Assembly (NCBI GenBank): GCA_003116975.1
Contig: BGKB01000047.1
Location: 1 to 64,000 of the forward strand
Direction: 5' to 3'
Length of the DNA: 64,000 nt
Origin: Aurantiochytrium sp. KH105
Taxonomy: Eukaryota; Sar; Bigyra; Thraustochytrida; Thraustochytriidae
Shown: positions 1 through 64,000 of the stretch, piece after piece
Position numbering within the stretch: position 1 is the first letter of the stretch
How the letters are laid out: every line of letters begins with the position of its first letter
Notes under the pieces: model-generated
What the model was told of the DNA's origin: nothing
The model's database searches: none
The model's input: only the letters and a program-made list of their open reading frames with translations
Made by a program: the position numbers and the translations under genes

Positions 1-201
1 TGTGAAACGAGCCGTTGACCCGGGAGATGATATCATTTGTGTCAAGAAAGGATATCAGCTCTATACTTTACGAAAGGACGAACAAGACAAAGACTTTCGA
101 CGCGTGGCTGTTGTGCGCATGTAAATCGCTCGTCTCCGGTTCTTGGCGCTCGCAAGCGCTCGCTGGCGATCGCAAGCCGCGATCGCCTCGTGCAATTCAC
201 C
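1..201 (+). promoter_or_regulatory. 5' leader of the TPR/EF-hand gene
   Basis: This stretch lies before the chosen ATG at 202. The reading frame stays open from position 37 but contains no ATG, and the 202 start sits in a good eukaryotic context (CACCATGG). It therefore probably holds the 5' untranslated region and part of the promoter. I see no clear TATA element. The window edge cuts off anything further upstream. Confidence 0.4.
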
Positions 202-3200
202 ATGGCCGCTGCAGGCGCAGGCGACGAGCGCGATCTCAAGGTGCTACGAACGGTATACCGTGCCCTGGACACGCTGCAGGATGACCGTGTGAAGCGACAG
301 GACCTGCTCAGCATCGCCACAAAGATTCATGACAGGGAACTTCTCGACAAAATACGCAAGCGCCCCTGGCTTCAGGACTTGTTGCAGCCAGAGCGATGGG
401 GTAAGCACATCCTCCGCACCTCGTTCTCGAGGACCGGGTCCATTACATGTGACGCCTTTATCACGTTCTGGGGCGACTACAAAGCACAACAAGTCGAGAA
501 ACAGGAAGGAAAAGATGCGCTTGAGAGAACCTACACCATTGGCTACAACAACAACAGCAACAACAACAACAACAACAACAATCACAACAGCGATTTCGAG
601 GATGGGATGCGCATCGAAGAAGACAGCAACAACAGCGAGCTTGGGACATTTACGCGACGCGACACTTACGGCTCCATCGGTAGCTTTGGGTCTGCTGGAA
701 CTGATTTCTATGCTAAGCATCAACAGCAGCAACAGCAGCAGTTAAAGCAGCAACAAGATCAGCATCGCCAAGAGGAGCGGCGCGTCGAGACCGATTCAGA
801 CGAGTCAGCCCCAAAACTTCGACAGCCACCACAAGGCCCTCGCAAGATTCTGCGCGCTCTCAGCGTCACAAGTCGAGGATCGTCAGACGTTTTCGCTACT
901 GGCGATGTTCGTGGCTCCGATGTGCACAAGACCTCATCCGCGGCGCCCGCACCCTCCCCCGCAGTCCGCGTCACTATTCGGGCGAATCTCAAGGGAGCAG
1001 CGGGACAGTCAGGCGCCGCGGCAGCAGCGAGTACATCTCCACCACAAGTCATGGTTGTCAGTGGTACATTTGAAGACTTTCGCGCTAGTCTTGCGCAGCG
1101 ACTGGGAATTGCATGGCAAGATGATTACATTATCATTCATAGTTTGCTTCGCGCCCAGGTCTCGCGGCTGGAGGATATCCGCGAAGGTGATCAACTTGAA
1201 GTTGCCCGGCGGGAGAACTTCCGGTCTGCACCAGGATTCGAACCTCGTGGTGTTCTGAATGGTTCAAGTACGCTGGAAACCAGCGTCGCAGAAGTCAGAG
1301 ATCCTTGGCCGCAACCGCGAAAGTCGATCGACTCGGGAGTTGGAGGTATCGAAGCCTCGCACTCAGACACTTCGGCGCATGAGCAAGTCCGTGTCAAGGA
1401 GATTTCTCCATATGCCACCTTTGCCCGCCGACCAAGCTGGAAAGACCAGTATGACGCTCAGCCGCTTCCTTCGGCAGTCCGCCATAGTATTCGATCGATC
1501 CTCAAAAGAGTATCGACATCGTCAAGCCGCTGGCAGCATGTCGGGCCCGAGGGTTGCTGTCCACAAGAAGATGAAGTTCGCGATAAGCTCTCCGAGCTGG
1601 CCGCCTCAGACAAACGTGGCAAGCTGTTGTCGGTCGAAAAAGTGTTGGGCTATATTGATAAACTTGGACTCCAGTACGGACTTGGAAAGAATCACGCTCG
1701 CCTCCTTTTTGTTGCTGTCGATCAAGAAAACACTGGAACCATTTCTATGCGGCACTTTCAAGACATGATCATGCTCTGGCGCGAAGTTTGGGCCGAGCAT
1801 CAGGCTGTGTTGCGCATGCGAGCTGCAGAGGCCGAGGCGGAAGAGCAGCTTCGACGCGAAGAAGCAGCGGCAAGCGCTGCACAGCTTGCCAGTCGCAGGG
1901 AGCGCGATAATGATAGTCGGCAGGACACTGGATCGGCCGCATCAATTGCTTCTGATGTAAGTTCTGAGGATGGCATGCGAGCAAACTCATTTACTTCCTC
2001 ACTCTTGAGTTCCCGCCAAGAGCAAGACGCGTCTCGCCGTCCTAAGACCGCGGACTCGCGTTCAGGATCCGCATCAAAGTCCTCGCGGGCGAAGGCGACG
2101 CCGGGGGTCTCTGCAGTCGCCAAGAAGCGACCATTTTACTCGAAGATCTCGCAAGCGACAACGCACAATAAGCACATGTCACAGGAAGCCTCCGACAAGC
2201 AAAAGCGAATTTTACAGGCTCGCGCTGCAGCAAACAAGCTGTCGCTCTCTGCGTTACGGCCCTTGTCGGCCATGCCAAATGTGGGCGTCTCAGGTGGAGC
2301 GTCTGCTGGTCGACAGCGCCCCCCGCGCACGCCTTCTTTGCAGCAACGACGGGGTTCGCTCGCATCGACAGCAGACGAAACGCATCAAAGACCAAGCACA
2401 GCACCCTCGGTTCCCGGCGTTCGCCGACCGGCCAATGTGCTTGCCTCTTACTCGACCGAGGAAGACTTTTTGCGAGCCATGCATGAGAGCAAAGGCGAGA
2501 ACCCAGATCTCCTCGTTGGCTACGCAAGCCTATTGTTGAGCCAGGTGCAGCGTCGCTCTGGATGCCTTCATGTGCCGCAAGGCTCCAGTCATTCGGGCTT
2601 GCATGGTGCCGTGCGCGGTGGACCTCAAGCCACAACATTGGCAGGCTGCGAGCGCATGGAAAATCCTCTTGATGCGGTGCACCGTCGCAAAATGGAAAAG
2701 GCGCGCCAAATGCTCACACGTGCATTGAGCGCGAGCAAACTGAGCGAGGACAAACACACAGAAGCGTGGGCAGAAACAAGGGCTGAGATTCTTTGCAAGC
2801 TTGGTGAGGTATGTGAGCTGGAAGGCGACGCGAGCCAGGCGCGCACGCTCTTTCACAAAGCGGTTCGGGAGAATCCGCGAAGCTCGCACATTCTGTGCAA
2901 GTACGGGGCGTTCTTGCATAAGCTTGGGGACACAGCTGGCGCCAAGGAGTATTTGCTTGAGGCATTGGTGCATGACCGAAATTGTGTGGATGCCTTGCTC
3001 GGGTATGCGATTCTCATGTCGCGGTCCGCAGACCCTTGCGACCATAAGCTCGCGTCGCAGTACTTTGAGCGGGCGCGCAAGAATGCGCGGCAGAATCGCG
3101 CCCCCAAGGACGTGCGTGCCAAGGTCTTAAGCCAGGTGGCCATATACGAAAACACGGTGCTGGGCCAGCACGAAAATGCCGCGCGCAACTTTGAGCGCGC

Positions 3201-4857
3201 GACGCAGCTCGACGATAGCTTTGTGGATGCCTGGTATGAGCTCGGTCGACTACGGTTTGCGGCGCTTGAGGACTCGGGCGGTGCCGTGGAAGCATTCGAG
3301 TCTGCCCTGCGGCACGCGCCGACGCACTTGCCTTGTTTGGTGGCCTTGGCGCAAATTCTGGCCAACAGCGCGGCTCGCGCCGATGTGCAGCGCGCGGAAA
3401 CGCTCTTTGCGCAGGCCCTCGAGCTCGAGCCGACAAATACGCGCGTCCTTCTTTCGTATGCAGAATTTCTCGCCAATGTGAGCAAGGCTGACATTCGTGC
3501 CGAGTCGCTCTACGAGCAGGCCATCGAGAGCGCTCCCGAGGAGTTGCGTGGGGTGTGCCGCATGCGGATGGGTTCATTTTACGAAGTTCGCGGAGGCGCG
3601 AGTGCCGACGTCAGCTACAAGGATAAGGCCATCGCATGCTACGAAGCTGCCTTGCGGGCCCCGTTGCCGGACACCGCCACACAGGCAGCGTGCCTGATCT
3701 CGCTCGGACGCTGCAAGGCCGATACGGGCGAGCTTGAGCAGGCGCGCGATATCCTGCAAAAAGCTCTTGCCACGGATGCGTCCAGCTTGGAGGCGAAATG
3801 GCAGCTCGCGAGCGTGGAGCAGCGTTGCGGAAGACGCGGAGCCGCAGGGAAGCTGTTCCGCGCGGCTTTTGAGGAGGCCCCACAGGACGGACATGTGCTG
3901 ACGCATTTTGCGCATTTTCTCCTCGAGTACCGCGGCCCGACGGACGAGAGGCAGCTCACGGTGGCGGAGAGCATGTTGCGCAAAGCCCTCGAGTCCGCCG
4001 CAGAGGTTTCTGGGGAGGCTGGGTACGAGCCGATTGCTCTGACGTATCTTGGCAAATTGTTGGCACGCGATCCGGCCCGACGGCGCCAGGGCGTTGAGCT
4101 ATTGGAGCGTGCGCAGCGCGCTCGGCCACGCGACTATGACTCGTGCTATGCGCTCGCGCTCGTTCTGAGCGAGACGGTGATTCTGACGCGTGCTGCAATT
4201 TACAGGGGGCGTGAGCAGCGCGAGATGCAGAGCACCTTGGAGAGGTGTGTTGATCTCTTTGTTCGAGCATCAGAAGTGCGGGAGAGCTCTGTGGACGCCC
4301 CGCTTCGCGCGAGCGCATTGCTCCTTTGCCTTGCAGAAGCCCACGATGACCCACTCGAGCGCCAGGGCCGTCTAGAGCGCGCGCTCAAATATGGCGAGCG
4401 AGCGGTGCGGCGCGCCGCCAAGCAGCAGCGTAAGGCGCGGAGCAAGCCGCTGACTATACGACAGGCGGAGGCGGGCTTTTTGTGTGGCGTCTCGCTTGAA
4501 CGACAGCGTCGATTTGGAGAAGCACTGACCAATTTTCTCGACGCGGTGGCGCTTAATCCCTCGCATGTCTTGGCCATGTATCACATTTCGCGACGCAAGG
4601 AGATTGACCTCGACGACCTTGAGGCAGCGCAGCGAACTTGTCTTGAAGCGCTGCAGACCACTCCAGCGACGCGTGCCGGCAAGGTGGACCAGGCTGAGCT
4701 TTGCCGACGCATCTTGCACGACTATGAGCTAGCAGAGGCGCGATTCATGATTGTTGATGGTGAGCGCGATGACCCTGCTGCTGCACGTGCGCTCGTCATG
4801 CACCAGGAGTTGGCGCAAAAGGCACAGCAGCTTCTCGACGCAAATTCTGCCTCCTGA
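202..4857 (+). CDS. TPR-repeat scaffold protein with EF-hand-like and doublecortin/ubiquitin-like segments
   Basis: A single-exon frame of 1,551 residues. Residues ~28-98 resemble a degenerate EF-hand region. A polyasparagine tract (~116-130, AAC codons) and glutamine-rich stretches follow. Residues ~253-338 form a compact beta-rich segment ending in SRLEDIREGDQLEVA, like a doublecortin or ubiquitin-like fold. Residues ~473-530 hold an EF-hand pair with a recognisable loop (DQENTGTISMRHF). A Ser/Arg/Ala-rich linker leads into an array of TPR-type helical repeats from ~824 to ~1,465 (for example FAQALELEPTNTRVLLSYAEF). TPR arrays bind partner proteins; EF-hands suggest calcium sensing, though only one loop looks intact. 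No signal peptide or membrane helix is seen, so it is probably cytosolic. The exact orthologue is not recognised. A ciliary or transport scaffold is possible but unproven. Confidence 0.85.
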   Translation: MAAAGAGDERDLKVLRTVYRALDTLQDDRVKRQDLLSIATKIHDRELLDKIRKRPWLQDLLQPERWGKHILRTSFSRTGSITCDAFITFWGDYKAQQVEKQEGKDALERTYTIGYNNNSNNNNNNNNHNSDFEDGMRIEEDSNNSELGTFTRRDTYGSIGSFGSAGTDFYAKHQQQQQQQLKQQQDQHRQEERRVETDSDESAPKLRQPPQGPRKILRALSVTSRGSSDVFATGDVRGSDVHKTSSAAPAPSPAVRVTIRANLKGAAGQSGAAAAASTSPPQVMVVSGTFEDFRASLAQRLGIAWQDDYIIIHSLLRAQVSRLEDIREGDQLEVARRENFRSAPGFEPRGVLNGSSTLETSVAEVRDPWPQPRKSIDSGVGGIEASHSDTSAHEQVRVKEISPYATFARRPSWKDQYDAQPLPSAVRHSIRSILKRVSTSSSRWQHVGPEGCCPQEDEVRDKLSELAASDKRGKLLSVEKVLGYIDKLGLQYGLGKNHARLLFVAVDQENTGTISMRHFQDMIMLWREVWAEHQAVLRMRAAEAEAEEQLRREEAAASAAQLASRRERDNDSRQDTGSAASIASDVSSEDGMRANSFTSSLLSSRQEQDASRRPKTADSRSGSASKSSRAKATPGVSAVAKKRPFYSKISQATTHNKHMSQEASDKQKRILQARAAANKLSLSALRPLSAMPNVGVSGGASAGRQRPPRTPSLQQRRGSLASTADETHQRPSTAPSVPGVRRPANVLASYSTEEDFLRAMHESKGENPDLLVGYASLLLSQVQRRSGCLHVPQGSSHSGLHGAVRGGPQATTLAGCERMENPLDAVHRRKMEKARQMLTRALSASKLSEDKHTEAWAETRAEILCKLGEVCELEGDASQARTLFHKAVRENPRSSHILCKYGAFLHKLGDTAGAKEYLLEALVHDRNCVDALLGYAILMSRSADPCDHKLASQYFERARKNARQNRAPKDVRAKVLSQVAIYENTVLGQHENAARNFERATQLDDSFVDAWYELGRLRFAALEDSGGAVEAFESALRHAPTHLPCLVALAQILANSAARADVQRAETLFAQALELEPTNTRVLLSYAEFLANVSKADIRAESLYEQAIESAPEELRGVCRMRMGSFYEVRGGASADVSYKDKAIACYEAALRAPLPDTATQAACLISLGRCKADTGELEQARDILQKALATDASSLEAKWQLASVEQRCGRRGAAGKLFRAAFEEAPQDGHVLTHFAHFLLEYRGPTDERQLTVAESMLRKALESAAEVSGEAGYEPIALTYLGKLLARDPARRRQGVELLERAQRARPRDYDSCYALALVLSETVILTRAAIYRGREQREMQSTLERCVDLFVRASEVRESSVDAPLRASALLLCLAEAHDDPLERQGRLERALKYGERAVRRAAKQQRKARSKPLTIRQAEAGFLCGVSLERQRRFGEALTNFLDAVALNPSHVLAMYHISRRKEIDLDDLEAAQRTCLEALQTTPATRAGKVDQAELCRRILHDYELAEARFMIVDGERDDPAAARALVMHQELAQKAQQLLDANSAS

Positions 4858-5420
4858 TGAAGCGATTGCAACGTGGCATTGTGGAGCTATACACTACTCG
4901 TGTGAAGCAGCCGCATATGACTTTTACCTAGATGAATAGAATTTTTCTTCAAGACGCGTGGTGAGAGAATTGAGTTTAGCTTTTTGTGTTATTGTAATTT
5001 TCCGGGGGGGGGGGGGGGGGGCAAGCCTAGCTGCTTGCAAGATGCGGGATGTGACTTACATTGTGTGACCAGAAATGAATTGGAGAATCCGGCTACTTTT
5101 CAATGAATGGCGATTCTCGCTTAATCAATGTTGCTCAGGCATTCCATTTGTCTGTAGCAAGCTTTGCCGGACTCTCGGAATGAAAACCGGAAGCTGTAGT
5201 CTTGGGCCGTGATCGAAAGCTTAGCCACGGCTCTCAACATGAGCTTTCCAGACAAGACCCTTGCTGCAATGCCAATCGCCTGGATTATTGTGACAAAAGT
5301 CGCGCTTATTGTGCCGTTCATCTTCGTGGCGCTAGAGCGCCTATCGCGACCATTCCTGCTACACGCAACAATCTCAGAGCGTCCGCGCCCGCGAGACGCA
5401 CAAGAGCGCGCAGGCCCAGG
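4858..5420. other. Intergenic spacer with an 18-base G run
   Basis: Spacer between two plus-strand genes. It holds the 3' region of the TPR gene, including an 18-base G homopolymer at 5004-5021 about 150 bases after the stop, and the 5' leader of the next gene. The downstream frame is open from 5202 but has no ATG before 5421. No additional gene is visible. Confidence 0.5.
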
Positions 5421-5595
5421 ATGGAGAGCGGAGGTCGAGCAGCGCTGCAGCGCGCGCTGGCGAAGAAGCGCAACCTCCTCAAGAAGAAGCGCAAGCGCGA
5501 TGTCGAGGGGGCCGCACCGAAGGCAGCACGGGGGAAACTAGTGGCTGGGCCAAAGACTTCATCCCGAACCCCTGCGCGGGCCAGGGCCAGTAGCA

Positions 5596-5629
<34 letters not shown>

Positions 5630-6104
5630 AGACGGCGACGCGAAGGCTGCTGGTGTTAGCGTCGAGGGCGGCAGAACTGAGCCTGAGGCCAAGAGGCCAG
5701 CAGACCTGCAGGCGACATCTTCGCGACAGAAAAAGGTTCGCCGTATCAAGGAGCGCGTGCCGCGACCTGCGGTGGCGTCGCGCGACATCAACTACATCCA
5801 GGTGCAAACCTTGACACGACGCGGTCGCAACAACATGGCGAGACCGAGCGTTCTTTTGCGCCTCGAAAAACGCGACTTTGCTGAGCAATTCCGCGAGCTC
5901 TTCGAGGAGCACGTTGAGGGCTTTACGGGCTTGCGCGGAGCCAAGCGCGAACGTACCGCCAAGGAGAAGAACATGGAATGGCGTACTCGCGTGGAAGCCA
6001 AGAAGGCACAGGCACCATCCAGTAACGCTGCAAAAGCTCAGCAAGAGCGCGCCCGTCTTGCCGCCATCGAGCGGTATCGCGCTATGAAAAAGCGCCAGCG
6101 TTAA
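5421..6104 (+). CDS. Small charged, probably nuclear or nucleolar protein of unknown family
   Basis: A 227-residue frame. The start at 5421 is the first ATG of an open frame that extends upstream without one. The N-terminus is basic (LAKKRNLLKKKRKRD, a probable nuclear localisation signal). An aspartate run follows, encoded by GAC repeats at 5597-5628, then a basic segment. The C-terminal half (~120-227) looks folded or helical: it contains INYIQVQTLTRRGRNN and FAEQFRELFEEHVEGFTGLRG and ends in a basic coiled-coil-like tail. The acidic run flanked by lysine clusters is typical of ribosome-biogenesis or chromatin proteins, but I cannot assign a family. No signal peptide or membrane segment is present. 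Confidence 0.7.
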
Positions 6105-6231
6105 GGAGGCATTTCGTGTTAGGCTTTCAACAGAAGGAGGCGCCCGCGACTGTGCAGTGATGAGAAAATGATCTAGTTTGTAGGTCGAAGGAAACGGGAG
6201 GGAGAAAGGGAGATCATCGGACAAAGAAGCA

Positions 6232-6525
6232 TTAACATTGGGGATCTTCTCTTCTCCCCAAAACAGATTCGCGCGGTGGCGGATCCTTCACGGCTCCCAA
6301 ATTTTGGCAAACCTCTCTGCGATACTTTGGTGATAGCTTCACGATTTTGTTTCGTGAATCGAAGTCCACACGACGGCAAAGATGCTTGTCCTTGATAATA
6401 GCGTTCTCGTCCACTCCAGAGTATCCCTGATTCCGCATGCGCACGTACGGAGGGTCATCATGAGACGATGAAAGCTTTGGACTGCTCTCCGCGTATTTTT
6501 GTATCTCTTCAGATTTCAAGTCCTT
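6232..6525 (-). other. Possible 3' exon of an unidentified minus-strand gene
   Basis: Read on minus, a 95-codon open frame ends at 6232 and has a protein-like composition (for example DDPPYVRMRNQGYSGVDEN and NKIVKLSPKYRREVC). It is unlike the Arg/Ala/Pro noise around it. It has no ATG at its start. Immediately upstream on minus is a long C/T-rich tract ending in CTGAAG, which looks like a splice acceptor and would enter the frame at GAC TTG AAA. I could not find a matching upstream exon, and third-position GC is lower than in the sure genes. It could be an exon, a decayed gene or chance. Confidence 0.22.
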
Positions 6526-7411
6526 CAGGGGGGGAGGGAGGGAGGGAGGAGGGGGGAATATATTTTCCGCGGCTACCAGGTCTCAACAACGCTGGCTCTT
6601 CTGGCTTCTTTCGCCGCCGCACCCGCGCTGCTTTGATGCCACAAATTTCGCGCGGGCGACGACCACGATGTATTGCGCACCGAAGCTGACGCTGACGCCA
6701 AAAGGAAGGAGTGCATGGTTCGCTCGAGCCGTCTCCGTTCTCCAACCTTTTTTTCAAAATCTCCGTTCTCCAACCTTTTGCCCCTGGTGGCTGAACGCGC
6801 GCTCACTTGGCCTAGTGAACATCACCGTGGCCGACGGTATATGCACGCATGAGAACGGATGGATGAATAAATCCCCCTGGCGACGGTCGCACGGCTACTG
6901 CCAGTTTCTGCCAAACTGCCACCTGCGTCCTCGGGCTTCCCGGCCTCGCGCGTCGTGTCCTTCTCTTTCCCTCGACCGTCTTCGTCTCGTCTGCGCGTAA
7001 TGCGATGCGATGCGAAGGAGACCACGTCACGCCAGCCCCGGAGAGCGAGCTGCGTCGGGCCACGCGCCAGAGCCGGAGCGAGGCCGGAACCGGAGCTCGC
7101 GATCCCCTGGAGGCGGGTGGGCAAGTACCATGACGAGGAAGGCGGCTCGCACGCAAGCAGCCTGGCAGCTAGCTGGCGGCCTCGCATCTCCGACAGCGAG
7201 AGCGCGGGCGAGAGCAACCACTGCTGACCTAAAGATTCAAAGATTCATTGATCATCATGATGTGACTGACTGACGGACTAATTGGTTGGTTATCGATCTC
7301 TGGATGGTCGCAAGCCTTGGCATTCCGCTGGCTTCTCGATCACCTTCCATCCTTTCTTCCATTCAGGTCAGCCAGCTCGACGGGGTCCACTGCCATGATC
7401 TCTATTTCAGG

Positions 7412-7438
7412 TTGCTTGCTTGCTTGCTTGCTTGCTTG
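7412..7438. repeat. (TTGC)n microsatellite
   Basis: About six to seven tandem copies of a TTGC tetramer. This is the complement of the GCAA unit that is hugely expanded at 33.9 kb. Confidence 0.85.
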
Positions 7439-8946
7439 GATAGTCGGCGGGTTTCTTGGTTGCAGCCAGATGGGCTGGCTGGTGCTTGGGTTGGCTGGTC
7501 GCCGCCCTCAAGCTCGAGCTTGTCGCGCACGCAGACGATGGCAAGCGAGCGAGACTGGCCGGCCACCCAGCCCTGCCCGCCCAGAAAAGAACGCCGTTAA
7601 TACCCCCCGCAGCACCCCACAGCCCGCGCGCCGGGGTGCCATGGTGGGCGCGGCGGGTGGCGGGGGAGGAGGCCTCCGTCACGCGCATGCGGACCACAGT
7701 CCTCCCGCAAGCAGCCAGCAGAACTCCCGGGGCCGTCCATGCTGGAACGCGCCGCGCCGCGACCGCGTTCCCTCGCTTCGCCCCGTCCGTCTCTCCGTCT
7801 CTCCGTCTCCGGCGGCGGGCGCCGTGATCATCCGCCCGCCATGTTGCCGCCCGCCAGAGCGCCATGATGGCCGCCGCCGGCGCCGCGAGCAAGCGTCGAC
7901 CGGCGACCAGCACGGCGCGCCAGCACGGCAACAGGAGCAGGGCGGGGCGGGGCGGGCGCGCTGTCTTCTCACAAAAAGCGCGCGGGGGGAAGGGACTGCG
8001 GGGAAGGCGGAAGGAAGGAAGAAAGGAAGGAAGGAAGAATGGCGGGGCGGCCAGAGAATGAATGTCGTGTTTAGACAGCACGGAAAGGCTGGAAAACTTA
8101 TGGTCCGCTCGACCAAGTTCACGCTGGCTGACCAGCCACCATGGCCAGGGGTGGCTAGGAAGCATGAACGCTAGCTAGAATGCGCGCCGTTGCAAAGCTC
8201 GAGGCGGCCTGGCCGGCGAGTCATGCCTGCGCAACCATCTCGAACTTGATGGCGGGGGGCTGGCCGACCGGCCGACCGGAGCTCGGGTCGAAATCGCGAC
8301 CGCCGCGCCACGTCCGGCCGGCCTCGATCTCTGCGCCGCGGTGCGATCGTTCTCCGCACCGCTTTCTTTCTCGCGCTCGCGCTGTTGCCTTGCCTCCCTC
8401 TCGCGCCTTTTAGAGACGCGAGCTCGCTCCCCACGCCGGGTCCCGCAGCGGGGGGGGGGGGCTCGGCTCAAAGAAGTGGAACGTGGGACGCGCTCGCAAC
8501 GCCGAAAAAAGAAAGAACAGAAAAGAAAAGAAAAGGAATAAACAGGAGGAGAAAGAATGACGGAAAACAAGCGACGCCGTCGACCCGAGCCTCGAGCGAC
8601 AGACGAAGCGAGCGAGCGACCGACGCCGCGATCGCTCACCGGCGTTCGCCGCGCCGCGCGGCGCCGCTGCGGCTTCCCGCCCGCTCGATCGTCGCGCTGC
8701 GGCCTGCGAGCCTGCGAGCGCCCGCGCGGAAAACATGCACGCCTGCTGAGACTCGCCGTCAAGCATGCCTGCCTCCGCCTGCTCCGGCCGCCCCTCCGGC
8801 GCTCGGCGCGGGGGAAGCGGAGCAAGCGGAGCAAGCGGCCTCCCGCGTCCCGGCGCTCGGCGCCGAGGGACGCGCCGAGCCTCGGGAAGCGGCGAGCTCG
8901 CTCTCGCCCTGCGGCAGCCCGCTGGCTCGCTCGCTTGCATTTTTTG

Positions 8947-8988
8947 CATGCCATGACATGCCATGCCATGCCATGCGATGCCATGCCA
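8947..8988. repeat. (ATGCC)n pentanucleotide repeat
   Basis: Tandem imperfect copies of an ATGCC/CATGC pentamer in noncoding DNA. Confidence 0.8.
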
Positions 8989-10276
8989 CCACACATACCG
9001 CGCCGAGCCATGTTGACAGAGAGACCGCAGGGACGGACGCCGCCGCGCGCCCGTCCCTGCGCGTCCCGGCCAGCCCTGCCGCGCCGCGCCTGCGCCGAGC
9101 GCGCTTTCAGAGCGGCGGCGGCGGCGCCATCTTGACGCGGCGGGCGCGGGCTTGACGGCCTCCTCGACGCGGGCGAAGAATGCAAAGAGAGGCGGAAGAG
9201 AGAAGAGCCCAAAAGAAAGAAAGAAAGGAAAGAAAGGAAAGAAAGAAAAGGAGCAGCAGGCAGCAGAGAAAGAAACCGGCCCGAAAAGAAAAAAATCGGC
9301 GAGGAGAGAGGGAAACACGATGGACGGCCGGCCGCCTGCGCGCAGGCAAGGTGAAGTGAAGTGTCGCGCTTCAAGCTGGCAACTTGAAGCCACACCGGGC
9401 ACCTTGACGCGGCGCGCGGCAACCGCCGTCACGGCGCGCGCGCACGGTGGAGGCCGCGCTGCGCTGGCTGCTGAGGCCGCAGCGGCAGGAGGCCGGTGGC
9501 TACGGGGATGGATGTCGCCATGCCGGGGCTGAGGCGCACGAGGGCGAGCGAGCGAGCTGCAGGCGAGGCGCGGATGGGAGGAAGGAAGGCAGGAAGGAAG
9601 GGGAGCGTGGAGAGCTGGGCTCCCTCTGCGCCGCCTGCAGCCAGGTGCAGCTGCCGCCTGTCTGAGGTTCAAGGTCAAGTTCAAGATGAGCGCCGTTGCC
9701 GGCCACGCACGGCCAGACTTGGAGGCTCGAAGGCGGACGGCGACGACGACGACGACGATCACGAGCGCGAGGACGAGGAGGCGCTGGACGCGAACTTGAT
9801 CGTTGTCAGGCCGCGGCTGGCTGCAGCTGCAGCTGCTGCACCCCATCAGCCTCGGGCGGATCTTTCTTTCTTTCTTTTTTTCTTTCTTTCTTACATTCAT
9901 TCATTTGTTATTTTTGTTCACGGAAGCAAGCAAGGAAGCAACAGCCATCAACGAAGCGAACTTCGTTCGGAAAAGAAAGCAGCGCCGCGGCCGAGCTCAG
10001 CTCGAGAGTTGCTTGGTTGGCGCAAGAGCCGGACGGCCCGGGCCTCCTTGACTCCCTCCCTCTCTCCCTCCCTCCGGCCGGCCCTTGATCAGCCGCCGGC
10101 CAGCGGCCACGGTCGGCCGCGTAGGGCGCCCACCCACCCGAGACGCGGCGTCCGTCTCGGATTTTTTGGTTTAGATTCGTTCGAATAACTCGGAGCGGAG
10201 CGAGCTCCGGACACAACGAGAGAAAGAAAGATGAAAAGAAAATAGATCAGGGGTTCCCAGCGACGTCGCACCGGGC

Positions 10277-10351
10277 GCCCACAGTGGGCAACAGCGGAGC
10301 GCCAGTGGGGACGCGCCGCGGCGGACCCGCGGAGCCAGCCAGCCACTGTGG
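10277..10351. promoter_or_regulatory. Near-palindromic CCAC-N-GTGG motifs upstream of paralogue 1
   Basis: A perfect interrupted palindrome, GCCCAC-A-GTGGGC, lies at 10277-10289 and a second copy of the core, CCACTGTGG, at 10343-10351, about 180-250 bases before the ATG of the first paralogue. The same core recurs upstream of paralogues 2 and 3 (17028-17036 and 24121-24131). A role as a transcription-factor site is an inference from symmetry and recurrence. The motif is short and the spacers are GC-rich, so chance is not excluded. Confidence 0.3.
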
Positions 10352-10529
10352 GGAGGGAGTCCTGACCCGCCCTGTTGCCGCGAGGAAAGCGAAGAATTGA
10401 TCGAAAGCAGGATCGAAAGGGGGAAAGCATGCGGAGCCGCGCGAGCAGCAGGAGCAAGGTAAAGCAAAACCCGAATCGAGCGAAGCGCCCTGCGCGTGAG
10501 TGCAAGCAAGAAGACGCCAAGGAGCGAAC

Positions 10530-13500
10530 ATGAAGGCCGGTCAGCACGTTGCGGCCGCAGCGGCGCCGCTGCTGCTGCTGCTGCTGGCGGCGCTCAGCCA
10601 GGAAACCCGGGCGCAGCTGGACGCCTGCGGAGATGGCACCTCGCAGCTCCTGGCGCAGGCCAACACGAGGTGCTCGCTCATGAACGTCCCGTCGCCACTC
10701 CTCTCCACGGACACGTGCTGCGGCACCGCGTCGTCCGGCGGCTCACAAGGGTCCACCACCCTCGTCAACGAATGCAGAGATATCTACACCAACGCCGCGT
10801 ACTGCACATCGGACTGCGAGTCCCTGGACGAGAACGACGAGCTCGTCATCTACCTCGAAATGGAAAGCACCACCGCCGACGACACCTGCTGCCGCTCCTG
10901 CAAGTGCGTCGGCGACCCTGACTGCATGGCCTTCGACGGCACTCGCGCCTCTTGGGTGCTCTGTGATGGCCGCGCCAAGGGCTGCAAGATGAAGGAAAAG
11001 ATCTGTCTCAAACAGGTTGACCATCTTGGCAACGCTTGCCAGTGGCTCAAGGGCGACGACTCGTGGGAGAGCTTTGACCTTTCCGGAAGCCCGTGCCAGC
11101 CGGACTTTGCGCTCTCCGGATACCCGACCATGACCATGTACTCTAAGGGCGACTTCCTCGTCAACCTGACGCTCGGCGAGCGAGGCATCATTCGCGAGCT
11201 CACTGTTGCCGACGGCAGCGGCGAGACCTACGCCCTCGGGGCCGCGTCTTGCTTCCAGTACGACCCGCGCACGGTGTCGGGCTTCAACCAAATCTCCAAG
11301 GCATGGACCGCATCGTCCGGATCCATCCCCCGGACGTGGACCGTCAGCACGCCCAACGATGTCGAGATTCTCTGGCGTGTTGTCGATGACGATACGGGCA
11401 TTGTCATCGAGGCCGCATGCACGCAAGCGCCAGGATCCAGCACGCAGCGCATCGATGTGCAGCGCCTCTACGCCGTCTCCAGCTCGGACCTCAGCACGGA
11501 CGAGGAGACTGGCTTTTGCGTGTCGGGCACCATCGACCGTGGCCTGGCCAGCATCAAGTACTCTGGAACGGACGACTTTGCCTTTCAGCAAAAGTGCCTC
11601 GCCAAGAGCCTTCCCGAGCTCCTCAGCACCTGCAAGGCCATCATCGGTCTCGAGTGCACGCCGTACAGTCTCAACAGCTACATTCGGTACTGGTGTGAGA
11701 ATGCCGACATTGCCAACACCGATCTCGATGGCGACGTCGATGCCTGCTACCAAAACTTGGTCACTTCGGGCTCGAGCGAGGAACGCGCGTCCAAGTGGGT
11801 CATGTATCTGTGTCAACTGAACCACGTTGACGATGTCGAGTCCTGCATGACTCTCGTCTCGCAGTTCGGCTGGACCGAGTTCCTCAGCAAGTACTCGAAC
11901 GGCATCATCAGCAGCGAAGACACTGACGGCGGCACGGACAGCTGCGCAGCGGATGCTTCATCGTACACCACGCTCACTGGTGATGATGCACTTTGCGCGC
12001 TCGGTGTCTTTGTCGAGTACGAGGTCGACGACGGCGATTGGGAGCAAGCCTTTTTCATCCCCTCGACGCTGCCGCCCTGCCAAAGCACCCTGGTCGTCAA
12101 CGGCGCCGATCACCCGGAGCTCTTCTTGTACCCGATTCGCTTTCGCCAATGCTCGCTCGACGCCAGCTGCCTGCGCGAGACGGGCTGCGCGCCATCGGCC
12201 GGTTTTTCCGTCCAGCTCGAATTCTCCACGGACGAATGCGAGGCCGAGCTTGAGAGCAACGAGTGCTTTGATGCCCAGTGCGCCATGGACAGCGACCTGC
12301 TCACCAATCCGCAGGTGGTGTGCGGCGACACCCCTTCGTCACCCGCCGAAATCGGCGCGTGCGAGTCGTGCTGCGTCACCGACAGTCTCGTTAATGGGGA
12401 TACCATTGACGAACTCAGCTGCCGCGAACTGATTACGCAGATCCCATTCTGCGACGCGACCTCCGACCAAGAACTTTGCGACACGCTGCTGGAGGAAAGC
12501 TCGAACGCAATGCTTACGATGCAGATTGCCAAGAACACGACGAACATGGACTGCTGCCGCTCCTGTGCTGCCTGGGGCGACCCTCTTATCTCCTCCTTTT
12601 CCGGCGAGAAGAGCAAGTGGATCAACTGCGACGGCCGCAACAGCAAGTGCACCATTAAGGAGAGCGTTTGCTTGAGCCAGGTCGACCACGCCGGCAACCA
12701 GTGCGTGTACTCGCAAGAGGCAGCCGATCTCTTGCTCAAGCCCTCTGACATTGGCGCCTACGGCTCTCCCTGCCAATCGAACGTCACTCTTTCCGGCGAG
12801 GCTGTGCTCACCATGTACGCTATCGACGGCCTGAGCGTGAGCATCACCAACGGCGAACGTTCTGTGATTACTCGCCTTCATCTGCAAACCGAGCTCGACA
12901 CCTTTCATCTCGACGCGAGCGAATGCTTTGCGAACAACCCGAACGATGCCTGGTCCTCGGAAGGCGGCGCGAAGCTTTCTGCGAGCACGTTGGACGTCGT
13001 CTTCGCCGACGGTGACAGCGAGAACGAAAAGACGTGGACCATTGTCGATGCCAACACGAACGTCTTTATCCGCGCGCGCTGCATCCGCAAGGTGGCCACC
13101 GACGGCTACACGGGCGGCTACCGCATGAACATTGAGACACTCATTGACACCGAACCCGAGCGCACTGGCGGCAGTGGCTTTTGTGTCTCTGGCGCCATGG
13201 ACACGGGTCTCTCGACGATTAATAGTGCGGGCGAGATTTGCCAGGAGAACATCGAAAGTCTCGTTGACTTTTGCCAGGCCGTGGGCTCGAACACGTGCCA
13301 GAGCAAAGACGTGTCCAAGGTGGTCAAGGCCTGGTGCGACACGGCAGCGAACATTTTCCCACTGGACCCAAAGTCTTCGGACGCCTGCTTTGCGTACATC
13401 AAGCCGAGCCGCAGTAACTCGAACAAGGTCCTGCACGCCTGGCAAGAACTGTACTGCGAGGCCGTCTCTTCGTACAGGTCAACTGGCCAGTCGGTTGCAG

Positions 13501-13937
13501 CCTGGGTGGAGCAATGCGTTTCTCGATTGCAAAATGACGGATTTGACGCGGTTGTCGCCGAGTATGGAAAGGGCAGCATGACTTCGTCCGCTTCGGTCTA
13601 CTGCGCGCAGTCCGCGAGTGATTACGGCATGAAGGCTGACTCCGACCCGTGCATGCCGGGTGTCACGGTGGAGTACCGCAACGATGATGGCGACTGGACC
13701 GAACTCTTTTTCATCCCCGAGGATCTTCCGCCGTGCAACGGCGAGCTGCAAATCTCAGCCACGGAGTTTCCGGAGCTCTTCGTGCACCCCTTCCGCGTCT
13801 ACCAGTGCGAGTTGGACACCTCGACTTGCCCCGTGGACATGCACGAGGACATTTACTGCGCTGCCCGCCAGGGCTTTTCTGTCTCATACGTTTACTCGTA
13901 CGAGTCCTCCATTTGCACGACTGGATCTTCGCGCTAA
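10530..13937 (+). CDS. Secreted two-module cysteine-rich protein, paralogue 1
   Basis: 1,135 residues starting at the ATG that opens a clear signal peptide (basic start, Ala/Leu core, cleavage near TRAQ, residue ~27). The mature protein is two divergent copies of one module. Landmarks in module A are CCRSCKCVGDPDCMAFDG (GDP at residue ~128), CDGR, GSPCQ, NLTLGERG with an N-glycosylation sequon, GFC and PELFLYPIRFRQC. Module B repeats them as CCRSCAAWGDPLISSFSG (GDP at ~683), CDGR, YGSPCQSNVSL, NGERSVI, SGFC and PELFVHPFRVYQC. The GDPxxxxF start recalls von Willebrand D domains, but homology is unproven. There is no membrane anchor after the last cysteines, so it is probably secreted or a wall/matrix component. 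This copy is the most divergent of the four and lies 5.6 kb from the rest. Confidence 0.85.
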   Translation: MKAGQHVAAAAAPLLLLLLAALSQETRAQLDACGDGTSQLLAQANTRCSLMNVPSPLLSTDTCCGTASSGGSQGSTTLVNECRDIYTNAAYCTSDCESLDENDELVIYLEMESTTADDTCCRSCKCVGDPDCMAFDGTRASWVLCDGRAKGCKMKEKICLKQVDHLGNACQWLKGDDSWESFDLSGSPCQPDFALSGYPTMTMYSKGDFLVNLTLGERGIIRELTVADGSGETYALGAASCFQYDPRTVSGFNQISKAWTASSGSIPRTWTVSTPNDVEILWRVVDDDTGIVIEAACTQAPGSSTQRIDVQRLYAVSSSDLSTDEETGFCVSGTIDRGLASIKYSGTDDFAFQQKCLAKSLPELLSTCKAIIGLECTPYSLNSYIRYWCENADIANTDLDGDVDACYQNLVTSGSSEERASKWVMYLCQLNHVDDVESCMTLVSQFGWTEFLSKYSNGIISSEDTDGGTDSCAADASSYTTLTGDDALCALGVFVEYEVDDGDWEQAFFIPSTLPPCQSTLVVNGADHPELFLYPIRFRQCSLDASCLRETGCAPSAGFSVQLEFSTDECEAELESNECFDAQCAMDSDLLTNPQVVCGDTPSSPAEIGACESCCVTDSLVNGDTIDELSCRELITQIPFCDATSDQELCDTLLEESSNAMLTMQIAKNTTNMDCCRSCAAWGDPLISSFSGEKSKWINCDGRNSKCTIKESVCLSQVDHAGNQCVYSQEAADLLLKPSDIGAYGSPCQSNVTLSGEAVLTMYAIDGLSVSITNGERSVITRLHLQTELDTFHLDASECFANNPNDAWSSEGGAKLSASTLDVVFADGDSENEKTWTIVDANTNVFIRARCIRKVATDGYTGGYRMNIETLIDTEPERTGGSGFCVSGAMDTGLSTINSAGEICQENIESLVDFCQAVGSNTCQSKDVSKVVKAWCDTAANIFPLDPKSSDACFAYIKPSRSNSNKVLHAWQELYCEAVSSYRSTGQSVAAWVEQCVSRLQNDGFDAVVAEYGKGSMTSSASVYCAQSASDYGMKADSDPCMPGVTVEYRNDDGDWTELFFIPEDLPPCNGELQISATEFPELFVHPFRVYQCELDTSTCPVDMHEDIYCAARQGFSVSYVYSYESSICTTGSSR

Positions 13938-13967
13938 AAGAGAAATGACAGCAACGCGACTGTCTGT

Positions 13968-13988
13968 CAGACGCAATTGCTGCGTCTG
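13968..13988. terminator. Stem-loop just after paralogue 1
   Basis: CAGACGCA and TGCGTCTG form a perfect 8 bp stem with a 5-base loop, about 30 bases after the stop codon. It could be a 3'-UTR structure. Eukaryotic polymerase II does not use hairpin terminators, so the role is uncertain. Confidence 0.3.
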
Positions 13989-16383
13989 TCTGGCTGACCC
14001 CAAACATCTAGGTATAATACAAAATCATTATTCATCATCATCTACAGCATTCTGATGGCATGGGCGATCGATTCACACTCACTCGAGCATTTGTTTTGTG
14101 CGATCAATACAATCGCAAAATAAATCGAATTTTTCAGGTCTGCAATCAATGCAATCGTCAGCGTCCGGACTTCGAGATTCGCGATCCTTGTCGTTACTCG
14201 GACTTTTCGGGTCTAAATATTCATTGCAATCGCTCGGACTTTGGCGATTTTCGACCGTCGTATTCGCCTGGTCACACTCGGACTTTTTTCAAAAAGTTAA
14301 TGCTTCTGTGATGATTCTACCATCATGCCCACACTTGAGTAATTCGAGTCTGCGATTTTTCGAGATGAAAGAAGTCCTTGGAGAGCGAGTATTCAATTTG
14401 AGCGATCTGCATTGCGAACTCAAAGACTTTGCACAATCTGAATGACCTTAAGTATGTATAATTGACGCAGAAATAAAAAAAGGTGTGCGAGCTCGTCGAG
14501 TCTGAGCGTCCGTCTGCCCTCAACGGTGTGCCAATCGTTCTGAGGCTCGATCAATACCATCCGCGGTTGTGTGCGTGCGTGCTTGCGTGCTCAGATCAAG
14601 CTGAGGCCAGCTGCCAAAGATTCAGATCAAGACTAGCGCGCAGCTTGCGCTGAGATTGTTGGATTGGAGCTGAGAATCATTGCAACTTTTGTGCTGCAGC
14701 CACGAGACTCGCGCTAAGAAGCGCTCGAGCTCACCACAAAATATCGTAAGAATAAGCAAGCGCTCTCGCGAAGCGTGTCGACAGGATTAAGATGAGAGCC
14801 GCACAAGCTGTCGATGTGCTCAACAATCTTTCAAACGTATCAGCGAAGTCGAGTCTTCGCTGTGTTGTCAGGCTGAAAAGGATGAAGAGGTCGAAGACGC
14901 CTTTTATTAATTAACTGTAAAAGCCTACAACTTTGATTATCACCGCACAATATCAGTCAAGGACCACATTCGATCGAAATGATCAATTCTCGTTATTCGT
15001 TTCTTACATGTGGCGTTCCAGACCTTTATGGTGGCAACGCTTGGGCCATTGTGTGCTTGTGCCTATTATACTACACCACCTTTCTTCAAAGTATCCTACC
15101 AAGATTCCGTCTGCCCATCTATCTATCTGCCTGGCCTGTCTGCCTGCCTGTCACTCTAGTATACCAAACATTTGACAGCTCGTATCCTCCGAAGCGAAGG
15201 TGGTATCTTCAAGCGAAACAAGGCGCAGCGAGCCACCCACCAACCATCCGCTCAACCCAGTGCAGATGGCACGGTCGAGGGAAGCTCCGGCGCCCGTCTT
15301 CGTTCGCCCGTCCGTTGCGCTGCGTTGGGTCCCCCGACCGGACGCCGACGCAACGAGCACAGATAGAAAAGTCGATCGTAGAGAAGCCTCGTCTCGATCT
15401 CACCCGCCAATCAAGTCTCTTGGCGCACACGGGAAGCCAAGTCGCCACACTGGCGGAGGGGCCAGGGGACTCGCTTTCGCGGCAGGCCACCAGCCAATCA
15501 ACTTGTCCGAAGCAAGCAAGGCAACTGCAAACGTATCCAAAAGTTCAACTGTCGCACGCGCCCTCCATGACGGCGCGAGGCCGTGAGCTTCGCGGCTTGG
15601 GCGGCTTCGTCCAAGTCCGTTTCGTCGCGCCGTGCTGTGCTTTGCGCAATAACGCCTCGGTCAGGGTCGCACTGTGGCTCGGGGCGTCATGAGCGCGCAA
15701 AAAAGTCCCCGATCGCGGCAGCGTGCACGGCGAGACCGCCATCGACCCATCCAAACGGTCGCTGTCGGTGGATCGCAGCCGCCGCCATCGTCGTCTACAT
15801 CTCCAGGTCGACGGTCGAGTCGGTGCGGGTCGCCGCGGCGTTCCGGACCGCGCCTGGCGCGGCTTGGACGCGGCTTGGACGCGGCGTGCAGCGGCGCTGA
15901 AGCTGACTGTGAGTCCTATACACGCACGCAAGAAACTGCACGCATGGAATCGAATGAATGATACGGAATGGAAAAACCCGCCACCGCTGAGGCGCTGCAG
16001 CTGGGCTCCGGCGGAGAATCTTTTTCGATCGCCCATGGGCGAGCTGCAGGAGCTCGCTCGGGAGTGGGCGGCGGCGAACTTCGGGGCGCGGAGGACAGAA
16101 ATGGAGGGGTGGACTTCTTCTCCCACCTCGATTTCTTCTGCGACTCCACTCCGCGTCTTTGTAGCTTTTCCGAGTCCATGGAATTCAGGCTCCAGTCCCC
16201 CGTCTGGATCGGAGAGCTCGGCTCGAGGAGGACGGCGAGGATGACGAGGAGCGCGGCTTCCCGACGCAGGGCGACCCGCGACCGCTGGTGGTGGCAGTGG
16301 CTGCGTCGCGAGCGGTGAGCGAACGGTGCAGGCATGGCGCGGTATGGCGCGATGTGGCCATCGTTGATCACGCCGCGTCGAAC

Positions 16384-16452
16384 GCAAGGCAAGACAAGAC
16401 AAGGCAAGACAAGTCAAGGCAAGGCAAGGCAAGGCAAGGCAAGGCAAGGCAA
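16384..16452. repeat. (GGCAA)n pentanucleotide array
   Basis: About thirteen tandem copies of GGCAA with GACAA variants at the left end; the right end is more homogeneous, as expected of a recently expanded microsatellite. Confidence 0.85.
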
Positions 16453-18616
16453 CGGCTGCGTGGCGCGGCGCGGCGCGGCGGGGCGACGCACGCGGCGGGA
16501 TCTGGATCCCGCCGCCCTCTCGCGCGCGCGCGCGAGAGAGAGAGATCGAACGCGCGATGCCATGCCCGCTTTTATTTTGTCCATCCCAGGCGCAACCGCT
16601 GGGGCATCGCATCACGCCTGAGGCGCAGCGCGGCGCGGCAGGGGGAAGGGAAGGGAAGGGGGAGACCAGGGCGAGCGGAGAGAACGCGCGGCGGCGCGGC
16701 CCCGCGGTCCGGACCAGGTCTCTCGCCGCTCGCGCCAGCTCCAGCCCCGGTAGCTGTTAGCCACGCTGAGCTGGTCCGCGCCGGCAAAGATGGCGCCCGC
16801 TCGCCTTCCCGTCTCTTTTGCCCACTCGCGCCGCTTCTCCCGTGGACGCGCGCCCCACGCGGGCGGCGAAGAAGAAAATAAAATGATCTAGCCTGGGCAT
16901 AGGGCCATGGAGAAAAAGTGGGCTCCCTCCCCTACAGTGCTTGACGCCGCGATGGAGTCAGCCCCGCTCCCACAGCTGTACACCGGGCGGCCACTGCGCC
17001 GTGCGCCCCTCCGACGCGGCCCCGCAGCCACAGTGGACGCCGCGCCGTCAAGGGCGCGCGAGCTCCCGTCCCTGCAAGAGAGTATGTGTGTGCGCAAACT
17101 TTTTTCTTTTCTTTTTTCCTCTTGCTAACATTTTTTACATTCTGCGATTACACACGCGTGCGCACACACGCACGCAAGCACGCAGGCACGCACACGCAGG
17201 TGCACGGGACCCTCCCTCTCTCGGTCCTTGCGCGGCAGCCTGGGCGGCAGCTGCAGCCATGGCAGCTGCTCTGCAGCCTGCGCGCGCCGCAGCCTGGCTG
17301 CCCGCCTGCCCTGACCGGGATGCCGGGGCTGCTTCGCTTTTTCTTCCTTGCCCCTGGCTGCGCCGCGTCCGGCCCGCTCTCCCTCGCCACTGCACGGAGG
17401 CCGGACTCTTCTTCTTCTTTCCTTTTCTCAAGTGCAGCTTGAAGCAAGGGAGCGCGAGGAAGGGCCAGAAATGGCGGGCGGCCGCGCGACCGAGCCGCCA
17501 GGAGCCACGAACGGCCCATCAACCTCGCAGCTGCAGCAGCCGTGGCGGCTCGCGAGCGAGCGGAGACCTCGCCCTCGCGCATTTCTCGCGCCGCTCCCGG
17601 CCGCGAGCTCTCCTCTCCGGCGGGCGCGTCGTGTGCGCCCACGCTCGTGGCGCACGCATCTCGTCCCGGCCGGCGGCGGCTAGCCAGCGCGGCTTGTGCG
17701 TGGCTTTCAACTTTTCCAGCCAGACCAACCGGCAGTCGGTCGCAGTTCAAAAGAAATTATTAGATAAGAGCTCGCAGGAAGGAAAAAATGATTCAAACTT
17801 CAAAAATTCAAAATTCAAAAAGCAAGATACAGAAGAGCGAGAGTCGCTGACGTTCGATTCAAACCAAGTTTCCAGACGCCGCGCGAGTCTCTGCGCAGGG
17901 CGGATGGAGGGCGGCGCGGCTCAGCGCTGCGTGCGAGGAGCGAGCGTGAGCGGCCGCTGCCCTTTCCGGAGCCGAGCCGAGCCGGGCAGCGCGCCCGGAT
18001 GGATGGATGGATGGATGATCGATCGAACGAGCTCCGCCGGCCCAGCCATCATAGCCAGTCAGCCGCGAGGACGCGGGAGGTTGGATTTGAAATCGCGACC
18101 TCGGTGGCGGCACGGGCGGGGATGGTTCGCGATACGACACGACACGGACCCGCTCTCTCCGTCATCCGTCCCATGCATGCTTGCTTGTGTGCGTGCGTGC
18201 AAGCCCAGCCTCGTCCAGGCTGGCTGGGCTGGCTGGCGCCACCGTCCGCAAGCTCGCACGCAAAACAAAACAACGCGCGGTGCAGGTAGTAGTATACAGA
18301 TAGATAGGCAGGCAGGCTTGTCGGAAATTTCGAAAATTTGACATCGGCCGGCCATGATGGATGCTTGCTTTCTCGTTCCTTCTTCTTCTTCTTTCAAGTT
18401 CTTCTTCAAGCTCTTCTTCGAGCCAGGCAGGTAGTCAGGCATGCAGGCACCCACCCACTGGCCGCCGCCGCGACCAGTAGCCAGCGTTCTCGCGCCTCGC
18501 CTCCCCCCAGCGGCGGCAGCTGCACTGCAGCGAGCGCCTCGCTTCTCGCCGCCCGTGACTCTTCCGAGTTTCGTCTCGTCGAGGCGCACGAAGAAGAAAA
18601 AGGCGACGGACGGCCG

Positions 18617-18653
18617 ACTCGCCTCGCCTCGCCTCGCCTCGCCTCGCCTCGCC
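18617..18653. repeat. (GCCTC)n pentanucleotide array
   Basis: Seven perfect tandem copies of a GCCTC pentamer in noncoding GC-rich DNA. Confidence 0.85.
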
Positions 18654-19512
18654 CCCATCCCGCGGGTGCACAGGGAGGGACTCGGCGGACACAAGTAGGT
18701 AGCGAGCGCGGTGCCCCGTCACGGCGCCCTTCCCCAGCGAGCCAGCCAGCCAGTCATGGCAGTCCTTCGGCCGGCCTGCCTCGGCCGGTGCGGCGTCGAG
18801 ACCTTTCTTTCCCGCTTTCTTTCCTTCTTTTTCCTTCTTTCTTTCCTTCTTCGAGACCATTCCATCCCATTCCTTCCCGTCCCATCCTTCCCTGCGCGCT
18901 GTCTATCGACGTCCTCGCTCGCTGGCTCCGCTTCCCTTTGTTTCCTTTCCTTTGCGCTGCTTCGTTCGTTCGCCTCGACCCGAGCCCGCGTGCCCTGCGC
19001 CGCGCGCCTCAGTGGGGACATCTGGCATGCGTCAGAGGGCACGCCGCGGTCGCGTGCCAGAGGCGGCGAAGCCAAGATGGAGATCTCTCGCCTCAACTCG
19101 ACTCGACCCCCGACCCGACACCACCCGACCCGACACGACTCGCCTCGGTTCGTTCGCTCTACGACAGATTCCTGGATGGATGGGCGCCTGACTCGACCGC
19201 CTGCCAGACTGCTGAGCAAGGCTAGGCAGACGCGCGAACCTGGAGAGCGAGAAGGAGTCCGCGAGCCTGGAAGCAAAGCCCCTTCCGTACTTGCCTCCGC
19301 CGGCCTTCCATCCTTGCTTGCATTCTTCCCGAGCCGCCTCGCGCGCGCCTGCCAAGGGAGAGTGAGTACGTGAGTAAAAAAAAAGCGAGTGAGAGCCACG
19401 CGTGGGCTGGCTGACGTGCAGAAGCGCAGCACAGAGCCAAAACCGGAAAAGAAGATCATTCGCACATTCGCTCGGTCGATCGTCCCTTCGGTCGTTCGCC
19501 CCCAGCAGGCCA

Positions 19513-22500
19513 ATGGAGCCCAAAAGCGCGCGAGCGAGACGCGCGCCGGCTACGCTTGCGGCGGCGGCGGCGGCAGGAGTCGCCGTGCTGCTGCTCGCAA
19601 ACTCTGCCCAGGCCGTCGCGCCTGCGTGCGGGGCCGGAAGCTCCTCGTACATTTACCAAGCCAACACGAGATGCATTGACAATGGTTTGAACGGCGTAGA
19701 GTCCGCCACCGTCAGCCTCGATACCTGCTGTGGTACCGCCACCGACACTGGCATCGTCGCAGACGGGGACTCCCAGACCTGCCGAGATGTCACATCCTTG
19801 TACCCATACTGCGAAACTCCCGATGACTGCGACGTCAGTGATGCCGACATTCTCACCATCAGCCTCGACATTGCCACCGCAGAAGCCAGCGACACATGCT
19901 GCCGTTCCTGCAAGTGCGTCGGTGATCCCGACTGCGTCTCCTTTGACAACACGCCCGCGTCATGGGTCCTCTGCGACGGCCGTCGCAAGAGCAATTGCAA
20001 GCAGGGCCGCTCTCCGTGCCGTCGCCAGCGCGACCACATGGGCAATCGCTGCAAGTGGATCAAGAAGGACCCCGAATATCTTGGCTGGGATGTTGATGGC
20101 AGCCCTTGCCAGGTAAACTGGGAAAAGTCCGGCCACCCCACAATGCTCATGTACCAAACGGGCCTCTTCTCCGTCAACCTCACGCTCGGCGAGCGTGGTG
20201 TCATTGACAGTGTCCTCGTCACGACCGGTGAATCCGGTACAGATTACGTTCTCGACGCTGATGCCTGCTTCGAGCATGACCCGCGTCTCAACCCCAACGA
20301 CTACGCCGCCGCCGAAGAAGCGTGGACCTCGAGCTCAGGTGACGCCATTCCCGATACCTGGAGCGTAAGCACCCCAAACAGCGTCGAAATCATGTGGAAT
20401 GTCGTCGACGATGCCACGCAGTCCATTGTCGAGATCTACTGCACGCAGCCGCCGGGCACCAACCGCACGCGCCTCGACGTCAAGCGCCTCTACAGTCTGG
20501 TCAACGAGACTGATGCTAGCGATGAGGACGGCTTTTGCATCACCAACACCATTGATCGCGGCCTCGCCACCACAAAGTACGCCAACGCCGACGACGATTA
20601 CGAGTTCCAGCAAAAGTGTCTCGTGCAGACCCTTCCGGGGCTCCTTGCCACCTGCAAGATCATCATGGGCGCCGAATGCACGCCGTACAGCCTCGATGAC
20701 TACATCACCGAGTGGTGCCAGAACGCCGACATCACCAACACTGACCTTGATGGCGACGTCGACGAGTGCATCCGCATGCTTGTGAAAAAGGGATCTGAAA
20801 CTGTCCGCGGTGAGCGCTGGACGCGTTACATTTGCCAGCTCAACCGTGTCGACGACGTCGACGAGTGCATGGCTCTCGTCTCTCAGTTCGGCTGGGCCCA
20901 GTTCCTCATGGACAACTCCGACGGTCTCGTCGACTCTGGCAACGAGCTTTCCAGCTGCGCCTCCAGCGTCACTGACTACTCTACGCTCGAGGGTGAGAAC
21001 GCAACGTGTGCCTTTGGCATCTTCGTCGAGTACCTTCCCAGCGGAGAGGCCACGGATGCTGACGCGGAGTGGGTACAGGCCTTCTTCATTCCCGCCGACC
21101 TTGTCCCGTGCAACAACGAGCTTGTCATTGACGGTACACAGTACCCTGAGCTCTTTGCCTACCCTTTTCGCTTTCGCCAATGCACTCTCGACTCGAGCTG
21201 CCTTGCCGACTCGGCTTGCGCTCCCACTCTTGGCTTCGATGCCTCCGTCACCTTTGAATCGACCTGCGAAGACCTCCTGCGCAGTGACGACGAATGCTTC
21301 AGCACGCAATGCCCCATGAACGCGGACGTCGTTTCGAGCCCACAGGCCGTGTGCGAGGATGCTCCTTCGGCCCCGCTCGAGATCGGATCCTGCGACTCGT
21401 GCTGCGTCACCGGCGCGATCCTTGAATCTGACAGCGGTGACGACGACCTCGATGCCGGTACCACAGGTGAGGTCGTTGACTCAGAGACGTGCCGTCAGCT
21501 GATCATTCAGTCACCCTACTGCGACACGACCACGCAGTCGGACATTTGCGATAGTCTCACCGCTGAAGATGGCGAAGCTGTCCTCACTCTCGAGTTCACC
21601 ATGAACACCACGGAAATGAGCTGCTGCCGTTCTTGTGCCGCCTGGGGCGATCCGCTCATCTCCAGCTTTTACGGCGAGACCAGCAAGTGGATCAACTGCG
21701 ATGGCCGCAACAGCCGCTGCAGCGTCAAAGAGGATGTCTGCGAGAGCCAACTCGACCATGCTGGCAATGCTTGCGTCTACAACGCCACGATTGCCGACCT
21801 GATCGAAATTGGTTCCGACATTGGCGCCTACGGCTCGCCTTGCCAGTCGAACGTGTCCCTCTCCGGTGAAGCCGTTCTCACCATGTACGAGACCGAAGGT
21901 TTTCGTGTTACAATTACCAACGGCGAGCGTAGTGTCATTACACATGCCACCATTGAACTAACCAATGACGTCTACGAGCTCGACCCATCGCAGTGCTTCA
22001 ACGACGATCCGTACGACGCGTGGACTCTGTCAGACGGCTCGGACCCCACTCAAGGCACTCTTGACCTGACCTTTAGCGACACCGACCGCGACAACGAAAA
22101 GCAGTGGACCATTCGTGACTCCGACACCGGCATTTTCATGAAGATTGTCTGCCTGCGCCGCGTCTCCCAGGCCGGCTACGTCGGTGGCTACCGTATGAAC
22201 ATTGAGTCCCTCATCGATACAGTCGCCAACCGCACCACGTCCAGTGGATTTTGCGAGACTGGTACCATCGACTACGGACTCGCCACCATCAACAGCAACG
22301 GTGAGATCTGCCAGGAGAACATCGAGGACCTTGTCGAATTCTGCCGCGCCGTGGCCGAGCCTTCGTGCATGAAGGAGCAGGTTGCCGACCTTGTGGAGGA
22401 TTGGTGCGACACTGCCAATGTCTATGTCAGCTACGACAACCACGCCAAAAAGTGCGTCAACGCCATCAAACCCAGCCGTTCAAACTCGAACAAGGTCCTC

Positions 22501-22992
22501 GCAGACTGGCAGGCCGTCTACTGCGATGCCGTGAGCTCGCTCCGTGATGCCTCGCAGTCCGAGGAGACTTGGCAGGCCTTCTGTGTCTCGCGTCTGCAGA
22601 ACGAGGGTTTCGCCGCCGTGGTGGCCGAGCTTGGAGACGGTCGTCTTACGTCTTCATCACAGAGCGAGTACTGCGCTAGCTCCGCCACCGAGTACGGACT
22701 CAAGTCTGATAGCGATGGTTGCATGCCTGGCGTCACCGTAGAGTACCAGACCACCGAGGGCAACTGGACCGAGCTCTTCTTCGTGCCGCAAAACCTGCCT
22801 CCTTGCGGCGATACCCTCGAGATCTCCGCCACAGACTTCCCCGAACTCTTTGTGCATCCCATTCGCTTTGTTCAATGCGAGCTGGATACCACGGCCTGCC
22901 CCGTGGCCTCTCACACCGACTCTTATTGCGCAGCTGCGCAAGGGTACACGATCTCGTACATGTTTACCCAAGCTGACAGCGTTTGCAGTTAA
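19513..22992 (+). CDS. Secreted two-module cysteine-rich protein, paralogue 2
   Basis: 1,159 residues from the ATG at 19513. Upstream the frame is open from 19402 but without a better start, and this Met opens a signal peptide (Arg-rich start, Ala/Val/Leu core, cleavage near NSAQA). Module A begins with paired CxxC/CC motifs and GDPDCVSFD (GDP at residue ~137); module B repeats at ~712 with GDPLISSFYG, a spacing of ~575 residues. Module A carries a basic, cysteine-bounded segment, CKQGRSPCRRQRDHMGNRC. Matching N-glycosylation sequons occur in both modules (NLTLGERG; NVSLSGEA). An acidic Asp/Ser linker separates the modules. It ends shortly after its last Cys with no anchor. It is closest to paralogue 3. 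Function is unknown; an extracellular, disulfide-rich role is inferred from the signal peptide and cysteines. Confidence 0.88.
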   Translation: MEPKSARARRAPATLAAAAAAGVAVLLLANSAQAVAPACGAGSSSYIYQANTRCIDNGLNGVESATVSLDTCCGTATDTGIVADGDSQTCRDVTSLYPYCETPDDCDVSDADILTISLDIATAEASDTCCRSCKCVGDPDCVSFDNTPASWVLCDGRRKSNCKQGRSPCRRQRDHMGNRCKWIKKDPEYLGWDVDGSPCQVNWEKSGHPTMLMYQTGLFSVNLTLGERGVIDSVLVTTGESGTDYVLDADACFEHDPRLNPNDYAAAEEAWTSSSGDAIPDTWSVSTPNSVEIMWNVVDDATQSIVEIYCTQPPGTNRTRLDVKRLYSLVNETDASDEDGFCITNTIDRGLATTKYANADDDYEFQQKCLVQTLPGLLATCKIIMGAECTPYSLDDYITEWCQNADITNTDLDGDVDECIRMLVKKGSETVRGERWTRYICQLNRVDDVDECMALVSQFGWAQFLMDNSDGLVDSGNELSSCASSVTDYSTLEGENATCAFGIFVEYLPSGEATDADAEWVQAFFIPADLVPCNNELVIDGTQYPELFAYPFRFRQCTLDSSCLADSACAPTLGFDASVTFESTCEDLLRSDDECFSTQCPMNADVVSSPQAVCEDAPSAPLEIGSCDSCCVTGAILESDSGDDDLDAGTTGEVVDSETCRQLIIQSPYCDTTTQSDICDSLTAEDGEAVLTLEFTMNTTEMSCCRSCAAWGDPLISSFYGETSKWINCDGRNSRCSVKEDVCESQLDHAGNACVYNATIADLIEIGSDIGAYGSPCQSNVSLSGEAVLTMYETEGFRVTITNGERSVITHATIELTNDVYELDPSQCFNDDPYDAWTLSDGSDPTQGTLDLTFSDTDRDNEKQWTIRDSDTGIFMKIVCLRRVSQAGYVGGYRMNIESLIDTVANRTTSSGFCETGTIDYGLATINSNGEICQENIEDLVEFCRAVAEPSCMKEQVADLVEDWCDTANVYVSYDNHAKKCVNAIKPSRSNSNKVLADWQAVYCDAVSSLRDASQSEETWQAFCVSRLQNEGFAAVVAELGDGRLTSSSQSEYCASSATEYGLKSDSDGCMPGVTVEYQTTEGNWTELFFVPQNLPPCGDTLEISATDFPELFVHPIRFVQCELDTTACPVASHTDSYCAAAQGYTISYMFTQADSVCS

Positions 22993-24896
22993 GGTGGTAG
23001 GAGGCCTTTCCGTAGATTGCACAGCTTTTCACATGTGAACGTCAATCGCTGACTCCCTGGGGCTCCAGCAAGTGGTCGGCTCGGTGATTCTCCTTGGCAG
23101 TATTTAGCGCCGCGTTGACATGCGACTCACTCAGATAACATATATATGTCTTGACATCACTCTTTTATCCATCCATCATCAGCATGCTTGATCATCATCC
23201 TGTCCCATCTTCATGGTGAGAAACGCAAGCTCAGAATGGTCTTTTGTGTTACCCAGGCGTTCGTGGTCGTCTCATGCGCGCAAGTTGTGTGGTGCGAATT
23301 GGACGAAATTTATGTTTGCCAACACCTCTCGCTACGTATTGCTTCCAGACTTGCTCGACCTCGGCACCCTGCAACAGAGAAGATGCACACGCAGAACCGA
23401 GAGCATCTCGTTATAATCAACGCCGCCATGCTCGTGACCGACTCCGTGTGAAAAGCCAGCCACCACGGCTATATTCGGTCCGTTGCCAAGAAAATGCTCA
23501 GGAACCCAGCACGGGGCTTCCGGGCTCCACATTCGTCCAATCGTGGCGACTCAGCTCCGGCCCAATCCGCTCAACTGTCTCATCATTGCAAGTCAGGCCA
23601 AAGCCCTTGGTTTCATTGACGTTCACGGAACAATCTTGAATCAGCGTTTCGGGCTCGATCGGCCGCGTTTCCTATCCTGGTCCGGGTCTCCGGTTTCCGT
23701 CCCCGATGCCCACGCCTGCGCGCGTGATGCCCTGTACCCCCGTATTCTCTCGGCATATGCCCTCAACGGGACTTGCAAGTGGACGGTCCGCATCTCTCTC
23801 CTGGGAATTGCGTCGCTGCGCCCACAAAGGTCCCCTGGGACCTCGTCCATTGCGTTTGAGGCTCACTCGCTCCAGGCTCGGTCTCGCCCTTCGCGCCGCC
23901 TCGGGAAACTTCTGGGTATGCCTCTTCTTCGCCCCCGCCCCCACGGCCTTACGACTTGTGCTTCCTCGCGACGCGAAAAACTGGACGCTAATCTGTCGCT
24001 GTCAAGTTGGAGCAGCCATCAGCTAGGACGCATCGTCATCTTTCTTACTGTTAGTAGAAGCAGAAGGAAAGGAAATTATAAAGGGAAAAGGTCGGAGTCC
24101 AAGAATCCAATATGGCAGACCCCACAGTGGGCGCTCTCGCACATTTCCGCGCTCCCCAAGCCAGTCCCTGGGACCGCGCGACGGGACGCCCTGCGTCCCC
24201 GAGCGTCGCGTGGCCAGCGCCTTGTGCCTCGCGCCGCGCCGCGCCGCGCCTCACTGCGCTGCGCCGCGCTGCGCTCCGTCACGTCTCCGGCCGGCCTGCT
24301 TGTCTGCGCGGACGGGGCGGGCTCGTTGCCCACCAACTCGCTCCTCGCTCGCTGGCTTCTCGTACTTTTCCATAGAAAAGAAAGAAAAAAAAAAGTAAAA
24401 GAATGGAAAACTCCGAGCGACGCGAACTGGCCATGGTGGCTGTGAGAATGGTGGGGCCGGCGACAGGCTGCGCGCATACGCTCTTGGCCAGCCAGCCGGT
24501 CCGAAGTGAGAGCCCACGCGCACGATGAGGGAACACCAACGGGACACGGCCGGCTCCTACTCCCGTGTAGTTCACAGTGGGAGAGAGAGGGCACGTGAGG
24601 GAGAGTGAGAGCGGGAGCGTGCACCTGAAACAAGGGGCGATATGGGGTACCAAGGGGAAATCAGCGGGGAAAGAATCCAGTCATCGCGCCAAGACGACAC
24701 CGTCCGGGCTGCTGCCCACCATCGCCATCGCCATCGCCATCGCAAGCAAACCTGCAACAGCAAACCCCAAACACCAAGACCACCGCGACAACACAACCGA
24801 AACGAGCGAACGAAGTAACAAAGGAAAGGACTAGACACAAGGAAAGAAAAGGAAAAGGAAAGGAAAGGACGAACTGGGACACTTGTACATCAGAGA
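22993..24896. other. 1.9 kb spacer between paralogues 2 and 3
   Basis: No gene supported. The first ~400 bases are AT-richer, with a TATATATG run near 23141, and fit a 3' region. The rest becomes GC-rich towards paralogue 3. A CCCACAGTGGG palindrome lies at 24121-24131 and a related TCACAGTGGG near 24571. A purine-rich AGGAAA tract (24815-24870) directly precedes the next start codon. An open plus-strand frame at 23483-24445 has no recognisable domain and biased composition. Confidence 0.45.
24121..24131. promoter_or_regulatory. CCCACAGTGGG motif upstream of paralogue 3
   Basis: Same interrupted palindrome core as at 10277 upstream of paralogue 1. It lies ~770 bases before the start of paralogue 3. 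A regulatory role is inferred only from recurrence. Confidence 0.25.
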
Positions 24897-27800
24897 ATGA
24901 GCACGACGCAGAGCACGCGCCGCACGGCAGCGGCCGCCGTCATGGTCGCAGTAGTGGCCGTACTGGCCAGCACCACAGAGTCAATGGCGCCCTCGTGCGG
25001 GGCCGGAGGCAACTCGTACATCTACCAGTCGAACACGCGCTGCGTGTCGAATGACGGTGTCACAAGTCTGGAGTCGCCGAGCGCGTCTTACTCGACCTGC
25101 TGCGGCGTCGATACTGATAGCGGCATCGTTTCGGCCGACGACGCCCAGACCTGCCGCGGCGTCACCTCCGTGTACCCATACTGCGAAAGCCCGGATGACT
25201 GCGATGTCGATGAGGATGATACCCTCATCATCAGTCTTGCCGTCGATACCGCAGATGCCAGCGACACATGCTGCCGTTCCTGCAAGTGCGTCGGTGATCC
25301 CGATTGCGTCTCCTTTGACAGCACACCCGCGTCCTGGGTTCTCTGCGATGGCCGCCGCCAAAACAACTGCAAGCAGGGTCGCTCTCCATGCCGTCGCCAG
25401 CGCGACCACATGGGCAACCGCTGCCAGTGGGTCAAGAAGGACCCCGAATACCTTGGCTGGGATATCGATGGCAGCCCCTGCCAGGTTGACTGGGAAAAGT
25501 CTGGCCACCCCACCATGCTCATGTACCAAACGGGCCTCTTCTCCGTCAACCTCACGCTAGGTGAGCGCGGCGTCATCGACAGTGTCCTCATCACGACCGG
25601 CGATGCGGGTGACAACTATATTCTCGATTCCGATGCCTGTTTCGAGCACGACCCGCGCCTCAACCCCAACGACTACGCCGCCGCCGAAGAAGCATGGACT
25701 TCGGAGTCTGGCAACGCCGTCCCTGATACCTGGAGCGTCAGCACCCCAAACAGCGTCGAAATCATGTGGAAGGTCGTCGACGACGCCACGCAGTCCATCG
25801 TCGAGATCTACTGCACACAGCCGCCAGGCACCAGCCGCACGCGCCTCGACATCAAGCGCCTCTACAGCCTTGTCAACGAGACCGATGCCAGCGACGAGGA
25901 CGGCTTTTGCGTCACCAACACCATCGACCGCGGTCTCGCCACTACGAAATTCAAGAACGCTGACGATGACTACGAGTTCCAGCAAAAGTGCCTTGTGCAA
26001 ACCCTTCCCGGAACTCTCGCGACCTGCAAGATCATCATGGGTGCCGAATGCACGCCGTACAGCCTCGATGACTACATCACCGAGTGGTGCCAAAACGCTG
26101 ATATCACCAACACCGACCTCGCTGGCGACGTCGACGAGTGCATCCGCATGCTTGTGAAAAAGGGCACCGAAGCTGAGCGCAGCGAGCGCTGGACGCGATA
26201 CATTTGCCAGCTCAACCGCGTCGACGATGTCGATGAGTGCATGGCTCTCGTCTCTCAGTTCGGCTGGGCCCAATTCCTCATGGACAACTCCGACGGTCTC
26301 GTCGACTCTGGCAATGATTCCTCCAGCTGCGCTTCGAGCGTCGCTGCCTACTCCAAGCTCGAGGGCGACAACGCGACGTGTGCCTTTGGCATTTTTGTCG
26401 AGTACCTTCCCAGCGGAGACGCCACTGACGAGGACGCGGTTTGGGAGCAGGCCTTCTTCATTCCCGCCGACCTTGTGCCGTGCAACAACGAGCTCGCCGT
26501 GAGCGGTTCAGAATACGCGGAGCTCTTTGCCTACCCGATTCGCTTTCGCCAGTGCTCCCTCGACGCGAGCTGCCTTGCCGACTCGGCGTGCGCCCCCACC
26601 CTTGGCTTTGACGTGTCCATCAACTTTTCCACTGACGACTGCCCGCCCACCACTTCCGATGATGGCAACCTTTGCTTTGACGCGGAGTGCCCCATGAACT
26701 CGGACGTTGTCTCGAACCCGCAGTCGGTGTGCGAGACCGTCCCGAACGCCCCCCTCGAACTTGGCTCCTGCGAGTCTTGCTGCGTCGCCGATTCTATTCT
26801 TAGCTCCGATGACAGCTCTGATGACAGTGAGGACGAGCAAACGTGCCGCCAGCTTACGATCCAGGCGCCGTACTGTGACACCAACCAAGAATCGATGCAA
26901 GACATCTGCGACAAGCTCGTTTCCGAGGAAGGCCAGGGTGTGCTTACTGTCGACTTTACCATGGATACGACCGAAATGAACTGCTGCCGCTCCTGCGCTG
27001 CCTGGGGTGACCCGCTCATCTCGAACTTTTACGGCGAGACCAGCAAGTGGATCAACTGCGACGGCCGCAACAGCCGCTGCAATGTCAAGGAAAACGTCTG
27101 CACCGAGCAGCTTGACCACGCCGGTAACGCTTGCGTCTACAACCCCGACATTGCAGCCTTAATCGAGACAGGATCCGACATTGGCGCCTACGGCTCGCCT
27201 TGCCAGTCGAACGTGTCACTCTCGGGCGAGGCCATTCTCACAATGTACGAGACCGACGGTTTCCGTGTCAACATTACCAACGGCGAGCGCAGCGTCATTA
27301 CCCATGCGACCATCGAGACTGTTGCGAGCGAGATTTACGCGTTGGACGCCTCGCAGTGCTTTAACGATGACCCGTACGATGCATGGACTCTGGCGAGCGG
27401 TGAAGACGCGCAATCGGGCTCTCTGGCTCTTGCATTCACCGACACCGACCGCGAGCACGAGAAGAAATGGACTGTGCGGGACACCGCGAGCGGCATTTTC
27501 ATGAAGATCGTCTGCCTGCGCCGCGTCTCCAAGTCTGGCTACATCGGCGGCTACCGCATGAACATCGAGACTCTCATTGACACAGTCACGGATCGTGTCT
27601 CGTCGAGCGGCTTTTGCGAGTCGGGCACGATCGACTACGGTCTTGCCACTATCAACAGCAACGGCGAGGTCTGCCAGGAGAACATCGAGGACATTGTTGC
27701 GTTTTGCCGTGCCGTCGCATCGCCTTCGTGCATGAAGGAGCAAATCGTCGAGCTCGTCAACGACTGGTGCGACACCGCTAATGTCTTCTCCAGCTACACG

Positions 27801-28364
27801 AACCATGCTAAAAAGTGCGTCAAGGCGATTAAACCAGGCCGCTCCAACAAGAACAAGGTCCTCGCCGACTGGCAGGCCGTTTACTGCGATGCCGTCAACT
27901 CGCTCCGCGACCCGTCGCAGTCCGAGGAGACCTGGCAAGCACTGTGCGTCTCGCGTCTGCAGAACGAGGGCTTCGCCTCGGTCGTCGCTGATCTCGGAGA
28001 CGGTCGCCTCACCTCTTCCTCGCAGAGCTCGTACTGTGCCAGCTCCGCCACGGAATACTCGCTCAAGTCGGAGAGCGATGGCTGCATGCCGGGTGTCAGT
28101 GTCGAGTACCGGAACTCGGACGGCGACTGGGTGGAGGCCTTCTTCGTTCCCCAGAACCTCCCTCCTTGCGGCGACAGCCTCGAAATTCTCGCCACAGACT
28201 ACCCCGAGCTCTTCCTGCATCCCATTCGTTTCCTCCAGTGCGAGCTCGACTCCACGGCCTGCCCCGTGGCCTCGCACGAGGATTCTTATTGCGCAGCTGC
28301 TCAGGGCTACACGATCTCGTACATGTTTTCCCAGGCGGGCAGCGTCTGCAACGACGACGTCTAA
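24897..28364 (+). CDS. Secreted two-module cysteine-rich protein, paralogue 3
   Basis: 1,155 residues. The ATG opens a signal peptide with an Ala/Val core (cleavage around residue 29, before APSCGAG). Module A has GDPDCVSFD at residue ~133 with the basic patch CKQGRSPCRRQRDHMGNRC; module B has GDPLISNFYG at ~704. Both modules share the order CC-C motifs, GDP, CDGR, GSPCQ, NGER/LGERG, DGFC or SGFC, and a closing PELF-(A/L)-(Y/H)PIRF-x-QC block. Sequons are conserved. The protein is nearly collinear with paralogue 2 and differs mainly in the linker between modules, which is Asp/Ser-rich (SSDDSSDDSEDE). It ends SVCNDDV without a membrane anchor. The family is not recognised; a secreted surface or matrix role is inferred. 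Confidence 0.88.
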   Translation: MSTTQSTRRTAAAAVMVAVVAVLASTTESMAPSCGAGGNSYIYQSNTRCVSNDGVTSLESPSASYSTCCGVDTDSGIVSADDAQTCRGVTSVYPYCESPDDCDVDEDDTLIISLAVDTADASDTCCRSCKCVGDPDCVSFDSTPASWVLCDGRRQNNCKQGRSPCRRQRDHMGNRCQWVKKDPEYLGWDIDGSPCQVDWEKSGHPTMLMYQTGLFSVNLTLGERGVIDSVLITTGDAGDNYILDSDACFEHDPRLNPNDYAAAEEAWTSESGNAVPDTWSVSTPNSVEIMWKVVDDATQSIVEIYCTQPPGTSRTRLDIKRLYSLVNETDASDEDGFCVTNTIDRGLATTKFKNADDDYEFQQKCLVQTLPGTLATCKIIMGAECTPYSLDDYITEWCQNADITNTDLAGDVDECIRMLVKKGTEAERSERWTRYICQLNRVDDVDECMALVSQFGWAQFLMDNSDGLVDSGNDSSSCASSVAAYSKLEGDNATCAFGIFVEYLPSGDATDEDAVWEQAFFIPADLVPCNNELAVSGSEYAELFAYPIRFRQCSLDASCLADSACAPTLGFDVSINFSTDDCPPTTSDDGNLCFDAECPMNSDVVSNPQSVCETVPNAPLELGSCESCCVADSILSSDDSSDDSEDEQTCRQLTIQAPYCDTNQESMQDICDKLVSEEGQGVLTVDFTMDTTEMNCCRSCAAWGDPLISNFYGETSKWINCDGRNSRCNVKENVCTEQLDHAGNACVYNPDIAALIETGSDIGAYGSPCQSNVSLSGEAILTMYETDGFRVNITNGERSVITHATIETVASEIYALDASQCFNDDPYDAWTLASGEDAQSGSLALAFTDTDREHEKKWTVRDTASGIFMKIVCLRRVSKSGYIGGYRMNIETLIDTVTDRVSSSGFCESGTIDYGLATINSNGEVCQENIEDIVAFCRAVASPSCMKEQIVELVNDWCDTANVFSSYTNHAKKCVKAIKPGRSNKNKVLADWQAVYCDAVNSLRDPSQSEETWQALCVSRLQNEGFASVVADLGDGRLTSSSQSSYCASSATEYSLKSESDGCMPGVSVEYRNSDGDWVEAFFVPQNLPPCGDSLEILATDYPELFLHPIRFLQCELDSTACPVASHEDSYCAAAQGYTISYMFSQAGSVCNDDV

Positions 28365-29870
28365 AGCCCAAGCCGTTCCCTGAATCTCTGTTTTGACTGA
28401 CTTTTGAATGCCTGAATTGGCTGCGAAGCCACCACCTAGGCCTACTACATTTTCGCTTTATTTTCTCACGCATGAATCATTTTCATTTCTTCACAACTCA
28501 TTATACTAAGACGAAGGTGACTGACTGTTGCTTTCGCTGCTTCATGGCTCGTTCTTTTCCCTCTTGGCGTGCGTCAAGCTGCGAGCCGGTCTCCAGCCTT
28601 GGTCCAGTCATGGGACCGATATCGCCCTTCGATCTTCGCCACCCCTTTCTACCTCCGCTGCCTTGCTCTCACTGCCCTCCCCCGCCACGAAGCCCTCGTC
28701 GCTGACGACGCCGCTGCCGTCCGCCGCCCGACAAACGTGGCTCCCCTCTCCCTTTTCCTTCCTCTCTTTCCCTCTCTTCCCGCGATCTTTCTCGGCCTTA
28801 TACACCCCTTAAACCCTACCGCAAAGTGTGCACTCTCCCTTTTTCTCCCTTTCCTTCCTTCTCCCCTTTCCTCCCGCCCGGTTCACGCGCTCGCGAATCG
28901 GCTCTCTCGCCTTCGCCGCGGCTCATCGGCGGCCGCGCGCGGGTCCCTCGCCGGCCCTTCCCTTCCCTTCCCTTCCCTCCCTCCCTCCCTGCGCCCCTGC
29001 CGAGCGTCCCTCCGAGTCCCGCGCGGCCGCCGTCACGGGGCGCCATCGCCACTGCGGACGCGCGGAAGCCAGAAGAGGAAGGCCCTCGCGCTTTGATTGT
29101 ATCCCGCTGTGGGGGCTCCGACTCGGCCGCTGCCCTTCTCCCTTCTCCCTCTCTAGTCTCCGCTCTGCTCGGCGCCGCTCGCTGCTCTGCTCTGCTCTGC
29201 TCTGCCTGCGCAAGCGTGACCGACTGCAAGCGCGCGCGCGCAGCCTGGCTGCTCCTCTGCACGCACGCCCGCAGCGCTTCTCTGCACGCTCGCCCGCTCG
29301 CCCGCCCGCCTGCCTTCGGGACGCTCGCCGGGCCCGCGCGGGCACGCACGCGGTGGCATCGCAACCAGCGCCGCGCCGTGCCGAGCCGCGTCTTGCGAAG
29401 CCTCTCCTCCTCTCCGAACACGCGGACGGAGGCAAGAGGGCTGTGCACGCGCACGCGCTGCGCGTCCGTCCGGCCGGCCGCAGCTGCAGCTGGCTGGCTG
29501 GCTGGCTGCAATCAATTAATCGATCGATCGATTGGTCAGTCAAGTGGAGCGAAGGCGTGGCTGGTGACCTCTCCACTACCACTCCTCGTGCACCTTTTGC
29601 CATCAATCAAGTATACATTCATTCCTCGTCTGTATGTATGTATACAAAGGCAGAGTCGCCCGCCTGCCCCTGCTTTTCGCAGGCAGCAAACCCGAAAGAA
29701 AAGCGCGTGCGCGCTCGCTCGCCCTCGACAGCTTCGGCGTCCGCCCGTCCGTCCGTACGTACGTACGCCCGTCTGCTCCGCGCGGGGGCTCTCGCCGCCG
29801 CATCCAAGGGACCGCCCCGCGCGCGGGGAGCTCGTAGCTGGCACGTGCACGGCGAGAAGGTCGCGACGCG
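28365..29870. other. 1.5 kb spacer between paralogues 3 and 4
   Basis: No gene supported. The 3' region of paralogue 3 is AT-richer to ~28540. A pyrimidine-rich stretch (CCTTCC/CTCTTT) spans ~28600-29000, followed by a CTCTG pentamer repeat (29185-29205) and GC-rich DNA up to the next start. A CGCTGTGGGGG word at ~29107 resembles half of the CCAC-N-GTGG motif. CGTA/GTAC words cluster at 29755-29765. Confidence 0.45.
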
Positions 29871-32800
29871 ATGCGCGCCTTCGCGGCCGGCCCCGTGCTG
29901 CTCGCGACGCTCCTCGTGGCAGGGCAAATCGGTGCGGGAGATGCCCAAGCCTCGACCTGCAATTTAGGCGTCAACACCATCTATGCCGTGCAACAACGCT
30001 GCTCTACAGATTCCGGCTTTTCCGGCAGCGTCTCGTACAATACGTGCTGTGGCCTCTGGGATAGCGACTTTGTGTTCTATGAAGATGATAGGGGCGTCTG
30101 CACGTATTTCCAGAATGCATATGGTTACTGCACCAGCGTTGAGGACTGCGATGTTGACGAGGGCGACGTTCTCACCATCAGCCTCACGTTCTCGACCACT
30201 TCGGAGAGCGACACGTGCTGCCGTACCTGTAAATGCGTCGGTGACCCCGATTGTGTCTCCTTCAACAACACCCCAGCGTCATGGGTTCTCTGCGACGGCC
30301 GTCGCAAGGGCGATTGCAAGCAGGGGCGCTCTCCGTGCCGCAAGCAACGCGACCACATGGGCAACCGCTGTCAATGGCTCAAAAACGACCCCGACTACCT
30401 CGGCTGGGAGGCTAGCGGCAGTCCGTGCCAGGTCGACTGGGAGAAGTCGGGCCACCCGACCATGCTCATGTACGAGTCGGGCCTCTTCTCCGTCACCCTC
30501 ACGCTCGGCGAGCGCGGCGTTATCGACAGCCTTTCGGTGACCACTGGCGACACTGGCGACAGCTTCGAGCTCGACGCTGATGCCTGCTTTGAGCATGACC
30601 CCCGGCTCACCCCCGATGATACGTCCGCTGCCAGCGAGGCTTGGACTTCCGCATCGGGCAGCGCAATCCCTGACGCGTGGACCGTTAGCACCCCCAACAG
30701 CGTCGAAATCATGTGGAAGGTCGTGGATGATACCACAGGCACGAACATGCACATCTACTGCACGCAGCCCCCCGACTCTGAACGGACGCGACTCGATGTC
30801 AAGCACCTCTTCACGCTCACCGACGAGTCTGAAGCAGAAGACGAAGACGGCTTTTGCGTGACTAGTACCATCGACCGCGGTCTTGCCACGACAAAGTACG
30901 AGGATGCCACGGACGACTATGAGTTCCAGCAAAAGTGTCTTGTTCAGACCCTCCCTGACCTCCTCGCTACCTGCAAGATCATCATGGGGGCCGACTGCAC
31001 CCCTTATAATCTCGACACCTACGTTACCGAGTGGTGCCTTGCCGCCGATATTACCTATACCGATCTTGCTGGTGACAGAGACGAGTGCATTAGCATGCTC
31101 GTCACCACCGGCTCCGAGAGCGACCGCGGCGAACGTTGGACTCGATACTTGTGCCAGCTCAACCTCGTCGATGACGTTAACGAATGCATGGCGCTTGTGT
31201 CCCAGTTCGGTTGGGCGCAGTTCCTCGTGAGCAACTCCAACGGCCTTGATCAATCGGAGGACAGCCTTACCGCAAGCTGCGCTTCGAGCGTAACTGCATA
31301 CTCGAAGCGCGAGGGTGATAGTGCGGTTTGCGCCTACGGCGTCTTTATCGATTACCTCGTGAGCGGTACCGTCGATGAGGATGACGCCGTGTGGGAGCAG
31401 GCTTTCTTTATTCCGTACAGTCTGCCGCCCTGCAATGGCCAGCTCCTCATTGACGGCACCCAATACTCTGAGCTCTTTGCTTACCCTATTCGCATGTCTC
31501 GGTGCTCTCAAAGCATTGATTGCGTTGCAGATCTGGAATGCGCTCCGATTCCTGGTTTCTCGGTGTCCTTCGACTTTAGCACAGAGAACTGCACGGTGGA
31601 CGGTGAAGTATATTCTTCAGATGTGTACGTGGAGGAAGATTGTTTCGCCTCGGAATGCGAAGCGAATGAGGACGTGACCTCGAATCCGCAAACCGTTTGC
31701 GAAGCCGTCCCAGACAGCCCGCTCGAGCTCGGCACTTGCGAGTCGTGCTGTGTCGCCGAGACACTCCTTGGAGTTGACGGCTCTGACAGCTCGGACACAC
31801 CACGATGCCGCGAGGTGTACACCCAAGAAGCGTACTGCAATACTCTCGACGAATCCTTGACCGAAACCTGTGCGAGGCTCATTTCCGAGGAAGGCGAAGG
31901 TGTCCTCACTGTGGAGCTCAGCATGGACTCCTCCGAGTTGGATTGCTGCCGCACATGCGCCGCCTGGGGTGACCCGCTCATTTCCAGCTTTTCTGGCGAA
32001 ACTTCCAAGTGGATCAACTGCGATGGCCGGAACAGCAACTGCAAAGTGAAAAAGAACGTCTGCAAGAAGCAGCGTGACCAAGCTGGCAACAAGTGCGTCT
32101 ACAATGCCACGATTGCCGAACTGATCGAGATTGGCTCCGACATTGGCGCCTATGGCTCGCCTTGTCAATCCGATGTGTCTCTGTCGGGCGAGGCCATTCT
32201 CACCATGTACGAGACCGAAGGTTTCCGTATCAACATCACCAACGGCGAGCGCAGTGTCATCACCCACGCGACCATCGAGACTTTGACCGACGTGTTCACC
32301 TTTGACTCGTCGCTGTGCTTCAATGAGGATCCCTATGAAGCGTGGACTTCGGCGAGCGGCGACGACGTTACGGACGGCCCCCTCGCTCTTATGTTCGCCG
32401 ATACGGACCGGGAGCACGAGAAAAAGTGGACGGTACGCGACTCCGAGAGCGGCATCTTCATGAAGATCGTCTGTCTGCGCCGCGTGTCCCAAGCTGGCTA
32501 CGTCGGAGGCTATCGCATGAACATTGAATCTCTCATCGACACAATCACCAACCGCACCACATCCAGCGGATTCTGCGAGACCGGTACAATCGACTACGGC
32601 CTTGCCACCATCAACAAGAATGGCGATGTGTGCCAGCAAAACATCGAGGGCATTGTTCAGTTCTGCAGCGCCGTCGCATCGCCTTCGTGCCAGCAAAGTC
32701 AAGTCACTGAGAACATCAAGAACTGGTGCGACACCGCCAATGTCTTTGTTCAGTACGTCGACCATGCCAAGAAATGCGTCAAGGCCATTGACCCCTCACG

Positions 32801-33329
32801 ATCGAACGACAACAAGGTTTTGGCCGACTGGCAGGCTGTCTACTGCGACGCGGTGAACTCGCTTCGTGACCCGTCGCAGACTGAGGATACCTGGCGCGCG
32901 CTTTGCGTATCTCGCCTGCAGAATGAGGGTTTTGCCTCGGTTGTCGCTGATCTCGGCGATGGTCGTCTCACGTCTTCTTCCCAGAGTGCGTACTGCGCTG
33001 CCAATGCCACCGTGTACACGCTCAAGTCAGACAATGATGGCTGCATGCCAGGTGTCAGCGTGGAATACCGGAATGTGACGGAAAGTAACGCGTGGACAGA
33101 AGTCTTTTTCATCCCGCAGAGTCTCCCGCCCTGCGGCGACAGGCTCGAGATTCTTGCCACGGACTTTCCGGAGCTCTTCCTCAACCAGATTCGATTCCGC
33201 CAATGCGAGCTCAACACGACCGCTTGCCCTGTAGAGACGCACACGGATTCGTACTGCGCAGCTGCCCAAGGATACACTGTCTCGTACATGTATTCGCAAT
33301 CCAACAGCGTCTGCGACAATGATGCCTGA
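29871..33329 (+). CDS. Secreted two-module cysteine-rich protein, paralogue 4
   Basis: 1,152 residues. The ATG opens a signal peptide (MRAF start, Leu/Ala core, cleavage near GDAQA). Module A has GDPDCVSFN at residue ~124 and the basic patch CKQGRSPCRKQRDHMGNRC. Module B has GDPLISSFSG at ~700 and, uniquely, a basic version of the equivalent patch there too (CKVKKNVCKKQRDQAGNKC). The N-terminal ~80 residues before the first CCRTC motif are more divergent than in paralogues 2 and 3. Sequons occur in both modules (NITNGERS; NATIAE). It ends SVCDNDA with no anchor. It is last in the tandem array; the next gene is on the opposite strand. Family unknown. Confidence 0.88.
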   Translation: MRAFAAGPVLLATLLVAGQIGAGDAQASTCNLGVNTIYAVQQRCSTDSGFSGSVSYNTCCGLWDSDFVFYEDDRGVCTYFQNAYGYCTSVEDCDVDEGDVLTISLTFSTTSESDTCCRTCKCVGDPDCVSFNNTPASWVLCDGRRKGDCKQGRSPCRKQRDHMGNRCQWLKNDPDYLGWEASGSPCQVDWEKSGHPTMLMYESGLFSVTLTLGERGVIDSLSVTTGDTGDSFELDADACFEHDPRLTPDDTSAASEAWTSASGSAIPDAWTVSTPNSVEIMWKVVDDTTGTNMHIYCTQPPDSERTRLDVKHLFTLTDESEAEDEDGFCVTSTIDRGLATTKYEDATDDYEFQQKCLVQTLPDLLATCKIIMGADCTPYNLDTYVTEWCLAADITYTDLAGDRDECISMLVTTGSESDRGERWTRYLCQLNLVDDVNECMALVSQFGWAQFLVSNSNGLDQSEDSLTASCASSVTAYSKREGDSAVCAYGVFIDYLVSGTVDEDDAVWEQAFFIPYSLPPCNGQLLIDGTQYSELFAYPIRMSRCSQSIDCVADLECAPIPGFSVSFDFSTENCTVDGEVYSSDVYVEEDCFASECEANEDVTSNPQTVCEAVPDSPLELGTCESCCVAETLLGVDGSDSSDTPRCREVYTQEAYCNTLDESLTETCARLISEEGEGVLTVELSMDSSELDCCRTCAAWGDPLISSFSGETSKWINCDGRNSNCKVKKNVCKKQRDQAGNKCVYNATIAELIEIGSDIGAYGSPCQSDVSLSGEAILTMYETEGFRINITNGERSVITHATIETLTDVFTFDSSLCFNEDPYEAWTSASGDDVTDGPLALMFADTDREHEKKWTVRDSESGIFMKIVCLRRVSQAGYVGGYRMNIESLIDTITNRTTSSGFCETGTIDYGLATINKNGDVCQQNIEGIVQFCSAVASPSCQQSQVTENIKNWCDTANVFVQYVDHAKKCVKAIDPSRSNDNKVLADWQAVYCDAVNSLRDPSQTEDTWRALCVSRLQNEGFASVVADLGDGRLTSSSQSAYCAANATVYTLKSDNDGCMPGVSVEYRNVTESNAWTEVFFIPQSLPPCGDRLEILATDFPELFLNQIRFRQCELNTTACPVETHTDSYCAAAQGYTVSYMYSQSNSVCDNDA

Positions 33330-33600
33330 ACTGTCGGTGCTCCGGATGCCTAAATTAGACTCTTCATATTGCGATTGATTCACATTGAATTTTCTGTTCT
33401 CACTCATGCTCTTTCCTTGATGCAAAGATTGACACGGCGCGCTGCCGCACTGCCTGCCCCCCCCCTTGCCCCTTTTTTAAAAGTGGTTGCGTTGCCTTTT
33501 TTGCGCTGAAGAGAAGACGAAGGTCACATGATACGAGATTATAAATCAGAGTCCACTATCAACATGAGTTTCAAGCTGCCTGCTATAATTACAACCCCCT

Positions 33601-34546
<946 letters not shown>

Positions 34547-34777
34547 CGCAGCTTTCTCCTTGGGCGACCAGACACGCTGGTTGCTAGTCTCCTTCGCTCC
34601 AAGACCGCGCTCGAGCCCGCGAGCTAGCCAGCTAGCCAGCTACTCAGCCAGCTGGCTGGCCAGCTGCCGGGGCAAATGAACGTCTTCTGACCCGCGGCGC
34701 GTGTCGGGGCTCAGATTGGTCGACTGTGCAGTGCCAGTGCGCAAGCCCAGCAACCGTCACGTCCATTGTAATACTAC

Positions 34778-34822
34778 TGAGAGACCCGAGACCGCCTTTC
34801 TTGCGATGTCTTCGCTCGCCAT
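34778..34822 (-). other. Possible first exon of the spliced coiled-coil gene
   Basis: On minus, an ATG in good context (CATCATGGCG) opens a short frame, MASEDIARKAVSGLS, followed by a possible GTAGTA donor. It could supply the missing N-terminus of the coiled-coil gene downstream, joined to an acceptor somewhere around 34590-34630. The exact acceptor could not be fixed. Chance is a real alternative. Confidence 0.2.
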
Positions 34823-35076
34823 GATGCGGTGTTATTGAGTGCATCGGATCCCTGAACAAACAGCATCCAGACGTCTCCGTAGTGTGGCAAAGCGATGCTG
34901 CTGATGGTTGTTCTTGCAAATCGCAGGCGCCTGTGGCCCTGCCAGCCAGCCAACAATAGTCTGCCGAGCGAAAGAAAACGAAACAAAAGCACAATTGGGA
35001 TCTTTTGACGATCGTCTTTTGAGATCAAATCGCAGACACGCCGACGCTTTGAAGAAGTAGGCCTACTTGCGACAAG

Positions 35077-35607
35077 ATGAGCGCCACTTCGTCCTCAACT
35101 CCTTCGTCGTCCTCGTCGTCCTCGGCGATGGACTGGGCCACGCACCCGTTCACGCTCGGGCTCGCGACGGCGGCAGCCTTTGGCGCCATTGGCTTTGCGC
35201 TCGGCCGTGGTAGCGGAGCGCGGAAAGCCCAGGGCGCGGTGAACCGGAGCATTCGGCGCTGGCGCGACTCCCCGCGGGCCTGCGCCTCGCTCGAGCACAA
35301 CGGCGTTGTCTACCTCTCGGGCCAGGTCGGCGACATTGACAAGCTCGAGACGAGCGACGCCGCCGAGCAGACGCGCCAGACGCTCAGGAAGATCGACGAT
35401 TTGCTCGCCGAGGCTGGTACAAACAAGAAGAACATTCTCAGCGCCCAGATCTGGGTCAAGGACATTACCCAACACTTCGAACCCATGAACCAGGTCTGGA
35501 ACGAATGGGTCGACACCCCGAACAAGGGCGTACGCGCCTGCGTGGAGGCTCACATGGCTCGTCCTGGACTCCTCGTCGAAATCAAGATCATCGCAGCAAT
35601 GCCTTGA
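35077..35607 (+). CDS. RidA/YjgF/UK114-family protein with an N-terminal membrane segment
   Basis: 176 residues. A Ser/Thr-rich N-terminus is followed by one hydrophobic helix (~24-44, TLGLATAAAFGAIGFALG), then a complete RidA-like domain (~60-176). Family landmarks are visible: VYLSGQVGD, QTRQTLRKIDDLLAEAG, AQIWVKDI, and the closing RACVEAHMARPGLLVEIKIIA with the family active-site Arg (R153) and a Glu at 168. RidA proteins hydrolyse reactive enamine/imine intermediates from pyridoxal-phosphate enzymes such as threonine dehydratase. This subgroup resembles short bacterial YjgF-like proteins with the FEPMNQVWNEWV signature, whose substrates are less certain. The leading helix may anchor it to, or target it into, a mitochondrion or other membrane; classical RidA lacks it. 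It faces the minus-strand gene that ends 170 bases downstream. Confidence 0.85.
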   Translation: MSATSSSTPSSSSSSSAMDWATHPFTLGLATAAAFGAIGFALGRGSGARKAQGAVNRSIRRWRDSPRACASLEHNGVVYLSGQVGDIDKLETSDAAEQTRQTLRKIDDLLAEAGTNKKNILSAQIWVKDITQHFEPMNQVWNEWVDTPNKGVRACVEAHMARPGLLVEIKIIAAMP

Positions 35608-35777
35608 TAGAAATGGTGGTGACCAAGGACAAGAACAAGGACGAGGAAAGGATAAAGGTATCAAGGTAAAGTAAGACAAACACAGGCACTTACTTTTCTA
35701 GCATATAAAATTATGAATCACTTTTTCTCCCCAGACCTCGTCACCGCGGTTTTCATTGTAGTTTCGAGCGCCAGGTC

Positions 35778-37652
35778 TCAACGCTTCTTTGCCTTCTTGG
35801 CGCCAGCAGGCGACTTCTTCCCGCTCTTTTTCGCAGGGGACTTGGGGGAAGCCTTGCCGTCCTTTTTGCCCGCTGTAGGAGAAGACTTGCCGCCCTTTTT
35901 GCCTGCTGGAGAAGCCTTACCACCCTTGCCGCTCTTGCCCTTGCCAGGACCTTTCCCCTTGCCCTTGGACTTGCCCTTGCCCTTCTCAGCAGACGCCTTT
36001 GCAAGCTCCTCTGCCGCCAAGGCTTTCTCTTCTTCTTCGAGCTGAAGCGCATGACGCAAGGCTTCGTCGGCGCGAACCTCCAGGGCTTCCCTGTCGGCAG
36101 CCTCCATCTCGACGCACTCTCGCTGCTGATTTGCTTCGGCAATTTTTCGCATGGCATCCTCGAGCTCCCCCTCGAGTTTCTTGGCGCGCCATCGCTCGCG
36201 CTTCGCGAATTCTGATGCTTGTAGGGCGTCTGCCTCCGCTTGTGAACTTCGCACTAGCGATCCTGCGATGAGCGCTTCCGCACCAACTCGGAACGCGTCA
36301 AAGTCTCCCCGCAATGCCGCAAGCTCCTCGTCACGCTCCAAGAGCTTACTCTCTGTATCAGCAAGACATTCAGACCGCAATCGCAACGTCTCGCTGGTAT
36401 CCGCAAGATCCGTCTCCAATTCTTCAATGCGAAGACGCAGTTCCCCCTCCTGGAGTACATGCGCACGGATCATCCGTGCGATTTTATCGTGAAGGGCCTC
36501 GATGTCGCGCTCGCGCTGGGTTATTTCTACTTGGATGCGTATGCTCTCAAGAATTCGTTGCTGGTGCATGACATCTGCGAGCCCAACGAAAAAGGATCGG
36601 GACACATCATGTTTCTCGATATCTCGAGCGCGCGCACGCGCTTCGTTGGCTTCTGTGGCCGCGCGTTTTGCACTTTCGAGCATAACGTCGCGCTCGCCCA
36701 AAAGGTCTTGGAGCATATTCAACAGCTCGTCTCGAAAGTCTTCCTCGAGATCCCTCACAACGTGTATTTGTGCCAAGAATTTGGTCACCATCTCAAAATC
36801 GGGCCGGGCGCGCACTCCCTTCTCCAAGTTCTTAAGGTCGCCTTCCGTCGCCTCTAGTCTGCGTAAGAATCGACGAACCTGAACGTCCGTATCCGAGGTT
36901 GCATTTGTGCGTCGCCAAACAGAGCCCTTCATGAACACAGGCGCGGCCAAACCTTGCGACCCGGCAGCACGAGCGCCAATTACGGCGGCCGTGTTTCGCT
37001 TCCAATGTTGCAGCGCCGCGCCGCGAATATCGTCCTTGCACTTCATCAGATTCTTGCCGAGGCTGCGCAAATACTCAATAATGATGCCGTCCCAGACACC
37101 GTCAAGCACCCTTCTGCAGCCGGCTTCCTCTGCGCCATCGGCCAAGAGAGCGAGAACGGCAGCGAAATTGCTCTTCTTGCTGCCCAGACGCCCAATCTCG
37201 AGCGTCTTGCAGAGCGTGCGTAGTTCCTCTGTATTATGAAGCTCCAGCAGCTCTGCGAGCCCTGCTTTTAGGTCTGCAGCTAATCTTTCGCGATTCTTTT
37301 GGGCCTCACGCGCTAACTCACGTTGTTCCGGAGTTAATTCCTGGCTCGCACTCGTCTTTTGTGACGCAGCTGATGCGTGGGACGCGTGAGTAGCGTGAGA
37401 CACTTGGGTTTCGTAAGAGTTTCGCACTTCAAGACCTTGATCTTGTGGCCTTCGTCGCTTGCCTAGCGCAACAGGTCCGGGCGAGAGTAGGGCATCCTTG
37501 GTATTCATACGCGTCCTCCACGAGTTTGTACTGCTCATTCCAAGACTAAGACCGCTCGCTCGATACACGGGTACGTCATCGCTCGTTCCGCTTGTACTCC
37601 CGTCCTCGTCGTCGCTCGGAGTCTCGAGCCTTTGTGGGCGGGCGCGAAGCAT
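35778..37652 (-). CDS. SAP-like, coiled-coil protein with a histone H1-like lysine tail
   Basis: 624 residues from an ATG. A disordered N-terminus with basic motif GKRRRP precedes a short SAP-like helix pair at ~138-176 (LLELHNTEELRTLCKTLEI then SKKSNFAAVLALL). A helical middle region (~190-270) follows, then a long coiled coil (~270-540). The last ~80 residues are Lys/Gly/Ser/Pro-rich with repeated SPAKK/SPTAGKK-type motifs like linker-histone tails. SAP-like helices and H1-like tails bind DNA, so a nuclear architectural role is likely, but no catalytic domain is visible and the SAP match is weak. Its 3' end converges on the RidA-like gene. Product family not recognised. Confidence 0.75.
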   Translation of the reverse strand: MLRARPQRLETPSDDEDGSTSGTSDDVPVYRASGLSLGMSSTNSWRTRMNTKDALLSPGPVALGKRRRPQDQGLEVRNSYETQVSHATHASHASAASQKTSASQELTPEQRELAREAQKNRERLAADLKAGLAELLELHNTEELRTLCKTLEIGRLGSKKSNFAAVLALLADGAEEAGCRRVLDGVWDGIIIEYLRSLGKNLMKCKDDIRGAALQHWKRNTAAVIGARAAGSQGLAAPVFMKGSVWRRTNATSDTDVQVRRFLRRLEATEGDLKNLEKGVRARPDFEMVTKFLAQIHVVRDLEEDFRDELLNMLQDLLGERDVMLESAKRAATEANEARARARDIEKHDVSRSFFVGLADVMHQQRILESIRIQVEITQRERDIEALHDKIARMIRAHVLQEGELRLRIEELETDLADTSETLRLRSECLADTESKLLERDEELAALRGDFDAFRVGAEALIAGSLVRSSQAEADALQASEFAKRERWRAKKLEGELEDAMRKIAEANQQRECVEMEAADREALEVRADEALRHALQLEEEEKALAAEELAKASAEKGKGKSKGKGKGPGKGKSGKGGKASPAGKKGGKSSPTAGKKDGKASPKSPAKKSGKKSPAGAKKAKKR

Positions 37653-38233
37653 TTTATATTTATTGTGCGCGTGGTAACGCGGGTCAACTAGCCAGCAAGC
37701 TCGAGTCTTTTAGATAGATGACCGGAAGACTACCTCGCGCCAGCGCGGCCTAATCTGCTGGCGCTCCGCGTACGCCCGTCAATGTAGCTTCGTTGGTGTC
37801 CTGTCCTGGCTCTGACGCATCGGACCTCGACTTGCGACGATGCAGAGGACCAAAATTGCTTGCTGCCACCGCCGCATCAGACTGACGCAGCTCACAGCCT
37901 GAGCTTGGTTTCCGTTACGATAAAGAATATTCGAGATTTGAAAAAAAAATTAGGGATTTTTTCACCACTTCAAGTTTTGCATTGGTTTTTAAAGGTCCCC
38001 ATGCGTGCAAGCAAGTCAAGACAAGGAACCATCGGGTCGAGTGAGGGAATGCCATTTTTGTATAATAACAGAATGACGAACCTGGGCTTGCCAATACCGA
38101 CGACGAGAGGATGTGCACGCATGATCTCGTGTCTTCATGGTCCACTAGGTTGTCAGAAGACTCTCAACGTCAACGAGACCACTACGACTACAAAAGAAAA
38201 CAATCTCTCTCTGAAAACTTGGAAAAGGTAGAA
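37653..38233. other. Spacer between two minus-strand genes
   Basis: 580 bases with the promoter of the SAP-like gene near 37650-37850 and the 3' region of the dioxygenase gene near 38233. An A/T-rich patch lies at 37930-37965. No gene is supported. Confidence 0.4.
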
Positions 38234-39901
38234 TTAGTTGCCTGTGACATCTGTGTTTGGGTCGTGGCAGTTCGAGAACGCAGCATAGTAAAAGTAGCGA
38301 TTTCTTGAAGAAATGTTGCGCATGCCGAGGTGCGAGAGTAGGCCATCAAAGACGAGGGCATCTCCACGCTTGAGACGCGGCTCAACCATGTCGACAAAGT
38401 CTTTGTCCCACTCGAGCGCATCAATGCGACGATGCGACTTGGGCCACACCCGCGTGCCACCGGTTTCCTCGTCTTGAACTGTGAGCGGAATGAGTACGGT
38501 CATGTAGTGCGTTTTGGGGTTGACCTCATCACGGCCCTTCCAGCAACTATCTGTGTGGCATCGCTGGTCTGTTGACCCTGGCGCGGACAGCATAATATCC
38601 TGCGTACGCAGCTTGCCGCCGCGGCACAGGTATTTGACAAAGGCCATCAGTCCTGTGGACTCGAGACACTGCTCCACTTTGAAGCAGGCTTCCTGCGGAA
38701 GGGGCATGTCGTACCGCCCAGGCTCACGCGTGACGAGAGGCGAAAGGACAATTTCTCCTGGATTGCCCATATTCTTGACACAGGCTTCAATTGTTCGCTT
38801 TGCGCCCATCCATTGTTGGTTACCCTTGCGCCGTCGCATGAACATGTACCGGTTCTGGGAATCAGGACCCTCTTCAGGAGGACCTTCCAGCATAAGGTCC
38901 AGCTCGGCAGCTTGAAGGACAGACGGAAAGATGGTAAAGCCCTCCTCGAGGTACTCGCGAACCTTGTTTGGGTCCGCTCTGTCCCCGCATTTGGTAATCT
39001 TCATTTGCTGCCACTTGCCCAGCTTGGGGAGCGGCGGGGCTGCGCTCTGCTTGCCCGAGGTCGACGAGGTCTCGTCCGCATCTCCTGGCTCAGATGCTGA
39101 TGCCGGTTCAGGAGAAGATGTTGAGACTTCCCCGAGTTGCTTTTCCGTTTTCACCGCGCTTGTCTTCTTGCGGCCCATGTTCTTGACGCGAAAACGTTTT
39201 ATCTCATCATTGTTCCCCTCTTCACTGCCGAGGTTCAAATAGCTTCGAACTTGCGGCAACGAGCGAAGCTTCTTCTTACCGTCACAGAAAATGAAGCGCT
39301 TGCGCGTCGCACACTTGGCGTCCTTGGAATTGTTTTGCACAGAGATGGCACGCACCTCCCACGAGGAAATACTTGCAGGGTCACCTCCCCAGGCTTTGAT
39401 AGCTTCTTCGAGCTTTGTCCTTTGCGCATCAATTTCCTCTTGGTCAACCTCGACGATTCGCGATTTTTGTCGAGGCGCCTTGCCCGGAGATTTTATGGAG
39501 GTTGCTTCGGGGTCAGACGCCCGTGACCTCTTCTTGCGCTTGTGAGCGCGTCTTTTCTGCTTCTTGGAGGACTTGGACTCGCTTGCTGCAGCAGCAAGGT
39601 CTCTTGCACGCTTTTTACCCTTTGCTTTGACTTTCGTTCGACTTTTGGAGCCAGGTTCGCGAGTACGGTCGAGCTGAAGGTCGAGAAAGCTTATGACCTG
39701 CGGAATGGATTGAAATTTACGCATACCAGAATCAAAGATCACGCGTTGCACCACCGTGTTTCTCTTGGACACGTCTGTAGTGTCTTGAAGTGAGATATCC
39801 CATGACTCGACAGCTTTAGGGTCGCCGCCAGCGCTTTCGACCTTTTGCATGAGCTTCTTCCTCGCCTTGCGGATGCGATCCTCAGCTGAAAGAGGCTGCA
39901 T
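38234..39901 (-). CDS. Tandem MBD-like plus Fe(II)/2-oxoglutarate dioxygenase (PhyH-like) protein
   Basis: 555 residues if translation starts at the first ATG (39901). The frame runs open ~100 codons' worth less a stop to about 40018 but without ATG, so an upstream exon is possible. Two MBD-like modules occur at ~17-77 and ~160-225; each has GGDP...SW(D/E)(I/V), then a strand, then a (K)(F/L)(Q/R)S(I/L)PQV..(F/Y)L motif. Basic nuclear-localisation-like linkers separate them (QKRRAHKRKKRSR). The C-terminal ~250 residues are a double-stranded beta-helix dioxygenase of phytanoyl-CoA type: H449-x-D451 (CHTDSCW), distal H524 (LLSHLGMRN) and a following Arg (R533/R535), matching the Fe(II) triad and 2-oxoglutarate arginine. 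The combination suggests a nuclear enzyme oxidising DNA, RNA or a chromatin protein; the substrate is unknown. Confidence 0.78.
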   Translation of the reverse strand: MQPLSAEDRIRKARKKLMQKVESAGGDPKAVESWDISLQDTTDVSKRNTVVQRVIFDSGMRKFQSIPQVISFLDLQLDRTREPGSKSRTKVKAKGKKRARDLAAAASESKSSKKQKRRAHKRKKRSRASDPEATSIKSPGKAPRQKSRIVEVDQEEIDAQRTKLEEAIKAWGGDPASISSWEVRAISVQNNSKDAKCATRKRFIFCDGKKKLRSLPQVRSYLNLGSEEGNNDEIKRFRVKNMGRKKTSAVKTEKQLGEVSTSSPEPASASEPGDADETSSTSGKQSAAPPLPKLGKWQQMKITKCGDRADPNKVREYLEEGFTIFPSVLQAAELDLMLEGPPEEGPDSQNRYMFMRRRKGNQQWMGAKRTIEACVKNMGNPGEIVLSPLVTREPGRYDMPLPQEACFKVEQCLESTGLMAFVKYLCRGGKLRTQDIMLSAPGSTDQRCHTDSCWKGRDEVNPKTHYMTVLIPLTVQDEETGGTRVWPKSHRRIDALEWDKDFVDMVEPRLKRGDALVFDGLLSHLGMRNISSRNRYFYYAAFSNCHDPNTDVTGN

Positions 39902-40363
39902 CTTGAGCGTCTTTTTTATCCACTCCTGGATGTACGCTGCGCTACTTGTCCTGCTTGCTTCGAAAGCAGGTCCTTGGACGAGCAACTCACTGCTCAAATC
40001 GAATGCTGCAGCGTTTCAAGCAGCAGCAGGCAGATTGAAAGCGAGCGCGCGCTAAAGAAAATGAGCGCTTCTCGCGTATGAGCGCTTCTCGCGTCTGCCC
40101 AGGCTTGCTTATCTTTTTGGCGTCCTCAGAGTTAGGCAGCTACCGAAGCAAGCCAGCAAGCAAGAGAGCAAGCCACTAAGTAGCCTCTCGCACCGAGGCT
40201 CTCTCCTATCGCGAGCCTACTGGCGAGTGAGACGTCGGTCTTTGTCTGACCTGCTCGCTACGCTTCGTTAAGTTCTCCTTCGCTTTCCTTTGGTAAATCG
40301 TCTCTGACACGACTGCCTCCAACTTTCACGTTGTCGCTGTCGTTGACGATTTCTTTACGTTGC

Positions 40364-40398
<35 letters not shown>

Positions 40399-41044
40399 AT
40401 GCTCCTGCTGCTGCTGCTGCTAATGAGGACAGTTAGTCCGGCGCAGTAGTTAGGCGGCCCGGCCGTCCCGCCCACCTCCCGTCGTGAACCGCGGCGCGGC
40501 GCTTCCGCGTGCGCGCTCGGCGGCCTTCCGCGCAGAAACGCGTCAGAGCGTGCGCGCGTGCGCTCGCTCGCGAGGAGGACGACCAACTGCGCTCTGCGCT
40601 CGCGAGCGCCGCGAGAAAGAGCGTCACGAGAAAGAGCGTCAAGGTCCGCGCGACGCGGCCCAAGCGCGCGGGCCTAAAGCCGCAAACCGACCTATTCGCA
40701 CGTGCGCCCGTATAGGCCCCTTCCGCAGAAAAGGCGCCACGTGCGCGGGCGGAGCAGAGTCTCATCGCCGGCCCGATCGACCGCTCGCGCGCGCGCGCGA
40801 AGCTCGACCGGGAGCCGCGGGTCGCCGCCGGACGCGCCCGGGGCGCCGGCCTGGCCCTCCTCGCGCCGCCCGCGCCCCGCCTTCCTCTCGGCCAGCCGGC
40901 CCGGCCGGCCGGGCTCGCTCGCCCGCTCGAGAGAAAAAGTCGAGGAGAGACGAGGAGAAGAAGCGGAACGCGAGTGCCGTGTCGTGCGCCCGAGCTGGGG
41001 AAGGAGAGCAGGGCGCCCGCCTGCTCGCCTGCTCGCCAGCGGCC
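39902..41044. other. Divergent promoter region between the dioxygenase and E2 genes
   Basis: About 1.1 kb separating a minus gene and a plus gene. A GTTGTC hexamer repeat lies at 40362-40398 and a CTG run at 40405-40425. The region from 40440 to the E2 ATG is extremely GC-rich with CGCGCG stretches. On minus, a TGCTGCTGCTTGAAACGCTGCAG sequence ending near 40011 could be an acceptor for an upstream dioxygenase exon, but no ATG was found on minus as far as ~40430. No gene is supported. Confidence 0.4.
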
Positions 41045-42027
41045 ATGGCGCAGAACGTGTGCCGCAAGCGGCTGCAGCGCGAGCTCGTTGCGCTCAAGAA
41101 GAACCCCGTCGAGCACGTGCAGGCGCTGCCGAGCGACAAGAACATTCTGGAGTGGCATTATGTTATTGAGGGACCAAAGGACAGTGTGTAAGTTCGTTCG
41201 TTGCAAGGTGTCGCGCCCGAGGTTTGCACTGCTTGCTTGTTTGTTTGCTTGCTTGCTCTCAGCAACCAAAAAGGAAAAAGACAAGGAGGATATGGAAACG
41301 AGAGAAAGAGTGGCGTTTTGCACCTTGAAGATTTGGAAATGAAACACGAGCAAGAGAGTGGACTAATACCGCCCAAATAAATCAAATCCTGTGCTCCTAC
41401 AGCTACGAGGGCGGGTACTATCACGGTGTGCTTCGATTTCCAAAGGAATATCCGTACAAGCCGCCGTCAATTCTCATGTTTACCAAGAATGGTCGCTTCA
41501 AGACAAATGTACGATTATGTTTGAGCATGTCGGACTTTCACCCTGAAACATGGAATCCAATGTGGTCCGTGAGCTCGATTCTCTCTGGCCTCTTGTCCTT
41601 CATGCTTGACTCTGCGCCCACGTTGGGCTCGATGGAGGCCTCGGATGCTCAGCGCCGCGCCCTGGCCGCAAAGAGTCTCGAGGAGAACGTTCGCAATAAG
41701 GACTTCTGCGCCCTTTTTCCGGATTATGTCGACCTGTACAAAAAGAAAAAGGCTCAAGCTCAAAAAGCAGCCGGTGCAGCTGGTGCCCGCGCCGCTCGCG
41801 CGACAGGCAAGCAAACGGCCAGCAAATCATCTGACTCGGACAAGTCCACCTCACAAACAAATGCTGAAGGTTCTGCTAATCAAACGGGAACGCGAACAGC
41901 AAATAGTGGTGCTGGGTCATTGTCGTGGTCGCTCACAGCTGTTGCGGTGCTCGTTCTCGCCGCGTCTCTCTACTGGGTCTTTGGGTCCGATAGCTCCGCA
42001 TTCAAGTTCCCCTCCTTGAGCAACTAA
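41045..42027 (+). CDS. UBC6: Ubc6/UBE2J2-type tail-anchored ubiquitin-conjugating enzyme (two exons)
   Basis: Exons 41045-41187 and 41403-42027 join across a 215-base intron (donor GTAAGT, acceptor CTACAG) to give 255 residues. The splice restores the family block SVYEGGYYHGVLRFPKEYPY. The UBC fold covers ~5-155 with the active-site Cys87 in RLCLSMSDFHPETWNP, the variant that replaces the usual HPN in the Ubc6/UBE2J group. A Lys/Ala/Ser-rich linker leads to one C-terminal membrane helix (~221-241) with a short polar tail, the classic tail-anchor arrangement. The protein should sit in the ER membrane facing the cytosol and work with Doa10- or Hrd1-type ligases in ER-associated degradation. The start ATG is in good context (GCCATGG). 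It is one of only two clearly spliced genes here. Confidence 0.93.
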
Positions 42028-42127
42028 TTACTAAGTACTCTGGCCTTGTGTCAAGGTTCGAATCTACATGCTCCTGGCATTTCGTTTTTTCCTAATTCTT
42101 TTATGCTGTGTTACGCTAGTGAAAAGC

Positions 42128-43219
42128 CTACTCTTGGTCACTTGTCATCTCTTCTCTTCCCTTTTCTTCTCGGGTTATCGCGGCTACTCTGTGGCCCTCG
42201 CTCTCTGCTGCGGTGTGCCTATTTTCGTCATGTCTTTGCGGAGACCCAAGCAGATCGTAAACCCACACCTCGGATCGTTTCACGCCTGTGTAGCTGCTTG
42301 CCAAGGCGCGCCCCTCCGAAGTTGGTTCCGAAAAGGCAAGGCCGTCGCGCGGGACCACAAATCCATATATACAATGAGCGCGACCTGCGTCGAGTAGCCT
42401 GCGGGCAATACCGCGTCGCCTAAATCGGGGCGATGACCAGATCTGCAAAACGCCGAGCACTGGCTTGCTCGTTTCGTGCGCTGGCTCGCAGCTGCGTGAA
42501 CACGCATGCTGGTTGTCGCATAGACGTTCGAGCGTTACAAAACCGGCGAGTTCCGTGCCTACCACGTAAATCAAGCTGTACCGGAGCGGCGAATCGCTCC
42601 AGCCGTCCACAGCGTCAACAAATCCCATGTCAGGATCTACGACGCAACGCTTGAATTCCCGAACACTTTGAACCAGCGCCGACTTGGTGGCCATGGCGCC
42701 ACGCGGCAGCACCACGACGCGCTCTTTGCCACCACAGCGCCGAGAGAGGACCCAGTCGTCGCGAATCGACCTCGCTGGCACAGTCGATGTCGCCGCAGCC
42801 GCTGCGCCAAGGTCCCCGCTCCGCTTGCAAAAGATGCGATGCTGCGCCTCGTCGCTTTGCACGCCTGGTGCGAACATCATCCCGCACTTTTTGCACGTGA
42901 TTTGCTCAAAATGACGCTGTCCAAAATCCAAAAAGATTTGCTCGCCCGCGCCATCCGCCTTGCGCGCTTTACGCCGCGGAGGGGGTGTCTTGACATGAGT
43001 CGCTCCTCGGCTCTGGCTCGACCCCGTGCTCGACAGACTTCCAAAGCTTTTGGAAAAGGCCATTGGCGGCGTGTGAATCCGAGGCTCGGAGCTCTTGCTC
43101 GTTGTCGTTGTCGTCATCGTCAGCTTCGCATCGCGCGAGGTTTTGCCCCTCTTCGTGGGCGTGCCACGCCCCTTGCTCGCAGGACTTGTCCAGCAGTCCC
43201 ATCGTCGCTTCGTCGCCAT
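42128..43219 (-). CDS. ECO1: Eco1/ESCO-type cohesin acetyltransferase
   Basis: 363 residues from an ATG. A basic, disordered N-terminus (~1-92) precedes a zinc finger at ~109-131 (CKKC, then HRIFC) and a C-terminal GNAT-like domain (~155-325). Acetyl-CoA binding motif RFRRRGIARRLLD (~266-278) and the family signature LAFSEPTSEGRALASSY (~295-311) are present, with VLGVLQIW before them. ESCO enzymes acetylate the Smc3 head lysines during S phase and so establish sister-chromatid cohesion in the nucleus. The last zinc ligand appears to be Cys131 instead of the usual His. Residues ~330-363 form a charged tail. It ends 100 bases from the end of the convergent E2 gene. Confidence 0.88.
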   Translation of the reverse strand: MATKRRWDCWTSPASKGRGTPTKRGKTSRDAKLTMTTTTTSKSSEPRIHTPPMAFSKSFGSLSSTGSSQSRGATHVKTPPPRRKARKADGAGEQIFLDFGQRHFEQITCKKCGMMFAPGVQSDEAQHRIFCKRSGDLGAAAAATSTVPARSIRDDWVLSRRCGGKERVVVLPRGAMATKSALVQSVREFKRCVVDPDMGFVDAVDGWSDSPLRYSLIYVVGTELAGFVTLERLCDNQHACSRSCEPAHETSKPVLGVLQIWSSPRFRRRGIARRLLDAGRAHCIYGFVVPRDGLAFSEPTSEGRALASSYTGVKRSEVWVYDLLGSPQRHDENRHTAAESEGHRVAAITREEKGREEMTSDQE

Positions 43220-43948
43220 CTTGCTCTTGCTGCGCGGAACTAAAGGCTATTATTTTGCGTCTGTTGCTGCCAAAGCGCCTGCGCCTGCCCTTCTGGCAAT
43301 TGCTTGCGCTGCCTTGCCGGGCAGCTCGCCACCTGCTCCACGTGTTCGGGGGCCCGGCCCTCGGCCGCGCCAAACTTGTCTGGGTCGAGTGGTCCTGCCT
43401 GCCCAAAGACGCCGCTGTGACGGTTAGGCAGTGATGGAAAAAAAAAAAAAGCTTCTCCCAACGCGCCCGCACAGTTAGTCTTTGCTCGCTCGCGGGAGTG
43501 CGCATGCACACACGCACACACTGACCAACCCGCGCAAAATATGTCCAACAAGAGGAGAAGAGGGACACCCTCCCCCCCCTCCGCACCCCCCCCCCCCCCT
43601 AAAAAAAAAAGAGAAGCAAAGAATGGCATAGCATTTCTTTGATAGAAGATTCATACCATGCCAATCTGACGAAAACTGAATAACCATCATCGTCATTCTC
43701 TTTTTTTAATCTCGGCCTGGACTGAGCCTGGACCTAGGCTCCTTCAGTTTCCTCTTGTCATCGTCTTCTCTCTCAAAAGGGCCAAGGTCAAGCACGTTTG
43801 CGAGTAAAACAGCAACAAGAATACATGGGAAAGACACGCTGTGACGCAACCCAACAGTGGGCTTGACGCGGAGAAGAGTGAGCAATGAGTAGAAAATAGT
43901 TCATCCTTCCGATCAATGTTGAAGTCATGGAAACAAAACCTAGTTCTC
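43220..43948. other. Spacer between the ESCO gene and the giant chromatin gene
   Basis: About 730 bases with the ESCO promoter at one end and the 3' region of the giant gene at the other. It contains an A run (43440-43450), a 14-base C run at 43586-43599 next to an A run, and no supported gene. Open frames on minus here (43240-43629) are pieces of leader sequence with biased composition. Confidence 0.4.
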
Positions 43949-46900
43949 TTACTTCTTCTTCTTCTTGGTGTTCTTCTTCTTGCGGTTACGAGCAGAGCGT
44001 TTAAGCGCTGAAATACGATTGGCGCGCCTCGAAAGCTCAGCAAACATGACCGCCGAATCGAGAGCCGTGATACGCACAGCCAAACTGCTCGGAGTCTTGG
44101 TGCGCAGCGCAAACCCAGCGTCACCGTACAAATTGTGGTACCAATTCTCGAGCGGGACCGCCGTCTCCAGAATGGCGCACTCGAGAAAGCACGCCGCTTG
44201 GCGCAAGTCACGCCAATTAGCCGCAGATGTCACAAGCCTAATCCAGCCAGCGCGCAGATTGTACATCCACACACTGTTGTCCTCAAACTTGTGCAAGTGG
44301 ATCGCAAGCTCAATATTCAGCAGGACGACCTTGAGGTCAAGCAAGCACTTGTCCTCGAATGAGGATTTGACCGTGAGCGAAGAAGGGGACGCGTCCATGA
44401 CTGCGCGAAGATGTCGCTCGCGGGCCTCTTCGCCAACAACGGCAGCCGAGAGACCCGTTGCGCAAAACCGCTGCGGCGCGGCCTCCTCGCTGCCGTCCTT
44501 GGAAACCTCGCGAAGGTGCGCGCCAACAAGCGAGTCCGGAATCTTACGGCTCTCGGTAAGCTTGCGCTTACGCGCGGCTTCACTCTTGGCGTTGCAGGCA
44601 TCCTCGAGGACGTCAAACTTGCGGTCCCAGACCTCGCCACGCGTCAAAAGCTTGCACCGCGACTGAATTGCAGCGAGAAGGGCGGCCTCACGCTTGGCCT
44701 TGCCGTTCAAACTGTCCAGGAACTCGTTCATGCGTCTGCGCCCGGCAATAACACGCCAGCCGATCTCTTCCGGGGAAGCAATTTTGTGCGTGACAGCCTC
44801 TTGGCCGAGGAGCACAAAGAGCTTCGAGTAGTCCCCCGAAAAGTACATGTATCGGTTGAAATAGCGATCCAGCCCAAGAAACTTGGGCCGCACCGAGACG
44901 GTCTGGAGCTTCCACTCCAACTCGGCCTTCCAGCGCTTCGCGTCATCCTTGGCTTTCTTTTTCGCCTTTTGTCGCTCGATATCGCGCTCCACGCGCTCAA
45001 TCGCGCGCAAAAGGCTCTTGCTCAGGGAACCCTCGTGCTTCTTTTTGAATTCGTCCAGCTTGCGCGCCATGCGCTTCTGCTCCGCCACGCCTTCTCCCGA
45101 AAGCCGGTCGAGAACCCCATCGTCCTCCTCTTCTTCTTCGGCATCCGTTTTGGAAGACGCCTCGATGCGCGGCGGATTGAGACGCCACCGCTGCCGTGTT
45201 CGCACGCTGATCCACATACGGCGGTCCACTTCTTCGCGAAGCAGGGCGGAGTCGCTTGCGAGTTCGCACAAAAGTCGCAACATTTGCGTCCGCAGGTCGA
45301 AATCAATATCCTCGTATCGCTGCGTGCCAAGAGCGACGACAAATTTGCGCAAGAGAGCGACTTCGGACCCATTCGTCCATCGTTCAGGTGCACATGGATC
45401 CGTAGCGGCCGGCACGGGGTTTCCTTCGCCATCAGAGATCGCCGCTTTGCGATACCGACGCTGCTCCTCCAGCGTCTGGGCCTCCAGACGCTCGAGCTCG
45501 CGACGCTCGTCGTCGATGCCGTTCCTGTCACTATCCACCACAAGGAGGGCCGAGTCTCGCTCCATCTCCAACAGCTCTTCCAAGCTCACGTGCTCCACGC
45601 GTTCCTCCAAGTGCAGATACAGGAGTTCGAATTTTTTGGTGGCTTCGTCGTAAGCAACAACACTCGCCTCCTTGCACCCTTCCTCCTCGAAAAATTTCAA
45701 GACGATCGAGCCAAGGTACGACTCGATCACGTCCCGTTTCGTCGCTCCAATACGTAGCAGTTTGGATGAGTCACTGGGCTTGCGTTTCGAAGGCAAACGA
45801 GCAGGCTTGGCTTTCTTGGCAGTGCTGCCATTCGCCTTGTGTGCGAGGGACCCACTGCCACCGTTTCTGCCCTTGGTGTCGAGCTTTGCATCAGCACGTT
45901 CTTCTTCTTCTTCTTGTTCATCCTCTTCCTCCTCTTCTTGATCTTCTTCTTCCTCCTCTTCCTCGTCGATAGCGTTCTCGGCTTCGGCCACTTTAATCTT
46001 TTCTGCCGCGGCAATAGCGCTTCTTCTCGTGGTGCTCCCGTTGGCGCGTCTTCCGGACGGCTTTGCGGGAGGTGGAGGACCAACAACTTCTTCCTCCTCG
46101 TCATCCTCGTCGTCTTCCTCGTCTTCCTCGCCCGCGGTACTCTGCTTGTTCTTCTTTTTCCTCTCCTTGCGCTTGGCCTTCTTTTCACGTTTTTTGGCTG
46201 CGTATTGATCGTAAAGGGCCTGGGCAGCCTCGACCTCGCCGCGATCCATGACGACCGATTCACCATCATCGTCAAATTTGATACGCCAGGCCTTGCGACT
46301 AGTACTGAATGCAACAACCGTGCCTCGGATCAAGGCGTCAGGGTCAGCAGCATTTCCGGCACGCCGTGCCACGCGCGTATCGACGTGTTGACCCGTCTGA
46401 GAGAAGCCTTGTTTTTTCAAAGGTGCACTCAGCGTGTACTCATCGACTGTGGCTCGGACGTGTTTCCTCTTTCGCTTCTTTTTCTTCTTGCCGCCGTCGT
46501 CGTCCGCGTCTGCATCCGCGCTGGCGACACCATCACCGCTGACCCCTCCCGTTTCGGCTTTGCCTGTCGCGGCAGCTACACCGGCACTCGTTGTCGCGCC
46601 TGCACTCGCATCAGCGCCTTCTTCAGTTCCCTCCGGAGCCCACTCCCATTCTTGAAGCCACGGCTCCTCCGGAATACCCTTTTCGTAAGGGTATGGATTC
46701 ATGGCAACCATGCTGTCTTCCTTGAGAACCCACGAGCGAAAAAGCTGGCGCGTCTTTGACGTCAGTGTGTGCGCAACCTTGTAAATGAACGAGCCGCGCA
46801 CATTGTACGTTTTACAATTTGCCCAAATTTGCTCAATGTCGTCGAGCACCTCGCCACAGTCCTTGTAGTGCTTCGGCTTGTTGAGAAACCCATCGACCGT

Positions 46901-49900
46901 GCGCAGGGCCATGGGCTTGTTGACAATCTTGAGATAGTCCGGGTACATTTTGGTGTCTACCTCCTCCCAAAACACGCTCGCTTGCTCCTCGTTGGCAATG
47001 TGGCGCACAACGGCCTGACACCGTCTGCGCGAGTCGGCAGTAATGGGGACATTTGCCGCAGCGTCAGACACAGGATTCGGGCCAAGCTTGGGCACCTTCT
47101 TTTGCGGCCCAGGACCCCCGGCACCTGCACCGCCGCCGCCCGTGCTTCCACGACCCTTGCGCTTGCGCGAACTGGTGGGCGCCGTCGAAGGAGCCGGCGC
47201 GGGCGCCTCAGGCTCAGCAATGCTTTCCTCCTGGGCTGCAGCAGCAGACCGATTCTCTTGCTCAGCAGTCTCGCCGTCTTCAGCGGCAGCTGCGGCGGAA
47301 GCCCCAAAGCTGAAGCCGTCAAGCTTGCGCAAAGTTACGAGAAGGGTGTCAAGAATGAGCCGCTTGCACGGACCTGCTGCATTCGACTTGAAGACACCTG
47401 GGGAAATGCTCTTTTGCAACATGGCGCGAAGTTTTGTCTCAGACTCGGGAACCTGAGGCAGAGTTTCGTGCACATGCGACCGAATCCGCGCACCACGGTT
47501 CGTAGGCATGTCACGAACGGCGACGAGAGCACGCGCCCAGGAAGGAAGAGAGGCGAGCTTTTCCCCACTCAAATTGCTAATGAGTGGTGGAACGAGCGCA
47601 CTCGTCGTCTTCATTTTGACACGACTCGACTTCGACTTGACGCGGCTCTTGGGCTGCGCAATTGGCGCCAAACGCCTTACACCGCCCGACATTGACATCG
47701 ACGAGACACCAAGGCCCGCTGAGCCATCGGCTGCTGCCGCTGCTGCTTGCGCGTTGCTTGTTGAGCCAGACGAGAGCTTGGACGCAGCAGCGATGGCCGC
47801 ACCAATAACAGAGAGGGTCTCCGAGTCGTTGGGGAACTCAATGAGGAGCTCAGCAGACTCGCTCCCACTGTAAGGAGCCTTTTGCAGTCGCTCGATGCGA
47901 TCGTAAATAGGTTTCATGGCTACTTCACGTGTGGCCACAAGGCGCCACTTGGCCATTTTCCGCGCCTGGCGTTTGCTGTGACCCGTTGGCTCGCCATCCT
48001 CATCGACCTCATCATCGAGGTCGTCATTGTCGTTGTCATCATCGTCGTCTTCATCGCGACCACGATTCATCACACAGCTCACGGATACCTGCGTGTGGTG
48101 CAACACTTCCTTAAAGTACTGCGTTTCCCGTCCGAGCTCCATTTGCCGAATTTGCAAAATGCAATAGTAGCGCAAAAGCTCGGGCCAAGTCGCGTCATTC
48201 AAGGGGGCGTAGCGCCGAGCTGAAACACTGCGATCCCGGGCCGCCTCACTCATGTTGGTTTCATGTGTGCTCTGCGAGCCGAGAAAGAGCATCTCGGCAA
48301 GACCAACGTGAAGAGGAACAAGCAAGTGCATGTCACAGGATGCGAGAGCCTGTCGCACCTCGGGCAAAAGCATGACAGGCGTGCGATCCGTACCCTCTTT
48401 AAAGCGCGGCCGTCCGTCGTTCTTATCCGTGGAGTCCCCCAATTTACGCTTGCGCTTGCCCTTTTTTGTCGTCGAGGCGGATTTCGACTTTGCAGACTTC
48501 GACCGCTTCGTTCCGCGCGACATGTTCGAGACCGAACCTCGTCGCGACACCATGTCGTCCTCCTCATCGCCGTCGTCTTCCTCCTCTTCTTCTTCCTCTT
48601 CCTCCTCGTCATCTTCTTCTTCCTCCTCGTAGTCAAAGTCATCATCATCGTCATCAATGTCGAGGTCGTCCTCCTGACCGCCCATGGAAGCGTCTTCGTC
48701 GTCTTCATCACCGTCGCCGTCGCCGCCAGCACCGTCGTCGTCGTCACCGCCCGTGAAAAAATCACCATCCACGTTCGGACGAACAAGACCTTCTTCGATT
48801 TCTGGCACCTTGCACACGTTGAAAAGCGGCGCGTACTTTGAGAAAAAGTCCCAGATCTCCATGAGGTCGCCGCAAAGTGGACCCGGGAAGAGTTTCCGCA
48901 TGGCCTTGAGCGCAAGAGGTTTTGACTCCGTCAGGACCTCGAGGTCGTCAGGGAGATCCTTTTCCATCTGAGCTCCAATGACGTTCTCGATGGCAACGCC
49001 AGCCTTTTCGAGCTGATCGTAGAATCCAATGAGTTCCTTTTTTACCTCTTCTGCCCGTTCGTTCTCGAGCTTGCGTTTGCGCTCGGCCGTTTCTGCCTTC
49101 TCGAGGCGCGCTGCAGCTGATGCAAGCTTGCGTTGCTGCTGCTCGAATTGCGACTCGGCGCGCTTAAGCTCGGTTCGGATCGCCGATTGCTCCTTCTTGG
49201 GTAAATCGTCGACCCCCTCGGCAGCGCCCCGCGCGCGTTCGAGTTCCTTTTGTAAGATATCGAGCGCCTCCTCCTCGAACTTGACCTGATTTTGAAACAT
49301 GACAATATCTTCCTCCTTGTCCTCCTTTTGCTCCTCGCGCTTCTTCTTGATCTCCTCGCGCAGATCGTTGAGGGCGTCGAGATGATCCTGGCGCTCCTTG
49401 ATGCGAGCTTCCTTATCCTCTCGAAGGGTTCGCACGACCTCTTGCTTTTCCTTCTTTTTCTGATCGATGCGCCAGTTTCGTGCATGTCGGTCTTCGATGC
49501 GCATGTGACGACGATTGGCTGTTTCCGAGCGTTTGTCCATTGTTTCCTGGTGCTTGACAATGCGCTTGCGCGCCTTCTCGATGCGCCCGCCCACGGTGGC
49601 AAGTCGTCTCTCGAGGCGCTTTTCGTCTTTGTCACGATCCGAGCGCTGAATAAAGAACTGATGGTTTTGTGCGGTGTCCATGAGTGGCAGAGACTCCAGA
49701 ACCTGGATGAGCTTCTTGTCTTGGATGCCAAACAGATAGTTGCCCATTTGCTCGTTGATGAGCGGCGTCATGTCAACTTGGAACCACTGCAGCTGCTGCG
49801 GTTGCGGAAGGAGGTGAAGGTTGGGAGCTCCGGCCAGATAATTCTTTTCGCTGAGGCCAGGAATGTCCTTACCGACAGCGTCGTCCAGAGCATCCCAAGC

Positions 49901-52894
49901 TTCGTTGTCCTTTTCCTCTTCAAGGCTGCGACGCTTCTCCTCGGCGGTGACCTCGCCATGCTCCACGCGAAACTGCTCAATTTTGGCGATATCCTCCTCG
50001 CTGAGAGCCGCCTTGAGTCTGTCGAGGGTTTCTCCTTGATATTGGCAGCTCTTCCAGCCATCATCGGCCATCTTCGATGGATTGACGATGCGTTTCATCG
50101 TAATGCTGAATGCCGACGGAGTGTCAAAGTGTTTCCCCTCACACTCGATGGTTCCGTCTTCGTGCAGATCAGCCTCCCAGATCTTGTGCTTATACTCGAG
50201 CACAATCCCTGGGCCATCTGGACCCGCCTCAACGCGTCCAAGACGGATAAAGTCGATGAGTTGAGCGGCCCGACGCTTCTTGTTGAGCTCACGTTCCGAG
50301 GTGGACGACTCGCCCGAGGTCCCTTCTGCTTCTGCCGCGTCGTTTGCACTAGCATTGGTAGCACTCGCAGCATCGGCAGCACTCGCGGCGTCGGCAGCAT
50401 CTGCACTTTTGTCGCCTTCCAACTTGACGTCAGCAGTGCTTTTACTTCGGGTACTTGACCGCGTCGGCGTTGACGTTTTCTTTTCAGAGGCGTCAGCTGT
50501 GCTCACGCTCTTCGTATCGTCGCTTGTGGGTTTTACTGCACCAGCAGAGGCATCTTCACCCTCGGAGAGGGCCTCCTTCTTGACCACAGGGGTCGCTGAC
50601 GAGGAGCTGGCGCTTGCGCCGTCGGCGCTTGTAGCTGCAGGCAGAGAGTCGACATCCATGAGAGATACGGTTGCCTCAGCCTCGCGGCGCCGCGCAGCTT
50701 CGGATGCAAGGTCGCGCTGGACGTCGGCTTCGACGCGTTTCAAAAGGCGGTTGAGAATTTGCGTGACCTCCTTGGTGATGATCTTCATTTTCTCCTCCTC
50801 GTCCGAGACTTTGGCAAGAGCACGAGAGGCATTGGAAGGAAGAGCATTGAGGTTACACACACGATCCGAGGCGGCCACCCCGGCCGCCATTCCCTCCCAA
50901 TAGCGGTGGATTCCAAGCAGAATCTCGACAATCATGAGCGTCCAGACAGCCATGGGGCTACGCGCTTCGCGCGTCAAGCCCGTGGACACCTCTGTAACGC
51001 GAAATACAGGAGCAGTTTTACCCTCGACTGCCACGATCTCGTTGTGATACGTTGACATTTGCAGCGGTCGTTTCGAGCTAAAGAAACTGCACGCGCTCAG
51101 ATAGCCCACGGGGAAAATATGTTTGCGCGTGACAAAGCGCGGCAGGTCCACGATTTGGCCCAGACGTAGCACCGTGACGTGCTCGTTAATCTTGAGCGGC
51201 GCCTTGAGTTCGACGGGCGCGCCGACCTGAGTGTTTTCCGGCAGAAGCTTGAGCAGCGCCTCGGTTTGCGCGGCAGCCATTGCGCCCTCGACGGGTTTCG
51301 TTTTCGGGACGCCAAACTTCTTTTGTGCGATGCGAAAGGCCTCGGGCCGAGGGCACTCATCTTTGGCTGAGAGACCAAGATAGGCAGCCACGTTCCTGCG
51401 GTTTTTCAAACGCTTGTACTGTGGTGTGAGGAAATACGACTCTACATTGCCAATGTTAGCACCCTTTGTGCGGCGCACGACCTCGATGGTCCATTCATTG
51501 AGCGCATCCAGCGATCCTGCGCGGTCGAGCCACGCGCTTACCGCGCGGAGCTTTTTGAAGTGCGGTTTGAACTCCTCCGTTTCCTCGGGAAATTCTGGAT
51601 TTGCGGCGCTCGTCGTGAAGATGATTTCGCAACTCTTGAGATCTCGTGCAGGCCTTCCCGTGGCCTTCTTTCTTTTTTTCTTCACGACTGCGTCGCCCTT
51701 TCCATTCCCTCGCGAGCCCTTGCCCTTGCTGGCTTTGTCCTTGTCGTTTTTGGTCTTGTTGCTAACACTGCTGCTGCTGCTATTGGCGTTGCTGTCTGCG
51801 CCGCCCTTGGCATCTACTTTGGCCCCGTTCGACGCTGCCGTCGCGCTTTGAGATTTGGAAGGCGTTCGACCGCTGTCGGAGAAGTCTGAGTGATCATCAT
51901 CGTCATCGTCGTCGTCATCGTCGTCATCCTCCTCCTCATCGTCGTCGTCGTCATCCTCGTCGTCGTCCTCCTCATACTCGTCCTCGTCGTCATCGTCATC
52001 GTCGTCGTCGTTTTTGTCTTCGTCTTCGACGTCGGAGTCGACGGCCTTTTTCTTGCTCTGTGCTTTCGCTCGACGAGGTGCTCGAGTTGACGTTTTGCCG
52101 CTAGCTTTCGTTGTCGTTGAGGAGGTCTTGGCTGTTGATGAGGAAGCTTGGGTCGTTGCGGTGGCATCCTTGGTTTCATTAGAGTCTTGACTTGACTTTG
52201 ACTTTGCTTTGGCCCTCGTTTTTGCCTTTTTCGAGGCAGATGCTGGCGCGGATGCAGACGTTGCGGAGGCATCGCCGGCAGTAGTACAGGTATTATGAGC
52301 ACCAGCACCAGCAGAAGCAATAGCAGTAGCAGTAGCATCCGAAGTAGCACCACGAGCAGCCGGAGGAGTCTTCGTGGGCGTCGCAGCGGCATCGGAGGAA
52401 GCTGCTGCGCTCTTTGCAGCGACTCGCTTCTGCGTGGCTGTTCGCTCATAGACGGCAGGTTTGACGGACATTCTTCGCCAGGGTTTTTCGCCCTCTTTTA
52501 CCTGGACGACCCACTTTTCGAACATGTCCTTGAACTCAGCATCGAGCTTTTCGGCGACACGACCCATCTCGGAGTCTTCCCCGTTAAAGGTCTTGCAATT
52601 CTCAAAAACGAGCCTCACATCTTTGTAGAACTCGCCGAGCGTTTTGTATGCCACGGGTTTGGGATCATCCCTGACGAAGATGCGTTTGCTGGGCAGTCCG
52701 AGCGGCTTTCCGGTTGCGTTGAGGCGCGCATGGACTGTACGCAAGTCCATCGGGTGCTTGACGACCTCCTTATATTTGGGGAAGGCATCGAGCGGGATGG
52801 GCGCGCAGAAGGCGATGGCCTTGTCTGCATTCGCCACCTTGCGCACCGACGCCTCGGCGCCCAGCACGGCCTCCTTGGTCCACTTGGCGTCCAT
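43949..52894 (-). CDS. Giant multi-domain chromatin reader: bromodomains, MBD-like, FYRN/FYRC, RAMA-like, DDT/WHIM, Tudor-like
   Basis: 2,981 residues in one exon. In order: bromodomain 1 (~5-130, PMDL; acetyl-lysine Asn in NCKTFN, N104); long Ala/Ser/Lys and Asp/Glu linkers; an MBD-like module (~470-515, YFLTPQYKRLKNRRNVAAYL); FYRN/FYRC-like (~590-660, FPVGYLSACSFFSS, then FRVTEVSTG); a RAMA-like domain (~880-962, YKHKIWEADLHEDGTI...GWKSCQYQGETL); coiled coil (~1085-1290); DDT-like helices (~1330-1365, LCGDLMEIWDFFSKYAPLF) and WHIM1-like PLNDATWPELLRYY (~1560-1580) around an acidic insert; bromodomain 2 (~1953-2060, NCKTYN); Tudor-like segments (~2183-2233, ~2386-2445); a WHIM-like helix (~2530-2555); and WHIM2-like LGLDRYFNRYMYFSGD (~2668-2732). 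DDT-WHIM proteins with bromodomains are usually ISWI-remodeller subunits. The combination with FYR and RAMA is unusual. No ATPase is present. The C-terminal tail is Lys-rich. Confidence 0.88.
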   Translation of the reverse strand: MDAKWTKEAVLGAEASVRKVANADKAIAFCAPIPLDAFPKYKEVVKHPMDLRTVHARLNATGKPLGLPSKRIFVRDDPKPVAYKTLGEFYKDVRLVFENCKTFNGEDSEMGRVAEKLDAEFKDMFEKWVVQVKEGEKPWRRMSVKPAVYERTATQKRVAAKSAAASSDAAATPTKTPPAARGATSDATATAIASAGAGAHNTCTTAGDASATSASAPASASKKAKTRAKAKSKSSQDSNETKDATATTQASSSTAKTSSTTTKASGKTSTRAPRRAKAQSKKKAVDSDVEDEDKNDDDDDDDDEDEYEEDDDEDDDDDDEEEDDDDDDDDDDDDHSDFSDSGRTPSKSQSATAASNGAKVDAKGGADSNANSSSSSVSNKTKNDKDKASKGKGSRGNGKGDAVVKKKRKKATGRPARDLKSCEIIFTTSAANPEFPEETEEFKPHFKKLRAVSAWLDRAGSLDALNEWTIEVVRRTKGANIGNVESYFLTPQYKRLKNRRNVAAYLGLSAKDECPRPEAFRIAQKKFGVPKTKPVEGAMAAAQTEALLKLLPENTQVGAPVELKAPLKINEHVTVLRLGQIVDLPRFVTRKHIFPVGYLSACSFFSSKRPLQMSTYHNEIVAVEGKTAPVFRVTEVSTGLTREARSPMAVWTLMIVEILLGIHRYWEGMAAGVAASDRVCNLNALPSNASRALAKVSDEEEKMKIITKEVTQILNRLLKRVEADVQRDLASEAARRREAEATVSLMDVDSLPAATSADGASASSSSATPVVKKEALSEGEDASAGAVKPTSDDTKSVSTADASEKKTSTPTRSSTRSKSTADVKLEGDKSADAADAASAADAASATNASANDAAEAEGTSGESSTSERELNKKRRAAQLIDFIRLGRVEAGPDGPGIVLEYKHKIWEADLHEDGTIECEGKHFDTPSAFSITMKRIVNPSKMADDGWKSCQYQGETLDRLKAALSEEDIAKIEQFRVEHGEVTAEEKRRSLEEEKDNEAWDALDDAVGKDIPGLSEKNYLAGAPNLHLLPQPQQLQWFQVDMTPLINEQMGNYLFGIQDKKLIQVLESLPLMDTAQNHQFFIQRSDRDKDEKRLERRLATVGGRIEKARKRIVKHQETMDKRSETANRRHMRIEDRHARNWRIDQKKKEKQEVVRTLREDKEARIKERQDHLDALNDLREEIKKKREEQKEDKEEDIVMFQNQVKFEEEALDILQKELERARGAAEGVDDLPKKEQSAIRTELKRAESQFEQQQRKLASAAARLEKAETAERKRKLENERAEEVKKELIGFYDQLEKAGVAIENVIGAQMEKDLPDDLEVLTESKPLALKAMRKLFPGPLCGDLMEIWDFFSKYAPLFNVCKVPEIEEGLVRPNVDGDFFTGGDDDDGAGGDGDGDEDDEDASMGGQEDDLDIDDDDDDFDYEEEEEDDEEEEEEEEEEDDGDEEDDMVSRRGSVSNMSRGTKRSKSAKSKSASTTKKGKRKRKLGDSTDKNDGRPRFKEGTDRTPVMLLPEVRQALASCDMHLLVPLHVGLAEMLFLGSQSTHETNMSEAARDRSVSARRYAPLNDATWPELLRYYCILQIRQMELGRETQYFKEVLHHTQVSVSCVMNRGRDEDDDDDNDNDDLDDEVDEDGEPTGHSKRQARKMAKWRLVATREVAMKPIYDRIERLQKAPYSGSESAELLIEFPNDSETLSVIGAAIAAASKLSSGSTSNAQAAAAAADGSAGLGVSSMSMSGGVRRLAPIAQPKSRVKSKSSRVKMKTTSALVPPLISNLSGEKLASLPSWARALVAVRDMPTNRGARIRSHVHETLPQVPESETKLRAMLQKSISPGVFKSNAAGPCKRLILDTLLVTLRKLDGFSFGASAAAAAEDGETAEQENRSAAAAQEESIAEPEAPAPAPSTAPTSSRKRKGRGSTGGGGAGAGGPGPQKKVPKLGPNPVSDAAANVPITADSRRRCQAVVRHIANEEQASVFWEEVDTKMYPDYLKIVNKPMALRTVDGFLNKPKHYKDCGEVLDDIEQIWANCKTYNVRGSFIYKVAHTLTSKTRQLFRSWVLKEDSMVAMNPYPYEKGIPEEPWLQEWEWAPEGTEEGADASAGATTSAGVAAATGKAETGGVSGDGVASADADADDDGGKKKKKRKRKHVRATVDEYTLSAPLKKQGFSQTGQHVDTRVARRAGNAADPDALIRGTVVAFSTSRKAWRIKFDDDGESVVMDRGEVEAAQALYDQYAAKKREKKAKRKERKKKNKQSTAGEEDEEDDEDDEEEEVVGPPPPAKPSGRRANGSTTRRSAIAAAEKIKVAEAENAIDEEEEEEEDQEEEEEDEQEEEEERADAKLDTKGRNGGSGSLAHKANGSTAKKAKPARLPSKRKPSDSSKLLRIGATKRDVIESYLGSIVLKFFEEEGCKEASVVAYDEATKKFELLYLHLEERVEHVSLEELLEMERDSALLVVDSDRNGIDDERRELERLEAQTLEEQRRYRKAAISDGEGNPVPAATDPCAPERWTNGSEVALLRKFVVALGTQRYEDIDFDLRTQMLRLLCELASDSALLREEVDRRMWISVRTRQRWRLNPPRIEASSKTDAEEEEEDDGVLDRLSGEGVAEQKRMARKLDEFKKKHEGSLSKSLLRAIERVERDIERQKAKKKAKDDAKRWKAELEWKLQTVSVRPKFLGLDRYFNRYMYFSGDYSKLFVLLGQEAVTHKIASPEEIGWRVIAGRRRMNEFLDSLNGKAKREAALLAAIQSRCKLLTRGEVWDRKFDVLEDACNAKSEAARKRKLTESRKIPDSLVGAHLREVSKDGSEEAAPQRFCATGLSAAVVGEEARERHLRAVMDASPSSLTVKSSFEDKCLLDLKVVLLNIELAIHLHKFEDNSVWMYNLRAGWIRLVTSAANWRDLRQAACFLECAILETAVPLENWYHNLYGDAGFALRTKTPSSLAVRITALDSAVMFAELSRRANRISALKRSARNRKKKNTKKKKK

Positions 52895-52994
52895 GTCGCC
52901 TTTTCTCGCTCGCTCGCCCTGCTCTTCCCGGCTCTGCTCTGCTCTGCTCGGCTCTGCTCTGCTCCTTCTCCGCTTGCCTAGCCCAGCCTCGCCC

Positions 52995-53031
52995 GGCCCA
53001 GCCCAGCCCAGCCCAGCCCAGCCCAGCCCAG
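52995..53031. repeat. (CCCAG)n pentanucleotide array
   Basis: Seven to eight tandem copies of CCCAG, next to a CTCTG-type array at 52931-52963; both lie just upstream of the giant chromatin gene. Confidence 0.85.
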
Positions 53032-54329
53032 CTCAACCTAGCCCAGCCCCGCGCGGCCCCGGGCGTTCTCCGCGGCCCCGGCCGCCAGGCTCTGCTCCTG
53101 CTCGCGCTCCTCCACCGGCAGCTGCTCCGCGTCGAGCAGCAGCCAGGTGCCGCGGCGTGCAGCAGCAGGCAGCAGCAGGCAGCAGCAGGCAGCAGGCGCC
53201 GCGTCGCGGCCTCGAGGGCGGCGGTTCTGCCGACCGCGCGTGGGCCCCTCGCCGCCGCGGGGCCTGCGCTCGCGCGAGTCGGCCGCCGCGATGTCTGCGC
53301 GCCGCGCTCGCGCCGCCCGCCCGCGCCCGCGCCGCGCGCCGCGCCCGCGCGCGCGCGTCTGCCGCCGGCCCTCGCCCGCGGCCCGCCGCCGGATGAACCT
53401 CGGCAAGCGAGGCCGCCAGACGAAAAAAAATCGACCAGAGGCCGCAGATCCCGCCGCGCCCGCGCGCGCGCGCCCGCCCCGCGCGGCCGCGGCCGGCCAG
53501 CGCGCGCGCGGCGCCGCGCCTGCGCTCGCGCCGCGGGAGAGGGCTGCCGCGCCTCGCGCCTCGCGCCTCGCCTCGCGCCTCGCTCGCTCGCCGCCGCTCG
53601 CGCGCACGCACGCGGAGTCGTCGTTTTGAATGCTCGCGAGAGGAGGAGGCTGGGCAGGCAGCCTCGCCCGGCGCGGAAGGGGAGCGAAGGCGGGCGATTG
53701 CTAGCAGCAGAGCAGAGGCAGAGGCAGGATCGGCGACAGCAGGATCGACAACAGCAGGATCGCCTGCGCTGGGCGAAGCGACGCAGGAGAAGAGCGACAG
53801 CCAGGGCCTCTCTAGAGCTGGATGGCAGGAGTCAGACGCCACTGATGGAGAGAAATCAGAGGACGATCGATCGACTGTCTGGGTTGGATGCGGATCGCCA
53901 GGGCGAGGGCGAATCAGACGATTGTCTGACTTACTAAGAAGGTTGATGCGGATCGAGATCGCGGCGTGGAAAAAGCAAGCCATCATGATCGACGGGCACG
54001 TCGATCGATCCATCGATCGATCGCCGCGCAATCCTCGGCCGCAGCGAGCGCTGCGGGCGGGCGGCTGCGAGGGAGGGAGAGGGGGAGGAGGCAGCGGCGA
54101 GGCCGGGCCCGGCGCGAGGCGAGGCGAGGCGAGGCAGATTAGATAGTTGGCCACCGGCTGGCCGCCGAGGCTGGAGAGCGCGAAAGTGCAGTGGACGGGC
54201 GCGCCGCGGGAAGTCGAGTATATCCGCGGCGCAAGTCGGGAAATTTTGTGTTGTATAGAGGAGGGTTTTTTGCTTTTTGCCTTACTATGTTACGTAGAAG
54301 GGAGGGCACAGCGGCGCACGGCGAACACC

Positions 54330-54351
54330 TTGACTTGACTTGACTTGACTT
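54330..54351. repeat. (TTGAC)n pentanucleotide array
   Basis: Four perfect copies of TTGAC in noncoding DNA. Confidence 0.8.
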
Positions 54352-55143
54352 GCCATGGTTGACTTGATTTGATTGGAGAGCTCATCAAGCGTGGCGAACG
54401 AAGGAGTTGGAGGCGCGAGCAGCGAGAATGCAGGGTCAGGCGAGAGGATGCCGAGGCCACGGCAGTTTTTTTTTTTTTCCTACTACTCTTGCGAGGTGGC
54501 TCGACACGGCGAGCGACAGGGGCTCGAATTATTTTGGCCCACGAGAACCGTTATTGCTATCCAGAGACTAGGATAAATCTACTAGAGCTAGTTTGTCAGC
54601 AAATAGCTGCGTTGTTCTAGTTGCTGGACGATGACATGTGCAAGCTGATTGACAGTGATCTGTTTTATACCAAACATCACAGGTGACTTGCTTGTAGAAA
54701 GCGCTGTGATTTTTGTGGAAAGGACTGCAGAGTGCTTGCAAGTGCTCGTTGTCACGAGGAGTCCAATTACTCATGACCTTTCTCTCGTTGACACGACATG
54801 CTCGCTCGCTCCTTGACGCTCGCTGAGAGATAACCTGGTGCTGCGTGGGTCTTGGCTTCGGCAGGAGGCAGTATCCCCACCATTTCGGCCACGACGTTGG
54901 ACTTGCTCAATTTTACGTAGTGATTGATTTCTGTGCCTTCTTCTTGCACATGCTTTTTGGTCCCCTGTTGTTTGCGCTCCTTGCACAGTTTCCTAATAAC
55001 TCCCGCGGGGACCGAGGAGTCGCACTGTCTGCGCTGGTGTCGAGCACCCCTGCGCAGCGCAGCGCAGCCCCAACGCCGGCAAGCGAACGTAAAGGCGCCG
55101 CCGGCGCGAGGCCTGCCCGGACGTGGACGGCCCGTCCGGCGCC

Positions 55144-58098
55144 ATGAAGCTCGAGGGCGTCTCGTATGAGGTACCGGACTTTGCCACGTCGACGTTGAGT
55201 GTTGGCTTCTTGCTGGGACCATGCGCCGTTGCCTTCGCGCTCGGCAAGTTGCGTGAGCTGCGCGCCGAGCCAGAGGAGGAGGACCCTAGCCTCACGTCGA
55301 AGCGGATTCCTGCACTCAAGATGACGCGGCAGAGCGTAATGCTCCTTTTGCGCGAGTTGACAGTGCTCGGAGCCATCATGCTCTTCACCTGGGCGTGCGA
55401 AAACAGACCCTTCTTTGCACACGCGCAAAAGACACATGTCCCAGACTTTTTCTGGTTCATTTGCCTCATGGTGCTCATGTTTGCCATCGGGTCCGTGCAC
55501 CACGACCCGCGGAGCAACGACCTCGTGAATCGCGACCAGACAGAGGAATGGAAGGGATGGATGCAAACTGTATTTCTTCTTTACCACTACTTTCACGAAT
55601 CCGAAGTTTACAATCCGGTACGCATCATGATTTCCTGCTACGTGTGGATGACCGGCTTTGGCAACTTTAGTTTCTTCTACATCAAGCAGGACTTTGGATT
55701 CGTACGCTTCGCGCAAATGCTGTGGCGTCTCAATTTCCTCGTGCTCTTTCTCTGTCTCACACTCAACAACATGTACGTCCTCTACTACATTTGCCCGCTG
55801 CACACCTTTTACTTTCTTCTCGTCTTTGCAACCATGCGCGTTTACAAGGAGATCAACCACACCATGTACCCTGTGCGTGTCAAGCTGCTCTGCGTGGGCG
55901 CGCTCATTTACTTGATCTGGGAGTTCAACGCGGCCTTCGAACTCGTCTTTAAGCCGATACCAAACGACCCGCACCCCGGCGCGGCTGTCGGCGCTTACGG
56001 CATTCGCTACGAGTGGCACTTCCGAAGCGGTTTGGACCACTATTCCACCTTTTTTGGAATGATCTTTGCATGCAACTTTCCTCAATCCACGCAATGGATC
56101 CAGATTGTCGAGGCCTTGCCCAAACACCAAGAGTGGCTCATCAAGGGCTCGACAGGTGCTGTGCTCATGGCAGCCTTTTGGTGGTGGGCCACGGAGATTT
56201 TGCCGCTTCCGAAGTTGCAATTCAACTCCTGGAACCCATACACCTTTATGATCCCTCTGCTCACCTACCTCTTCTTTCGCAACTTGACGCCGTGGCTACG
56301 CCAAATTCACCTCGGTGTACTTGCCAACATTGGCAAGTACACGCTCGAGACCTACCTCATGCAGCACCACATCTGGCTCACAACCAATGCCAAGACCGTG
56401 CTCGTCTTTGTACCGGATCACCCCAAGGTCAACATGGTCCTCGTCACCTTCGTGTACTTTGCATTGGCGCGCCGACTCTTCCGCACAACTATGATTACGC
56501 GCGCGCTGCTCATTCCGGACTCTTCCCCACAGGCACTCTGGTTTCTTGGCCAAGGTGGCCTCATCCTCGCGAGTGCAGGCTTTGCGGCGTGGACGACACA
56601 ATTTCTGCAACTTTCCTGGCCCTTGGTCTTTTTCCTCATTCTTGTACTCGGCGTGGCGCTCTATTTCGGACTCGAACGCAAACTGGCAAGCGCAAGTGCG
56701 AATAGCACTGGTCTTGGCGGAACCTCTGGGTCTGAAATCGCAGCAAGCTCGTGGCCGCGCGCGTTCACCACCTTTGCAGTAGGCCTCATTTGTGCCATCG
56801 CAGCCATTCAAGCTCTCCCCTCTTTTGCTCCGCAAGGGGCGGCTCCGAATGCAGGGCCCATGCGCGGCCCTGCCCACCGTTACCCTCAAGAGGCGTGCTT
56901 GAACGAGGTCCTCCGCGGAGACTGGGTCCCATCTGGCCAAGGGCGCTGTAAGGCTTCCAATGATCCCTTTTGCGACGGCCGCAAGTGGGACTGGGCTGAT
57001 CATCTCGCGGAAAAGGCTTGTCACTTTCAATTTTTCAATTCCGACGAAGCTCGCGAGCTCGTGGCGGGGCGTACATTCCTCTTTGTGGGTGACTCCAACA
57101 CGCTTCGCGTGGCAGCTGCCGTATATGCTTCACTCGAGCCTACCCAGGGCCAATGGCTCGCCTCTGACCCCATGACGGGCGATGTCGTGCCTAAATTTGA
57201 CAATACATGGACCGTGTCCACGACGCCTCCTGGAACGGTGCGTTTCGTAGCCGCAGAGAGAAACAAGGCTATGGCAGGCGCCGTGTCCACTGCAGAAATC
57301 AGCGGCGCGCCGGCGGACATTGTTGTCGCAGGTGCCTGGGTGCAGGACATGAAGACGCCCTCTCATCGCGCTGAGCTCGCGGCGATTAGTGCTAAGACTG
57401 GGCGCGACCGCCTTATGCTCCTGGGTCCGGTGCGCGTGGTAGAATCCAAGCTGGCGGGGCCATTTGCAAGTTCAACGAGCTCCGACATGGCAGAGAGACT
57501 AAGCGTTGAGTTTAGCGCGGTGGCCTCTGAGTTTGCAGAGTTCTTTGTTGACATGCATGCTTTGACGGCAAACGCTTCTGATCTTTGCGTCGATGGCGTC
57601 CACTTTGCAGACGACGTGTATCAGGTGGCAGCCCAACAGTTGTTCTACGCAATCAAACAATTGCATCCTCCTGCGCCTCGACCTGCTGCGGAGGACTCCA
57701 AGCAGCCTAAAAAGGGCCAGGGCGGGGGCGTTGCGATGTCCCCAAGCACGGGGCTCCTCGTGCTTGGTCTGGCTGCCATTATGCTTTTCACCATGGACGT
57801 TTATGGCGGCGTGGCGGTGTTCTTTCTCAAGGTCTTTCCACCTCATGCAAATTTAGACTATGCGAGCTCAGTCTCGGAACTTCATCGCAAAATCGGAGCT
57901 CCAACGTACATGCCCGTAAATAGTGCTGATGTCGAGAACCCTGATCTCTACGACGGCGAGAGCGACGATGAGGGAGAAAAACCCCAAGGGAAGCTTGCCA
58001 GCGCTGAGAACGGAACTCACCACCGAGGAAGCAGTGTGCGCTCAGTAGAAGCTATCTCGGGCGCTGCGGTCCAGTTGAGCTCGGTGCGTCCAAAGTGA
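55144..58098 (+). CDS. CAS1-type polytopic O-acetyltransferase fused to a C-terminal SGNH domain
   Basis: 984 residues from the first ATG. The N-terminal ~560 residues are a polytopic membrane domain of CAS1/RWA type: RNDLV-like YFHESEVYNPVRIMISCYVWMTG context, WHFRSGLDHYSTFFGM, and GKYTLETYLMQHHIW, all typical of CASD1, fungal Cas1p and plant RWA proteins. After more membrane helices comes a soluble SGNH/PC-esterase-like domain (~585-840) with the nucleophile in FVGDSNTLRV (S651) and the catalytic pair in VDGVHFADD (D817, H820). One more membrane helix (~868-895) and an acidic tail follow. CASD1-type enzymes move acetyl groups from acetyl-CoA to glycans in the Golgi; a glycan or polysaccharide substrate is inferred here. 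Known CASD1/Cas1p proteins carry the SGNH domain at the N-terminus; here it is C-terminal. Confidence 0.88.
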   Translation: MKLEGVSYEVPDFATSTLSVGFLLGPCAVAFALGKLRELRAEPEEEDPSLTSKRIPALKMTRQSVMLLLRELTVLGAIMLFTWACENRPFFAHAQKTHVPDFFWFICLMVLMFAIGSVHHDPRSNDLVNRDQTEEWKGWMQTVFLLYHYFHESEVYNPVRIMISCYVWMTGFGNFSFFYIKQDFGFVRFAQMLWRLNFLVLFLCLTLNNMYVLYYICPLHTFYFLLVFATMRVYKEINHTMYPVRVKLLCVGALIYLIWEFNAAFELVFKPIPNDPHPGAAVGAYGIRYEWHFRSGLDHYSTFFGMIFACNFPQSTQWIQIVEALPKHQEWLIKGSTGAVLMAAFWWWATEILPLPKLQFNSWNPYTFMIPLLTYLFFRNLTPWLRQIHLGVLANIGKYTLETYLMQHHIWLTTNAKTVLVFVPDHPKVNMVLVTFVYFALARRLFRTTMITRALLIPDSSPQALWFLGQGGLILASAGFAAWTTQFLQLSWPLVFFLILVLGVALYFGLERKLASASANSTGLGGTSGSEIAASSWPRAFTTFAVGLICAIAAIQALPSFAPQGAAPNAGPMRGPAHRYPQEACLNEVLRGDWVPSGQGRCKASNDPFCDGRKWDWADHLAEKACHFQFFNSDEARELVAGRTFLFVGDSNTLRVAAAVYASLEPTQGQWLASDPMTGDVVPKFDNTWTVSTTPPGTVRFVAAERNKAMAGAVSTAEISGAPADIVVAGAWVQDMKTPSHRAELAAISAKTGRDRLMLLGPVRVVESKLAGPFASSTSSDMAERLSVEFSAVASEFAEFFVDMHALTANASDLCVDGVHFADDVYQVAAQQLFYAIKQLHPPAPRPAAEDSKQPKKGQGGGVAMSPSTGLLVLGLAAIMLFTMDVYGGVAVFFLKVFPPHANLDYASSVSELHRKIGAPTYMPVNSADVENPDLYDGESDDEGEKPQGKLASAENGTHHRGSSVRSVEAISGAAVQLSSVRPK

Positions 58099-58414
58099 CA
58101 TCATCGTGACGATAGTCAAGACAGTTCCTTGCAAGATTTATGAAAATCACAATTTATCAGTTTGGAAAGGGGGGGGGGGGGAGGGGGAACAGAAACGAAA
58201 AGAATATGATGTGGCGGGCTGCTGTTCATTTGTTTCTCCGACCTCGGCCAGCCCATGGAAATTTTGATTTGCCTCTGTCTGCAAGTGAGTTTGCCCGGCT
58301 TTCTTCCCTTCCTTATCGCCGAAACTTGGTTGCCAGCAATGAAAGGAGACAAGGGAAATGAGTCAGTCAGTCAGTCAGTCAGTTTGTTTGATCAGTTTTT
58401 CTTTCATATGTGGG
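58099..58414. other. Convergent 3' spacer with G run and AGTC repeat
   Basis: 316 bases between two converging genes. It holds a 13-base G homopolymer at 58169-58181 about 70 bases after the CAS1-SGNH stop, and an AGTC tetramer repeat at 58361-58382. No gene is seen. Confidence 0.5.
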
Positions 58415-61400
58415 TCAACAGTTGCCGAATGAAGCCTCCTGGAGCGCAAGATTAAACTTGCGCACCAGCTGAGACTTGCTTGAATACTTGGGAATCCAAA
58501 GGTGGAATGAACACGTTGCCACGCTAGGCAGTCGCTCATTCTCGGCCGGGGACTCCACCGAGGTAACCTCAACGGTGAACGGTCGGTGCGCAAATCCCGT
58601 CTGGCCAATAGCGCGCCAGCCGGTCGCCCACAGGAGAAGCTTTTGCCGATCCTCTTTGGCGAGATCCGATGCATATTCCCAAAACCATCGGATCTGATCC
58701 GCATCATCTACGTTGCCGTTGCCCTTGTAAATAGTGTTTGCCTTCCAGCGCTCAATACTAATATCGCGATCGCCCTCAATAAGACTCTGAAGCTCGCTCG
58801 GCCGAAGCAACAGAAGCGCCAGCTTGCGAGGCACAATCTCGTGAAAGCCCCGCTTCACAAGTGCCAGCTGCTGAGCCACATTCTCGACCAAGAGCTTGTA
58901 CGTGAGCATTTCCAGGTACCGATTAAAGTTTCCCGGATTGATTTCTTCCGCGTCACCGCCGTCGTAAAGTGTGCTCATCATGCGTTGCATGCGTTTTTCG
59001 TCGTCCTCCGATGCGCCCTCCTCGTCGTCGTCCTGGTCCTCGTCAAGATGATTTTCCTCTTCCTTGTCGATAGGCCCAACACCTCGGAAAATCTCCTTGC
59101 CTTCGTCGTTCTGCGCGTCCTCAAAATGACACGGGCTCTTGACAAGGTCTCCCGTCTCATCGGTGCTCGCGCTGCGGAATCGCGGACGTTTTAGTGTCGG
59201 CGATCCGAGATCCTCCATGGCCACCGAGGATGTTTCCGAGACGGCAGACAGCCTTCGTGCGCGCTTCGTGTCAGAGGCTGGGCGCGTCAACAAATCTTTC
59301 TGCTTGGCAAGGAGCGTGTTTTGCAGCAAAAGCAGTCGGCGCAGCTGGTTCCGGTCTTGGGAGGCCCGCGCAACTTGCATTGCAGTATGCAGCTCGCTCA
59401 TGGTCGTGATGGACTCGAGACTTGTGGGCGGCGAGTGCGCGGTGAGCAACTTGCTCGATGAAAGCATCGACGCCACCTTGGGTTTCAACGAGCGCATCGG
59501 GCTCACCGGTGGTGTGTCGGTGTCACGCTCAAACGCCTCTTGCATCATGAGCTCCCTCGAGTTGACCGTGAATGTAAGGTCACGCAGCGAAGCTGCAAAT
59601 GCGAGTGGATCCGTCTCGCGAAGCTCACGCAGACTGGAGAATGTCGAAAAATACTGCTTGGAGACGTAGCGAATGTCGTTAAAGTCAGGCTCCTCTTCGA
59701 GCAAGAGCTTGCACCACGAGGGCACCAAGGCAGTCCCGAGCGGGTCGCCATACAATACAGAGAGCCCGAGCACACGACCCATGAGCATGTACCAGCGTTG
59801 CTGGTCTTCCATGGACATGCCCGCGAAACTGGGATCGGGGGAGAGCTGTACGCTGTCATTGGGATGGAAGCCAGCGATGACTAGACCGAAATTCGGGTTA
59901 AAAAGGTCGCGGCTGAGCCGGCTGAGCCAATCTCTCCGAACCCCGCCCGCGTCAATGCCAACCTGTTCAACATCTCCAGAGACGTACTGTATCTTGAGTG
60001 CACTTGCGCGAAGGCTGTCCCCGTGCACTGTCTCGAGTTTGCACATTGTGGATTCGAGAATGTTTTCCGGGTCCACAGCGATCTCAAGGGTTCGTGACAT
60101 ATCGACTTCGCCCGTCGAGCTGAGCGGACGCGCACGCGCTGCACACGCCAGAACCTTGAGACGCACATTCAGCGGCATGTTGTCCAAGATGCCTTGCGGA
60201 TACGCGCGGACAACTTCGTACAGCGCCTTGGCAGCGCTGCAAACCAGAGGCTGATTTTTTCCATTCGTGGTAATAATCGACGACAAGAGCGCGACGCCGT
60301 CAGCCTGGTGGACAGCCTTGATGCAGGCCGACGCAAAGGGCCCGTGCATCATGTAAATGAGTGTCCAAAGGCTATTCCAGACAAGGGAGTCTCCCGACGC
60401 CTCGCTGTCTCGCAGCAAGGAAACCAAGGCAGTGCTTGCTTCTACGTAGCGTTTTCGCATGGCTGCGTCAGTATGCGCAGTGGAACCCGAAGTCGGCGAG
60501 AGGGACACATCGCCTCCGGCATGGGTACTTTGCCGTTTGTTGAGATAACCAAGACCCCCGACGGTGTTGAGAAGTACTTCGTAATTGGTCTTGCGCGCGT
60601 CGCGCTCGATAAGGATGCGGACCAGAACTTCGTCGCAAGCCTTTGCAAGGGCCATGTCTGTGATGCGTAATCCTTGAGGCGTGTTGTGCTCCACGAAACA
60701 AGCGAGTGCGCGTGTTGCGTTGCAAAGCTCCTGGACCGTAACGGAGCGCTCCACGGCGACCTTGAGCTCGTCAAGAGCGCCAGCGAGAGCCATGTGCAGT
60801 CCAAGGCGCGGCGAGTGCTCGACGAGAAGTCCAATTTCTTGAAGTAGGTCGGCGCGAAGACACTCCGAATACGCCTGACTGCGGGCCAGAAGGGAGACAA
60901 TGCCCTTGAAGAGGCCGCCTTCAAGAAGAACCTCCAAGGCGGTGCCCCCAAGCTTGGCGATGCGTCGCACCACGCGGAGTGCGTTGCCCGTCGTATGCTG
61001 GGCGCGCAAAATAATTCGATCCACCTCGGCGCGATCTCGCGATCGTTCGAGGTTGCTTCGATCTGCCGTAGCCACGTCCACGGCCATGAGGCACGACATA
61101 AGCCTTGCGGTAACAGCCAACGCAGTGGCACGGTCTGTAGTGCTCAGTGCGCCAATCATGCTTGACATGAGACTCGAGTATGCATGCACGGCGCCGTCTT
61201 CAAGACGGTGGGTGCGGCGCACAATGAGAACTAGATCCTGGGCCCGAGAATGCTGGCCAAGCAAAGCCGCTCGATCCGTGCTACCCGCTATAGCGTAGGC
61301 GATTGTCCACGTGGCAGTCTCTAGAAGGTGCGGAGAAATGATACGATGTTGCGAAAGTAGACGGACAAAGATGTCAATAAACCCAGCTTCAAACACCTGC

Positions 61401-62359
61401 TGCGACGCCGTGTTTGTGATGAGCTGGTTGTCGAGCAAATAGCCGAGACCTTGGCAAAGTGTGATGCAGCGATTGTCGATCTGCGCCAGACGCGCGGCGA
61501 GGTTCTCGGGGCTTGTCACACTTGCGTGGGCCTTTGCATGTGAGGCATGGTTCTCGATTGCTGCTGTTGTGGCCGATATGGATCGTAAGAGGCTGACATA
61601 GACGTGTTGTGCAGTCCCTGGGGTTAGCTCACAAACGCGCGAGAGCAGATTTGCAACTCGGGCATTGAGCAAAGAACTGCGTACGCAGCCTCGCTCGAGG
61701 ACAACGATGAGGGCATCCTGAATATTACACGCGAGAAAATGATGCAGCGCCACCTTGTTTTCGACCAGAAAGACGAGGACCTGGACGGCGAGGAGAAGAA
61801 CGCCTTCGGAGGAGGAAGGCGTGAGCAGCCTGCTGACAATGGCCTCGATGACTCCGGCTTCCAAGGCCTCAGCGATTCTGCCAGGACTCTTTTGCACCAT
61901 GAACCCAAGCGCGGCCATAATCTGGAGCACAAAGACCTGCTCCGCGTGCGGCGAGGATCTGATGCGCTCCACAAGGACGGCGACGAGTCCTGCCTCCGCG
62001 AGGGCCTCCACGTTCCGCGGGTCCTGCTGGATGAGCGCCCGAAGCGCCTTGAGCCGCTCCAGATCTCCCGCGCGGCTCTTTTCCTGCTCCTGCTCCATTT
62101 CCTGCTCCTGCTCCATTTCCTGCTCCTGCTCCTGCTCCTCTGCGACTTTCGTTTCCTCCGTTTGCTGCAGCTTCAGCTCCAGCGCCAGCTTCCGCTCCAG
62201 GTCTGCCCCTCCCTCCTGGCCTCGCGCCAGCTCGCCTTCGCGCAGCCGCTGCCGCTGCCGCTGCTGCTGCTCGGCCTGCTCGCACTTTGTCGCGCTTTTC
62301 CTCTCCCAGCCTCGATCTCGGAGCGCCGCCACGAAGGCTGCCGCGGCGGCGTTGTCCAT
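58415..62359 (-). CDS. HECT-type E3 ubiquitin ligase with armadillo-like N-terminus
   Basis: 1,314 residues from an ATG. An N-terminal Gln/Glu-rich stretch (~25-100, with a QEQEMEQE repeat) precedes a helical armadillo/HEAT-like region (~100-750). The HECT domain starts near 760 (IQYVSGDVEQVGIDAGGVRRDW). It continues through FNPNFGL, GRVLGLSVLYGDPLGTALVPSW and DLTFTV, and resumes with NFNRYLEMLTYKLLVENVAQQLALVKRGF in two pieces of the same helix region. It ends with the C-lobe, where Cys1283 sits in LPSVATCSFHLWIPKYSS, 31 residues from the end as expected. HECT ligases take ubiquitin from an E2 onto this Cys and then to substrate. A ~190-residue Ser/Pro-rich then acidic insert (~944-1134) interrupts the N-lobe. 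The substrate and subfamily (Ufd4/HUL4-like architecture is possible) are unknown. Confidence 0.9.
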   Translation of the reverse strand: MDNAAAAAFVAALRDRGWERKSATKCEQAEQQQRQRQRLREGELARGQEGGADLERKLALELKLQQTEETKVAEEQEQEQEMEQEQEMEQEQEKSRAGDLERLKALRALIQQDPRNVEALAEAGLVAVLVERIRSSPHAEQVFVLQIMAALGFMVQKSPGRIAEALEAGVIEAIVSRLLTPSSSEGVLLLAVQVLVFLVENKVALHHFLACNIQDALIVVLERGCVRSSLLNARVANLLSRVCELTPGTAQHVYVSLLRSISATTAAIENHASHAKAHASVTSPENLAARLAQIDNRCITLCQGLGYLLDNQLITNTASQQVFEAGFIDIFVRLLSQHRIISPHLLETATWTIAYAIAGSTDRAALLGQHSRAQDLVLIVRRTHRLEDGAVHAYSSLMSSMIGALSTTDRATALAVTARLMSCLMAVDVATADRSNLERSRDRAEVDRIILRAQHTTGNALRVVRRIAKLGGTALEVLLEGGLFKGIVSLLARSQAYSECLRADLLQEIGLLVEHSPRLGLHMALAGALDELKVAVERSVTVQELCNATRALACFVEHNTPQGLRITDMALAKACDEVLVRILIERDARKTNYEVLLNTVGGLGYLNKRQSTHAGGDVSLSPTSGSTAHTDAAMRKRYVEASTALVSLLRDSEASGDSLVWNSLWTLIYMMHGPFASACIKAVHQADGVALLSSIITTNGKNQPLVCSAAKALYEVVRAYPQGILDNMPLNVRLKVLACAARARPLSSTGEVDMSRTLEIAVDPENILESTMCKLETVHGDSLRASALKIQYVSGDVEQVGIDAGGVRRDWLSRLSRDLFNPNFGLVIAGFHPNDSVQLSPDPSFAGMSMEDQQRWYMLMGRVLGLSVLYGDPLGTALVPSWCKLLLEEEPDFNDIRYVSKQYFSTFSSLRELRETDPLAFAASLRDLTFTVNSRELMMQEAFERDTDTPPVSPMRSLKPKVASMLSSSKLLTAHSPPTSLESITTMSELHTAMQVARASQDRNQLRRLLLLQNTLLAKQKDLLTRPASDTKRARRLSAVSETSSVAMEDLGSPTLKRPRFRSASTDETGDLVKSPCHFEDAQNDEGKEIFRGVGPIDKEEENHLDEDQDDDEEGASEDDEKRMQRMMSTLYDGGDAEEINPGNFNRYLEMLTYKLLVENVAQQLALVKRGFHEIVPRKLALLLLRPSELQSLIEGDRDISIERWKANTIYKGNGNVDDADQIRWFWEYASDLAKEDRQKLLLWATGWRAIGQTGFAHRPFTVEVTSVESPAENERLPSVATCSFHLWIPKYSSKSQLVRKFNLALQEASFGNC

Positions 62360-62974
62360 GGCCGCGACGCGCTGCGATCGATGCCGCTCTGCCGCTCCGC
62401 GCGCCTCCCTCCGCCCCGCTCCACTCCGTTATGCCCGCGCTCGGCCGCCGCCTGCCCTCTGCTCTGCTCGGCCGCCGCGCCGCGGAGGACGGAGCTCGCG
62501 CTCTCGGTTTGGTAACCCGCCGCCTAGTCGGCGACCTAGCTAGCCAGCTAGCCTAGGCGCTCTTGGAGCTTCGCCGAGCTCGGCCCGAGCTCGGCTCGCA
62601 CGGGCCCCTCTCCTCCCTCCCCGCTCTGCTCTCTCGGCGCGGACCGCGCTCAGCCTGGCTGCCTCGAAGCGAGGCGCCTCGCAGCCCGTGGCGCGGAGAG
62701 GACGCAAGAGGGCGCTCGCGCGTGGAAGGCATGCATGCGTGCAGGCATGCCTGCATGCATATGTCCGTTTCACGCAGTTGTGAAGACGTGGGCGGCGCCT
62801 AGGGGGTGCTAGGAGGCGAGATTCGGGGCGCGAGGCCTGCCCGCTGCCGCTGCTGGCGTGGCGGCTGAGGCTTCGCGACTTTACTCCCGCGCAGCGACCA
62901 TCCGCGGGGCTTTTGTCTAAAGTTCCTGGTCGCGCGCTCTGACCCGCGCGCTCTGCCAGCGCTGCCGGCAGTGA

Positions 62975-63035
62975 GTGCAGTGCAGTGCAGTGCAGTGCAG
63001 TGCAGTGCAGTGCAGTGCAGTGCAATGCAGTGCAG
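62975..63035. repeat. (TGCAG)n pentanucleotide array
   Basis: About twelve near-perfect copies of TGCAG, one with a TGCAA variant near the right end. Confidence 0.9.
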
Positions 63036-63657
63036 ACTGAGCTTGCTGGCTAGTTGCTGGAACCTGTGCGGCAACTTTGCGCCCTGGCTTGGCAACCTGG
63101 CTGGCTAGCTGCAGCAGCAGCTAACAAGAAGAACGCTGCCGATCAAGCTGGCAAGAACAAGATAAAGAACCTGAATGAAGAGCACGGGACGCGGACTCTG
63201 GTCGATGGAGGAGATGTGGAATTTGTCCAAAGAATAAAGAAAAAGGGAATGCGGTGGGCGGAGGGGCCGCGCGGATCAAGAATCACGCCCCCTCCGCGGC
63301 ACCCACCAGCTCTGTGAACCACGATAACTGCGAAATGTGCGGTAAACGCGACTGCGGCCCGCCCACGCCGCATGCCGCATGCCAGATGCCACATGCCGCG
63401 CGCCACATGCCGCACGCCACACGCCGGCCTTTTACTTACTTGCTTGCCTGCTATACGTGGTCGACATCTTCCAGACCGCCCGCTTGCCTACCCCATGCTG
63501 CCGGCCAGGTAGGACCACTCGCTTCCTTCAAGATCGAACGAACGATCGATCGATCGATCGATCGAACACATCAGCGATCGATCGGAGCGCTCAACGCCTT
63601 AGTCACCTAAAAAACAATTGGGGCCCCAAGAGAACTATAGGCTAAGCCTACTACTGC

Positions 63658-63683
63658 TAGCAGGCCTAGGCCTAGGCCTGGGC
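63658..63683. repeat. AGGCCT palindromic hexamer repeat
   Basis: Three to four copies of the self-complementary hexamer AGGCCT/CCTAGG, so the tract can fold on itself. It lies ~30 bases before a 20-base T run. Confidence 0.7.
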
Positions 63684-64000
63684 CTAGTGAATACGCCTAG
63701 GTCTAGTGTACTTTTTTTTTTTTTTTTTTTTACAGTGCGTGAGTTGAGGAGGCAGTGATGGCGCAAGCCCATCGAGGATCGCAATCATACATTCATTCAG
63801 ACACAGACAGACAGACTGCTGACAGACAGACTACGATCACCGTCGCCAGCCTGGGAAGCTCGTCGCTGCAGCTAGCTGCCCAGCGAAGGCTACGAGCCGG
63901 CGCGCGCGATCGCTAGAGAGAAGGAAGGGGGGGGGAAGAGGGAGCAAGACGGAAAGCCGCGCACGAAGATAAGACAGCACAGCGCGTCGCTTTGCGCGCA

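What the first reader, a model, noticed from the sequence alone, without database searches (positions are those of the whole stretch)
10530..33329. Tandem array of four secreted, two-module cysteine-rich proteins of an unrecognised family
Four collinear plus-strand genes of 1,135-1,159 residues fill 23 kb with no other supported gene between them. Each has its own signal peptide, the same ordered landmarks (CC-C motifs, GDP, CDGR, GSPCQ, GERG/GERS, GFC, PELF...QC) and no membrane anchor. Local amplification of a large secreted family suggests a surface coat, wall, scale, adhesive or ectoplasmic-net component under selection for dosage or diversity. The function is inference; the array and motifs are seen directly.
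Basis: partly seen in the sequence, partly recalled or inferred. Interest (0 to 1): 0.85.

Follow-up and report, generated by a model that had tools for sequence, protein, structure and literature searches.

The report
Secreted cysteine-armoured two-module protein family
Four neighbouring genes in what looks like a marine thraustochytrid protist encode large secreted proteins rich in disulfide-forming cysteines; they belong to a family without a name in the libraries searched that probably helps build or coat the outside of the cell.

Summary
Four intron-free plus-strand genes (1,135, 1,159, 1,155 and 1,152 aa) lie at 10,530-33,329; each has a hydrophobic N-terminus, two homologous modules of about 555 aa and no membrane span. 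The homologous contig carries the same four in order. No credible Pfam, NCBIfam or PDB-sequence match was found.

The family is larger: at least 23 loci after collapsing alleles. Twenty are two-module genes in four arrays; one joins a module to a TPEP linker and a VWA domain; two end in a membrane span. The 69 modules aligned share 39 invariant columns, 22 of them cysteine. Modules 1 and 2 separate once on the tree, 99/94 support. Alleles and paralogues show purifying selection, and codon bias suggests high expression. One pair shows gene conversion of the coding body that spares the flanks and first ~100 codons.

I infer an abundant extracellular building block (wall, scale or ectoplasmic-net coat); function is untested. 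The likeness to von Willebrand D domains is a 17-19-residue motif, not shown homology. Structure prediction never ran (35 refusals, queue full).

The parts
10530..13937 (+). gene 1, 1135 aa, signal-like N-terminus plus two modules; 68 Cys
   Evidence: open frame; hydropathy; 51-55% identical to the other three
10614..12263 (+). gene 1, module 1
   Evidence: module boundaries transferred through the family alignment
12279..13934 (+). gene 1, module 2
19513..22992 (+). gene 2, 1159 aa, two modules; 68 Cys
   Evidence: ATG at 19513 chosen for the hydrophobic N-terminus, upstream in-frame codons back to 19402 are open
19615..21294 (+). gene 2, module 1
21310..22989 (+). gene 2, module 2
24897..28364 (+). 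gene 3, 1155 aa, two modules; 68 Cys
24984..26672 (+). gene 3, module 1
26688..28361 (+). gene 3, module 2
29871..33329 (+). gene 4, 1152 aa, two modules; 68 Cys
29946..31640 (+). gene 4, module 1
31656..33326 (+). gene 4, module 2

Best explanation
The array encodes abundant secreted building blocks of the cell's extracellular coat. Shown from sequence: each protein enters as a signal-like N-terminus plus two copies of one ~555-residue, strongly acidic, cysteine-rich module; soluble two-module members dominate, and two relatives carry one module on a single membrane span and one carries it beside a VWA domain. Inferred: the proteins fold and form their disulfides in the ER/Golgi, are exported in bulk, and assemble through module-module or module-polysaccharide contacts into a resistant wall, scale or ectoplasmic-net coat; the membrane-spanning relatives tether that coat and the VWA relative gives metal-dependent adhesion. 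The conserved core would do the assembly, and the variable segment before the first GDP motif would set what each paralogue contacts. Gene conversion would keep the assembling cores alike while promoters and N-termini stay private.
For: N-terminal hydrophobic stretch and no later span in the window proteins. 55 cysteine columns filled in 33 of 33 two-module proteins; exactly 68 Cys in 24 of 33; several cysteine columns are gained or lost in exact pairs across 69 modules (residues 348/356, 102/108, and the set 67/73/97/536), as disulfide partners would be. pI 4.05-4.29 in 7 proteins. Module joined to TPEP linker and VWA domain (E 2.5e-8, above Pfam's cut-off) and to a C-terminal membrane span in two proteins. 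Codon adaptation of family genes 0.52-0.81 (34 sequences) against 0.42-0.55 for 7 window neighbours and 0.58-0.74 for the four CCT genes that supplied the reference. Purifying selection.
Against: No expression, proteomic, localisation or structural data exist here. Seven invariant charged residues (D105, D122, R124, D141, E194, R195, R287 in module numbering) could mark a catalytic or binding site rather than a scaffold. Codon bias rides with GC3 (0.62-0.86 in the family, 0.59-0.66 in the neighbours), its reference set is only four genes, and the weakest family members overlap the neighbours. The paired cysteine losses follow clades, so they are few independent events. No signal-peptide predictor was run.
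Confidence: 0.5

Rival explanations
1. Adhesins or lectins of the ectoplasmic net: the proteins are secreted to bind food particles, bacteria or surfaces, with paralogues of different specificity, rather than to build a coat.
For: A relative carries a VWA domain. The most variable mature segment is N-terminal in module 1 (least conserved in 39 of 47 within-array pairs), as expected of a recognition face. The settling cells of thraustochytrids attach by the ectoplasmic net, and an extracellular adhesin-like candidate is listed for it (PMC12221091, abstract and its section on candidate proteins read).
Against: dN/dS is low between alleles and paralogues; no known carbohydrate-binding or adhesin domain matches the module. 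I could not compare with the candidate protein of PMC12221091.
Confidence: 0.22
2. Recognition family (mating, kin or virus/parasite recognition): gene conversion shuffles paralogues while N-terminal segments diversify.
For: Divergent first ~100 codons against a homogenised body in L025/L029 (43% against 85-100% third-position identity) and a similar trend in L041/L042.
Against: Alleles differ little: dN 0.004-0.032 in 13 pairs. The third codon positions of that segment are also diverged, so the contrast reflects spared conversion at least as much as positive selection. In L023/L026 the diverged half is the 3' half instead.
Confidence: 0.1
3. Secreted enzymes of an unrecognised fold that use the invariant charged residues of the GDP/CDGR/GER region.
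For: Seven invariant charged residues among modules that share as little as 25-30% identity with the reference module.
Against: Invariance is dominated by cysteine, glycine and proline (22 Cys of 39 invariant columns); GDP and its neighbours could be structural; no enzyme family matches.
Confidence: 0.1
4. The module is a highly diverged von Willebrand type D domain, so the family is a protist relative of the VWF/mucin/IgGFc-binding-protein scaffold.
For: C-x3-GDP-x4-FDG aligns with the opening motif of VWD: local hhalign scores 24.9, 36.5 and 32.4 for three module profiles against a best of 20.6 in 20 column shuffles of the module-2 profile; a companion VWA domain and TPEP linkers recall VWF and mucin architecture.
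Against: Probability only 3-44% and only 17-19 aligned columns. In global mode module 2 reaches 37% (E 5.9e-5 for one comparison) but the alignment is poor and module 1 gives nothing (E 0.83). No C8 domain signal (12-17 against a shuffle maximum of 15.8). None of 66 modules matches Pfam VWD at E 1.
Confidence: 0.2

Closest known systems
VWF / gel-forming mucin / IgGFc-binding protein D assemblies (VWD, Pfam PF00094)
   Same: large secreted, repeated, disulfide-rich modules with a C-x3-GDP-x4-FDG motif; a VWA domain and Pro/Thr-rich linkers occur elsewhere in the family
   Different: no Pfam VWD match; no C8 domain; similarity ends after 17-19 residues; the histidine of GDPHY and the CGLCGNFNG motif of VWD are absent from the aligned stretch
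VWA-domain extracellular proteins (Pfam PF00092)
   Same: the single-module relative on C87/C30 carries a VWA domain (E 2.5e-8)
   Different: the window proteins and the other members read here have no VWA match
Thraustochytrid wall scales and ectoplasmic net
   Same: extracellular, Golgi-derived structures of the presumed host group (passages of PMC11642839)
   Different: the passages describe sulfated polysaccharides; no scale or net protein sequence was available to compare

Membership tests
VWD domain family | profile match over the domain at Pfam's cut-off | tested here: not met
   no VWD match at E 1 in 66 modules
VWD domain family | opening motif C-x-x-x-GDP-x4-FDG | tested here: met
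   hhalign against 11 VWD sequences taken from PDB entries; GDP invariant in 69 of 69 modules, but FDG varies (only F invariant)
VWD domain family | similarity over the whole ~150-residue domain | tested here: inconclusive
   global hhalign: module 2 E 5.9e-5, all modules 5.5e-4, module 1 0.83, against 0.018 as best of 10 shuffles
VWD domain family | VWD fold and calcium site | not testable with these tools
VWF/mucin D assembly | C8 domain after VWD | tested here: not met
   hhalign scores 16.6, 11.8, 12.4 against a shuffle maximum of 15.8
Secreted extracellular matrix or wall protein | signal peptide and no retention or anchor | tested here: met
   hydropathy only; no SignalP
Secreted extracellular matrix or wall protein | found in wall, scale or ectoplasmic-net preparations | not testable with these tools
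   no proteome of this organism is held
Single cysteine-rich module family (this family) | 39 invariant columns including 22 Cys | tested here: met
   69 of 69 modules aligned, both haplotypes counted

The most novel reading that the evidence does not exclude
The module is an undescribed extracellular domain that founds the matrix of labyrinthulomycete protists: soluble two-module bricks in arrays homogenised by gene conversion, tethered by membrane-spanning relatives and linked to adhesion by a VWA relative, an independently elaborated counterpart of the VWF/mucin scaffold and a molecular handle on the wall, scales or ectoplasmic net.
Probability: 0.3. Interest if true: 0.72.

Novelty: new variant of a known kind. 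Interest (0 to 1): 0.52.

Why it matters
Proteins that build the wall, scales and ectoplasmic net of thraustochytrids are largely unknown; the one proteomic screen read here offers 18 untested candidates (PMC12221091). A family of at least 23 loci with a shared module in soluble, VWA-linked and membrane-spanning forms gives a concrete set of genes to tag and delete in a transformable group of marine protists. Private N-termini and promoters beside bodies homogenised by conversion also make it a usable case of concerted evolution.

Tried and rejected
Rejected: a known Pfam or NCBIfam family (the weak Collar, Flavi_NS1, ToxB_N and other matches lie below their cut-offs and cover short stretches). 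Rejected: a solved relative by sequence (one hit E 2.8, none). Rejected: close relatives in viral contigs (no pattern match) or in GTDB genomes (6 pattern matches, none a relative); both scans reach close relatives only, so they do not show that the module is absent there. Rejected: a VWD-C8 unit. Set aside: PF00094 in the whole genome found nothing, but that search rang in none of 14 control genomes, so it says little. Rejected: a further copy or relic between the window genes. No shared 10-mer was found in at least three of the four 400-base upstream stretches.

Literature: eight searches showed no description of such a family; the library holds open-licence papers only. Read: PMC12221091 abstract and its candidate-protein section; PMC11642839 passages; PMC6050695 and PMC5924542 abstract and outline; PMC5854782 listing only.

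Not done: 18S identification (RF01960 unanswered); structure prediction and fold search.

Full report
What is in the window. Four plus-strand open frames lie at 10530-13937, 19513-22992, 24897-28364 and 29871-33329, giving 1135, 1159, 1155 and 1152 residues. They are 51-79% identical to one another. Each has a hydrophobic N-terminus, no later hydrophobic window above 1.46 on the Kyte-Doolittle scale, and two homologous modules of 550-565 residues. A search of the masked window with seven family proteins found no other copy (3 hits, E 0.53-0.99).

Source. The window is G000:C47:1-64000 of an unnamed 76.0 Mb genome in 367 contigs. Chaperonin genes read mostly as single open frames and mostly come in near-identical pairs, so two haplotypes appear to be assembled. 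The genome holds pieces matching the omega-3 PfaA model (best 930 bits, below the curated cut-off of 1010), with a second ketosynthase frame on the opposite strand 4.9 kb away. From recalled knowledge of thraustochytrid PUFA synthases, intron-poor genes and genome size, I take it for a thraustochytrid. This was not confirmed by 18S, since that search did not complete.

Extent of the family. A tblastn of gene 3 gave 46 matches in the genome, and the module of the C87 protein gave 73; both outputs score only the best candidates, so counts are lower bounds. With alleles collapsed I count 23 loci: array A (C47/C33, 4 genes, this window), array B (C224, and C110 with C53, 8 genes; the joining of C110 and C53 is inferred, and C224 ends in the start of a further gene), array C (C11/C18, 3), array D (C42/C146, 5), one gene on C87/C30, one on C53/C179 and one on C21/C68. 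Array A has the same four genes in order on both contigs.

Anatomy. In 33 two-module proteins (both haplotypes, incomplete for some arrays) 55 cysteine columns are filled in 33 of 33. The cysteine total is exactly 68 in 24 of 33, 69 in two and 64-65 in the seven of array D. In 69 aligned modules 39 columns are invariant: 22 Cys, plus G104 D105 P106 F111, D122 R124, D141, G144, G163 S164, E194 R195, W238, R287, G307, G469 and P494. Cysteine columns that vary tend to vary together: residues 348/356, 102/108, and the set 67/73/97/536 agree in 69 of 69 modules. That is what disulfide partners would do, although the changes follow clades and so are few events. Seven proteins tested have pI 4.05-4.29.

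Other architectures. The C87 protein (953 aa) has one module, a TPEP-rich linker and a VWA domain (Pfam E 2.5e-8, 34.8 bits against a cut-off of 23.8). Two array C proteins have Pro/Thr-rich linkers between modules. The C53 single gene (1425 aa) and the C21 gene (1623 aa) have one module, further cysteine-rich or Pro/Thr-rich stretches, and a C-terminal hydrophobic span (scores 2.55 and 2.93) followed by a short tail; Pfam recognises nothing in the parts searched.

Evolution. A tree of 43 modules from one haplotype separates module 1 (with the single-module proteins) from module 2 by one branch, support 99/94 and 97% of 200 bootstrap trees; each array forms its own clade, and the VWA protein groups with array C module 1. 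The root is not known, and the single-module proteins sit on long branches. So the two-module form arose before the arrays, and each array grew locally. dN/dS is 0.05-0.24 in 13 allele pairs and 0.17-0.44 in 9 paralogue pairs; in the window array dS is 0.74-1.19 in the four pairs computed, so these copies are old.

Gene conversion. L025 and L029 of array B share 43% of third codon positions in the first 100 codons but 85-100% in the ten following 100-codon windows, and blastn finds nothing alike in 1.4 kb on either side, while the allele pair L009/L010 used as control aligns at 91% over 1.4 kb upstream and in two pieces downstream. A recent tandem duplication should carry flanks. Three other paralogue pairs with full flanks also show none (L024/L026, L023/L026, L009/L011). 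L041/L042 show a similar body-against-N-terminus contrast, but their available flanks are too short to judge. L023/L026 show the reverse: the 5' half is alike and the 3' half diverged. Conversion is therefore the best reading for L025/L029; a duplication whose ends coincide with the gene is not excluded. Across arrays the segment before the first GDP motif is the least conserved of eight mature regions in 39 of 47 within-array pairs.

Expression proxy. With four CCT genes as reference, codon adaptation is 0.52-0.81 in 34 family sequences (0.63-0.72 for the four window genes), 0.58-0.74 for the CCT genes themselves (circular) and 0.42-0.55 for seven window neighbours. With a slightly different reading of the same reference, a PUFA synthase piece scores 0.81 and three VWA-bearing frames 0.61-0.68. 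GC3 moves with it, so this is a hint of high expression, not proof.

What it is not known to be. No Pfam, NCBIfam or PDB-sequence match is credible. The C-x3-GDP-x4-FDG motif made me test von Willebrand D. Against 11 VWD sequences taken from PDB entries (baited with a consensus recalled from memory), module profiles score above shuffles (24.9, 36.5, 32.4 against at most 20.6 in 20 shuffles of one of them) but over 17-19 columns and with 3-44% probability; global alignment favours module 2 and the pooled profile but not module 1. C8, which follows VWD in VWF and mucins, is not supported. I therefore do not file the module under VWD.

How it probably works. The proteins most likely are secreted building blocks of the outer coat (confidence 0.5): shown are the secretory N-terminus by hydropathy, the repeated cysteine-rich module, the extracellular partner domains, the purifying selection; inferred are bulk export, assembly, and the tethering and adhesive roles of the membrane-spanning and VWA relatives. 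Rivals are adhesin or lectin of the ectoplasmic net (0.22), recognition family (0.1) and unknown enzyme (0.1).

Noticed in passing
window 43949-52894 (-): 2981-aa frame with bromodomains, RAMA, FYRN and WSD above Pfam cut-offs and a weak MBD match below it: an unusual combination of chromatin and modified-DNA reader domains.
   Followed up: no
window 55123-58098 (+): 991-aa frame matching the Cas1p 10-TM acyltransferase (E 3.4e-82), a family known for O-acetylating extracellular polysaccharides (recalled).
   Followed up: no
G000 contigs C1/C26 and C24/C112: Clusters of VWA-bearing open frames a few kb apart on allelic-looking contigs; 100 VWA matches in the genome, so other extracellular arrays exist.
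   Followed up: no
L025/L029 and L041/L042: Paralogues with near-identical bodies but diverged N-terminal segments; for L025/L029 also unrelated flanks, as expected of gene conversion.
   Followed up: partly
G000:C72:305786-314912: Omega-3 PfaA-like synthase piece with a divergently oriented ketosynthase frame 4.9 kb away; the first frame ends at 1253 aa near the start of the acyl-carrier region.
   Followed up: no
L053/L054 (G000:C21): Several cysteine-rich repeats of about 130 aa after the module, with no Pfam match, in a protein with a C-terminal membrane span and an acidic tail.
   Followed up: no
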